DNA of 64,000 nucleotides, taken from NCBI GenBank assembly GCA_037043015.1, contig CM073331.1, positions 3,865,501 to 3,929,500 on the forward strand, read 5' to 3'. The stretch's first letter is position 1. Each line of letters begins with the position of its first letter. The notes below the pieces were generated by a model, which did no database searches, was not told where the DNA came from, and saw nothing but the letters and a program-made list of their open reading frames with translations. Both the position numbers and the translations under genes were made by a program. This DNA comes from Bryum argenteum (Eukaryota; Streptophyta; Bryopsida; Bryales; Bryaceae). Shown piece after piece: positions 1-64,000 of the stretch.

Positions 1-276
1 TTATGAAAAAGGTTAATTATTAATCACCTTTTCTTCTATTTTAGAGAAAAATGATAATGACAATAAAAAACTAGTTTAAAAGAATGAAAGCAATATAAAT
101 AATCCCCTATTAAATATATACATAATCTCCTATTTAATATTGATTGTTGCATCCAATGTACCTTGGTGAACGCTTGAGAGAATGAAAATACTACGAAAGG
201 CGGGAAACACAAGCCCTTTGATTTTTATGAATGCATTAAAGAATCATATGTATCAAAAATATGTAGTAGTATCAAT
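1..276 (-). repeat. Inverted fragment of the 14.9-kb array unit
   Basis: Read on the minus strand, this segment matches bases 10503 down to about 10228 of array copy 1 and the equivalent places in copies 2 and 3 almost base for base. Similarity stops abruptly near 276, after a GTAGTAGTATCAA string. At three small indels (poly-T length, CTCAAGCG against CTCAGCG, CCCGCC against CCGCC) it agrees with copies 2 and 3 against copy 1. The match runs to base 1, so the inverted copy probably continues left of the window. Confidence 0.9.
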
Positions 277-2960
277 TGCGTGAGCGTGCGAGGTTGAAGA
301 GGAAAGTATTTGGCGAGTTCCGAGCGCAGGAGTTCAGGCCTTGATGTCCGACGTCGGCCGATGACGATCCATATACCCCGTGCATTTGGCGGGATCATTT
401 CAGACTCGGGTCATGGCTTAATAGCCACGTACGTACTCTACGAAATGAAGGATTTCCTGTAAGTGCTGAGTTGATAGAGCTTCACTGCACCCCCCCAGCC
501 ACATTGCTCTCTCATTTAAAGCAATGTGGGCTTTTGGGTGTCACTATCGTTGCAATCCAGTCGGAGGAGAGTTTTGTCGGTTTGATTAAGAGTTGCGTCG
601 GTGTCTCGGATGCATCCACCATCGACGTCGGAATTGTTAAGGAGATTTTGCTCATCACGTATGGAAAGGTGAATCGTGTGGTTTTGCAAGCGGGTGGATA
701 AAGTCGACCAATGCAAGGAAGGGCCGCTATAAAGAAGGATCGTCTTGGATTTTGGTCATTCTCTTCAATGCTAGAGATCGAGGACCACGACTAAACCCTT
801 ACGTGTTCCCCGCCAAAGATATCCCAAGTATACTTCATGGATGACGGAGTCCATGAGGGGGTGGAAAGTCGTGCTCCGCCATGACGCATGACCAGCAGAG
901 TGACGGAAGACAAAGAAACCCCGAGTTTGATTCCGCGGGGAGTGTTTTCCTCCACCCAATGGCGGAGCAACTTCAGAGAATGAATTTCCCCTTCCGCAAA
1001 GATCAAATCTGTTGAAGAGGCTCCCTTGGGCGCGAGAATGTGCAAGTGGTTGACGAACATCATGGACTCATCAACGAAGATGATTTCCTTGACGATCACG
1101 GACTACGAAGACGAAATTGCCTTGCAAAGATGTGGAGTGAGAAATTATGCCTTTGTTCAAGGAAGTTGTATGCCTCCCTTTCATCATGTCATGTAGAGCT
1201 TCAAATGAAATGTATCGACTATAACTTCCAAGTGAACAGTTCCAAGACCGAGGCGTCTTCTCTCCGCCAGGGCTCCAATCCAAATGCCATAGACGGCGGG
1301 ACCTCTCACAAAGGCAAAAAGCGGAAGAGACAACACGATGGGTGAAGGCGGACATTGCGAGAGATCAACGCCTTAATGAATTTCCGAAAAGTCCGGATCG
1401 AGACATGCGTTCCTAACAAACCAATCGAGTGTAGTCAACCCTACCGAGATTGGCAAGCTCCACCCACCGGGCGTTCTACATCATCTTTGTGAATCTTGAT
1501 CCGTACATAGTGGATACGTTTGTAGCACTTTGCTTCTTGTAGTGATCATTCCTTACAATGTAGTCGTGAACACAAATTAGTAGACGGCGATTTTGAACTT
1601 CCAAGGATGATATGAAATAGGTTGTTACTCGAGTGAAACATGGACCGAGAAGCTCTCAATTTTAAAGTATGTAGGTGCGGTTGCTCCGCATGCGTTGGAA
1701 AATATGAACTTTGCTTGCCGTTCTTTATAATGGAGGATTTGCATGACACAAGTCGAAGTGTATGTCCTATTTCATACAATAATATTACGAAATAATGGAA
1801 TGTCACAAACAGAGAGCACATTGAACCTTCCCCCACCGCGGTGTCGACATTGAAACCCGATGCGCTAGGTGGAATTCTTTGAATGAAGAATGGACGACGA
1901 ACATCATCACTTGATCATCCATCGGTCATCATATCATCTAAAAACTTGCACATACTCGGATATAAATGATGGGTATGCATTTCACTGGGCAGTTACTCCC
2001 GGATGTAGATCCACGTCGCACTTATTTACATTCAAAACCAGGGCAGGGTAACTCCATTTATTTTATTACCAATTCCTGACACTACCTTAAATATAGATTC
2101 TGAATAATCGTCCACCTAGACGTCGAGGTACCCAATATAAACTGAATCAGTGTGAACTTGGAAGTTGATCGTGAACGTCGGGACCCGCCAACGGATTCTG
2201 AGCGCCATGTCCAATCAGAGAAGACTGTCATCTATTCTGGTGACCACAATTTTTCCTCGTCAAACTTCTTGGTCACATAAACCACCTCTCCTACTAGTGA
2301 CCCTAACCACCAAACCAGAGCTTCTCGTGCCTCTCAGTGTTATACTATATATGTAGGTCATAAGGATGGCAGTACATGTACATTCTAGTCTGAATTATTT
2401 GAATGCTACTTTACTTAAATTTATTGAAATAATATTATTATAATGAAATGGCACTCACTTTTCTTTTTTCCTTTTCCAATTTTTTTCTTTTTAAATTTTT
2501 TTTAATGCATTATCATTTGAAGAAAAATATATTATGTACCAAAGTAGGAAAGCTACTCAATGACAAAGGAATTGAACTAGCACTTTCAGGGGGGTTAAGA
2601 ATCAACAAAAAGAAGCGCTGATACGGTACTACAGGAACAATGATATTAGATACAAAGAATGAATGCTCCTTAATCCCTAAATTTCCTTGTTGCAAAAAGG
2701 TCTAAGTCATAAAAATTGACCTTCCTTTAGATTACGCTCAAAAACTCTCAATCTAAGCATTATTCAAAAGATTCAACCGTAAGATCTCAAAGTTCACTTG
2801 ACATTCTTCTCACAGACCAAATTTCAACCGTTCATTCTTCCTCATTTGTGAGATTATAATGGTCAAAGTTGGCTGAGTTTTTCTCTTGCGGGAACCTCCA
2901 AAACCCGTTTCGGGTTTTAAGAAAAGTTAGGGGTTAATGGCACCAAGTGTACGGTGTACC
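277..2960. other. Gene-poor stretch, no recognised gene
   Basis: Bases 277-1850 are richer in G+C than the surrounding DNA and hold short overlapping open frames on both strands, for example minus 1099-791 and plus 1040-1345. None shows a domain I recognise, and no frame continues convincingly through plausible splice sites. This could be a decayed gene or element. Bases 1850-2960 are AT-rich, with pyrimidine-rich runs around 2450-2510. Confidence 0.5.
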
Positions 2961-2971
2961 TTCATGAAAGC

Positions 2972-3236
2972 GCCGGACACTAAATTCAATCCGTGTTCCC
3001 CCTTGGAATTTCCAAATATGGAGGGAGGCTAATAAAAGGCTGCCCGGTATTTTTCTACTTATAAGCCCTTTAAATTCCAAGAAGAGGCCCCCAAGGGTAA
3101 AATGGGGGTGCAGACCCCAAATTTAAAATTTAAAAAAAAAAAAAAAAAAAAACAAAAAACGTTGAGGGTCAAAAATAAAAAACTGGGGCCCCCACCTCCA
3201 ACTCTCTAAGGGGGAACACGGATTGGATTTAGTGAG
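2972..3236. mobile_element. MITE-like element with terminal inverted repeats
   Basis: The left end near 2974-3004 (ACTAAATTCAATCCGTGTTC followed by CCCCTT) is the reverse complement of the right end near 3208-3234, with one mismatch over about 26 bases. The interior of roughly 260 bp is non-coding and includes a long A tract at 3131-3150. The inverted ends, small size and lack of coding capacity fit a non-autonomous DNA element. I could not define a clear target-site duplication. Confidence 0.5.
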
Positions 3237-3300
3237 CACCCATAAAAGCATAATCATATATAAGCCGCTAAAATGACACTTTCCGACAAAATTTTAGCAT

Positions 3301-3418
3301 GTCAAAATGACACTTGGAATATTGCAAGCTTTAACAGAAATTCTCCTCTGTCAGTAGATGTCAAAATGACACTTGGAATATTGCAAGCTTTAACAGAAAT
3401 TCTCCTCTGTCAGTAGAG
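3301..3418. repeat. 59-bp tandem duplication upstream of the receptor kinase
   Basis: Two copies of a 59-bp segment begin at 3301 and 3360 and are nearly identical. Each starts with the palindromic string GTCAAAATGAC. They are followed by two copies of GTCAAATATAGAGTCC. The block lies about 260-380 bp before the start codon of the thaumatin-type kinase, in its likely promoter. Confidence 0.9.
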
Positions 3419-3678
3419 TCGGTCAAATATAGAGTCCGTCAAATATAGAGTCCGTCATATGCTACGGCTGGCACGATGCCATGATGCATAGCGATTTATC
3501 ACGATTGAATGTCATCACGTCCAGTCAGTTATTTCATAGAGACCTGTGTTAAGATTACATGAGAAGAATCAATGATAGTTGACACAGTACGGTGAATCAC
3601 TTTGTTAGAAACCAGGCTCATGATCAATCGGTTCACCATGAGGGGAAATGTTGCAGAGTTGTATGTTCTAGATCAACA

Positions 3679-5936
3679 ATGGCGAATACGCATCTGGTCG
3701 CCGCAGTGCTCTGTTTGCTGGCAATCAACAATTCTGTTCTCGGTAAGTGTTGAGCTCATCTCTAGCAATTAAGCTCAGGATTTCAACGCCGTTCACGAAC
3801 TTGATTACCTTGACACGCGTAGAATTCAATCTCGTCTACCGATTGTGCTTAATATCACTCTAGACGGATTTTGAGCGGGTGATGACATTGCAAGTGAGCT
3901 TTATTTGCAGCAACGAAGATTAACGTCCGCAATGGATGTTCGTATGTTGTCACCGCATGTGATCGAGGTCCGACTGAATCAGACGCTACGTGCTATGCGC
4001 TACAAGGTGGATATTCCCGTGAGAGCGATGTGGATGCCTCATGGAATGGAGGTATGATTTGGGGATTTCCAGGGGACGATGCGGATCCCGCTACAGGACT
4101 TACAGCATGGGATCAGGCCAACTACGCTCTTTTCTCCATCAATCTCCGTGGCATGGATTACTACGTCCTGAGCAATGTGGTACGTATTTTTGCACTTGAT
4201 TTCAAGAATTGCATTGATTTTAGACAACATAGATCTGTTATTGGCATATATGGGCGTGGTGTTTATATCTTAGAAGATGAAAATTCTTGCAGAATGCTTA
4301 CAATCTACCTCTCATAATTCTCTCCAACAACAGTACGTGTGGACCAGCAAATTGCACCATTTCGGGCAATCTGACGAGCTTCTGCCAACCGCCAAACGTC
4401 CTCAGTGGGGCACCTGGATATGGCTGTATAAACACTGACGGAAATGGAACCTACGCTACAAATGGAACGAGAGAATTTAAAGATGCATGCCCTTATGCCT
4501 ATTCCTACTCCGCGGAAGACCAACTGTACGTAGCTGCACGCAACTGTACGACTGGCACCAATTACGAGGTTGTCTTTTGCCCAGCTTCGAATCAGACTTA
4601 CAATTCACTGTCAAATGAGTCGTACATTTCACCATCAGCATCGCCTGTATCCCAAATTTCAACTTCGAATCAGACTAGTAGTAGTCAGGAATCAAGTGCT
4701 GCTATTGCACGGAACATAGCTGTTAGCATCTCAAGTGGAGTGGCCATCGTCCTCATATCCTTCCTGGCGTGTGTTTGCATCGTGAGGAGAATACTTATGC
4801 CAGCAAAGTTTAACCTGGAGAAGAGCCAACATTCAGACGAGGACGAAGATTATGCATTTCTAGAGGCGCTTCCTGGTCTGCCGCCAAGATTCTCCTACGA
4901 TGACCTTGATCTTGCAACAAATCACTTCTCCAGGATCGCCGGTGAGGGCGGATTTGGCACTGTGTACGAAGGAGCTTTACCCGACGGAAGCAAAGTGGCT
5001 GTGAAGAGGCTGGGGGCCTCCAAGCAAGGTCAGAAGGAGTTTAGAGCAGAGGTTGCCACCATTGGAGGTATCAATCACCTCCGTCTTGTGCGACTTTGGG
5101 GTTTCTGCTCTCAAGGTGTGCATCGAATGCTCGTGTACGAGTTTCTGAAGAACGGCTCCTTGGATCGCTGGCTGTTTCGAGATTCGGTGCTTGAGTGGGC
5201 AGTGCGCTACCAAATTGCTGCCGACACGGCTCAAGGGCTGTGCTACTTGCACCGTGATTGCAGACACAAGATAATCCATCTGGATGTGAAGCCACAGAAT
5301 ATCTTGCTGGATGACCAATTTCGTGCTAAAGTGGCAGACTTCGGAATGTCAAAGTTGTTCGACAGAGATCTGAATGAAGTGGAAACGAAGATGCGTGGGA
5401 CACCAGGATACTTGGCACCCGAGTGGCTGCTGCAAACAGGCATCACAGAGAAGTGTGATGTGTACAGCTACGGCATGGTACTCCTGGAGATTGTGAGTGG
5501 GCGGAAGAACATTGTGGTGAATGAATGCTTGGAGAAGTGGTACTTTCCAGCTTGGGCAGTGGATCGAATGCAGGTACAATCGTGGGATGAGATTTTGGAT
5601 GCACGATTGAACGGAAGGGTGAGTGCAGAGGAATGGGAGCAGGTGAAGAAAGTGGTGAGGATTGCGATGTGGTGCATTCAGGACAAGCCAAGGGCGAGGC
5701 CGTCGATGGCGGAAGTGATGAAAATGTTGGAGGGATCGGCGGAAGTGAAGGATCCGCCTCTGGAGTTCGATTTTCTACATGTAGATACGGACAACTTGTG
5801 TTCTAGCTTGAATCTCCGGCTCGCGTGCGGGTTGAGCAGCAGCCCCTCCCAGAAGAAGCAACCTCACGATCTGAAGAGTACCGGAATGGGATCCTTCTGC
5901 CGACCAGATTCAGAGTTGGATTTGTCAGCCAGATAG
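3679..5936 (+). CDS. Thaumatin-domain receptor-like kinase (PR5K-like)
   Basis: Predicted plasma-membrane receptor kinase of 658 residues. Exons are 3679-3742, 3911-4179 and 4293-5936; GT-AG sites and phases agree. The start gives a signal peptide (MANTHLVAAVLCLLAINNSV). Residues about 22-209 form a thaumatin/PR-5 domain, shown by INVRNGCSYVV near the front and FKDACPYAYSY...VVFCP at the end. It has ten cysteines, the number of the small thaumatin subclass. A membrane helix follows at about 253-277. The kinase carries the glycine loop GEGGFGTVYEG, VAVK lysine (about 349), catalytic loop HLDVKPQN (Asp about 442), DFG (about 460) and APE, so catalysis looks possible. The missing Arg before the catalytic Asp makes it non-RD, as in many immune receptor kinases. 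The kinase resembles SD2-5/lectin-type kinases (FSYDDLDLATNHFS, RGTPGYLAPEW-like segment). The ligand is unknown; a role in pathogen or wall sensing is inference. Confidence 0.88.
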
Positions 5937-5957
5937 TAGAGGATATGCGTGCCGTAT

Positions 5958-6024
5958 TGGGAGTTTCCTATGATTCAGAGGAATGAGTTTCCTATCAGAT
6001 GAATGAGTTTCCTATCAAATAAAT
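5958..6024. repeat. Short tandem repeat in the kinase 3' flank
   Basis: The string GAGTTTCCTAT occurs three times at a spacing of about 20-25 bp, followed by CAGATGAAT or CAAATAAAT. It begins about 20 bp after the receptor kinase stop codon, so it probably lies in the 3' untranslated region. Confidence 0.75.
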
Positions 6025-6209
6025 GTAATCGTCATTCAAAATTGCTTGATTAGTACCAAAATCATGAACATATTCCAATTTACTTACCCTGAATACGATG
6101 TTTACAAAGTCTATGTATCATGGCCTACTAACACTTGTGAGACAATTGAATCTAAGCAAGTACTAAACAATCACTAGTCAAACACCAACTCAAAGAAACG
6201 TTTTGTACG

Positions 6210-6485
6210 TTAAATGACCCTCCGGGAACTCCGGGAACTTTTGCCCGCGGTACTACTTCCAGTGAGGCCGGTGCAGGCGGATCTTCAAGGGATGGTGACT
6301 GTTGAATTACCAAACCGCCTTGTTGCTGCTTGGGGTGGTTGGATGCGCCTTCCTATAGACCTCCTTCGGTCAATCAAGATGCCCTCTCGAGACCCATCCG
6401 AGAGGTCGATGGGTTCCACCAAAGGTTGCGTTGCCGCTGGTCCAGGTGGCGTGGTATGGGTTGTAGACTTGTAGAGCTGCCACAT
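6210..6485. other. GC-rich island with unassigned open frames
   Basis: A block of about 270 bp is clearly richer in G+C than its AT-rich surroundings. The minus frame (6485 down to about 6215) is open and reads as a low-complexity Pro/Ala/Arg-rich stretch; plus frames are also open. No family is recognised. It could be a stray exon, a gene fragment, or part of an older insertion. Confidence 0.3.
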
Positions 6486-6533
6486 GTGGAGCTAGCCTCA
6501 GATGTGCAAATGGGCCCTAAGCCCCTAAAGTAT

Positions 6534-6764
6534 GTACACTACACAAAATTTGATAATTAGTGTTAAATTATTATAAGATTTGAAAATGCTATAAGTTTTT
6601 ACATTTGTTTAAAAAAATTTACAAAGAGCATTGATTCTGATACTATATAAGGACCCCCATCTTGGCCAATATAGTGGGTAAAATTATTGAACAACAGTAA
6701 AAACTTATTACATGTTTATGTAAATTAGTGTATCTAACACTAATTATCAAATTTAGTGTAGTAC
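6534..6764. mobile_element. MITE-like fold-back element beside the array edge
   Basis: The left arm (GTACACTACACAAAATTTGA near 6534, continuing TAATTAGTGTTA) is matched in inverted orientation by the right arm ending at about 6764 (reverse complement GTACTACACTAAATTTGATA...). Similarity extends imperfectly for about 70 bases per arm, to AAGTTTTTAC in both. The whole segment can fold into one long hairpin of about 230 bp. It is non-coding and AT-rich, as expected for a small non-autonomous DNA element. It ends 34 bp before array copy 1 starts. Confidence 0.6.
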
Positions 6765-6797
6765 TATCATATATTTCATTAAGGTGCAAATTCATTA

Positions 6798-9037
6798 AAG
6801 ATTTTATTTTTTTTTATTTTTATTTTTTTTTTCTCTACACTGGAATGGAATAACCTGCTGCATAATAAATTAAAGATCAAGATCCGCCTTCAGTTGGATG
6901 ACTCAAGTTGAAAACCTTAGGGCCTGGGCAGGCTCATTGAAAAACCATAGCAATGGTACAAAAACCTGCCAACACGGAAAGCCATCACATGAAGAAATTG
7001 AACGGAACCTCCTCAAATTCCAAGTACGTGCCAAGCAATATTGATTGATCTGCATGGTACCATTTACTATTGAAATCAAAACCTATAGAACAAATAAAAA
7101 GAACTCAAACAATCCTACTTAAATAGATGAACCCACCCAATCATCAATTGAAACAAAGATGTCCGAAATACCATCCGCAGCGTAAAGCGTAAATGATGAT
7201 TGTAAGCTACTCCATTACATTTCCTTGTTTGCTCACACCACCTGGAGAACCAGGAAAAATGACCCCTCATTTGACAACATATGTACAAAATTTGAGAACG
7301 TATGCATGCAATTTGGGTTTCAACAAGTCTCGCCTCTCGATGTCGCTACCGCAACAGGTAATTGTAATCAGGTAATTCACACTTTCATTGAACCGACTTG
7401 CAATAATCCTACAAAATTGAGTAAAAGATAACAACCTGGATTTTGAGCCACTTTCTCTGGCATCCATCCTTAGGCCTCATACTCCCCTACAGGTCTCTGC
7501 ATTTGCACCAATCACGTGGAAAATCGTTCACGGGGTACTAATTGATGTTTTTAGCATCACTTAGTACCCCTGTACCTTCTTCCTTGAGTTCAATATCATC
7601 CCAAAACACTAGCAGTAGCTAGCTAGGTGCTACAACAAAATGGAATGTGACATTATAAACAAAACCCACAATCCACAATTAGAACTTTACAAATCAATGA
7701 AATTTTGTCAAACAAAGGTCAACTTACTCTAAATATATCCCTAAATATGTAATGAACCATATGATCACCTGACTCATATTCATGAGACAGTAACTGCCTT
7801 GCCAAGCTGAAACTGCACATGATTGGGAAGTTGAAAGGCCTACAGTGAGTTTGTGAACAAGCGAGAAAAAGTCACTTACTATGAACAATTGAAAATTGAT
7901 ACAATTGCATGATTGTTCATGCACGTAACTAAGACTCCATAAATATATGCAAAACAACAACCCAGGCATTGAAAGATACATATTCATCCTACTTGAAGAG
8001 ACATCAACCCGAAGCGACCCTCTTAATCTGAGCTTAGTTTAACCCTTAAAGGTCTGAACGACCATATTTTGGTTGCTAGAATACAACGTATTTTGTTTGT
8101 ATTGGAATGAGTGCACACCTTTAATAGATTTGAGTTCAAAGAACAAGTTGACATATAAATCCATGCGGTTCTACTAAGCTTTTAAGATCACAATATAGAG
8201 TTTCTTATTGGTAGCAAATCTCAATTATACGCCACCGTACATACTATCCCCAAGGGACCTTTAAGGGTTAAACCCTCTTCTAATTTAATGGAAACATTAT
8301 TACACATGATTCAAATCTATGACCTCGGTGGTAGGAGAAAATTCTTACTTACATTGTTAACAGGTTCCTTCCTGATGGGTTGACAAATAAACACTGAAAT
8401 TGATTGACAACAAAAATGTATGAAAAATGTCAACCCCAAGAAAGCCTGCAAGTTAACCCTGCAAAAGAATTCCAAACCTACATACGAACATGACTCATTA
8501 TCCATCTCGTATTTAGATTTCAAAACAATAGTTACCAATGAACTACAGACTAGTAAAGATTTCTATCTCAGTCTTCTTTTTTTCTCTCTACACTGGAATG
8601 GAGTAACCTGCATATAAAGATTCAGTTGGATGACTCAAGTTGAAAACCCTGTGCGGCAGGGCAGGCTCATTGAAAAACCATAACAATGGTACAAAAACCT
8701 TCCTGCCAACACATGAGTTGAAATCGAATTCCAAGTACGTGCGAAGCAATATTGATCTGCATGGTACCATTTACTATCGAAAAGAAATAAAAGAACTCAA
8801 ACAATCCTACTTAAATAGATGAACCTACCCAATCATCAACTGAAACAACATGTCTAAAATAACATCTGCGTAGATGATGATTGTAAGCTACTCCATTTCC
8901 TTATTTGCTTACACCACCTGGATAACAAAAAAAATGACCCCTCATCTGACAACATACAAAATTTGGGGTTCAAACTTTGGGCTTCAAAATTTGGGACTCT
9001 AGCATGTCACTGCATGCAACCAGGTAATTGTAATCAG
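6798..9037. repeat. Subrepeats R1 (truncated) and R2, copy 1
   Basis: Two diverged direct repeats share landmarks in the same order: TGAACC(A/G)ACTTGCAA, GCTAGCTAGGTGCTACAAC, ATTCATGAGACA, CTACACTGGAATGGA, and CAGGTAATTGTAATC at the end. R2 runs from about 7373 to 9037. Only the last 575 bp of R1 (6798-7372) is present, because the array breakpoint cuts R1 internally. Open frames such as minus 7987-7724 lie here, but the frame is not kept in the diverged R1, so they look non-coding. Confidence 0.8.
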
Positions 9038-9254
9038 AAGAACCAGTGAAGAATGAAACAAACAGAATCTGCCAATCGATTTTACAAGTTTTCAATTTGA
9101 CTAAAATAAATCTTCTTATCAAGGACAAAAACTAACCAATAATTGTATAATTGTAGATTTCCTGTCAGTTACCACCGTAATCTGTAACGCCTAGTATCTT
9201 ACCACCTTATCTGTACTTACATCCGCCTAGTATCTTTGAAATTAGAAATCACTC

Positions 9255-9356
9255 CTAATAAGAAACCCTAAATAAAGTAGGCGAACTCGCAATCTTACAA
9301 AACTTGCAAATACAGAAGGACTAAGATTCCCTTTCTATCCACCTTCCATGGTAAGT
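9255..9356 (+). promoter_or_regulatory. TELO box and leader-like segment with ATG|GTAAGT, copy 1
   Basis: A TELO box (AAACCCTAA, 9263-9271) is followed about 75 bp later by ATG at 9348-9350, directly followed by the strong donor-like string GTAAGT. TELO boxes are common upstream of plant ribosomal-protein and other growth-linked genes, some of which have an intron right after the start codon. I cannot find the matching downstream exons, so this may be a captured promoter and leader. Equivalent ATGs are at 24243 and 39139. Confidence 0.4.
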
Positions 9357-9359
9357 CAC

Positions 9360-11510
9360 CTGATCGCATGCTTGGAACCTTGATCGATCTCTAGGGTTCT
9401 ACGTTAAATGACAATTCCTACACAGAAAGGAAGGGAGAGATCGCAAATAGCATACAAACATGCGTTCGCCCATTGCTAAAAATGGACCAAAAAAATTTGT
9501 GTGCAACAGGAAGCAGCGAAGTTACCGAACTGCTGTGTGTGTTGATTCGACACAACGGCGATCATCAAAACCAAAGAGAAGCCAACAGAAATAGCCTCGA
9601 TGAGCAACTTTTGCTATCAACGATGCGAGCTCGCGCCTGAAAACGCAAAAACCGCAGGTCATACAGAGAGCGACTCATATCTTAAAACAATCATTGAGCG
9701 GTGCACTATCAGGTGTAAGCATTACATGGTGAACAACTCGACAAATGCACACAATGGTTTCGAGTGGGACAGTACAAGCACATGAATCCATCGACAAAGT
9801 TGCGACCCGTCCTCCATGGCGCCATGAATTGATGGCGTCCCTCTTGTCTCGTGCATGGCGTCGTACAGGGTGCTAGCTTGATCGGGAAAGTGGAAGCAGA
9901 GGCTTCTTGCCTTATTGAAGACAGATGATGGGCAATGGATTAGGTCTAAGAGATGGACGGCGTGAAATCAAAGGACAAATTCGATGCACCCAAGCACGTG
10001 CAGCCATGACGATCGATGCGCCAGCTCTAGCCCAGACGAATGGCGGACAAGCACAGGGAGAGGTTGGTTAAGTAGAACCCTCTTTATGAGCATTGGCGGC
10101 GGCCTTGCTCGACGACAACAAGCCAAGCGCCAAAGACTAATTACTATATTCTTGAGCAAGAACGAGGTCATTCACTATTCAACTTGTTCCTTCAACGATC
10201 AAATCGACATGTACCTTAGAATATCTATTGTTGATACTACTACATATTTTTGATACATATGATTCTTTAATGCATTCATAAAAATCAAAGGGCTTGTGTT
10301 TCCGCCTTTTCGTAGTATTTTCATTCTCTCAGCGTTCACCAAGGTACATTGGATGCAACAATCAATATTAAATAGGAGATTATGTATATATTTAATAGGG
10401 GATTATTTATATTGCTTTCATTCTTTTAAACTAGTTTTTTATTGTCATTATCATTTTCTCTAAAATAGAAGAAAAGGTGATTAATAATTAACCTTTTTCA
10501 TAATTAGAATAAATATGACATAGTTTAAGGTAAAAGGGTGGTATTGATTAATAGCAGTTATAGCACCATAAATTATTACTAATGATAAATAGAACTATTG
10601 AATAAAGATGCACTTGTGCAAAGCATACTCTGTCATATTAATTATATCTTTATCATAAATATAAATTGGAATTGCAAACGTTTTTATATAACACCTCATA
10701 TTTCTTACAGGTATCTTGGGTTCATCATCATGCACACTTGAATACTTATATACATAATTATTTGCTATATCTTACATTTATATTTATGACATGTACGAGT
10801 TATAAGCGTATATTAATAAGACTTTCATATTTACTATCAAATGTATATATAAGGCCGAATCAAAGACCAATTTAATTTTTGCACTAAGATATTTTGCATA
10901 TCATTCTTTAAGGAAGTGACACCGCTAAGCTAAGGTAATTTGGTGCTTGGAGTACATTGCATTTGAAGAAAATATTTCTTTTTGATGAACACTATTATAT
11001 CAAATAATAAGAACTCATATTTCCGTAACTCATTCAAATGTAACCAATGAGTTGATGCGAGTACGTAAAGATGAAAGTGCACATGCAAACTCCATTCATC
11101 CATTCTATGTAATTTATGTAAATACAACCATTCATAGACCGTACATGAAAACACTCATGACAAACCAATAAAATTGAACTCGGTCAACGGATAAAAAGCA
11201 TTACAAACTAAGATACATATATGTATATATATATACAAGATTGAACATCAAGTTTTTTTCTAAGTTGGCATGAATTAAAAGCCTTGTTGTTCAACCCACC
11301 CTAAAACTAATAGCACGTGGATCTCCTTCACCAATACGAGACTTATCTTCTCGAGCGTATTAGACACACATTATCCTAGTACTCAAATGATAATTACCCT
11401 TTATATGAAATTAAATTATGTACATAACTTACCAATTCCATTTCTTAATCTACCAAGTATTACTTTCACTAGAATGGAGGAATTCATCATAATTATGTCG
11501 TGGCATCCAT
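9360..11510. other. Non-coding part of unit, copy 1
   Basis: No gene is recognised. Short open frames are nearly identical in all three copies only because the DNA is. Bases 10228-10503 are the segment found inverted at the start of the window. An AT-repeat tract (ATACATATATGTATATATAT) lies near 11213-11236. The stretch 10500-11480 is strongly AT-rich. Confidence 0.6.
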
Positions 11511-11514
11511 AGAT

Positions 11515-11706
11515 ATGCATGTCCATTGCAAGTATGCTAGTGCATGTCCAATGTAACAATGGTCATGTATGTGCGAAGAAAAGCATACCCATGCATGTGC
11601 ATTACAAGTATACCCATGATGCATGTGCATTATAAGTATACCCATGCATGTGCATTACAAGTATGACCATGCATGTCCAATGTATGTATGACCATGCATG
11701 TCCCTA
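11515..11706. repeat. CATGCATGT-rich minisatellite, copy 1
   Basis: Degenerate tandem repeats of about 25-30 bp share CCATGCATGTGCATTACAAG and TATACCCATG. About seven units are visible. The tract contains many CATG and GCATGC palindromic steps. Equivalent tracts are at about 26408-26598 and 41309-41499. Confidence 0.8.
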
Positions 11707-12609
11707 GCGTGGATGTACAATGATGGCCATGTGGTGGCCTGGTGGGTATGATGTGATGGCGGCTACTTTCTTGATCCGTGTGGGCAATGTTTGGACTTCC
11801 GAGAACCGGCATGCGGCCATGGCGGATGAATTATCGTATTGTCGTAGCCATGCTAATGGCCAAATTGCGGTTCCAACCTTGAAATCTTGAACCAGTAAGT
11901 GTGATCGGCGCTGCCCTAGCTAGCTACGGCAATTAGCGCACTCTACTAAAAGAGTACGATTTGACTGTGCAAGTCAAATGGAAGATGTTTCATGCATGAG
12001 GTGCAAGGAGCTCGCAGATTTTGGTCGCTTATATGTATGATCGAGCTATGGCGACAAAGCGCTCCATTCAAGGAGTCAAAAGACTCGCAACATGCGTAAG
12101 GACTTTCGGGTTGGTGACGGAAGAAGATGATCGATCTCTTACGGGCGGAATCAACCGGCTTAGTCGTTAACTTTTGTCATGAAGATATTGCATGATTGTG
12201 CATGCACGCGCTTGCGCTTACGAAACATGGATTGAACTGTGGAGCTCGCACGCAACATGTCGTCTAACTTACACCCCGCTCGATCGCGTCAACTAATTAT
12301 ATCGTCAGTCACACTTCTTACAGCGTTACTTTGAGCAACCGTTCACACGGATCGAAGCAATTACAGTAATGGACGAAGTGGCTGTAAGTCCGTCGTAAGC
12401 TCCAAAAGCTGTAGGATCCGTCAAATTTTACAGTGCTAGACGTTACAGTGCTCACCATGTGACCGGTGATTCATGAGGTGCAGGGGGCTCGCAATTGTGG
12501 TTGTTCATTTTTGATTGAGCAGCTGCCTTAGCTGAGGCGACTCAGGCACTCAATCATTTCGTGGAGTCCGTGACTGCAACATGCGAAGTATTTTAGCCTC
12601 GAGTGGATT

Positions 12610-12876
12610 GTGAGGTTGAAGATGATCGACTTGGACTTGGATGTTGCAGACAGTGCTGATCATGTTTTTGATGAGGAGCAGGTGCAGAGAAGTTGCTGTC
12701 TCGTAGATGATGGAGTATCAGATTTTGCGCTAAGGGCGATTGACGCAGAGTCCGTGTACCTGATCAAGCGGCAGCACTTCCGAGCTGTTCGATCTGCGAG
12801 AGGGCAGCTAGCTCAGCCTGCTGAAATTGTTTCTGTCTTGAAAGTCATGCATGAGCACTTCGGGAGTACGTACTAA
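12610..12876 (+). CDS. Unassigned 88-codon open frame in D1, copy 1
   Basis: An open frame whose first ATG is at 12622; the frame is also open upstream through LEWIVRLKM, so it could be an exon. The product is acidic at first (MIDLDLDVADSADHVFDEEQ) and basic later, with no signal peptide or membrane segment and no family I recognise. In the diverged D2 copy the first 40 or so residues are unchanged at the protein level apart from silent changes, but a short insertion then breaks the frame. This is weak support for past coding. It may be a gene fragment. Confidence 0.2.
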   Translation: MRLKMIDLDLDVADSADHVFDEEQVQRSCCLVDDGVSDFALRAIDAESVYLIKRQHFRAVRSARGQLAQPAEIVSVLKVMHEHFGSTY

Positions 12877-13029
12877 GATCAAAGAAATGCTTGCACTCAC
12901 GTACGTAGTGAAGAGGTGGAATCTGTTACGTAGTCTCGGACGTCCCGAGAATTTTCCAATTGCTACACCACAAATTATATGGAGATGTTAAAGTAGTTAT
13001 AGTATGGACAAAGTTCATGAGGTCGGTGG

Positions 13030-13255
13030 AGCTTAAATCGATGATCGCTTTCCAAAGATCAAGTGGCTGGCCGGTCCACGAAGCTTGAATCGCTGATCGC
13101 TTTCATAAGAACAATTGGCTGCCCGGTCCAGGGAGCTTGAATTGCTGATCGCTTTCAGAAGATCAATTGGCTGCCCGGTCCAGGGAGCTTGAATTGCTCA
13201 TCGCTTTCGCAAGATCACATGGCTGGACGATCCAGGGAGCTCGAAGCGATGATAA
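13030..13255. repeat. 52-bp minisatellite between D1 and D2, copy 1
   Basis: Four full units start at 13030, 13082, 13134 and 13186, with a fifth partial unit from 13238, an exact 52-bp period. Each unit has AGCTTGAATTGCTGATCGCT near its start and GGCTGCCCGGTCCAGGG near its end. Confidence 0.95.
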
Positions 13256-14469
13256 CTTACTTATGAGAAAGTGGCTACCGTAGCTAGCTCGGACAAATGA
13301 CTCACTCAAATCGAGTAGTACGTCCGTGCACGTGCTTAAGCGGTCGGACTTCTGAGAACGAGTGGTGTTAGCTAATAGACATGGCCAGATGAATTGTCGT
13401 ATTGTCGGTTCCAATTTTGAAATCTTGAATCATGAGGTGCAGGGAGCTCGCCAATTTGTTGCTCAGTAAGTGTGATCGAGCAGCTTCCCTAGCTACAGCA
13501 ATAATTAGCGCACTCTAGTTACGGAGTACGTGACTGTGAAAGTCAAACGGAAGATGTTTCATGCATGTGGTGCAAGGAGCTAGCAATTCTGGTCGCTCGT
13601 GTGCATGATCAAGCTACGGCGACAGCACTCAATTCAAGGAGTCTTTGACTGCAACATGCGAAAGGACTTTTGGATTGGCCGACAGAAGATCGATCTCGTA
13701 CGGGCCGAACCAACCGGCTTAGTGGCTGACTTTTGCCATGAAGATTATGCATGATCATGCATGCGCGCGCTTACGACATGGATTGAGTTGTGGAGCCTGC
13801 ACGCAACATGTCGTCTAACTTACACCCCGCTCGATCGCGTCGACTAATGTCGTCAGTCACACTTCGTACGCGTTGCAATTAGAGCAACCGTTCACACGGA
13901 AGCTTAATTACAGTAACGGGCGAAGAGGCTGTAAGCGTGGTAAGATCCAGAAGCTGGAGGATCCGTCAAATTTTACGATGCTAAACGTTACAGTGCCCAG
14001 GCACCATGTGGCCGGAGATTCATGAGGTGCAAGGGGCTCGCAATTGTGGTTGCTAATTTATGATCGACCAGCTGCTGCCTTAATTGAGGCGACTGACGCA
14101 CTCATATCCTGGATCCGTGACTGCAACGTACATGCGAAGTATCTTCGCCCTCGAGTGGATCGTGAGATTGAAGATGATCGACTTGGACTTGGATGTTGCA
14201 GACAGTGCTGATCATGTTTTTGATGAGGAGCAGGTGCAGAGAAGTTGCTGCCTCGTGAACTCATGATGGAGTATCAGATTTTGCGCTAAGGGCGATTGAC
14301 GTAGAGCCGTGTACCTGATCAAGCGACAGGACTTCCGAGCTATTCAATCTGCAAGAGGCCAGCTAGCTCAACCTGCTGAATATTTTTTTTCTTTCTTCAA
14401 AGTCATGCATGAGCACTTCCGGAGTGTCCTTGGATTGTACAAGAGCGTGCACTCACGTGCGTGATGAAG

Positions 14470-17400
14470 AGGGGCGGGGGTTTTGGTGCGTTTGTTTGTT
14501 AGATGAAAGGAAACACCATCATAACATTCCATATCCAGATTTTTCACCTTCATCCCATAGTCACAGTGGCACAATTGAAGTCTAATCAATGAGTTCGCGA
14601 GTATTAGAATGTTAATACTCATTCAAGAGATTGCTTTGTCCAAAGTCAATACCTAATCTAGTCTGCACACGCAATTTGAACTAAATTGCATGAACTTAGC
14701 GATTCTATCTTAGCAATATACAAATTTTCAATATTTTTAATGGACTAAGATGTACTTAACCCTTTCAAGAACACCCTTTAGATTCCCACTAGGTAGCTAA
14801 ATATGAAATGCACAATGTTTTGCACTTGCGGACATGAAGAATAGTGCATTGTTTGAACTTTGGGCAATGGGCATTATGAATCATGAATGATGCGATGTTT
14901 GAAATCGGGCATGATTAGAAGTGCAGTGTTTTAACGTGGACTTGATAAAGTGCAAGGCTATGTCCAATGTCTAACCCACTTACCAAAGTCCTTTCAAAGC
15001 ACAACTTACACACAGTCACAACTTTGTGATTGCACCATCAAAGACAAAAAGAATGCTACACGATAATAAGTGTAAAGCTATGTTGGAGAAGTGTTTCCAT
15101 GAAGGTTTTAAGAAACTATGCTTGAAGGGCTTGCGTTCACGAGCGAATTGGGGTAAAACTACCCATAGTCCACCCAACCATATTGGAAAGGACATGTTTG
15201 TTACTTGTGAAGTTGTGCATGAGTAATTTCAAACTAATAAGCCAGACTTCAAAAAATGAACATGTTTTGTTGACTCTTAGGCACCGATTCAAAGCTTAGT
15301 AGTTCCAAACCACGATGAGAGGTTGATAATAAGTATTATTGATGGTAACCATGATTGATGATGTGTGTTGTGAGGGTAAAGATTCAAGTTGAGGTCCCAC
15401 AAGCACTTTACTAAATCTCGCCTCTGTCAATATATAATCAAATCAACTTGACTTCCTTTCACATATTTATGCCTTAGAATTTGGAATGTCGGTTGGTGAA
15501 CATGTATGCATCAAATGGTAAGAATAGCTCACGTACATGGTACATGGTGAATGTGGGATAAATGGCAAATCACTCTCACTTTATATGTTAACTAAGAGGT
15601 AGGGGACAAGAATCACAAGATATGACACGACATGCACTCCAAAAATTGGGAGCGAGCAAACATGGAAAGCCATTTCATGGTACATGGGCCATTACTCGAT
15701 ATCAATACTAAAATCCTATTCCACTCAAATATTGTAATACGAACAAATGAAGAGCATGAAATGTAACTAAAATTAAACAATTGGCCTTCCTTTTCCTTTG
15801 CGAAACGGCCCAAAAGTTAGTTTATTGAAGCGATTCAAGGAAATGATGCATCATTCGTAAGAATTTGTACCGAATGATGCTATTCATAAATGACCATGAA
15901 TTGTGCTTATGGGTTCCACTTTTCCTTCAATTCAAAAGGTTAGGTGGCTATTATAGCACACTATATGCGGGTAATTCAAAAAATCGCCCATGATAAAAAA
16001 TGTTTTTTGTGGCTGGTAATTATAACTTTATTACATGATTCCCTTCACAATGCTAAAAAATTCTTAAAGATCAATGAATCACAAGTAAGATAATAAAAGT
16101 TTCAAAAAATCATCACCGAGGATTATAATTCGCTCAGCTTCTTCACATTTAATATTAAATGGTTAACGAAGAAACATTCATAATTATAAAGTGTTCATCC
16201 TGACACAACCCATAATTAGTATGACCACATTCTGTTACAGTGTACTTTATTATTACAACCAAATATGCCATTGCAACCTCAAGACACAATGTAACATAAT
16301 CTCTAAATATTCTTTTATATTAAATGATTAATTAAAATGCAGTACTTAGGGGTTTTGGACTTTTGGTCACCTATACATGCATGCTGCTAATAAAAAGCTC
16401 AGGCTCAATTACAGGATATCGCCAATTACCTTAAGAACATGAAACTAAGGAGAAAATAGTGAACCCAGTTTCAATAGGAACATGAATAACATTAAAACGG
16501 AAAGAATCAGCACAAAAATAAAAAAATCTCTATTCTTTATTCTTGATTCTTAATTCTCTATTAGACTCTATTATCATAATAATCAGTCTATTCTCTAAAA
16601 GTAATCCAGTAAGTACAGGTTTTGGGCTTTTGGCCACCCACACATGGTGAGCCCTAGTATTGAGCTCCACAAAGCACATGACTAGCATAACCCCAAATAG
16701 CAACATTGATAAAACTAAGTAGATTGAAGGTACTAACCCAGTTTCAATACCGTAAACATGTTCAAAAAGAAAGAAAGAAATCAATTAAGGGCTTAAAATG
16801 TCTGTCAAAGCTTCAATAAGAGGTCCGAACTGTAAAGCCTAATAATGCTCACTGGTAGAACAATTAGACTCTTGATTACACAAATTTGCACAAATTTCTC
16901 TCTCAAACGTTGAAATGCATTTCATCGTTTGTTTGATGAAAAAAGTCTTGTCCACAATTTGGGTTATATTCCTAAGTATCTAGAGCTCAATTTCTGAACC
17001 AATTGATAATTTGGAACCTTAATAAAAAATGATGACCCACCCTTATTTAAGGACCACATTACATTATATACAGTGTACTTTATTACCACCCCAAAATCAA
17101 TAAACAACACAAAATAGTTCTAATCAGCACAAAATCATGTACCTTTCGGTTGAAATGAAACTTTATGGGGTCCATGCAATGCAAGAAAAATTTCTTAATT
17201 GCTCACATTGTAAATCATTCAAATATGTACGTACCACTTATTTTTACCCATACCCGTTCTCCCCACCTTCGCTTCGCCCCACCATTGGAAGCCAATTACT
17301 TTTGCCCACTCTCGCTAAAGATTTGGCAAAAGTTCATGTGAATTTAGACTTAAAGGGTTTATGACTTCCCATGTAAAGCATCCCTTAGAATATATCTCTC

Positions 17401-17670
17401 GAGTGCCAAGAATAGAGATTTGATTTCGTTTAACTTTGTGATCTAGATAAATAAACCTTATCCATAATCCCATAACCATTGCGAATGGTTTCACTTCACT
17501 TCACTTCACTTCACTTCCCATGTAAAAATTCCCTAAACACTATGAAGCATTGTTGAACAAGTATGAATCCTCATGTAGTATCTAGACAACACTAGCCTTC
17601 TCACTTTCACGGATTTCATTGATACGAAGATCGTTTGAGAGTTGTCACCATTTTTCTATGTGCAAGGTTG
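14470..17670. other. AT-rich region upstream of the protease gene, copy 1
   Basis: No gene is recognised over about 3.2 kb. Two diverged short repeats are visible: ACCCAGTTTCAATA at about 16465 and 16738, and GGTTTTGGACTTTTGGTCAC at about 16351 with GGTTTTGGGCTTTTGGCCAC at about 16618. A (TCACT)n microsatellite of five units lies at 17491-17515. The last few hundred bases before 17674 are the likely protease promoter. Confidence 0.6.
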
Positions 17671-17673
17671 AAG

Positions 17674-19855
17674 ATGGCACTACAATTGACCGTGTGGGTA
17701 GTAGCTTCATTGATGTTTTTCTCACACCTTTGCAAAGCAACTACCAAACGTTCAGTTGGTGCATCAACTCATAACCAAACAACTCCGAAACGCCCAAAAC
17801 ATCAGCTGCTCAAGGTATGATATTGATCTAACTATCCCAAGTTTTTTTTTTTTTTTTTTCTTCTTTTTTTTTGTGCAAACTACATGATTACATAATAATG
17901 CTCTAAGATGCGCGTCATGTATATTATTGGCGAAAGTATGGGCTTTGAGGTATTTGCTCCAAAACCCTTGAAAACAATGTCTATGTCAAAATAAGTAGAT
18001 GTTCATTACAAGCAAGCCTTACAGAATTACGGTTGACGTCTTTTGTTGTAGTAATATCAATGCCAAATTGCTCTCATGCGGATTCCGATTAGGTAGTCTT
18101 AATGACCCAACCAATATTTTAACACTAGATTCTTATAATTACTTCCTCTTAAAGCTTTGAGATTTTCGAGCAAAATGAAACATGTAAGAGTAATGATCAA
18201 TGGATAATTAACCATGTAGTTGGAGTCTCAAAGTCTTTCCTGATATCTAGAGCAAATTAATATTGCTACTCTCAAAGTCTTTCCCGATATCTAGAGAAAA
18301 TTAATATTGCTACTGCTTAAACAAAAATAAGTGAGTTGTGTTGGTGACGAGTATGCAGTCATGGAGTATGCCCATGATACGGGTGCAAGATCACCAAGCA
18401 CGGCAAAATCCAGGCCAAAACAAATCTGACACACAACTATGGGCGGAGATGGTGAATCAGAGTCGCGCACGCTGGGCCTACATGAACCACCATCTCAACC
18501 GATCGGTGGGTGTGAAGGCATGGGAACTTCCTAGACTGGAGTATTCAACAGGGAGTTAATTACTTGGTGGAATTGGAAATGGGATCTCCCCCGCAAGACA
18601 CGACTTTCCTTGTCGACACCGGAAGTGCCCTAACGCGGATGCGGGTCGAACATTGCGATCCATGCCTGGACGCTCCGCATTATCCATACCCGTGGCAAGT
18701 CAAGACTCATTCGACGGATGGGTCGAATGTGCGAAACCATTGTGCGGTGAGATCCTTTTCCAAGTGCCGAGTCTTAGCAATTGAGCTCTTACATGGATCT
18801 AAACTACCTCGATTACTCACGATATCCATATTTGCCTTGTATATAGGAGCAACAAGTTCTAGCTTACACTCTTTCTCCGGCTAGCAACAAGTACATCCAT
18901 CACTTAAAAATCTTCTCGTTCGAAGAATAGTGCGATTTCACATTGTATGGATGATGACGTCACGAGCTCGGGGCCCCGGCGGATTGTATTGCAATTGCGC
19001 GATTTGGCGATATTCGCAAGTTTAATGTGGCATATACTGGCGGCACTAATGTTCGAGGGAAAGTGGGAATTGACACGATCCACTTCAACAACAACGGGTA
19101 TGATGAGTCGAAAGCGATTCATGTGGGAATGGCGTCCGAAATTCACGACGCTGATTCTGGTTTCGATGGAGTGATGGGATTAGCTCGGAGCCCTCTTGGT
19201 GTCTTACCAAGCTGGACTCGGAGTTCGACAATGTGTTCTCCCACTGCATAGTGAATCCAGCTTCTGGCAGAACGAGCAAGTTCACGATGGGGGCAATTCC
19301 ATCTGGCTTGAACCAACACTTAGACTACACTCCCATGCAAGCACCGACCAATTGGGAGAATCCTTTCTATTATGTGACTCTGATAGGAATTGCAGTCGGC
19401 CGTGAAATCCAGGCCTTCGATCCGGCTTGGTTTGGACTGACTTTCTCGTCGTGCGGCGGTGGTGGTCTCTTTATCGATAAGCGGCGCATTTGTAACGCGC
19501 TTTTTCAGTTTGCCTTGAATGTCATAATACGCTCTTACCGTCGTCAAGTAACAAGGTTTCCCTCTATGGCGTCTGAGTCATATCATCGCTTTGACACCAC
19601 GGGTTCGCCGCGACCGGTTCTTCCCGACCTCACTTTTAAGTTTGCCAACAATGTGGATGCGGTGGTGACCTCGGCGGAGGCTTTCGTAATGAGTGGCCCC
19701 TTCATGTGCTTGGCTATGCCATTACATACCTCGTGGTGATACGTATGGAATTGCGAGTGTTATTGGTAATATCTTTCTGCAAAATCGGTATGTTGTTTAT
19801 GATAACACGGACGACACCATTGGAATCGGTCCTTGGAAGCTGTCTTAGTGTTTGA
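17674..19855 (+). pseudogene. Nepenthesin-like aspartic protease, disrupted copy 1
   Basis: Counterpart of the gene at 32563-34745. The signal-peptide exon (17674-17814) is identical to copy 2. The first catalytic motif DTGSAL is kept, but the usual Trp after it reads Arg (CTAACCTGG in copy 2 is CTAACGCGG here). The mature-domain exon contains several frame-breaking indels, and the second catalytic motif (FIDSG in copy 2) reads FIDKR. Many of these lesions fall at CAG or CTG: GGACTGTCTTACCAACTGG has become GGTGTCTTACCAAGCTGG, and GATGACTGCAAG has become GATATTCGCAAG. As assembled the gene cannot encode an active enzyme. The concentration of lesions at one motif makes consensus error a serious alternative, so the true copy may be intact. 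Confidence 0.6.
18226..18316. repeat. 44-bp tandem duplication in protease intron 1, copy 1
   Basis: CTCAAAGTCTTTCCTGATAT...TTAATATTGCTA occurs twice in tandem with few differences, shortly before protease exon 2. The same pair is present in copy 2 at about 33115-33205. Confidence 0.8.
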
Positions 19856-20627
19856 TCACCAACCATGCGGTTTCTAGTGTGAGAATGGCAACACAATTGA
19901 AGTTTTGCGTCAATTGATGTGAGTATACTGTTGGCACTTATGAATAAGATCTCTTCAAGTAGAAGATTGATGTCGCATGTTATGTTGTGTTTATTACAAT
20001 CCTACTTAGCAATTGTGAATGGCAACACAATTGCCGTTCTACTTCAATGGGTAGCTAGATGTAGGTGTGGGGTACATTTTGGGGGTGGGAATGTGAGGGG
20101 GTGGTAGAGGGTGGGGATCTTGGAAAAAGGCGTAAGGATTATATACTACCTCCAAGTTGGTTCACCTAACTTATTTTTCTAAATACATGTCATTGCTATA
20201 TGTATTCATGATTGATTGTGAGCAATGCATTCTCCATTGGAGTTAGCTCAAAGACATTTCATCCGCATTACATGTGAGTGCTTTTTTGATCCAAATGATT
20301 TGTCATTTCATACAAAGAATGTACATCTAGAGCCACAAGTTCAATTTCCTTCCAGTTCAAAACTCTCGTGACCCAATTCTTGTTCATTGGAGGAGACTCG
20401 AACTCTACCTTTTGCTCAACATGTAAATAATGAGAGTAGACTTCCTAAACCTCACTTGGAATGCTATGTAGCACCAATTTAGAATAAAATTGAATAATTG
20501 GGTGACAACAGCTGGAGTTGAACCAGCTTAGAAGAGTCCATATACTCTGTTGTCTCACAAAATGAATGGCTTACTCAGAGACAGGGAGTTGTTTTGAAAG
20601 AATACTTAATCAATTTGTTGAAATTAA
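19856..20627. other. 3' flank of protease copy 1
   Basis: No gene is recognised. The region contains a G-rich run near 20070-20115 and, on the minus strand near 20505-20553, a compact tRNA-like fold described separately. Confidence 0.55.
20505..20553 (-). other. tRNA-like fold lacking a D arm (or tRNA relic), copy 1
   Basis: On the minus strand, ACAAC and GTTGT close a stem that encloses two hairpins: AGAGT-ATATGG-ACTCT and AGCTG-GTTCAACTC-CAGCT. The second matches the T-arm/B-box pattern GGTTCAANTCC. There is no D arm and the loops are not standard, so a working tRNA is unlikely. A relic of a tRNA or SINE is the simplest reading. The same 49 bases occur at 35396-35444. Confidence 0.3.
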
Positions 20628-23600
20628 TTCACAGTTTCATTGAACCAACTTGCAAAAATCTTACAAAATTGAGGTCAAAATAACAACCTGGATTTGAAGC
20701 CACTTTCTCGGCATCCATCCTCGGGCCTCATACTCCCATTTGTCTCTCTGCATTTGTACAAATCACGAGTTCACTCACACCATAAAGTTGTTTATCATTT
20801 GGTAATAAATGAATGTTTTTGGCATGATCACTTAGTACCCCCTGTACCTTCTTCCTTGAGTTATCATCCCAAAATGCTAAGCGAGTAGCTAGCTAGGTGC
20901 TACAACAAGATGAAATGTGACATTATAAACAAAACCCACAATCCACAATCACAACTTTACAAATCAATGAAATTTGTCAAACAATTTAGGTGAACTTACT
21001 CTAAATATATCTCTAAATATATGAACCATATGATCACTTTGGCTCATATTCATGAGACAAGTAACTTCCATGCCAAGTGAATCTGCACATGATTGGGAAG
21101 TTGAAAGGCCTACATTGACTTATGAATATGGTGAATAACAAGCTGAGATGAGCCCCTCTCCTTTGGATGTTGCATGTTATGATGTCAATAACATGACGTT
21201 GAAAATTCCCAATACACGTGAAAAAAAAAAAAGTCATTTGTGAAAATTGAAAATTGATACAATTGCATGTGAACCCATGCTTGTAACAAAGCCATAAATG
21301 CAAATTGAACAACCCAGGCATTGAAAAATACATATTCATCCTAGCTACTTGAAGAGACATCAACCTCAGCTCACCTGGCTCTTTGAGCTTAATACCGCCT
21401 TTTCATTTAATGGAAACATTGAATCACAAATATCAAATCTATGACCTCGGTGATAGGACAAAAGTCTTAGTTACATTGTCAACAGGTTCCTTTCCTTCCT
21501 GATGGGTTGACTAGTCCTGAGATCCTTCCCGATGATTGAATCAATTGAACACAACAATTGATTGAAAAAAACAAAACGTATCAAAAATGTCAACCCAGCA
21601 AACCCTGCAAAAGAATTCAAAACCAAGTACATGAACATGACTCATTTATCCATCTGGTATTTAGAATTGAAAACAATTATACCAATGAACTACAGACTAG
21701 TGTCTTAAGATTTTATTTTTTTTTATTTTTATTTTTTTTTTCTCTACACTGGAATGGAATAACCTGCTGCATAATAAATTAAAGATCAAGATCCGCCTTC
21801 AGTTGGATGACTCAAGTTGAAAACCTTAGGGCCTGGGCAGGCTCATTGAAAAACCATAGCAATGGTACAAAAACCTGCCAACACGGAAAGCCATCACATG
21901 AAGAAATTGAACGGAACCTCCTCAAATTCCAAGTACGTGCCAAGCAATATTGATTGATCTGCATGGTACCATTTACTATTGAAATCAAAACCTATAGAAC
22001 AAATAAAAAGAACTCAAACAATCCTACTTAAATAGATGAACCCACCCAATCATCAATTGAAACAGCATGTCTGAAATACCATCTGCGGGCGTAAATGATG
22101 ATTGTAAGCTACTCCATTACATTTCCTTGTTTGCTCACACCACTGGAGAACAGGAAAAATGACCCCTCATTTGACAACATATGTACAAAATTTGAGAACG
22201 TATGTATGAAATTTGGGTTTCAACAAGTCTCGATCTCGGTATGTCGCTACCGCAACCAGGTAATTGTAATCGGGTAATTCACACTTTCATTGAACCGACT
22301 TGCAATAATCCTACAAAATTGAGTAAAAGATAACAACCTGGATTTTGAGCCACTTTCTCGGCATCCATCCTTAGGCCTCATACTCCCCTCTGGTCTGCAT
22401 TTGCACCAATCACGTGGAAAATCGTTCACGGGGTACTAATTGATGTTTTTAGCATCACTTAGTACCCCTGTACCTTCTTCCTTGAGTTCAATATCATCCC
22501 AAAACACTAGCAGTAGCTAGCTAGGTGCTACAACAAAATGGAATGTGACATTATAAACAAAACCCACAATCCACAATTAGAACTTTACAAATCAATGAAA
22601 TTTTGTCAAACAAAGGTCAACTTACTCTAAATATATCCCTAAATATGTAATGAACCATATGATCACCTGACTCATATTCATGAGACAGTAACTGCCTTGC
22701 CAAGCTGAAACTGCACATGATTGGGAAGTTGAAAGGCCTACAGTGAGTTTGTGAACAAAGCAGAAAAAGTCACTTACTATGAACAATTGAAAATTGATAC
22801 AATTGCATGATTGTTCATGCACGTAACTAAGACTCCATAAATATATGCAAAACAACAACCCAGGCATTGAAAGATACATATTCATCCTACTTGAAGAGAC
22901 ATCAACCTGAGCAGCCCTCTTAATCTGAGCTTAGTTTAACCCTTAAAGGTCTGAACGACCATATTTTGGTTGCTAGAATACAACGTATTTTGTTTGTATT
23001 GGAATGAGTGCACACCTTTAATAGATTTGAGTTCAAAGAACAAGTTGACATATAAATCCATGCGGTTCTACTAAGCTTTTAAGATCACAATATAGAGTTT
23101 CTTATTGGTAGCAAATCTCAATTATACGCCACCGTACATACTATCCCCAAGGGACCTTTAAGGGTTAAACCCTCTTCTAATTTAATGGAAACATTATTAC
23201 ACATGATTCAAATCTATGACCTCGGTGGTAGGAGAAAATTCTTACTTACATTGTTAACAGGTTCCTTCCTGATGGGTTGACAAATAAACACTGAAATTGA
23301 TTGACAACAAAAATGTATGAAAAATGTCAACCCAGCAAAGCCTGCAAGTTAACCCTGCAAAAGAATTCCAAACCTACATACGAACATGACTCATTATCCA
23401 TCTCGTATTTAGATTTCAAAACAATAGTTACCAATGAACTACGAGACTAGTAAAGATTTCTATCTCAGTCTCTTTTTTTTCTCTCTACCTTTGGAATGGA
23501 GTAACCTGCATATAAAGATTCAGTTGGATGACTCAAGTTGAAAACCCTAGGCAGGGCAGGCTCATTGAAAAACCATAACAATGGTACAAAAACCTTCCTG

Positions 23601-23932
23601 CCAACACATGAGTTGAAATCGAATTCCAAGTACGTGCGAAGCAATATTGATCTGCATGGTACCATTTACTATCGAAAAGAAATAAAAGAACTCAAACAAT
23701 CCTACTTAAATAGATGAACCTACCCAATCATCAACTGAAACAACATGTCTAAAATAACATCTGCGTAGATGATGATTGTAAGCTACTCCATTTCCTTATT
23801 TGCTTACACCACCTGGATAACAAAAAAAATGACCCCTCATCTGACAACATACAAAATTTGGGGTTCAAACTTTGGGCTTCAAAATTTGGGACTCTAGCAT
23901 GTCACTGCATGCAACCAGGTAATTGTAATCGG
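20628..23932. repeat. Subrepeats R1 and R2 spanning the copy 1/copy 2 junction
   Basis: R1 (20628-22274) and R2 (22275-23932) are diverged direct repeats of 1647 and 1658 bp. The unit junction at 21707 lies inside R1, in a run of T and A. Each ends with CCAGGTAATTGTAATCGG. Confidence 0.85.
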
Positions 23933-24149
23933 AAGAACCGGTGAAGAATGAAACAAGCGAGAATCGCCAATCGATTTTACAAGTTTTCAATTTGACTAAA
24001 ATAAATCTTCTTATCAAGGACAAAAACTAACCAATAATTGTATAATTGTAGATTTCCTGTCAGTTACCACCGTAATCTGTAACGCCTAGTATCTTACCAC
24101 CTTATCTGTACTTACATCCGCCTAGTATCTTTGAAATTAGAAATCACTC

Positions 24150-24251
24150 CTAATAAGAAACCCTAAATAAAGTAGGCGAACTCGCAATCTTACAAAACTT
24201 GCAAATACAGAAGGACTAAGATTCCCTTTCTATCCACCTTCCATGGTAAGT
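24150..24251 (+). promoter_or_regulatory. TELO box and leader-like segment with ATG|GTAAGT, copy 2
   Basis: Same arrangement as at 9255-9356: AAACCCTAA followed by ATG at 24243-24245 directly joined to GTAAGT. The sequence is unchanged here while nearby CAG/CTG sites differ between copies. Confidence 0.4.
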
Positions 24252-24254
24252 CAC

Positions 24255-26400
24255 CTGATCGCATGCTTGGAACCTTGATCGATCTCTAGGGTTCTACGTT
24301 AAATGACAATTCCTACACAGAAAGGAAGGACAGATCTGCAAATAGCATACAGCATGCGTTCGCCCATTGCTAAAAATGGACCAAAAAAATTTGTGTGCAA
24401 CAGGAAGCAGCAGAAGTTACCGAACTGCTGTGTGTGTTGATTCGACACAACGGCGATCATCAAAACCAAAGAGAAGCCAACAGAAATAGCCTCGATGAGC
24501 AACTTTTGCTATCAACGATGCGAGCTCGCGCCTGAAAACGCAAAAACCGCAGGTCATACAGAGAGCGACTCATATCTTAAAACAATCATTGAGCGGTGCA
24601 CTATCAGGTGTAAGCATTACATGGTGAACAACTCGACAAATGCACACAATGGTTTCGAGTGGGACAGTACAAGCACATGAATCCATCGACAAAGTTGCGA
24701 CCGTCCTCCGCAGCGCCATGAATTCAGTAGCGTCCTACTGTCTCGTGCATGGCGTCGTACAGGGTGCTAGCTTGATCGGGAAAGTGGAAGCAGAGGCTTC
24801 TTGCCTTATTGAAGACAGATGATGGGCAATGGATTAGGTCTAAGAGATGGACAGCGTGAAATCAAAGGACAAATTCGATGCACCCAAGCACGTGCAGCCA
24901 TGACGATCGATGCGCCAGCTCTAGCCCAGACGAATGGCGGACAAGCACAGGGAGAGGTTGGTTAAGTAGAACCCTCTTTATGAGCATTGGCGGCGGCCTT
25001 GCTCTGACAACACCAAGCGCCAGCACTAATTACTATATTCTTGAGCAAGAACGAGGTCATTCACTATTCAACTTGTTCCTTCAACAGTCAAATCTGACAT
25101 GTACCTTAGAATATCTATTGTTGATACTACTACATATTTTTGATACATATGATTCTTTAATGCATTCATAAAAATCAAAGGGCTTGTGTTTCCCGCCTTT
25201 CGTAGTATTTTCATTCTCTCAAGCGTTCACCAAGGTACATTGGATGCAACAATCAATATTAAATAGGAGATTATGTATATATTTAATAGGGGATTATTTA
25301 TATTGCTTTCATTCTTTTAAACTAGTTTTTTATTGTCATTATCATTTTTCTCTAAAATAGAAGAAAAGGTGATTAATAATTAACCTTTTTCATAATTAGA
25401 ATAAATATGACACAGTTTAAGGTAAAAGGGTGGTATTGATTAATAGCAGTTATAGCACCATAAATTATTACTAATGATAAATAGAACTATTGAATAAAGA
25501 TGCACTTGTGCAAAGCATACTCTGTCATATTAATTATATCTTTATCATAAATATAAATTGGAATTGCAAACGTTTTTATATAACACCTCATATTTCTTAC
25601 AGGTATCTTGGGTTCATCATCATGCACACTTGAATACTTATATACATAATTATTTGCTATATCTTACATTTATATTTATGACATGTACGAGTTATAAGCG
25701 TATATTAATAAGACTTTCATATTTACTATCAAATGTATATATAAGGCCGAATCAAAGACCAATTTAATTTTTGCACTAAGATATTTTGCATATCATTCTT
25801 TAAGGAAGTGACACCGCTAAGCTAAGGTAATTTGGTGCTTGGAGTACATTGCATTTGAAGAAAATATTTCTTTTTGATGAACACTATTATATCAAATAAT
25901 AAGAACTCATATTTCCGTAACTCATTCAAATGTAACCAATGAGTTGATGCGAGTACGTAAAGATGAAAGTGCACATGCAAACTCCATTCATCCATTCTAT
26001 GTAATTTATGTAAATACAACCATTCATAGACCGTACATGAAAACACTCATGACAAACCAATAAAATTGAACTCAGTCAACAGATAAAAAGCATTACAAAC
26101 TAAGATACATATATGTATATATATATACAAGATTGAACATCAAGTTTTTTCTAAGTTGGCATGAATTAAAAGCCTTGTTGTTCAACCCACCCTAAAACTA
26201 ATAGCACGTGGATCTCCTTCACCAATACAGACTTATCTTCTCGAGCGTATTAGACACACATTATCCTAGTACTCAAATGATAATTACCCTTTTATATGAA
26301 ATTAAATTATGTACATAACTTACCAATTCCATTTCTTAATCTACCAAGTATTACTTTCACTAGAATGGAGGAATTCATCATAATTATGTCAGCGGCATCC
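24255..26400. other. Non-coding part of unit, copy 2
   Basis: Colinear with 9360-11510. No gene is recognised. The segment equivalent to the inverted fragment at the window start is about 25119-25393. Confidence 0.6.
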
Positions 26401-26407
26401 ATAGATA

Positions 26408-26598
26408 TGCATGTCCATTGCAAGTATGCTAGTGCATGTCCAATGTAACAATGGTCATGTATGTGCAGTACAAGCATACCCATGCATGTGCATTACAAGT
26501 ATACCCATGATGCATGTGCATTATAAGTATACCCATGCATGTGCATTACAAGTATGACCATGCATGTCCAATGTATGTATGACCATGCATGTCCCTAG
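26408..26598. repeat. CATGCATGT-rich minisatellite, copy 2
   Basis: Counterpart of 11515-11706. It has GTGCAGTACAAGCATACC where copy 1 has GTGCGAAGAAAAGCATACC, another difference centred on CAG. Confidence 0.8.
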
Positions 26599-27502
26599 CA
26601 TGGATGTACAATGATGGCCATGTGGTGGCCTGGTGGGTATGATGTGATGGCCAGCTACTTTCTTGATCCGTGTGGGCAATGTTTCTGGACTTCCCGAGAA
26701 CCGGCATGCAGCCATGGCCAGATGAATTATCGTATTGTCGTAGCCATGCTAATGGCCAAATTGCCGGTTCCAACCTTGAAATCTTGAACCAGTAAGTGTG
26801 ATCGAGCAGCTGCCCTAGCTAGCTACGGCAATTAGCGCACTCTACTAAAAGAGTACCTGACTGTGCAAGTCAAATGGAAGATGTTTCATGCATGAGGTGC
26901 AAGGAGCTCGCAGTTTCGGTCGCTTATATGTATGATCGAGCTATGGCGACAGCACTCCATTCAAGGAGTCAAAAGACTCGCAACATGCGTAAGGACTTTC
27001 GGGTTGGCTGACAGAAGAAGATGATCGATCTCTTACGGGCGGAATCAACCGGCTTAGTCGTTAACTTTTGTCATGAAGATATTGCATGATTGTGCATGCA
27101 CGCGCTTGCGCTTACGAAACATGGATTGAACTGTGGAGCCTGCACGCAACATGTCGTCTAACTTACACCCCGCTCGATCGCGTCAACTAATTATATCGTC
27201 AGTCACACTTCTTACGCGTTACTTTGAGCAACCGTTCACACGGATCGAAGCAATTACAGTAATGGACGAAGTGGCTGTAAGTCCGTCGTAAGCTCCAAAA
27301 GCTGTAGGATCCGTCAAATTTTACAGTGCTAGACGTTACAGTGCTCACCATGTGACCGGTGATTCATGAGGTGCAGGGGGCTCGCAATTGTGGTTGTTCA
27401 TTTTTGATTGAGCAGCTGCCTTAGCTGAGGCGACTCAGGCACTCAATCATTTCGTGGAGTCCGTGACTGCAACATGCGAAGTATTTTAGCCTCGAGTGGA
27501 TT

Positions 27503-27769
27503 GTGAGGTTGAAGATGATCGACTTGGACTTGGATGTTGCAGACAGTGCTGATCATGTTTTTGATGAGGAGCAGGTGCAGAGAAGTTGCTGTCTCGTAGA
27601 TGATGGAGTATCAGATTTTGCGCTAAGGGCGATTGACGCAGAGTCCGTGTACCTGATCAAGCGGCAGCACTTCCGAGCTGTTCGATCTGCGAGAGGGCAG
27701 CTAGCTCAGCCTGCTGAAATTGTTTCTGTCTTGAAAGTCATGCATGAGCACTTCGGGAGTACGTACTAA
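27503..27769 (+). CDS. Unassigned 88-codon open frame in D1, copy 2
   Basis: Identical in protein to the frame at 12610-12876 and to that at 42404-42670. No family is recognised. Identity among the three copies says little because the surrounding non-coding DNA is equally conserved. Confidence 0.2.
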   Translation: MRLKMIDLDLDVADSADHVFDEEQVQRSCCLVDDGVSDFALRAIDAESVYLIKRQHFRAVRSARGQLAQPAEIVSVLKVMHEHFGSTY

Positions 27770-27922
27770 GATCAAAGAAATGCTTGCACTCACGTACGTA
27801 GTGAAGAGGTGGAATCTGTTACGTAGTCTCGGACGTCCCGAGAATTTTCCAATTGCTACACCACAAATTATATGGAGATGTTAAAGTAGTTATAGTATGG
27901 ACAAAGTTCATGAGGTCGGTGG

Positions 27923-28148
27923 AGCTTAAATCGATGATCGCTTTCCAAAGATCAAGTGGCTGGCCGGTCCACGAAGCTTGAATCGCTGATCGCTTTCATA
28001 AGAACAATTGGCTGCCCGGTCCAGGGAGCTTGAATTGCTGATCGCTTTCAGAAGATCAATTGGCTGCCCGGTCCAGGGAGCTTGAATTGCTCATCGCTTT
28101 CGCAAGATCACATGGCTGGACGATCCAGGGAGCTCGAAGCGATGATAA
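27923..28148. repeat. 52-bp minisatellite, copy 2
   Basis: Four full 52-bp units and a partial fifth, identical in phase and number to 13030-13255. Confidence 0.95.
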
Positions 28149-29359
28149 CTTACTTATGAGAAAGTGGCTACCGTAGCTAGCTCGGACAAATGACTCACTC
28201 AAATCGAGTAGTACGTCCGTGCACGTGCTTAAGCGGTCGGACTTCTGAGAACGAGTGGTGTTAGCTAATAGACATGGCCAGATGAATTGTCGTATTGTCG
28301 GTTCCAATTTTGAAATCTTGAATCATGAGGTGCAGGAGCTCGCCAATTTGTTGCTCAGTAAGTGTGATCGAGCAGCTTCCCTAGCTACAGCAATAATTAG
28401 CGCACTCTAGTTACGGAGTACGTGACTGTGAAAGTCAAACGGAAGATGTTTCATGCATGTGGTGCAAGGAGCTAGCAATTCTGGTCGCTCGTGTGCATGA
28501 TCAAGCTACGGCGACAGCACTCAATTCAAGGAGTCTTTGACTGCAACATGCGAAAGGACTTTTGGATTGGCCGACAGAAGATCGATCTCGTACGGGCCGA
28601 ACCAACCGGCTTAGTGGCTGACTTTTGCCATGAAGATTATGCATGATCATGCATGCGCGCGCTTACGACATGGATTGAGTTGTGGAGCCTGCACGCAACA
28701 TGTCGTCTAACTTACACCCCCGCTCGATCGCGTCGACTAATGTCGTCAGTCACACTTCGTACGCGTTGCAATTAGAGCAACCGTTCACACGGAAGCTTAA
28801 TTACAGTAACGGGCGAAGAGGCTGTAAGCGTGGTAAGATCCAGAAGCTGGAGGATCCGTCAAATTTTACGATGCTAAACGTTACAGTGCCCAGGCACCAT
28901 GTGGCCGGAGATTCATGAGGTGCAAGGGGCTCGCAATTGTGGTTGCTAATTTATGATCGACCAGCTGCTGCCTTAATTGAGGCGACTGACGCACTCATAT
29001 CCTGGATCCGTGACTGCAACGTACATGCGAAGTATCTTCGCCCTCGAGTGGATCGTGAGATTGAAGATGATCGACTTGGACTTGGATGTTGCAGACAGTG
29101 CTGATCATGTTTTTGATGAGGAGCAGGTGCAGAGAAGTTGCTGCCTCGTGAACTCATGATGGAGTATCAGATTTTGCGCTAAGGGCGATTGACGTAGAGC
29201 CGTGTACCTGATCAAGCGACAGGACTTCCGAGCTATTCAATCTGCAAGAGGCCAGCTAGCTCAACCTGCTGAATATTTTTTTTCTTTCTTCAAAGTCATG
29301 CATGAGCACTTCCGGAGTGTCCTTGGATTGTACAAGAGCGTGCACTCACGTGCTGATGA

Positions 29360-32300
29360 TGAAAGGGGGCGGGGTTTTGGTGCGTTTGTTTGTTAGATGA
29401 AAGGAAACACCATCATAACATTCCATATCCAGTTTTTCACCTTCATCCCATAGTCACAGTGGCACAATTCAGAAGTCTAATCAATGAGTTCGCAGTATTA
29501 GAATGTTAATACTCATTCAAGAGATTGCTTTGTCCAAAGTCAATACCTAATCTAGTCTGCACACGCAATTTGAACTAAATTGCATGAACTTAGCGATTCT
29601 ATACTTAGCAATATACAAATTTTCAATATTTTTAATGGACTAAGATGTACTTAACCCTTTCAAGAACACCCTTTAGATTCCCACTAGGTAGCTAAATATG
29701 AAATGCACAATGTTTTGCACTGCGGACATGAAGAATAGTGCATTGTTTGAACTTTGGGCAATGGGCATTATGAATCATGAATGATGCGATGTTTGAAATC
29801 GGGCATGATTAGAAGTGCAGTGTTTTAACGTGGACTTGATAAAGTGCAAGGCTATGTCCAATGTCTAACCCACTTACCAAAGTCCTTTCAAAGCACAACT
29901 TACACACAGTCACAACTTTGTGATTGCACCATACAAAGACAAAAAGAATGCTACCTGATAATAAGTGTAAAGCTATGTTGGAGAAGTGTTTCCATGAAGG
30001 TTTTAAGAAACTATGCTTGAAGGGCTTGCGTTCACGAGCGAATTGGGGTAAAACTACCCATAGTCCACCCAACCATATTGGAAAGGACATGTTTGTTACT
30101 TGTGAAGTTGTGCATGAGTAATTTCAAACTAATAAGCCAGACTTCAAAAAATGAACATGTTTTGTTGACTCTTAGGCACCGATTCAAAGCTTAGTAGTTC
30201 CAAACTACGATGAGAGGTTGATAATAAGTATTATTGATGGTAACCATGATTGATGATGTGTGTTGTGAGGGTAAAGATTCAAGTTGAGGTCCCACAAGCA
30301 CTTTACTAAATCTCGCCTCTGTCAATATATAATCAAATCAACTTGACTTCCTTTCACATATTTATGCCTTAGAATTTGGAATGTCGGTTGGTGAACATGT
30401 ATGCATCAAATGGTAAGAATAGCTCACGTACATGGTACATGGTGAATGTGGGATAAATGGCAAATCACTCTCACTTTATATGTTAACTAAGAGGTAGGGG
30501 ACAAGAATCACAAGATATGACACGACATGCACTCCAAAAATTGGGAGCGAGCAAACATGGAAAGCCATTTCATGGTACATGGGCCATTACTCGATATCAA
30601 TACTAAAATCCTATTCCACTCAAATATTGTAATACGAACAAATGAAGAGCATGAAATGTAACTAAAATTAAACAATTGGCCTTCCTTTTCCTTTGCGAAA
30701 CGGCCCAAAAGTTAGTTTATTGAAGCGATTCAAGGAAATGATGCATCATTCGTAAGAATTTGTACCGAATGATGCTATTCATAAATGACCATGAATTGTG
30801 CTTATGGGTTCCACTTTTCCTTCAATTCAAAAGGTTAGACTGGCTATTATAGCACACTATGTGCAGGTAATTCAAAAATCGGCCACAGTAAAATGTTTTT
30901 TTGTAACTGGTAATTATAACTTTATTACATGATTCCCTTCACAATGCTAAAAAATTCTTAAAGATCAATGAATCACAAGTAAGATAATAAAAGTTTCAAA
31001 AATCTGTCCACCAGGATTATAATTCGCTCAGCTTCTTCACATTTAATATTAAATGGTTAACGAAGAAACATTCATAATTATAAAGTGTTCATCCTGACAC
31101 AACCCATAATTAGTATGACCACATTCTGTTACAGTGTACTTTATTATTACAACCAAATATGCCATTGCAACCTCAAGACACAATGTAACATAATCTCTAA
31201 ATATTCTTTTATATTAAATGATTAATTAAAATGCAGTACTTAGGGGTTTTGGACTTTTGGTCACCTATACATGCATGCTGCTAATAAAAAGCTCAGGCTC
31301 AATTACAGGATATCGCCAATTACCTTAAGAACATGAAACTAAGGAGAAAATAGTGAACCCAGTTTCAATAGGAACATGAATAACATTAAAACGGAAAGAA
31401 TCAGCACAAAAATAAAAAAATCTCTATTCTTTATTCTTGATTCTTAATTCTCTATTAGACTCTATTATCATAATAATCAGTCTATTCTCTAAAAGTAATC
31501 CAGTAAGTACAGGTTTTGGGCTTTTGGCCACCCACACATGGTGAGCCCTAGTATTGAGCTCCACAAGCACAGCTAGCATAACCCAAATAGCAACATTGAT
31601 AAAACTAAGTAGATTGAAGGTACTAACCCAGTTTCAATACTGTAAACATGTTCAAAAAGAAAGAAAGAAATCAATTAAGGGCTTAAAATGTCTGTCAAAG
31701 CTTCAATAAGAGGTCCGAACTGTAAAGCCTAATAATGCTCACTGGTAGAACAATTAGACTCTTGATTACACAAATTTGCACAAATTTCTCTCTCAAACGT
31801 TGAAATGCATTTCATCGTTTGTTTGATGAAAAAAGTCTTGTCCACAATTTGGGTTATATTCCTAAGTATCTAGAGCTCAATTTCTGAACCAATTGATAAT
31901 TTGGAACCTTAATAAAATGACAGCCCACCCTTATTTAAGGACCACATTCTGTTATGTACAGTGTACTTTATTACCACCCCCAAAATCAATAAACAACACA
32001 AAATAGTTCTAATCAGCACAAAATCATGTACCTTTCGGTTGAAATGAAACTTTATGGGGTCCATGCAATGCAAGAAAAATTTCTTAATTGCTCACATTGT
32101 AAATCATTCAAATATGTACGTACCACTTATTTTTACCCATACCCGTTCTCCCCACCTTCGCTTCGCCCCACCATTGGAAGCCAATTACTTTTGCCCACTC
32201 TCGCTAAAGATTTGGCAAAAGTTCATGTGAATTTAGACTTAAAGGGTTTATGACTTCCCATGTAAAGCATCCCTTAGAATATATCTCTCGAGTGCCAAGA

Positions 32301-32555
32301 ATAGAGATTTGATTTCGTTTAACTTTGTGATCTAGATAAATAAACCTTATCCATAATCCCATAACCATTGCGAATGGTTTCACTTCACTTCACTTCACTT
32401 CACTTCCCATGTAAAAATTCCCTAAACACTATGAAGCATTGTTGAACAAGTATGAATCCTCATGTAGTATCTAGACAACACTAGCCTTCTCACTTTCACG
32501 GATTTCATTGATACGAAGATCGTTTGAGAGTTGTCACCATTTTTCTATGTGCAAG
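29360..32555. other. AT-rich region upstream of the protease gene, copy 2
   Basis: Colinear with 14470-17670. No gene is recognised. The (TCACT)n microsatellite lies at about 32380-32405. The proximal part is the probable protease promoter. Confidence 0.6.
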
Positions 32556-32562
32556 GTTGAAG

Positions 32563-34745
32563 ATGGCACTACAATTGACCGTGTGGGTAGTAGCTTCATT
32601 GATGTTTTTCTCACACCTTTGCAAAGCAACTACCAAACGTTCAGTTGGTGCATCAACTCATAACCAAACAACTCCGAAACGCCCAAAACATCAGCTGCTC
32701 AAGGTATGATATTGATCTAACTATCCCAAGTTTTTTTTTTTTTTTTTTTCTTCTTTTTTTTTGTGCAAACTACATGATTACATAATAATGCTCTAAGATG
32801 CGCGTCATGTATATTATTGGCGAAAGTATGGGCTTTGAGGTATTTGCTCCAAAACCCTTGAAAACAATGTCTATGTCAAAATAAGTAGATGTTCATTACA
32901 AGCAAGCCTTACAGAATTACGGTTGACGTCTTTTGTTGTAGTAATATCAATGCCAAATTGCTCTCATGCGGATTCCGATTAGGTAGTCTTAATGACCCAA
33001 CCAATATTTTAACACTAGATTCTTATAATTACTTCCTCTTAAAGCTTTGAGATTTTCGAGCAAAATGAAACATGTAAGAGTAATGATCAATGGATAATTA
33101 ACCATGTAGTTGGAGTCTCAAAGTCTTTCCTGATATCTAGAGCAAATTAATATTGCTACTCTCAAAGTCTTTCCTGATATCTAGAGAAAATTAATATTGC
33201 TACTGCTTAAACAAAAATAAGTGAGTTGTGTTGGTGACGAGTATGCAGTCATGGAGTATGCCCATGATACGGGTGCAAGATCACCAAGCACGGCAAAATC
33301 CAGGCCAAAACAAATCTGACACACAACTATGGGCGGAGATGGTGAATCAGAGTCGCGCACGCTGGGCCTACATGAACCACCATCTCAACCGATCGGTGGG
33401 TGTGAAGGCATGGGAACTTCCTAGACTGGAGTATTCAACAGGGAGTTAATTACTTGGTGGAATTGGAAATGGGATCTCCCCCGCAAGACACGACTTTCCT
33501 TGTCGACACCGGAAGTGCCCTAACCTGGATGCAGGTCGAACATTGCGATCCATGCCTGGACGCTCCGCATTATCCATACCCCGTGGCAAGTCAAGACTCA
33601 TTCGACAGATGGGTCGAATGTGCAGAGCCATTGTGCCAGGTGAGATCCTTTTCCAAGTGCCGAGTCTTAGCAATTGAGCTCTTACATGGATCTAAACTAC
33701 CTCAGTTACTCTGATATCCATATTTGCCTTGTATATAGGAGCAACAAGTTCTAGCTTACACTCTTTCTCCAGCTAGCAACAAGTACATCCATCACTTAAA
33801 AATCTTCTCGTTCGAAGAATAGTACTGATTTCACATTGTATGGATGATGACGTACAGGAGCTCGGGCCCCGAGCAGATTGTATTGCAATTGCGCGATTTG
33901 GCGATGACTGCAAGTTTAATGTGGCATATACTGGCGGCACTAATGTTCGAGGGAAAGTGGGAATTGACACGATCCACTTCAACAACAACGGGTATGATGA
34001 GTCGAAAGCGATTCATGTGGGAATGGCGTCCGAAATTCACGACGCTGATTCTGGTTTCGATGGAGTGATGGGATTAGCTCGGAGCCCTCTTGGACTGTCT
34101 TACCAACTGGACTCGGAGTTCGACAATGTGTTCTCCCACTGCATAGTGAATCCAGCTTCTGGCAGAACGAGCAAGTTCACGATGGGGGCAATTCCATCTG
34201 GCTTGAACCAACACTTAGACTACACTCCCATGCAAGCACCGACCAATTGGGAGAATCCTTTCTATTATGTGACTCTGATAGGAATTGCAGTCGGCCGTGA
34301 AATCCAGGCCTTCGATCCGGCTTGGTTTGGACAGCTTTCTCGTGGCGGTGGTGGTCTCTTTATCGATAGCGGCGCCGCTGTAACGCTTTTTCCAGAAGCT
34401 GCCTTGAATGTCATAATACGCTCTTACCGTCGTCAAGTAACAAGGTTTCCCTCTATGGCGTACGAGTCATATCCCTTCTGCTTTGACACCACGGGTTCGC
34501 CGCGACCGGTTCTTCCTGACCTCACTTTTAAGTTTGCCAACAATGTGGATCTGGTGGTGACCTCGGCGGAGGCTTTCGTAATGAGTGGCCCCTTCATGTG
34601 CTTGGCTATGCATTACATACCTCGTGGTGATACGTATGGAATTGCGAGTGTTATTGGTAATATCTTCCTGCAAAATCAGTATGTTGTTTATGATAACACG
34701 GACGACACCATTGGAATCGGTCCTTGGAACTGTCTTAGTGTTTGA
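32563..34745 (+). CDS. Secreted nepenthesin-like aspartic protease (family A1), copy 2
   Basis: Pepsin-type endopeptidase, predicted secreted or vacuolar, about 472 residues. Exons: 32563-32703 (47 codons with signal peptide MALQLTVWVVASLMFFSH), 33249-33639 and 33858-34745; introns are GT-AG and phase 0. Exon 2 encodes a propeptide (SRARWAYMNHHLNRS) and the start of the mature enzyme, with the first catalytic motif DTGSALTW and a cysteine-rich nepenthesin-type insert. Exon 3 has the flap-region tyrosine (NVAYTGG), the second catalytic motif FIDSG near 34365, and the C-terminal IGNIFLQNQYVVYD pattern. Exon 2 needs one correction: the propeptide and mature frames differ by one base around CAACAGGGAGTT (about 33437-33448). 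Either a G is extra, next to a CAG, or a 46-bp GT-AG segment ending at that CAG is removed, which would be unusually short for a plant. Apart from this the gene looks functional. The acceptor of exon 2 is the least certain boundary. Confidence 0.8.
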
Positions 34746-35515
34746 TCACCAACCATGCAGTTTCTAGTGACAGAATGGCAACACAATTGAAGTTTTGCGT
34801 CAATTGATGTGAGTATGACTGTTGGCACTTATGAATAAGATCTCTTCAAGTAGAAGATTGATGTCGCATGTTATGTTGTGTTTATTACAATCCTACTTAG
34901 CAATTGTGAATGGCAACACAATTGCCGTTCTACTTCAATGGGTAGCTAGATGTAGGTGTGGGGTACATTTTGGGGGTGGGAATGTGAGGGGGTGGTAGAG
35001 GGTGGGGATCTTGGAAAAAGGCGTAAGGATTATATACTACCTCCAAGTTGGTTCACCTAACTTATTTTTCTAAATACATGTCATTGCTATATGTATTCAT
35101 GATTGATTGTGAGCAATGCATTCTCCATTGGAGTTAGCTCAAAGACATTTCATCCGCATTACATGTGAGTGCTTTTTTGATCCAAATGATTTGTCATTTC
35201 ATACAAAGAATGTACATCTAGAGCCACAAGTTCAATTTCCTTCCAGTTCAAAACTCTCGTGACCCAATTCTTGTTCATTGGAGGAGACTCGAACTCTACC
35301 TTTTGCTCAACATGTAAATAATGAGAGTAGACTTCCTAAACCTCACTTGGAATGCTATGTAGCACCAATTTAGAATAAAATTGAATAATTGGGTGACAAC
35401 AGCTGGAGTTGAACCAGCTTAGAAGAGTCCATATACTCTGTTGTCTCACAAAATGAATGGCTTACTCCAGACAGGGAGTTGTTTCGAAAGAATACTTAAT
35501 CAATTTGTTGAAATT
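34746..35515. other. 3' flank of protease copy 2
   Basis: Colinear with 19856-20627. No gene is recognised. It includes the second copy of the tRNA-like fold at 35396-35444 on the minus strand. Confidence 0.55.
35396..35444 (-). other. tRNA-like fold lacking a D arm (or tRNA relic), copy 2
   Basis: Same 49 bases as 20505-20553, with all three stems kept. There is no third copy because copy 3 is cut before this point. Confidence 0.3.
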
Positions 35516-38500
35516 AATTCACACAGTTTCATTGAACCAACTTGCAAAAATCTTACAAAATTGAGGTCAAAATAACAACCTGGATTTGAAGCCACTTTCT
35601 CTGGCATCCATCCTCGGGCCTCATACTCCCGGGCTGTCTCTGCATTTGTACAAATCACAGTTCACTCACACCATAAAGTTGTTTATCACTGGTAATAAAT
35701 GAATGTTTTTGGCATGATCACTTAGTACCCCTGTACCTTCTTCCTTGAGTTATCATCCCAAAATGCTAAGCAGTAGCTAGCTAGGTGCTACAACAAGATG
35801 AAATGTGACATTATAAACAAAACCCACAATCCACAATCACAACTTTACAAATCAATGAAATTCTGTCAAACAATTTAGGTGAACTTACTCTAAATATATC
35901 TCTAAATATATGAACCATATGATCACCTGGCTCATATTCATGAGACAGTAACTTCCATGCCAAGCTGAATCTGCACATGATTGGGAAGTTGAAAGGCCTA
36001 CATTGACTTATGAATATGAGTGAATAACAACTGAGATGAGCCCCCTCCCTGGCTGGATGTTGCATGTTATGATGTCAATAACATGACGTTGAAAATTCCC
36101 AATACCTGTGAACAAAGAAAAAAAAAACTGTGAAAATTGAAAATTGATACAATTGCATGTGAACCCATGCTTGTAACAAAGCCATAAATGCAAATTGAAC
36201 AACCCAGGCATTGAAAAATACATATTCATCCTAGCTACTTGAAGAGACATCAACCTCAGCTCACCTGGCTCTTTGAGCTTAATACCGCCTTTTCATTTAA
36301 TGGAAACATTGAATCACAAATATCAAATCTATGACCTCGGTGATAGGACAAAAGTCTTAGTTACATTGTCAACAGGTTCCTTTCCTTCCTGATGGGTTGA
36401 CTAGTCCTGAGATCCTTCCCGATGATTGAATCAATTGAACACAACAATTGATTGAAAAAAACAAAACGTATCAAAAATGTCAACCCAGCAAACCCTGCAA
36501 AAGAATTCAAAACCAAGTACATGAACATGACTCATTTATCCATCTGGTATTTAGAATTGAAAACAATTATACCAATGAACTACAGACTAGTGTCTTAAGA
36601 TTTTATTTTTTTTTATTTTTATTTTTTTTTTCTCTACACTGGAATGGAATAACCTGCTGCATAATAAATTAAAGATCAAGATCCGCCTTCAGTTGGATGA
36701 CTCAAGTTGAAAACCTTAGGGCCTGGGCAGGCTCATTGAAAAACCATAGCAATGGTACAAAAACCTGCCAACACGGAAAGCCATCACATGAAGAAATTGA
36801 ACGGAACCTCCTCAAATTCCAAGTACGTGCCAAGCAATATTGATTGATCTGCATGGTACCATTTACTATTGAAATCAAAACCTATAGAACAAATAAAAAG
36901 AACTCAAACAATCCTACTTAAATAGATGAACCCACCCAATCATCAATTGAAACAGCATGTCTGAAATACCATCTGCAGGCGTAAATGATGATTGTAAGCT
37001 ACTCCATTACATTTCCTTGTTTGCTCACACCACCTGGAGAACCAGAAAAATGACCCCTCATTTGACAACATATGTACAAAATTTGAGAACGTATGTACAG
37101 AATTTGGGTTTCAACAAGTCTCAGTCTCAGTATGTCGCTACCTGCAACCAGGTAATTGTAATCAGGTAATTCACACTTTCATTGAACCGACTTGCAATAA
37201 TCCTACAAAATTGAGTAAAAGATAACAACCTGGATTTTGAGCCACTTTCTCTGGCATCCATCCTTAGGCCTCATACTCCCCTACAGGTCTCTGCATTTGC
37301 ACCAATCACGTGGAAAATCGTTCACGGGGTACTAATTGATGTTTTTAGCATCACTTAGTACCCCTGTACCTTCTTCCTTGAGTTCAATATCATCCCAAAA
37401 CACTAGCAGTAGCTAGCTAGGTGCTACAACAAAATGGAATGTGACATTATAAACAAAACCCACAATCCACAATTAGAACTTTACAAATCAATGAAATTTT
37501 GTCAAACAAAGGTCAACTTACTCTAAATATATCCCTAAATATGTAATGAACCATATGATCACCTGACTCATATTCATGAGACAGTAACTGCCTTGCCAAG
37601 CTGAAACTGCACATGATTGGGAAGTTGAAAGGCCTACAGTGAGTTTGTGAACAAAGCAGAAAAAGTCACTTACTATGAACAATTGAAAATTGATACAATT
37701 GCATGATTGTTCATGCACGTAACTAAGACTCCATAAATATATGCAAAACAACAACCCAGGCATTGAAAGATACATATTCATCCTACTTGAAGAGACATCA
37801 ACCTGAGCAGCCCTCTTAATCTGAGCTTAGTTTAACCCTTAAAGGTCTGAACGACCATATTTTGGTTGCTAGAATACAACGTATTTTGTTTGTATTGGAA
37901 TGAGTGCACACCTTTAATAGATTTGAGTTCAAAGAACAAGTTGACATATAAATCCATGCGGTTCTACTAAGCTTTTAAGATCACAATATAGAGTTTCTTA
38001 TTGGTAGCAAATCTCAATTATACGCCACCGTACATACTATCCCCAAGGGACCTTTAAGGGTTAAACCCTCTTCTAATTTAATGGAAACATTATTACACAT
38101 GATTCAAATCTATGACCTCGGTGGTAGGAGAAAATTCTTACTTACATTGTTAACAGGTTCCTTCCTGATGGGTTGACAAATAAACACTGAAATTGATTGA
38201 CAACAAAAATGTATGAAAAATGTCAACCCAGCAAAGCCTGCAAGTTAACCCTGCAAAAGAATTCCAAACCTACATACGAACATGACTCATTATCCATCTC
38301 GTATTTAGATTTCAAAACAATAGTTACCAATGAACTACAGACTAGTAAAGATTTCTATCTCAGTCTTCTTTTTTTCTCTCTACACTGGAATGGAGTAACC
38401 TGCATATAAAGATTCAGTTGGATGACTCAAGTTGAAAACCCTGGGCAGGGCAGGCTCATTGAAAAACCATAACAATGGTACAAAAACCTTCCTGCCAACA

Positions 38501-38828
38501 CATGAGTTGAAATCGAATTCCAAGTACGTGCGAAGCAATATTGATCTGCATGGTACCATTTACTATCGAAAAGAAATAAAAGAACTCAAACAATCCTACT
38601 TAAATAGATGAACCTACCCAATCATCAACTGAAACAACATGTCTAAAATAACATCTGCGTAGATGATGATTGTAAGCTACTCCATTTCCTTATTTGCTTA
38701 CACCACCTGGATAACAAAAAAAATGACCCCTCCTCATCGACAACATACAAAATTTGGGGTTCAAACTTTGGGCTTCAAAATTTGGGACTCTAGCATGTCA
38801 CTGCATGCAACCAGGTAATTGTAATCAG
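35516..38828. repeat. Subrepeats R1 and R2 spanning the copy 2/copy 3 junction
   Basis: R1 is about 35516-37167 and R2 about 37168-38828. The junction at 36597 is in the same T/A tract inside R1. In this instance the CAG and CTG sites are intact (CTCAGTCTCAGTATGTCGCTACCTGCAACCAGG against CTCGATCTCGG...CCGCAACC in copy 2). Confidence 0.85.
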
Positions 38829-39044
38829 AAGAACCAGTGAAGAATGAAACAAACAGAATCTGCCAATCGATTTTACAAGTTTTCAATTTGACTAAAATAA
38901 ATCTTCTTATCAAGGACAAAAACTAACCAATAATTGTATAATTGTAGATTTCCTGTCAGTTACCACCGTAATCTGTAACGCCTAGTATCTTACCACCTTA
39001 TCTGTACTTACATCCGCCTAGTATCTTTGAAATTAGAAATCACT

Positions 39045-39147
39045 CCTAATAAGAAACCCTAAATAAAGTAGGCGAACTCGCAATCTTACAAAACTTGCAA
39101 ATACAGAAGGACTAAGATTCCCTTTCTATCCACCTTCCATGGTAAGT
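39045..39147 (+). promoter_or_regulatory. TELO box and leader-like segment with ATG|GTAAGT, copy 3
   Basis: Third occurrence of AAACCCTAA followed by ATG (39139-39141) and GTAAGT, as at 9255-9356. Confidence 0.4.
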
Positions 39148-39149
39148 CA

Positions 39150-41300
39150 CCTGATCGCATGCTTGGAACCTTGATCGATCTCTAGGGTTCTACGTTAAAT
39201 GACAATTCCTACACAGAAAGGAAGGAGGACGATCCGCAAATAGCATACAGCATGCGTTCGCCCATTGCTAAAAATGGACCAAAAAAATTTGTGTGCAACA
39301 GGAAGCAGCAGAAGTTACCGAACGGCTGCTGTGTGTGTTGATTCGACACAACGGCGATCATCAAAACCAAAGAGAAGCCAACAGAAATAGCCTCGATGAG
39401 CAACTTTTGCTATCAACGATGCGAGCTCGCGCCTGAAAACGCAAAAACCGCAGGTCATACAGAGAGCGACTCATATCTTAAAACAATCATTGAGCGGTGC
39501 ACTATCAGGTGTAAGCATTACATGGTGAACAACTCGACAAATGCACACAATGGTTTCGAGTGGGACAGTACAAGCACATGAATCCATCGACAAAGTTGCG
39601 ACCGTCCTCCGCAGCGCCATGAATTGATGGCGTCCCTCTTGTCTCGTGCATGGCGTCGTCATGGGTGCTAGCTTGATCGGGAAAGTGGAAGCAGAGGCTT
39701 CTTGCCTTATTGAAGACAGATGATGGGCAATGGATTAGGTCTAAGAGATGGACAGCGTGAAATCAAAGGACAAATTCGATGCACCCAAGCACGTGCAGCC
39801 ATGACGATCGATGCGCCAGCTCTAGCCCAGACGAATGGCGGACAAGCACAGGGAGAGGTTGGTTAAGTAGAACCCTCTTTATGAGCATTGGCGGCGGCCT
39901 TGCTCTGACAACACCAAGCGCCAGCACTAATTACTATATTCTTGAGCAAGAACGAGGTCATTCACTATTCAACTTGTTCTTTCAACAGTCAAATCTGACA
40001 TGTACCTTAGAATATCTATTGTTGATACTACTACATATTTTTGATACATATGATTCTTTAATGCATTCATAAAAATCAAAGGGCTTGTGTTTCCCGCCTT
40101 TCGTAGTATTTTCATTCTCTCAAGCGTTCACCAAGGTACATTGGATGCAACAATCAATATTAAATAGGAGATTATGTATATATTTAATAGGGGATTATTT
40201 ATATTGCTTTCATTCTTTTAAACTAGTTTTTTATTGTCATTATCATTTTTCTCTAAAATAGAAGAAAAGGTGATTAATAATTAACCTTTTTCATAATTAG
40301 AATAAATATGACACAGTTTAAGGTAAAAGGGTGGTATTGATTAATAGCAGTTATAGCACCATAAATTATTACTAATGATAAATAGAACTATTGAATAAAG
40401 ATGCACTTGTGCAAAGCATACTCTGTCATATTAATTATATCTTTATCATAAATATAAATTGGAATTGCAAACGTTTTTATATAACACCTCATATTTCTTA
40501 CAGGTATCTTGGGTTCATCATCATGCACACTTGAATACTTATATACATAATTATTTGCTATATCTTACATTTATATTTATGACATGTACGAGTTATAAGC
40601 GTATATTAATAAGACTTTCATATTTACTATCAAATGTATATATAAGGCCGAATCAAAGACCAATTTAATTTTTGCACTAAGATATTTTGCATATCATTCT
40701 TTAAGGAAGTGACACCGCTAAGCTAAGGTAATTTGGTGCTTGGAGTACATTGCATTTGAAGAAAATATTTCTTTTTGATGAACACTATTATATCAAATAA
40801 TAAGAACTCATATTTCCGTAACTCATTCAAATGTAACCAATGAGTTGATGCGAGTACGTAAAGATGAAAGTGCACATGCACACTCCATTCATCCATTCTA
40901 TGTAATTTATGTAAATACAACCATTCATAGACCGTACATGAAAACACTCATGACAAACCAATAAAATTGAACTCAGTCAACAGATAAAAAGCATTACAAA
41001 CTAAGATACATATATGTATATATATATACAAGATTGAACATCAAGTTTTTTCTAAGTTGGCATGAATTAAAAGCCTTGTTGTTCAACCCACCCTAAAACT
41101 AATAGCACGTGGATCTCCTTCACCAATACAGACTTATCTTCTCGAGCGTATTAGACACACATTATCCTAGTACTCAAATGATAATTACCCTTTTATATGA
41201 AATTAAATTATGTACATAACTTACCAATTCCATTTCTTAATCTACCAAGTATTACTTTCACTAGAATGGAGGAATTCATCATAATTATGTCAGCGGCATC
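39150..41300. other. Non-coding part of unit, copy 3
   Basis: Colinear with 9360-11510. No gene is recognised. Confidence 0.6.
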
Positions 41301-41308
41301 CATAGATA

Positions 41309-41499
41309 TGCATGTCCATTGCAAGTATGCTAGTGCATGTCCAATGTAACAATGGTCATGTATGTGCAGTACAAGCATACCCATGCATGTGCATTACAAG
41401 TATACCCATGATGCATGTGCATTATAAGTATACCCATGCATGTGCATTACAAGTATGACCATGCATGTCCAATGTATGTATGACCATGCATGTCCCTAG
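41309..41499. repeat. CATGCATGT-rich minisatellite, copy 3
   Basis: Counterpart of 11515-11706, identical to copy 2 across the tract as far as I can see. Confidence 0.8.
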
Positions 41500-42403
41500 C
41501 ATGGATGTACAATGATGGCCATGTGGTGGCCTGGTGGGTATGATGTGATGGCCAGCTACTTTCTTGATCCGTGTGGGCAATGTTTCTGGACTTCCCGAGA
41601 ACCGGCATGCAGCCATGGCCAGATGAATTATCGTATTGTCGTAGCCATGCTAATGGCCAAATTGCCGGTTCCAACCTTGAAATCTTGAACCAGTAAGTGT
41701 GATCGAGCAGCTGCCCTAGCTAGCTACGGCAATTAGCGCACTCTACTAAAAGAGTACCTGACTGTGCAAGTCAAATGGAAGATGTTTCATGCATGAGGTG
41801 CAAGGAGCTCGCAGTTTCGGTCGCTTATATGTATGATCGAGCTATGGCGACAGCACTCCATTCAAGGAGTCAAAAGACTCGCAACATGCGTAAGGACTTT
41901 CGGGTTGGCTGACAGAAGAAGATGATCGATCTCTTACGGGCGGAATCAACCGGCTTAGTCGTTAACTTTTGTCATGAAGATATTGCATGATTGTGCATGC
42001 ACGCGCTTGCGCTTACGAAACATGGATTGAACTGTGGAGCCTGCACGCAACATGTCGTCTAACTTACACCCCGCTCGATCGCGTCAACTAATTATATCGT
42101 CAGTCACACTTCTTACGCGTTACTTTGAGCAACCGTTCACACGGATCGAAGCAATTACAGTAATGGACGAAGTGGCTGTAAGTCCGTCGTAAGCTCCAAA
42201 AGCTGTAGGATCCGTCAAATTTTACAGTGCTAGACGTTACAGTGCTCACCATGTGACCGGTGATTCATGAGGTGCAGGGGGCTCGCAATTGTGGTTGTTC
42301 ATTTTTGATTGAGCAGCTGCCTTAGCTGAGGCGACTCAGGCACTCAATCATTTCGTGGAGTCCGTGACTGCAACATGCGAAGTATTTTAGCCTCGAGTGG
42401 ATT

Positions 42404-42670
42404 GTGAGGTTGAAGATGATCGACTTGGACTTGGATGTTGCAGACAGTGCTGATCATGTTTTTGATGAGGAGCAGGTGCAGAGAAGTTGCTGTCTCGTAG
42501 ATGATGGAGTATCAGATTTTGCGCTAAGGGCGATTGACGCAGAGTCCGTGTACCTGATCAAGCGGCAGCACTTCCGAGCTGTTCGATCTGCGAGAGGGCA
42601 GCTAGCTCAGCCTGCTGAAATTGTTTCTGTCTTGAAAGTCATGCATGAGCACTTCGGGAGTACGTACTAA
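42404..42670 (+). CDS. Unassigned 88-codon open frame in D1, copy 3
   Basis: Same product as the frames at 12610 and 27503. Function unknown. Possibly not a gene. Confidence 0.2.
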   Translation: MRLKMIDLDLDVADSADHVFDEEQVQRSCCLVDDGVSDFALRAIDAESVYLIKRQHFRAVRSARGQLAQPAEIVSVLKVMHEHFGSTY

Positions 42671-42823
42671 GATCAAAGAAATGCTTGCACTCACGTACGT
42701 AGTGAAGAGGTGGAATCTGTTACGTAGTCTCGGACGTCCCGAGAATTTTCCAATTGCTACACCACAAATTATATGGAGATGTTAAAGTAGTTATAGTATG
42801 GACAAAGTTCATGAGGTCGGTGG

Positions 42824-43049
42824 AGCTTAAATCGATGATCGCTTTCCAAAGATCAAGTGGCTGGCCGGTCCACGAAGCTTGAATCGCTGATCGCTTTCAT
42901 AAGAACAATTGGCTGCCCGGTCCAGGGAGCTTGAATTGCTGATCGCTTTCAGAAGATCAATTGGCTGCCCGGTCCAGGGAGCTTGAATTGCTCATCGCTT
43001 TCGCAAGATCACATGGCTGGACGATCCAGGGAGCTCGAAGCGATGATAA
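42824..43049. repeat. 52-bp minisatellite, copy 3
   Basis: Four full units and a partial fifth, as in the other copies. Unit number has not changed since the array formed. Confidence 0.95.
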
Positions 43050-44259
43050 CTTACTTATGAGAAAGTGGCTACCGTAGCTAGCTCGGACAAATGACTCACT
43101 CAAATCGAGTAGTACGTCCGTGCACGTGCTTAAGCGGTCGGACTTCTGAGAACGAGTGGTGTTAGCTAATAGACATGGCCAGATGAATTGTCGTATTGTC
43201 GGTTCCAATTTTGAAATCTTGAATCATGAGGTGCAGGGAGCTCGCCAATTTGTTGCTCAGTAAGTGTGATCGAGCAGCTTCCCTAGCTACAGCAATAATT
43301 AGCGCACTCTAGTTACGGAGTACGTGACTGTGAAAGTCAAACGGAAGATGTTTCATGCATGTGGTGCAAGGAGCTAGCAATTCTGGTCGCTCGTGTGCAT
43401 GATCAAGCTACGGCGACAGCACTCAATTCAAGGAGTCTTTGACTGCAACATGCGAAAGGACTTTTGGATTGGCCGACAGAAGATCGATCTCGTACGGGCC
43501 GAACCAACCGGCTTAGTGGCTGACTTTTGCCATGAAGATTATGCATGATCATGCATGCGCGCGCTTACGACATGGATTGAGTTGTGGAGCCTGCACGCAA
43601 CATGTCGTCTAACTTACACCCCGCTCGATCGCGTCGACTAATGTCGTCAGTCACACTTCGTACGCGTTGCAATTAGAGCAACCGTTCACACGGAAGCTTA
43701 ATTACAGTAACGGGCGAAGAGGCTGTAAGCGTGGTAAGATCCAGAAGCTGGAGGATCCGTCAAATTTTACGATGCTAAACGTTACAGTGCCCAGGCACCA
43801 TGTGGCCGGAGATTCATGAGGTGCAAGGGGCTCGCAATTGTGGTTGCTAATTTATGATCGACCAGCTGCTGCCTTAATTGAGGCGACTGACGCACTCATA
43901 TCCTGGATCCGTGACTGCAACGTACATGCGAAGTATCTTCGCCCTCGAGTGGATCGTGAGATTGAAGATGATCGACTTGGACTTGGATGTTGCAGACAGT
44001 GCTGATCATGTTTTTGATGAGGAGCAGGTGCAGAGAAGTTGCTGCCTCGTGAACTCATGATGGAGTATCAGATTTTGCGCTAAGGGCGATTGACGTAGAG
44101 CCGTGTACCTGATCAAGCGACAGGACTTCCGAGCTATTCAATCTGCAAGAGGCCAGCTAGCTCAACCTGCTGAATATTTTTTTTCTTTCTTCAAAGTCAT
44201 GCATGAGCACTTCCGGAGTGTCCTTGGATTGTACAAGAGCGTGCACTCACGTGCGCAGT

Positions 44260-47109
44260 GAAGAGGGGGCCGGGGGTTTTGGTGCGTTTGTTTGTTAGAT
44301 GAAAGGAAACACCATCATAACATTCCATATCCAGTTTTTCACCTTCATCCCATAGTCACAGTGGCACAATTCAGAAGTCTAATCAATGAGTTCGCAGTAT
44401 TAGAATGTTAATACTCATTCAAGAGATTGCTTTGTCCAAAGTCAATACCTAATCTAGTCTGCACACGCAATTTGAACTAAATTGCATGAACTTAGCGATT
44501 CTATACTTAGCAATATACAAATTTTCAATATTTTTAATGGACTAAGATGTACTTAACCCTTTCAAGAACACCCTTTAGATTCCCACTAGGTAGCTAAATA
44601 TGAAATGCACAATGTTTTGCACTTGCGGACATGAAGAATAGTGCATTGTTTGAACTTTGGGCAATGGGCATTATGAATCATGAATGATGCGATGTTTGAA
44701 ATCGGGCATGATTAGAAGTGCAGTGTTTTAACGTGGACTTGATAAAGTGCAAGGCTATGTCCAATGTCTAACCCACTTACCAAAGTCCTTTCAAAGCACA
44801 ACTTACACACAGTCACAACTTTGTGATTGCACCATACAAAGACAAAAAGAATGCTACCTGATAATAAGTGTAAAGCTATGTTGGAGAAGTGTTTCCATGA
44901 AGGTTTTAAGAAACTATGCTTGAAGGGCTTGCGTTCACGAGCGAATTGGGGTAAAACTACCCATAGTCCACCCAACCATATTGGAAAGGACATGTTTGTT
45001 ACTTGTGAAGTTGTGCATGAGTAATTTCAAACTAATAAGCCAGACTTCAAAAAATGAACATGTTTTGTTGACTCTTAGGCACCGATTCAAAGCTTAGTAG
45101 TTCCAAACTACTGATGAGAGGTTGATAATAAGTATTATTGATGGTAACCATGATTGATGATGTGTGTTGTGAGGGTAAAGATTCAAGTTGAGGTCCCACA
45201 AGCACTTTACTAAATCTCGCCTCTGTCAATATATAATCAAATCAACTTGACTTCCTTTCACATATTTATGCCTTAGAATTTGGAATGTCGGTTGGTGAAC
45301 ATGTATGCATCAAATGGTAAGAATAGCTCACGTACATGGTACATGGTGAATGTGGGATAAATGGCAAATCACTCTCACTTTATATGTTAACTAAGAGGTA
45401 GGGGACAAGAATCACAAGATATGACACGACATGCACTCCAAAAATTGGGAGCGAGCAAACATGGAAAGCCATTTCATGGTACATGGGCCATTACTCGATA
45501 TCAATACTAAAATCCTATTCCACTCAAATATTGTAATACGAACAAATGAAGAGCATGAAATGTAACTAAAATTAAACAATTGGCCTTCCTTTTCCTTTGC
45601 GAAACGGCCCAAAAGTTAGTTTATTGAAGCGATTCAAGGAAATGATGCATCATTCGTAAGAATTTGTACCGAATGATGCTATTCATAAATGACCATGAAT
45701 TGTGCTTATGGGTTCCACTTTTCCTTCAATTCAAAAGGTTAGATCAAGCTATTATAGCACACTATGTGCAGGTAATTCAAAAATCGGCCACAGTAAAATG
45801 TTTTTTTGTAACTGGTAATTATAACTTTATTACATGATTCCCTTCACAATGCTAAAAAATTCTTAAAGATCAATGAATCACAAGTAAGATAATAAAAGTT
45901 TCAAAAATCTGTCCACCAGGATTATAATTCGCTCAGCTTCTTCACATTTAATATTAAATGGTTAACGAAGAAACATTCATAATTATAAAGTGTTCATCCT
46001 GACACAACCCATAATTAGTATGACCACATTCTGTTACAGTGTACTTTATTATTACAACCAAATATGCCATTGCAACCTCAGGACACAATGTAACATAATC
46101 TCTAAATATTCTTTTATATTAAATAATTAATTAAAATGCAGTACTTAGGGGTTTTGGACTTTTGGACACCTATACATGCATGCTGCTAATAAAAAGCTCA
46201 GGCTCAATTACAGGATATCGCCAATTACCTTAAGAACATGAAACTAAGGAGAAAATAGTGAACCCAGTTTCAATAGGAACATGCATAACATTAAAACGGA
46301 AAGAATCAGCACAAAAATAAATAAATCTCTATTCGTTTATTCTTGATTCTTAATTCTCTATTAGACTCTATTATCATAATAATCAGTCTATTCTCTAAAA
46401 GTAATCCAGTAAGTACAGGTTTTGGGCTTTTGGCCACCCACACATGGTGAGCCCTAGTATTGAGCTCCACAAGCACAGCTAGCATAACCCAATTAAATAG
46501 CAACATTGATAAAACTAAGTAGATTGAAGGTACTAACCCAGTTTCAATACTGTAAACATGTTCAAAAAGAAAGAAAGAAATCAATTAAGGGCTTAAAATG
46601 TCTGTCAAAGCTTCAATAAGAGGTCCGAACTGTAAAGCCTAATAATGCTCACTGGTAGAACAATTAGACTCTTGATTACACAAATTTGCACAAATTTCTC
46701 TCTCAAACGTTGAAATGCATTTCATCGTTTGTTTGATGAAAAAAGTCTTGTCCACAATTTGGGTTATATTCCTAAGTATCTAGAGCTCAATTTCTGAACC
46801 AATTGATAATTTGGAACCTTAATAAAATGACAGCCCACCCTTATTTAAGGACCACATTCTGTTATGTACAGTGTACTTTATTACCACCCCCAAAATCAAT
46901 AAACAACACAAAATAGTTCTAATCAGCACAAAATCATGTACCTTTCGGTTGAAATGAAACTTTATGGGGTCCATGCAATGCAAGAAAAATTTCTTAATTG
47001 CTCACATTGTAAATCATTCAAATATGTACGTACCACTTATTTTTACCCATACCCGTTCTCCCCACCTTCGCTTCGCCCCACCATTGGAAGCCAATTACTT
47101 TTGCCCACT
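44260..47109. other. AT-rich end of truncated copy 3
   Basis: Colinear with 14470-17309, the region that lies upstream of the protease in full units. No gene is recognised. Here it leads instead into the 3' flank of ALMT. Confidence 0.6.
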
Positions 47110-47232
47110 AAGGATTTTCGCTAAGGAATTGGCAAAAGTTTGCGAGAAATTAAAGTTAAAGGGTTTAATTTAGAGTACGTTTTTAAAAAAAACAGTAAAC
47201 AGTTTAGAAATGGGTTCATCCCAATGTATTGT

Positions 47233-50200
47233 TTAGGAGCATTCTTCGAATCTGGCCTGCTCACCGAGATCCTCCACACAATCTACAACATATCTCATCT
47301 TAGTGACAACCTCGATGAGCAGCGACGCGAACTTCACCAACGACAGAGCCGAGATTCTCTCCAGCGTGCCATCCCAATGCGGTCCCAAGCTGCCTTTCCT
47401 GTGCGAGAATGTCTGCTGCCACTTGAACGATCGCTTGCCCTTTGCAGGCGATGGAGTTTTCTCACCCTGTTGCTGCTGCTCGGGAGCAGGAGCATCACTG
47501 TTCGGCTTCGGAATTGTCACATTGATAGCAGGCACTCCTTCAGTAAGCGTCTCCAATCTCGGCACGGGCCCTGATCTCACCCGCGTGTAGCTGTTCTGCG
47601 GGGAAGCCGAGCTAGGCAACCATCCTTGAGGTGAAGATGCGAAACTTCTCTGTTCAGGAGACGAAGCAATTATGTTGATGGGCTCACTGACAGCCCTCGC
47701 CGGCTTCCGGGAGTAATCCTCGGGAATGTAGCTCGACGCCTGCCAGTCTTGCTTTGCGTTCGGCGGGGTGAACATGGGTGAGGTCGGTAGATCTGGGTTT
47801 GTGTTCCCCAACAACACGTTCGTGTTCAAATAAATCTTGAATTGCAGCGACACTGCTGCCTCCTCAGCATTCTTCATGATGTCGGCAGATGGGAACTTTT
47901 TCATATTCTTGATACTGTCGCCCAGTTTGCGGAGTATGGTTCCACACTCGATCGCAATGGTCAACATCTCCTGCAAAAAGAAAAGAACCGAACCTTCCTT
48001 CAGCCGCCAAGTCCCAAAATTCCAGAAAAGAGTCATCAGGATTCGTAAGCACATTTAACAAACAAGAACATTCGAGAATTTGAGCAAGCATCCCTACCGG
48101 TGCGAAAATCTCTCGCAGGTCCTTGGGTGCTTGAATGTTTGCTCTAAGGCAGAGATCCAGCGCTATGACGTCGTACAGAGTGTAACGAAGGTAGTCTGTG
48201 ATATCGTCGTACATATCCCACGGGTAGTTCTTGAAGAACTTTCCATGCGAAGGCTCCCAGAGCACGGCGCTCAACTGCATGCAAGCGATCAGTATTCAGT
48301 ATGAGAGAAGATAGAGAACTCCTATTCAGGCAGCTGGCTTTCGTGAACAGAATGTTTGTTTGACCTGACCTCGATGCTTATGGCCTAAATAAAATATCTG
48401 TTCGACCTTTAACATAAGGAGGTCACTAGTGGAGGGTATACTAAATTCTCAATGGTTCCCGGTGTGTAGGAAACAACAGGCATGTCATCCTCCCAAAAGG
48501 GAGTGTGCAATATACAAGACTTTCAGAACCGTAAAGCAAGAGCCGGCAGGACGAGGCGCACCAACTTGTCAATGTCTGAATCCGACATCACGATTTCATG
48601 GTAGCTTTGGTGGATCTTGTCGTCCACTGAGCGGCCACTCAAGATATCTGGGACGTGATCAAGCTTCGTGTCTTTGATGTACTCTTCAACGCACCTGCAT
48701 AGTCAGCCTAGATCATCAGCCACACTTCAATAGCTATGTAAGCATGTAATTGAAGACATTGGCTGGAGCTCGTTACCTCTGGAAGACGGTGGCGGCCGTT
48801 TCGAAGTTCTTCGCCACGAGCTTATGCAAGGCGTCTCCGGCGTAGATCGGTTGAATAGCAATGTTCACCAGCGATGACATAGCGAACCCCAACAAGATCA
48901 TGGAGAACCTCAGCATCGGCAATGTCCATTTCTCCACATCCAGGTACGGGCTGATGATGAAGATGTGGAACGCCATCGTTGCCACGGTGAAAGCGTAGCC
49001 CCATTGGTCTTTCAATGGTGGAATTCCTTTCAGAAATCTGAACACGAATCCTCCCATCGTAACACAAAACACCTGCGCCACAAACACAAGCTTGAATCCT
49101 CTAAAATCGAAACATGCACTGACACTCCCTCTTCTGGTTAAGAAATCAGCAAACATGAAGATTAAAATCAGCACATATGAAGGTTAAAATCAGCACATCT
49201 GAAAGATTAAAATCAGCACATATGAAAGATTAAAATCAGCACAAATCGCCACAAATGATGGAACAAAATGAATGAGAAGCAGGTGAATCTGAACCGCTTG
49301 AAAATTTAGAATCACAATACTTTCATATAATGTATGAATGGAGAAGAATGAACACGAGAACGAGAGGAATTTTAGGATTGTGGCATTTACCACAAAATAA
49401 GGATAGACGGGTCCCAACTCTGGCCCAAGCTGATTCAGAGCGAACCCTAAGAACCCGGCAGCCAAAGTTCCCAGCACACGATTGAAGCCTTTGCTGATCG
49501 AGAGTCCAATATTGGCTTCATACAAAAGGTCGGTGGTAATAACAGCCCAAAGAGCAATGTATGAGAGTTGCGTGTAAGGCTCTGGAAACTTGATGACACA
49601 AAGCACCGAAGCCAAACCAGCACAAACCCCTGCAAAACCACAACCACCATTCCTCTCCAAAATTATAAAATGGATGAGAAACCAACACTGCCCACGCTTT
49701 GATGGATCTGTTTTAAGGTTTCTAGAGAAAACGAGTCACGGTCTTAAGCTAGAAACCTGCGCTTTTACTACAAGAATGCGCTTACATGAGCAGACAAACA
49801 ACTCCAAAGCACCGATTACCATTAAGATGTTCAACGGCTTCACTTCTAAGCATACATTTGTCTATACAAATACTAGTAATATTAGTATAAAAGTTATCCA
49901 ATTTTACACATACAAGGATGCCAGGCACTTGGTGATCACCCTAAATATGAAAGATATGACAGTCCAGAATTATGTATAGAGGCTTCTATAGAAATCGAGT
50001 CACATTGTTATGCTAGAATCCTGCGATTTCACTACAAGACTGTGCAGACAGACAAGTCCATGCACCGCTTAAAATTCAACTGCTCCAGTTTCAGCATAAG
50101 TTTTGTTCAAGTAGTACTACTGATATTATACGCAAGTCCTTAGAAGCTATTCAAATTACTGTCATAGAAGGATGCCAAATGCTTTCTGCAGGTACTTAGT

Positions 50201-51431
50201 GATCACCCTAAATCCGAAAAAATATATTAGGGACGAACATTCTTCAAAAGTTGAACGAGTCAGGGCCTTATGCTAAAATATCCTGCAAGAATGTACAAAT
50301 GACTCCAAGCACCGACCAAGGTTCGAACTTTCCATTCCAAATTCAGGAATATGTTGTTTTTCCGAAGAGTAGTACTGCTTGTATGATGGTAATTGAAACT
50401 CTGACACATTATATTGCAAGTTTCTTCAAGTAGAAGTGATGATGATATGGAAGTTAGATACAAGGATGATGAAGGCACTTAGTGATCACTCTAAATTGAG
50501 GATGCCAAGTGCTCGATCACCAGCTTTCTTTCAAGAGCTACTACAGAAACGAGTTAGGTTTTCCAGGGTCTTATGCTAGAATCACTACATGAATGTACAC
50601 ATGACTCCAAGCACCGATCATTGTTCAAAGTTTGCACTCCGATCGGCTCCAGAGGTAGATGTAATCTTTTTTATATAGTGGTACTGAGAGAATAGATGTA
50701 GTTGATAGCCAATCAAATATTTGTTTGACACGTTGAATGCAATTCTGTATGTTAAAGCAGAAAACGAGTCATGCTAGAATCCTGCACTTTCACTGCACGA
50801 CTCGAAGCACCAACTTTTCACTCCGGTAGGCTTCATATTCAGGAATATGTTGTTTTTTGCAGAAAGTGGTACTGTTAGTACCAATCGAATATTCGTCTGA
50901 CACATTGAATTGCAAGTTTATTTAGGGGGAAAAAAGGAGGGGGGAGAATTGCAAGTCGGACAGGGGCGTACCTTGTTTGGCAGACAAGACGGTGAGGCTA
51001 GTATTCGCTTTTATGGCGTCCCAGCTCCATTTGGGCCACATAACCAACCCGATCATGACATTGTAGAGGAAATTCAAGGTATCAGTCTTGGCGCTGTAAG
51101 CAGCGCGCGCCACGAGCGATTTCTTCTCAATGGGGTTACGAACAGTGTGTCCCCGCCGAAGATTGGAGCGACTCACAGCCAAAGAGGCGCGCTTTCCCCC
51201 CTCTCGAGCATCGGAGGGCGTTGAATTCTTGTTGTTTTGCTCGTGAATCTGCTGGAACGTGTTCCGGGACGCCGCTTCCAACACCGGCGTATCTTGATTC
51301 GCATCCCATTGCTCATCACCACCCCCCACGGTCACTGACGTATACTCCTCTCCTGCTAAACCCTGATCCTGCTGCAACAACGGAGCGTGTAACCCATCTC
51401 CATTCCTCTCTTCCCGACCCATCTCGATCAA
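47233..51431 (-). CDS. Aluminium-activated malate transporter family anion channel (ALMT)
   Basis: Predicted membrane anion (malate) channel of 680 residues. Six exons on the minus strand: 51431-50972, 49629-49391, 49072-48777, 48694-48562, 48274-48098 and 47970-47233; all introns are GT-AG and phases join without a break. Exons 1-3 supply the hydrophobic half, including YIALWAVITTDLLYEANIGL and SKGFNRVLGTLAAGFLGFAL, which match the ALMT core. Exons 4-5 contain the family motifs CVEEYIKD, WEPSHGKFFKNYPW and CLRANIQAP. Exon 6 is a long hydrophilic C-terminal domain rich in Ser and Pro. The N-terminus is also long and soluble, with an APLLQ dileucine-like string that could direct sorting. A start at the next Met (51422) is also possible. 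Whether the protein sits in the plasma membrane or the tonoplast cannot be told from sequence. The stop codon is only about 125 bp from the array edge. Confidence 0.9.
49733..50860. repeat. Degenerate tandem repeat in ALMT intron 1
   Basis: Five degenerate units begin with a GAGTCA or GAGTTA string at about 49733, 49997, 50257, 50551 and 50766, spaced 215-294 bp. Shared landmarks are TATGCTAGAATCCTGC, CTCCAAGCACCGA and CACTTAGTGATCACCCTAAAT. Together they fill most of the 1342-bp first intron. Confidence 0.75.
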
Positions 51432-53433
51432 AACGCTACCCCACTCAATTCCCTATAACCTTTCAGAGCCCACTCACATCAGACTTTTCTCTACATTGAG
51501 TAACATCTGATCGGTCCTGCTGTTCCTTCATTAGTACGGATACGGTACGGGTACTTGACAAAGTCTGAACCGCTTATCGGTCGGCACTGGTCTCAATGTG
51601 AACATTCGAAAACGCTGAAAGGAAAGGATTCGATTGTGGGGTTTTTGTACGGGAGTTTTTGAGAGGATTCCTGTTATGGTTTATTTTGAGAGAGGGAAGC
51701 GGATGAAGGTCAGCTATGGGGAGGGGATTAGGGTGGGGACTGACAAATGTCGATTAGTACCTTGAACCGCGTGCTGACGTTGATCAACGGCGGCGGTGTG
51801 AATGGAGGTGTAGGCGTTGAGTTTCGAACCCTCGTTTGCGGAGTACCCGACGCGTGCCTGTTAATTAAGGAACCGATTGTCGTTTTAAACTTATCTGATA
51901 GCGGATTTTGATTGGCTTTGGAAGCTCCGATGTCAAGTTCTCACCAACTCCGACGTCCATCTGTTTTGGATGATGGTTGCGCAAGTGCCTCCTCTTCATC
52001 CCGTTCAGCTTCTAAGGTATGAACACCTATTTTTGTGTATTTCAGGAATTCACTATACTTCAGAGGAGTGGTGGAATGAGTGACTTACTATTTTTACAAT
52101 GATTAACAAATAGAAAAGACGAAGTTTCCCAATTTTTACAATATTTTTAAGCACTTGAATGGTCTTGGTATGTAAAAGAGAAAAATAATTTTAAGTCATT
52201 CGTAATTATTGTATCTTCTACTTGTGGTTTATTCTTTGTAGAGCATTATTTAAAACTTGAGAAGCTTCTCTTAGTTGTACCACTTTTTTTTTATTTCTTT
52301 TCTTTTCTTTTATTATTTTTTTTCTTCTTCTTTAGAAACATTTTGCAACATATACAACTTAATGTAGCACATTAAGGTTTTATGAAAATAACCACGTATT
52401 CATAAAGGCATGTTACCTACATTTTTATACACTCTTGCAAATGACCATGTATCATTATTCAGACTACCATATACCATGTACCTAAAAACAACCATGTATC
52501 TTGTAAAAAAACAGAAGAAGGATGAACATTTATAAACAACCACATTGGAATTCAACTAATGACGTTTTTTCAAATACATGCATAATGTTACTCATTGATA
52601 CGTGATAAATACATTTAATCCATTATCAACTAAGTAAACATGGTGTATAATAACAACTCAAGGCTTGTTTTGTATTGCCACACAACCCCTTTTAATACAA
52701 AAAGGTTTAGATTGTATACGAAGTACAACTTTCAAGTTTTGCAAGTATGTTTTATTTCCATCAACAAAGGACATAGAAGTTGAAGAAATATATAATATAA
52801 AATCTACTCGTAGCCATAGAGATCAAAAGTCAACCCTAACAAGCACATATTCTCCACAAGCACACTTCTCTAGGAAAGGAGTTCATTTCTGCAAATCTTC
52901 CTACAACATACATCCTAAACCTCCATAATTCACACCTCATGTGGTACATACTCTTGATAACACACCTTTAGAGTGACACTTGGGAAAGGCTTGATATGGC
53001 CAATTGAACATTCCCACCCTAGAACCTGCTTGTTGCAATATACCCAACCCGTGTTTTTCATAAACACCAAAATCTATTCCAACACTCACCTCACAAAGAA
53101 TCCAAGATTCAATATTAATAAACATTCAAGTCCTAATGATATTCTAAGACTCACCTTCTAAAACCTCACGCTGATTGGACAAAGAAAATCCAACCATTTT
53201 TGACAAATCATGGTGTTTTTCCAGAGATAAAAGAAATATCAAAGTATGGAATGTGACATAATAGAAATTAGGTGTATTGTCTTTATAATGGTCAATATCT
53301 GCTGAACAATAGCTGATAGTCCTACCAACTAGAATATGCTACACAATATGTGCACCCATCACGGCAGATGCATATCTACGGTACTAAAGCCCTGGTACAC
53401 ATCCATACTCTTCATTACTATCATGGAACAGCA
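51432..53433. other. Intergenic region between PLAC8 and ALMT genes
   Basis: About 2 kb with no recognised gene. The part near 51432-51900 is less AT-rich and is the likely ALMT promoter and leader. Bases 52050-53350 are AT-rich with a pyrimidine run at about 52285-52335. Confidence 0.6.
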
Positions 53434-54614
53434 TCACCGCCGCTGTGGCATCGTTTGCTGAGTGGGTGGCAACATCACTCCACGAGCGTAACTCCTATTC
53501 ACAATCTCTCGGTTCTTAATCTCTCGAGTCTCCTGCAAAAATCGATCAGACACGCAACAATCAGCACTAGAGCAATTATCCTCTTCAAGCCTCCTTCGTC
53601 TCCAACTATCACTAACGGAAAGATGGTCTGAGTGAAGCCATAGCGACACATCTTGACTGTAGAATGCTCCTATGACTTCGAACTGCTTATATGGCTTCGA
53701 AATGCTACTGTGCCTTCATAGCTCTACCCGTGGCTTCCCTCAAACCACCATTCCATTGCAATAGTATACTGAAATAGCCGCAAGATATGCATGTGCCAAT
53801 CGTGCAATAGTTCACCTACTGGAAAGCACCTCGTGTCCCTACCTATACTCATTGAGGAACAATCAGACCGCCCCATAACTGACGCACTTTATTGACACAT
53901 TTGATGATGACAAAAAAGTGGTAGTAGATGTAAGGAAGATTCGCATTTCAGGTCGTAAACGAGTGACGGTTGTGCATCAATAGCTAGATAATCCAGTGAG
54001 CGATTCAACCTATGAAATAGATTACTACTAAGCAGACAGAACGGGGGGAAAAGGAGAACAGATAAGCATGTACTGATACGAAACTCTCCGAGATTGAAAA
54101 CAGGAATGGAAATATTCAAGTAACAAGTCACAAAGTTCTGGAGTTCGATGATTGAACGGACCTGGCAGATGGCGCAGAACCAGCAGAAGTAATGGATGAA
54201 CCAATCAGGCAACGGGCGACTCGGCAAATTATATTTGTGTCTGAGCTTGCGGCGATAAGCATACGAGTACACACACCCAAAACTCGTCAGCTGCTGAATG
54301 ACATACCACACGACGGCAGCCGTAATGCACGAAGTGTTGCCCTCGTCCAGATGCTCGGCAACGCGGCCGAACGCCAAGCACGGGCAGAACATGGTGAAGA
54401 CGCAATTGGGAACATCCGACGCACATCCGAACAAGCCCGTCGTCCAGTCGTCTCCCCCATACTGCGCACCCCCAACTTGTTGTCGGTTGTCGTAGTAATT
54501 GATTACCGGCGGTGGCTCTGATCGGATTACTGGGTACCCGTGAACCTCCGCTGCTTGATGTCCCTCTCCCACCAGAGGCTGGGTCGTTGATGGATCCTCC
54601 GAAGTGGCACCCAT
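53434..54614 (-). CDS. PLAC8 / FW2.2-like Cys-rich membrane protein
   Basis: Protein of 183 residues from two exons, 54614-54162 and 53532-53434, with a 629-bp GT-AG intron in phase 0. The PLAC8 core is clear: WTTGLFGCASDVPNC, then FCPCLAFGRVAEHLDEG, a hydrophobic segment around VVWYVIQQLTSFGCVYSYAYR, KLRHKYNLP, and CWFCAICQ at the exon junction. Exon 2 continues with ETREIKNRE, matching the EYRELKNRG-type block that follows CALCQ in the family. The common CCxxxxCPC motif appears here with a single first Cys (NCVFTMFCPC). The N-terminal 50 residues are hydrophilic and Pro-rich. Members include cell-number regulators and PCR cadmium/zinc resistance proteins of the plasma membrane; which role applies here is unknown. 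The C-terminus is shorter than usual, so exon 2 could be followed by an unseen alternative end. Confidence 0.85.
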
Positions 54615-56912
54615 CGCTGAAAAAAAACCCTACCTTGCAGCAATCTCTTCAGCTAGCGATCCACTGGTGCTCAAGGATCGTTGCAGAAGACGGAATTCAG
54701 AAAGAGCGAGTGTGGGAAAGCTAGTAAGAAGGGTTTTGGCGTCGGTGGGATTGCCCCTGCGGCGACAAATTTGGGAGTGCTGGAAATTGGTGCGAAAGAA
54801 AGTTCCTGTTTGGGACGCTGGGATGCGTCCAAGTGCGCTGTTGCGAGTTTGCCACCGCGCTCCTCGGTGCTTGAGAGAACCTGCGGATGCCGGGTATCAG
54901 CCAGGGCATTGTTATCGTCACATCTTGCTTGCCACATGTATGCTAGTTAGAGCATGTGTCCAAATTTGGTGAATAGTGTTACAATACATTTATTGCGATT
55001 GTTTTTCGGTATGTATTGTCAAGAAAGTGAATTTGAGCTTACTTTATTAACTACCCCGAAAAGGGGATTGAATGGTCAAGAAAGTGAAGATTGCTTTCAT
55101 AATAAAGAAAAAAATAACTTTTGATAAGAACTAGCTACCTACTAATGTTTTTACTAGTAGAGTAGATCTTTCTCTTCATTGACATCTCAATCAACCTTTT
55201 CTAAGTACTTTCACTAAGAGCTCCCACATTTTCTCATCTACTCCTCTACAACTTCAAGTGCACACAAGTTACTGCAGTTAATTTTATTAAGATCCCTAAC
55301 TTTCCGGATAGTATTAAAAATAGGAGAAATCAATACAAAGCCCAAGACAACAAGTTTTCAACACAGTGAGATCTGCTAAACACTTGCAAAACCTGAGCTA
55401 AATACATTTAGTTCATTGACATACTAGAGTTGCTCTAATAAAAGCGTGAGCTAACTTGTGACGGATCGTGAAGGCATATCGTAAGACATCCAAAAATTGG
55501 CTTGAATATGAAGGTCTTCTACCGATTGCAATTTTGTAGGGAGTTGTTTCTTTGCCAAAAGTTCCGCTTTATCTACGTCATCATTGTGTGAGGACATAGG
55601 AGCTAGTAGTTTGTGTTGTACATCCAACTCACGAATATCATGAAGAGGTGTGGTATCAAGTGCCCACATTCTTGGAGGAGGGGAAGTAAAATCTCAAAAT
55701 CACTTTGAATTGATTCAAAAAAGAGGTGGAGAAGGAGTGCTATTAGTCACTCCTCTCTTGGAGTTACTGTCGTGGATACCAACCGTCTCAAATACTCATT
55801 TTAAAAGAAAATATGGACGTGGACTTGTGGAGTTGAGTGCCTAGAGGGTTTTCCACTTTTATTAGAGCAAAAAGGGTCCCTAAACCAAATTGATAGAAAT
55901 CCGCTTTCTAATATTGCTTGTTTCTTTGCATCTCGTTTCCGTTTATAATGTTGAAGCTTCTTCCACACACCCATTCCCACCCAAAGAATCGTTTTCCAAG
56001 TGTGGAAAAGAGTAATGCCCAAATGAAAGCACTATAAGAAACCATCGAATTTTGGATGTTTATTAAGACACCGCATTAGACATGAAACTCCCACGTTGGC
56101 AAAAAATTCAGGTTTCACCAAGTAAAAGACTATGAAAGTTACTCGAACAGGAGTAGAAAGTAGCCTCGTTGTAAAAAATGCATCAAATTTGTAGTTGAAA
56201 GATTTTTGATTCAAATACCTTCAATATTGGATTTCCAATGATGTTTGTACAATAGAAAGAGTAAAGAAATGGATGATCATTGAGGAGCTATGCCTCCTTC
56301 ATCCACCGTTTGGCTTCATTTTTCTTTTTTCTTTATTATTATTTTTTTTAATTTTTTTTGCAATGGGTTCCAATTCAAGTCTATTATAATTTATAAGTGG
56401 TAGAAACCTTGACATAATCAAATTTGTCTTGATGATAACTTAGGCAAGAATTTGAGTGCAATGGGTATAGTTTTGGACCATTTTTCCCTTGTAAATTTTT
56501 TAGCAGTTTTCACCACTGCAAGGTTATTATTTGAGCCATGAAATGTTTTTGATGAGATTTTATGTACAAGATTTTTTTTGAGCTTAAGTTCGATAACTTC
56601 CCAGTAAGTGAATTTTTCATTGCAATTTTTTCATGTTTAAAGTGAAAATGATGAAATTTTGTAGTCTAATTTGAGTACTAATATGTTATAATCTCACTAT
56701 CTATGAGGTCTTACGACTCTAAATTTGAATGACAGGACATATAACAAGTTTGTTAGGAGATTTTACACTTGAGATGTAGATAGTGTACCTTCATTTTCAT
56801 CCACGACACAATGAAAAACTAGTCTTTCAAGGCTCTATACTCACCTTGGGCACTTAAGGGTTAATAAGTAAGGGCACTTTAACCCCTATTCAACTGACAC
56901 TACATTTGTGAA
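54615..56912. other. Intergenic region upstream of PLAC8
   Basis: No gene is recognised. The first 350 bp, up to about 54960, is less AT-rich with open frames on both strands and probably holds the PLAC8 promoter and leader. The rest is AT-rich. Confidence 0.55.
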
Positions 56913-57060
56913 CGTGGGGAGTTAAGTTGTTTATGGGGTTGATGTAGGGCAAAAATCCCTCTCATGTAATTGGTTTACTTTTGAAAGCTCCAAAAATAGA
57001 CCAATCACACGAGAGGGATTTTTGCCAAATTTCACCCATGTGTGACTCGACTCCCCATTT
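56913..57060. other. Long near-perfect hairpin (MITE relic or small-RNA precursor)
   Basis: GGCAAAAATCCCTCTC at about 56948 pairs exactly with GAGAGGGATTTTTGCC at about 57011. Pairing continues inward (TGTAATTGGT with ACCAATCACA) to a loop of about ten bases, and outward with mismatches to GTGGGGAGT / CTCCCCAT near 56914 and 57056. The inner stem of about 35 bp with only a few mismatches could form a small-RNA precursor if transcribed, or may be a short fold-back element. Confidence 0.55.
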
Positions 57061-59045
57061 GAAACGTCCCGTAGCTGAGAAACACAATTTTGAGAGTCAT
57101 AGTTGGAAAATATAGTAAGTCCTTGAAACCTCAACCATACAATCTTATTTTCGGTCATTAAAATTGAATTTGAAATAAAGACATCTTATAGGTTTCAAGA
57201 TCATAATATATTAGTAGTTTAGTACTCAGCAGGGTATAACAAAATTTGGACATTTTCACTTCAAAGCAAAAAATATACTAACACACCTATTATGATTAAA
57301 AAAAAAAAAAATCCATCCAAAAAGTCACTTTCATAGACAATATCAAAAGCTTGGGGTATCCTAGAAAGGAAACCAAAAAAATTCTATAAAAGACTCAAAT
57401 ACATTTTCATTGAAAATTACAAGTTGAGCACCTTAACATACATCTTCAGAACACATCCAAATAAAATTCCATAATTTCATAATTTCAAGGCTTCATAGCA
57501 AATGGAAAATTTGAACATAAATGGATCATATAAAACTTATTGATTGTAATCGGTTCTATTACTTTGCATTTTTAATACCACACGCTTAAGTGTAAATACA
57601 TCTTTTGTTTAAATTTGAAGGATACTTATGTAGGTATACTTGTCCATAAGAGTTCCTCTACATTTAAAGGAGTTTCTAGACAAATTCCGGTACTTGCAAC
57701 AAAAGCGATAAGGATAAGTTAAACCGATTCATAATCAAGATTTCTTATAAGAGTGAGTGTCTTAAGATGTGTAGCTCACTAATAAATATACATCCAAGGA
57801 TATTTAACTAAAGAAAAAACAAAATCAAGAGGTTCCTTATAAGTGGTCTCACACGGTGCTTTTGGGTACCCGAAGCTTGGCATTGCCTTTATCAAAAAAA
57901 CATCCTTCTACTAAATCATTTTCAAAAATAAATAAATAAAAATCCTCTTAATTCACAAGAACACATTATGAAGCTTCATAAAGGTAAGACTCAAGTCGAG
58001 GTTTGGGCATGAACCACCAAAGGGTTGGCCCTAAGAAGAGTAAGGGAAAAATTCTCCGACATAACTAGCACCTAGGATCTTGGCCATCCGTAAGCTCAAA
58101 ATCAAAAGCTTGCGCAAGGCAAGCAATGGCTAAAGAGACAAACAATGTGACCTAAATTAAAGCCATACTGAATTGAAGCAAAGATTGGTAACACTTCTTT
58201 GTGCATTGTGTGTGAAGTATTTGTGATCGTTTATCTTCCTTTCATTGATGAATGTGTATAATTGTATTGAAGATGAGAAGTGTTCATTGTGGTTACAAAG
58301 CACTTTACGGTTCTGAATTCAGATCATTTTTGAGTGCACATGTAGTGTTCAAAATTGATGGGAAAACTATCCCTCACTGTTAAATTCGTAAATCATCTGG
58401 AGGGTACAGTACATAATCTATCGCAGACTAACATACCTACCAAAGGTAAACCACTTTCTTGTCAAAAATATATATCCTTCCGCCTTTTTCCTCGATCCCA
58501 TCCCCATACTATTTGTGCCGCACAGCTACATATTCACTCCCCCACAAAAAGAGGCCCAAAATTCTCTCATGCAAAAAAGGGAGAATGTTGAGAATGTATA
58601 AAAGCTTGCAACTATCGTGCTTCCAAACATTTCTTTATGTCGGTATACTGCAAATGCAAGATAACACGGTGTTTATTCAATCATCGATTTACTAATCTAG
58701 GTGTGAGCCATCTACTCTCAATTGGTGTTTGCAAAATTGATTTTGGTTCCTCACCAACTACCATTTTCCAATATCCTTCTCTTTTAAAAAGAAAGGACAT
58801 TCAAAGCTTTCACGCATGAAAGTTCTCACCACCAAACATATCCAAGAATCTAATCCCCACAGGGCTAGTCATCATTGCAACAAATGCAACAAAAGGATGA
58901 TTTGATTCACAACTCTAATCAATCCTTTTGAAAGTTGAAGAAAATGACCTACACTTTGGGTTTCACTTATAATCAACTACTTGATCATAACCATGCTCGA
59001 TCCAACTAACTACTCAAAGTATATTTAATATATCAATTACCTTTG
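57061..59045. other. AT-rich intergenic region
   Basis: No gene is recognised in about 2 kb. Short open frames on the plus strand around 58355-58695 overlap in different frames and match nothing I know. A run of A at 57298-57312 is present. Confidence 0.55.
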
Positions 59046-59300
59046 CTCTGATACCATGTTGGAATTTTGTAACCAAAAATGATATATTATATAGTTCAAG
59101 GTAACTTGCCACCCAACCATAGAAGGAGGTATTGAATGGAATAGTTCAATCAACTGTATCTCCTTCACCCTCCAAGCTACGTTATATACCATTAAGACAT
59201 ACGTCTTATGGTGTTCCCACTACACACTTGTATGGTGCTTAAGCTACCATAAACTCAAGAGTCTTCGGAAACCCAAATCCAGCACTACTTTAGTATCAAC
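59046..59300 (-). mobile_element. Copia-type LTR relic with primer-binding-site motif
   Basis: On the minus strand the string ...TTCCAACA is followed directly by TGGTATCAGAGC (59057-59046). This is the arrangement at the 3' end of a 5' LTR in plant Ty1/Copia elements, where the PBS pairs with initiator methionine tRNA. The LTR would extend to the right from 59058. I could not find its outer end, the second LTR, or any gag/pol coding sequence, so at best this is a decayed or non-autonomous remnant. Confidence 0.4.
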
Positions 59301-59365
59301 ACTGTCTCGGCAATTCCTCTACGTTCGTATCAACACTGTCAAAAGGCAGCTTTCTCACATTGGTG

Positions 59366-62300
59366 TCACAAACCGGCTTCACTCCGGCACTCGCTTGCTG
59401 TATCATCGTCGCTTCCCACAGCCGCAGCCTAGTAAACACACACATTACAAAGCAGAGTTTGAAAAGCCAGAGCAATATTAACATTGAACAACCGCTACAA
59501 GAGAGTCAAGTCATTTTTATGTTGAAAATTTAGATTAACACAATTTCATGTCACATTTAACACAAAATGATTGTGTTCTCTTCTAACAACTAGGTCTGAA
59601 GCTTTTAACACAAAATGATTGTGTTCTCTTTTAACGAATTGGTCTGAAGCTTTTAACACAAAATGATTGTGTTCATGCACACGCAGCATGGAGAATCGTG
59701 CATTGTGCTCACTCATGGTGCTGATTGTTATCCTCATTTGTGAGATGATTCGAAACAGATATATCAATCAACTTGGCTTTGCCTCCTACATTCTACATGA
59801 TTAAGCAGATTTTGATGACATTCAATCTACCTCTGTCCGATTCACGAAGGAAGGCTTCCTTGCATTAACTAGTGTGTTCTTGTTCTAGCGTGGATTAATA
59901 AAGCGAGAAGGACTGTAGTTTGTTGACATGTGTACAGTATGAGCTATATTGGATATCTTAAGATGCTAGCTCGGAGCACTGGAGAAGCTCTAACCTGCCG
60001 AATTGCGCGCAAAGTGGCTGCCACGTTGATTTCTGACCGATCGACCCAAGTCCTCGGCCTTGTAGGAAGCGCGGAAGTCTGGTCCTGAAATCCACGTAAA
60101 CCCGTCACTTCAAACAACTGCCTAATTCATCACTCAACTCCTAGACGCCTCAGAAAAATGATCATGCTATTATGCATAAGCATAGACCCAAGCTTAGTCC
60201 GTGCGTGTGTTCGTCAAAACGTGAGCAATATGCTTAAAAGAATCTCAGTACGTAAACAAGGGCAAATTTAGCATACCGGGCTTATACTTGATGCATGTTT
60301 CGATCCTCCATTCTCGCGAGGATCTGTCACACGAACAGCTTTTATCTGTTTCACAATACACAACTTACATCAAATTCATGCAAGCTTCATAAGTAAGAAG
60401 ACTACAAAACTGGACCCGGTGTTTGCCCCATCACAATAAGGATCAAATTCAGTTGAAACTTGACTGTATGAAACCGCAGCTCTCACTCCTCCACAGCCTA
60501 GGATGGTATCTTTCAATTTCAATAAATGTGTAATCTCTGCTTCATGTCGTCCTTCGTAATATCAAAAGTACAATTGATGCGCCTGAACTTTGAGGAACGG
60601 CAATGACAATAAACTACCAACTTTAACTTCAATCGCTAAACGTAGGTATTGATGTCCAACATATCAAAGTTATGTCCTCAATCATAATAATATATTTAGA
60701 AACTACCTCCGTTTGATGCCAAAACTAGGCCTCATGTTCCTTGAGTTCTCATGTGAGCGCACCATATTCTGTCCAATTTAAGATTAACAGACGCGTGCAC
60801 TGTTCTTCATTGATTATGCTGATAAGCAAATTCTGCAACCCATCTGAATCATCGTTTGCTTCGAAGCGTGCATCAGATTGTGATTCATGTAAATAAGTGA
60901 TCCATTCATGTCCCGACCTCATCAACTTATATGATTGAACTATTAACTCTAATAAAGAATGAAATAGGAAGAGGCAAGACATGTAATACCTTCTCATCGG
61001 AATTGGCACCAGAAGGTGGCACCGAAGGGTCATGCTTTACCGAGGAAGACCTGCACATCAAAGGTGAAGTCGAGAGCAAAGGAATGACAGGAGGATCTCG
61101 GGGACTAGAGACAGGAGAGCCCATCAACCCATGCCGCGGTGGCGGTGACTCCGGTGGCGAATTTAAAGGACCTGCTTTCGGGGAGGATCTTGTAGACTCC
61201 GAAGTGAAGCCATCATCATCATCATCGTCCATCAGAGACGACGACGAGAGCTCAGTGTAAGGACTGGACGGTGAGGAAGCATACCCCCTAGTCCTTAACT
61301 CCGTATCAGCCTGCTCTACTTCTTGTGGAACCACGGCACGAGAGCTTAAAGCTTCAGTCGACTCCTCCAAGCGTTCTCGTAAGCTTGAGCTTTCTATATC
61401 CGCCATCGACAAGATTATACTACTGCAATTATCTTTTTCCCATTGCCGCCGACTTCGAGGCGTGGTTACAGCAGGCTCAGAAACCACTTGCTCTCTTGCA
61501 TCAGGAGCTCTAGTATCACCAACAGCTCTAGTATCATCAACAGCTCTAGTATCCTCAACAGCTCTAGTATCCTCAACAGCTCTAGTATCGTCAACAGCTC
61601 TAGTATCATCAACAGCTCTAGTGTCATCAACAGCTCTAGTATCATCAAGAGCTCTAGTATCATCAACAGGCTCAATATGCTCCCACTCAACAGGCATTGG
61701 GCTCTGAACAGAGTCGACCGAAAGGCGTGCAGAATTGCGAGCACTCCACCGACTGCGTTCGGAGTCGGCATCTGAGCCCACGGTCGTCATTGCATCCACA
61801 TAATCACTAGCGTCATCGTCCTCTGAAGTTGAGGTTTGCATTCTGCTTCGTCCCTTCTTTGCATTTTCGATGTCTTTGGCACTGATTTTTAATGGCGCTA
61901 GAACTGGCCATTGGTCTACTTCAGGCAGTTGTTGTTGTTGTGTTTTTTTCTGTACGGGAGACTGAGGCTCGTCGGGTGTGAGGTCACCGCCCTCTGGTAA
62001 TGGGTCCAGTCGCATGGACCGAAGCTCGGGAGTAAAATCGCCTGTAAACCCTTCGAGATTTTCGAAGTGGGCTGACGATAGCCGTTCTCTGTTATTGTTC
62101 AGAACTTCAGTGCCGAAAAGACAGACGGGCCACCCTTCTATACTCACTAGACTCTTACAGACAAGACATGCATGTAATCACACGAAACATTGTTCAAACA
62201 AATGTACCTGGGATATACCGACCCTGCGATTTTGGAGCCTTTCTTCATACTAGATTGTTTTTGCTGCGACACACAAACGACGAAACATCACAATGTCAAA

Positions 62301-63885
62301 CTCTTCACTCCATTAAGTGTACTTCGAGGCCTGCAGTCTTTCAAACAAACTCTATTCACAAACACCAGTAAATACCAAATAAAATACTTAGCTACTAAAG
62401 AGTACAGTTGGGAAACACCTGGTAAATTCAGAGTCTCTTAACTGGATCACACCTCAATAACCTCATTGGTACACTGATAATGTGTAGATAGTTATCATGC
62501 TTTGTACTGAAGTACAAAGCCGGGTCTCAGGAACTTCTTGAAAATATCTAAACAAAGATTCTCGCCACGCTTTATGGTCACAGTGAGCTCAAAGAGAAGA
62601 TTTACTCTCCACAACTCACGGCGACCATAATCAATAAGATGGTACTTAGAAATGACTAAAAAAGCCATAATAGATGATGAAAGTCGAGAAAGACGAGAGG
62701 GCATAAGAAGCTCACTACTGTTTTTGCTGCTTCGAGTTGCTCAGCTTCAAAATGCTCTTGACGTTCACGTTCGAGTTGCTCAGCTCTCTCTAGCTGCGAA
62801 GTGGCCCAGGAGAACCTGAAGAATGTCGGGTCCGTGTACCTCTTCACACACGCACCTCGCCCACCTCCATCGAACCTGGTACACATTTCCGAATGATAAG
62901 AAAAGATGGCCTCAAAGCTAGAGATCAAAATAATGTTAAAAAAGGTTCCTACTTGTCCAGAAGAAACAGACGAGGAGGGCCTCGACAGTCATCGTAGAAG
63001 CTTTGAACGAAGCGGGGAAGCTCCCCTTGCCCGCACACGCTTTGGTCCATTGGCAACGGTGCACGCCATTTGGACCCTACCAACCAACAACAAGCAAAGC
63101 TTTTAACCCGTGAACAAAGCCCGTTTTTCATTGATAGTCAAATGGAGCTCAAATATGTACAGATTTCAATGTAGAGGTCATGTAGTTGCATAGATGAGTA
63201 TGCAACATACGGGCAGTGTAGGCGAATTTAAACTGGTTGGCTTTCGCAAGCAATGCCTTCTCCACCTGAGGCAGATCTGCCTCCAGACGCGTAACTCGCT
63301 CCATCACACCCTGCCCTCGAGCCCCAATTTTGATGATGTCGTCATGAAGCTCGTGGAAAATCTCAGCTGCGAACCTGAAAACAGAAATACGCTTCAATTC
63401 ATGCAGACTATTGCTACTCTGAGAAGCATTCTATCACCAAAAATGTGAGAGCATACCCATGATAAAAGAGAGAAGACTTCAAAAATTTAGGGTAGAGGAT
63501 ACTGAAGCCTTCGGAAACCTCATATACTCTGTCTATTAAAATCTATCGCCTCGTCTAGCAACAAAATCGTGGTAACAAACCTATACAAATGCAAACGTGC
63601 GATTAAACTTCAAAATTTAAGGTAGAAATAACTGAAGCTTTCAGGAACCTCATCTCTTCCAATAAACACTGGTTAGAGAAAGGAGCTCATCTTTCATACA
63701 AAAAAATGCGAGGAGGATTTGAGGACATACTCAGCGAGGTCACCGAGCTGGCGAACAAGGCCAACAAGGCCAGCCATGGCGACACCTTCAAGCAGCCCCT
63801 CGGAATCATCTGGCTGAGTCGCGCGGTAAAGCTCCGGGTTGGCCAAGCTATGCTCGCACCGCACTTCGTACCGCACCAAAGGCAT
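59366..63885 (-). CDS. SCAR/WAVE family protein, activator of ARP2/3 actin nucleation
   Basis: Minus-strand gene with nine exons that join in phase: 63885-63731, 63374-63211, 63076-62953, 62875-62719, 62263-62208, 62088-60990, 60345-60277, 60084-59995 and 59428-59366, giving about 658 residues. Exons 1-4 form the SCAR homology domain: [73 protein letters not shown] and KRYTDPTFF. Exon 5 gives a basic KKGSK patch. Exon 6 is a long disordered acidic and Pro-rich region with nine hexapeptide repeats. The last exons resemble the SCAR connector and acidic tail: [28 protein letters not shown] could not recognise the WH2 motif expected before the connector, and the acidic tail lacks the usual Trp. 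An exon may be missing between 60990 and 60345. The exon 6 acceptor is uncertain. The protein is expected to work in the SCAR/WAVE complex in cell-shape and tip-growth control. Confidence 0.82.
59556..59690. repeat. 48-bp tandem repeat in the last SCAR intron
   Basis: TTTAACACAAAATGATTGTG recurs at 59556, 59604 and 59652 with TCTGAAGC between copies, an exact 48-bp period. It lies in the intron between the last two recognised exons. Confidence 0.9.
61506..61670 (-). repeat. 18-bp coding tandem repeat (nine DTRA hexapeptides) in SCAR
   Basis: Nine tandem 18-bp units in SCAR exon 6 encode (V/L)(D/E/G)DTRA hexapeptides in an uninterrupted frame. Order from the N-terminal side: [12 protein letters not shown], three VDDTRA, two [18 protein letters not shown]. 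The repeats alternate acidic and basic residues. The opposite-strand reading (SSTALV repeats) is a shadow. Confidence 0.95.
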
Positions 63886-64000
63886 TTTGCTAACAACAAA
63901 TCCCACTCTTCGCTACTTCACCAGCAACTCACTCCATAACATCTACACTTTCTCCGCCTCATCGCCACACCAGCTCCACTCAAAAAAATAATTCCAACCG
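63886..64000. other. Upstream end of the SCAR gene
   Basis: Only 115 bases lie before the predicted start codon. They are pyrimidine-poor on the minus strand and contain no recognised feature. The window ends here. Confidence 0.5.

Follow-up and report, generated by a model that had tools for sequence, protein, structure and literature searches.

Nanopore errors driven by base modification have been described for Listeria, where they fall at the motifs GCAGC and GCTGG, and the passages on them in PMC10687267 blame modifications on which the base-caller was untrained. The differences between tandem copies that we describe here for the moss Bryum argenteum likewise keep to a short motif with CAG/CTG at its core and outlast the consensus, and we explain them in a similar manner. 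On the other hand, the Listeria evidence in those passages comes from amplified-DNA controls and bacterial methylases, whereas for the moss array a plant-type CWG context (i.e., CAG/CTG) is deduced from the assembled sequence, and here, unlike in Listeria, the errors survive in a repeat. For native plant DNA, a lower nanopore accuracy and species-specific base-callers have been reported (PMC9749173). That work also names plant methylation as a likely cause of base-calling errors, but CHG is absent from its main text, and its passages on the errors hold neither a motif nor a strand rule. In transposons of the moss Physcomitrium, CHG methylation stands at about 80%, similar to that of CG, and is made by PpCMT, according to the relevant passages of PMC9994747. 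A literature search joining nanopore base-calling errors with plant CHG methylation found no paper, and we claim no more than that.

The CAG/CTG differences between the copies of the array are very probably base-calling errors at methylated CWG that were left in the assembly, and not differences in the DNA. The earlier note on this DNA had found them consistent with systematic nanopore error at methylated CHG sites, left unpolished by short reads in a repeat. This reading is supported by the dependence of the errors on reading direction, by an island shared among the copies, by copy-specific blocks and by the loss of reading frame, with the nanopore platform and 5-methylcytosine as the probable agents.

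The unit of the array measures about 14.9 kb, and some 2.7 tandem repeats of it fill positions 6798-47167 of the window, i.e., the whole 64,000-nucleotide stretch of DNA analysed here (C11:3865501-3929500, in an assembly of 258.8 Mb and 25 contigs). The three-copy array reported previously is present as c1 (6798..21706) and c2 (21707..36596), plus the partial copy c3 (36597..47167), all on the plus strand; c2 served as the reference. Positions 1..275 hold the end of an inverted copy, A3m (minus strand), which continues to the left beyond the window. Inverted unit copies lie to the left of a kinase gene and direct copies to its right, and the left array holds a 100-N gap (L010-L012), so that the number and order of the copies are uncertain. 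The kinase is single-copy, and its best relative, from the moss Ceratodon purpureus, is 64% identical; the two align in a single frame across residues 106-661, with residues 15-105 matched by an upstream piece, so that this stretch of unrepeated flank looks sound. The proteins of the window are plant-like, and neither a search of it with Rfam nor a tRNA scan found anything. A perfect 59-base tandem duplication lies upstream of the kinase frame (3299-3417), and nine 18-base repeats at 61506-61669 are in frame within a minus-strand reading frame (60927-62147), where they code for DDTRAV repeats.

Further copies in the same assembly were brought together with c1-c3 in an alignment of 15 rows. These comprise the inverted copies A2m and A3m to the left of the window, the fragments A1 and A1b beside the 100-N gap, and eight copies or part-copies of a second array (B1-B4 forward, B5m-B8m inverted), located about 3 Mb from the window array on the same scaffold. 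The second array occupies 97.7 kb bounded by a 100-N gap on each side (C11:6854787-6952477, loci L014-L024) and is almost entirely a palindrome of the unit, whose arms measure 48.6 and 49.0 kb. Identity to c2 drops outward along one arm, from 96.8% in B5m to 93.7% in B6m, 91.6% in B7m and 88.1% in B8m. This palindromic piece may stem from a foldback read or from duplication of the window array, but its arms meet at differing unit positions (14763 and 11770).

When c1-c3 were aligned, 381 columns differed, forming 142 clusters; a tighter clustering on the 15-row alignment gave 166 events. In 106 of these 166, at least one copy carries CAG/CTG within 2 bases, compared to a mean of 17.2 expected from 300 random placements (sd 3.9, highest value 29), while the letter-matched control GWC accounts for 25 events against 15.8 expected. 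The claim that the copies disagree mostly on CAG/CTG is thus borne out, and the check proposed with it, i.e., aligning the copies and classing their differences by distance to CAG/CTG, does find the enrichment. Measured against c2, c1 departs at 90 of 321 CWG sites and at 607 of 14888 trinucleotides of all classes. Among 32 trinucleotide classes, CAG/CTG is the most altered in 11 of the 13 comparisons with c2, reaching 203/321 in B3 and 120/156 in B8m, so that the errors concentrate on one short methylatable motif; it is only third in c3 (12/232) and sixth in A1/A1b. Outside the island described below, 96 of 268 CWG sites are not CWG in c1, the most altered of the window copies, compared to 25 of 268 in c2 and 13 of 175 in c3. 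All ten strings quoted in the earlier note as examples occur in the window, and eight lie in the copy named; the two of the fifth example were, by our numbering, misassigned, as CACTTTGGCTC is in copy 1 (21035) and its counterpart CACCTGGCTC in copy 2 (35924), copy 3 ending short of this position.

Among the remaining 60 of the 166 events, which have no CWG nearby, are changes of homopolymer length, parts of larger miscalls and, towards the c3 end (about 46081-46335 and 47108-47167), plain substitutions that look like true variants. CG is enriched as well (85 events against 27.0 expected), which we read as a product of the miscalls. The outcome also depends on the reference chosen. With c1 as the reference, CGC, CCG and CGA lead, as would be expected of products of the change, and CAG/CTG ranks sixth against c2 and falls outside the nine classes listed against c3. 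A majority reference built from the 15 rows placed CCG/CGG first for c1-c3, with CGC and CGA also above CAG/CTG (fourth); it was set aside in favor of c2 for the window copies because damaged rows were judged to dominate the majority.

Which version is the original is indicated by an aspartyl protease gene within the unit. In c2, its N-terminal part (TAXi_N/Asp) lies at 33406..33711 and an open frame at 33777..34742, both on the plus strand. One relative of the c2 protease frame was found, P0121, which is 92% identical over 85% of the query in one alignment. P0121 gives a single 274-residue match at 92% with both c2 and B1. In c1 (18516..19736, plus strand), on the other hand, the gene is frameshifted and split, matching P0121 in three pieces and two frames at 73-95%, and in A3m, B2, B3, B4, B6m, B7m and B8m the match is reduced to one to three pieces at 32-79%; in the remaining rows the gene is absent or has no match to P0121. 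Since the frame matching P0121 is intact in c2 and B1 and broken or degraded in the other rows that match it, the CAG/CTG version is the original one. Among the 13 frames searched with Pfam, ten of them in the unit, no transposon or virus domain exceeded the curated cut-off in the unit, and aspartyl protease/TAXi domains were the only ones there to do so.

A stretch of about 2.1 kb escapes the damage. In the 12 rows that cover this island wholly or partly, CWG is almost always intact, and in each of c1 (12323..14459), c2 (27216..29352) and c3 (42117..44253) only 1 of 79 CWG sites is altered. Taking the union of the CWG sites of c1-c3, 117 of 268 vary outside the island and 2 of 79 inside, compared to 32 of 252 and 0 of 64 for the GWC control. 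In nine rows from outside the window, 18 of 631 island CWG site-copies are altered, against 1386 of 1959 elsewhere; A1, A1b and B1, where 36/38, 83/94 and 78/93 CWG sites are intact, do not reach the island and were left out of these counts. The sparing of island CWG implies that the motif alone is insufficient to cause the errors. On the right, the island breaks off sharply between positions 7563 and 7647 of the unit, while on the left it fades gradually in the B copies, which are 71-93% intact in the 500 bases before it, compared to 7% in A2m and A3m. Two modules of about 1 kb, 84% alike (26790-27809 and 28356-29351), flank an array of 52-base repeats (27921-28146), and most of this stretch lies inside the island.

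These observations bear on the strongest of the alternatives, although a very improbable one, namely that sequencing or polishing errors depend on the CWG context but not on modification, for instance through a CWG-biased base-caller, and that the island was simply better polished. Such errors would agree with the damage falling in blocks, as polishing would leave it, and with an island that is cleaner for other classes of change as well. Indeed, far from CWG, A/T bases are changed about four times less often inside the island than outside it (33/6173 against 1050/45603), and since, moreover, control motifs in c1-c3 vary there at 0 sites, the island is cleaner in general and not only at CWG, which could come from CG or CHH methylation, or from better polishing. 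However, hardly any of the approximately 79 CWG sites of the island is changed, not even in the most damaged rows, and it is hard to understand why polishing should favor the same stretch in every row. Besides, homopolymers of at least four bases are still changed in the island (19/144, 13%, against 292/1524, 19%, outside), so that general errors persist there. The two modules also behave differently across the island edge: in the part of the first just outside it (26790..27216, plus strand), 43 of 104 CWG site-copies are altered in the nine other rows, although 24 of the 43 are in A2m and A3m and 8 at a single site where c1 alone has CWG, compared to 0 of 87 in the 84%-identical duplicate within the island (28356..28763, plus strand). 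The island has a CpG observed/expected ratio of 1.00 and the remainder of the unit one of 0.60, although other bins, e.g., the protease region, also approach 1 and yet have damaged CWG. The near absence of CWG errors while homopolymer errors persist suggests that the island probably lacks CHG methylation.

Altered CWG sites run in blocks that differ between the copies. Neighboring sites agree in their state at 0.76 (12 copies, 264 sites), compared to null means of 0.52 when states are shuffled among the copies at each site and 0.645 when they are shuffled along each copy. Blocks of damaged and intact sites are the outcome that blockwise repair of some copies would leave.

The evidence on strand is drawn from copies outside the window. 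Outcomes were counted only at sites with two unchanged bases on either side, and B1 was left out of the counts for both arms. Read in the direction of the contig, CTG became CCG at 84 of 226 sites in the forward arm of the palindrome and CAG became CGG at 0 of 214; in the reverse arm, the corresponding values are 86 of 262 and 1 of 197. The outcomes in this contig are CCG, TCG or CG for CTG, and CGT, TGT, CG and similar for CAG. Copies of the same arm shared the same wrong allele at 31-54% of the sites damaged in both (9 pairs), copies of different arms at 1-10% (12 pairs, B1 again left out). As CAG and CTG are reverse complements of each other, a spectrum bound to direction points to a strand-specific miscall rather than a change in the DNA. 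This dependence on the strand read is seen in the palindromic contig and not in c1-c3 (CTG to CCG 5/282, CAG to CGG 16/338) or in A2m/A3m (16/99 and 8/86), where both strands entering the consensus would explain its loss.

The earlier note had offered as its alternative a new mutation process directed at CWG, and a real process of this kind, acting on possibly methylated CWG, would share the strong focus on the motif; a mutator guided by methylation would also spare the island. Nevertheless, we regard it as very unlikely, because the spectrum is one-sided in both arms and is thus fixed by the direction of the contig, not by the orientation of the unit. A replication-direction bias is possible in principle, although ratios of 84:0 and 86:1, together with indels and more than one outcome at a site, are hardly to be expected of it. 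A mutation process also fits poorly with B1, which is 99.2% identical to c2 although its neighbors in the same contig are 92.7-96.2% identical, and with a protease frame that some copies keep whole while in others it is broken up. Deamination had already been judged not to be the pattern, and this holds: at sites with unchanged flanking bases, single C>T or G>A outcomes account for 6 of the 157 alterations found in c1-c3, A2m and A3m together, and for 22 of the 572 found in B2-B8m, far from the dominance expected of 5-methylcytosine deamination. Repeat-induced point mutation (RIP) in fungi, which converts C to T at CpA, resembles the moss array in that the changes cluster in duplicated DNA and in a fixed sequence context, but differs in these low proportions and in the common indels of the array. 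Ordinary divergence of old duplicates, although some plain substitutions at the end of c3 look real, has practically no chance of being the explanation, as c1 and c2 differ at only 18 of 6062 A/T bases more than five bases from CWG outside the island and few of the outcomes are a single C>T or G>A.

We therefore retain base-calling error at methylated CWG and propose the following scheme. CHG sites in the repeat would be methylated on both strands, as is known for Physcomitrium transposons. A long-read base-caller, most likely a nanopore one, untrained on methylated CWG, would misread them according to the strand that is read, and the same error would return read after read, so that the consensus could not remove it. 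Short reads would repair the errors where they can be placed, which among near-identical copies would be patchy. Such patchy repair would yield copies with differing mixtures of intact and damaged sites, with their differences piled on CWG, and the stretch of about 2.1 kb would escape because it is probably not CHG-methylated.

Just beyond the palindrome, a second pair of duplicates of 3.6 kb, unrelated to the unit and 99.3% identical, was observed at C11:6952578-6956155 and 6961412-6965000 (L024, L025). The two differ at 13 positions, of which inspection by eye places at least 7 at CAG/CTG and the others largely at homopolymers; the CWG pattern is thus not confined to the 14.9-kb unit.

The kind of error is itself known, and the unusual point is the clarity with which the errors that remain trace an apparently hypomethylated island. 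It is likely, in our view, that these errors form a readable record of CHG methylation, which outlines a CHG-hypomethylated island of about 2.1 kb at the same place in the 12 rows covering it, and that nanopore assemblies could be mined for such records. If true, the unpolished repeats of published nanopore assemblies would give methylation without raw signal. The copies of the moss array resemble diverged pseudogenes yet may be nearly identical, and divergence dates, pseudogene calls and copy trees drawn from such unpolished duplicates would be wrong, while the same errors outline the parts of the repeat that are probably methylated.
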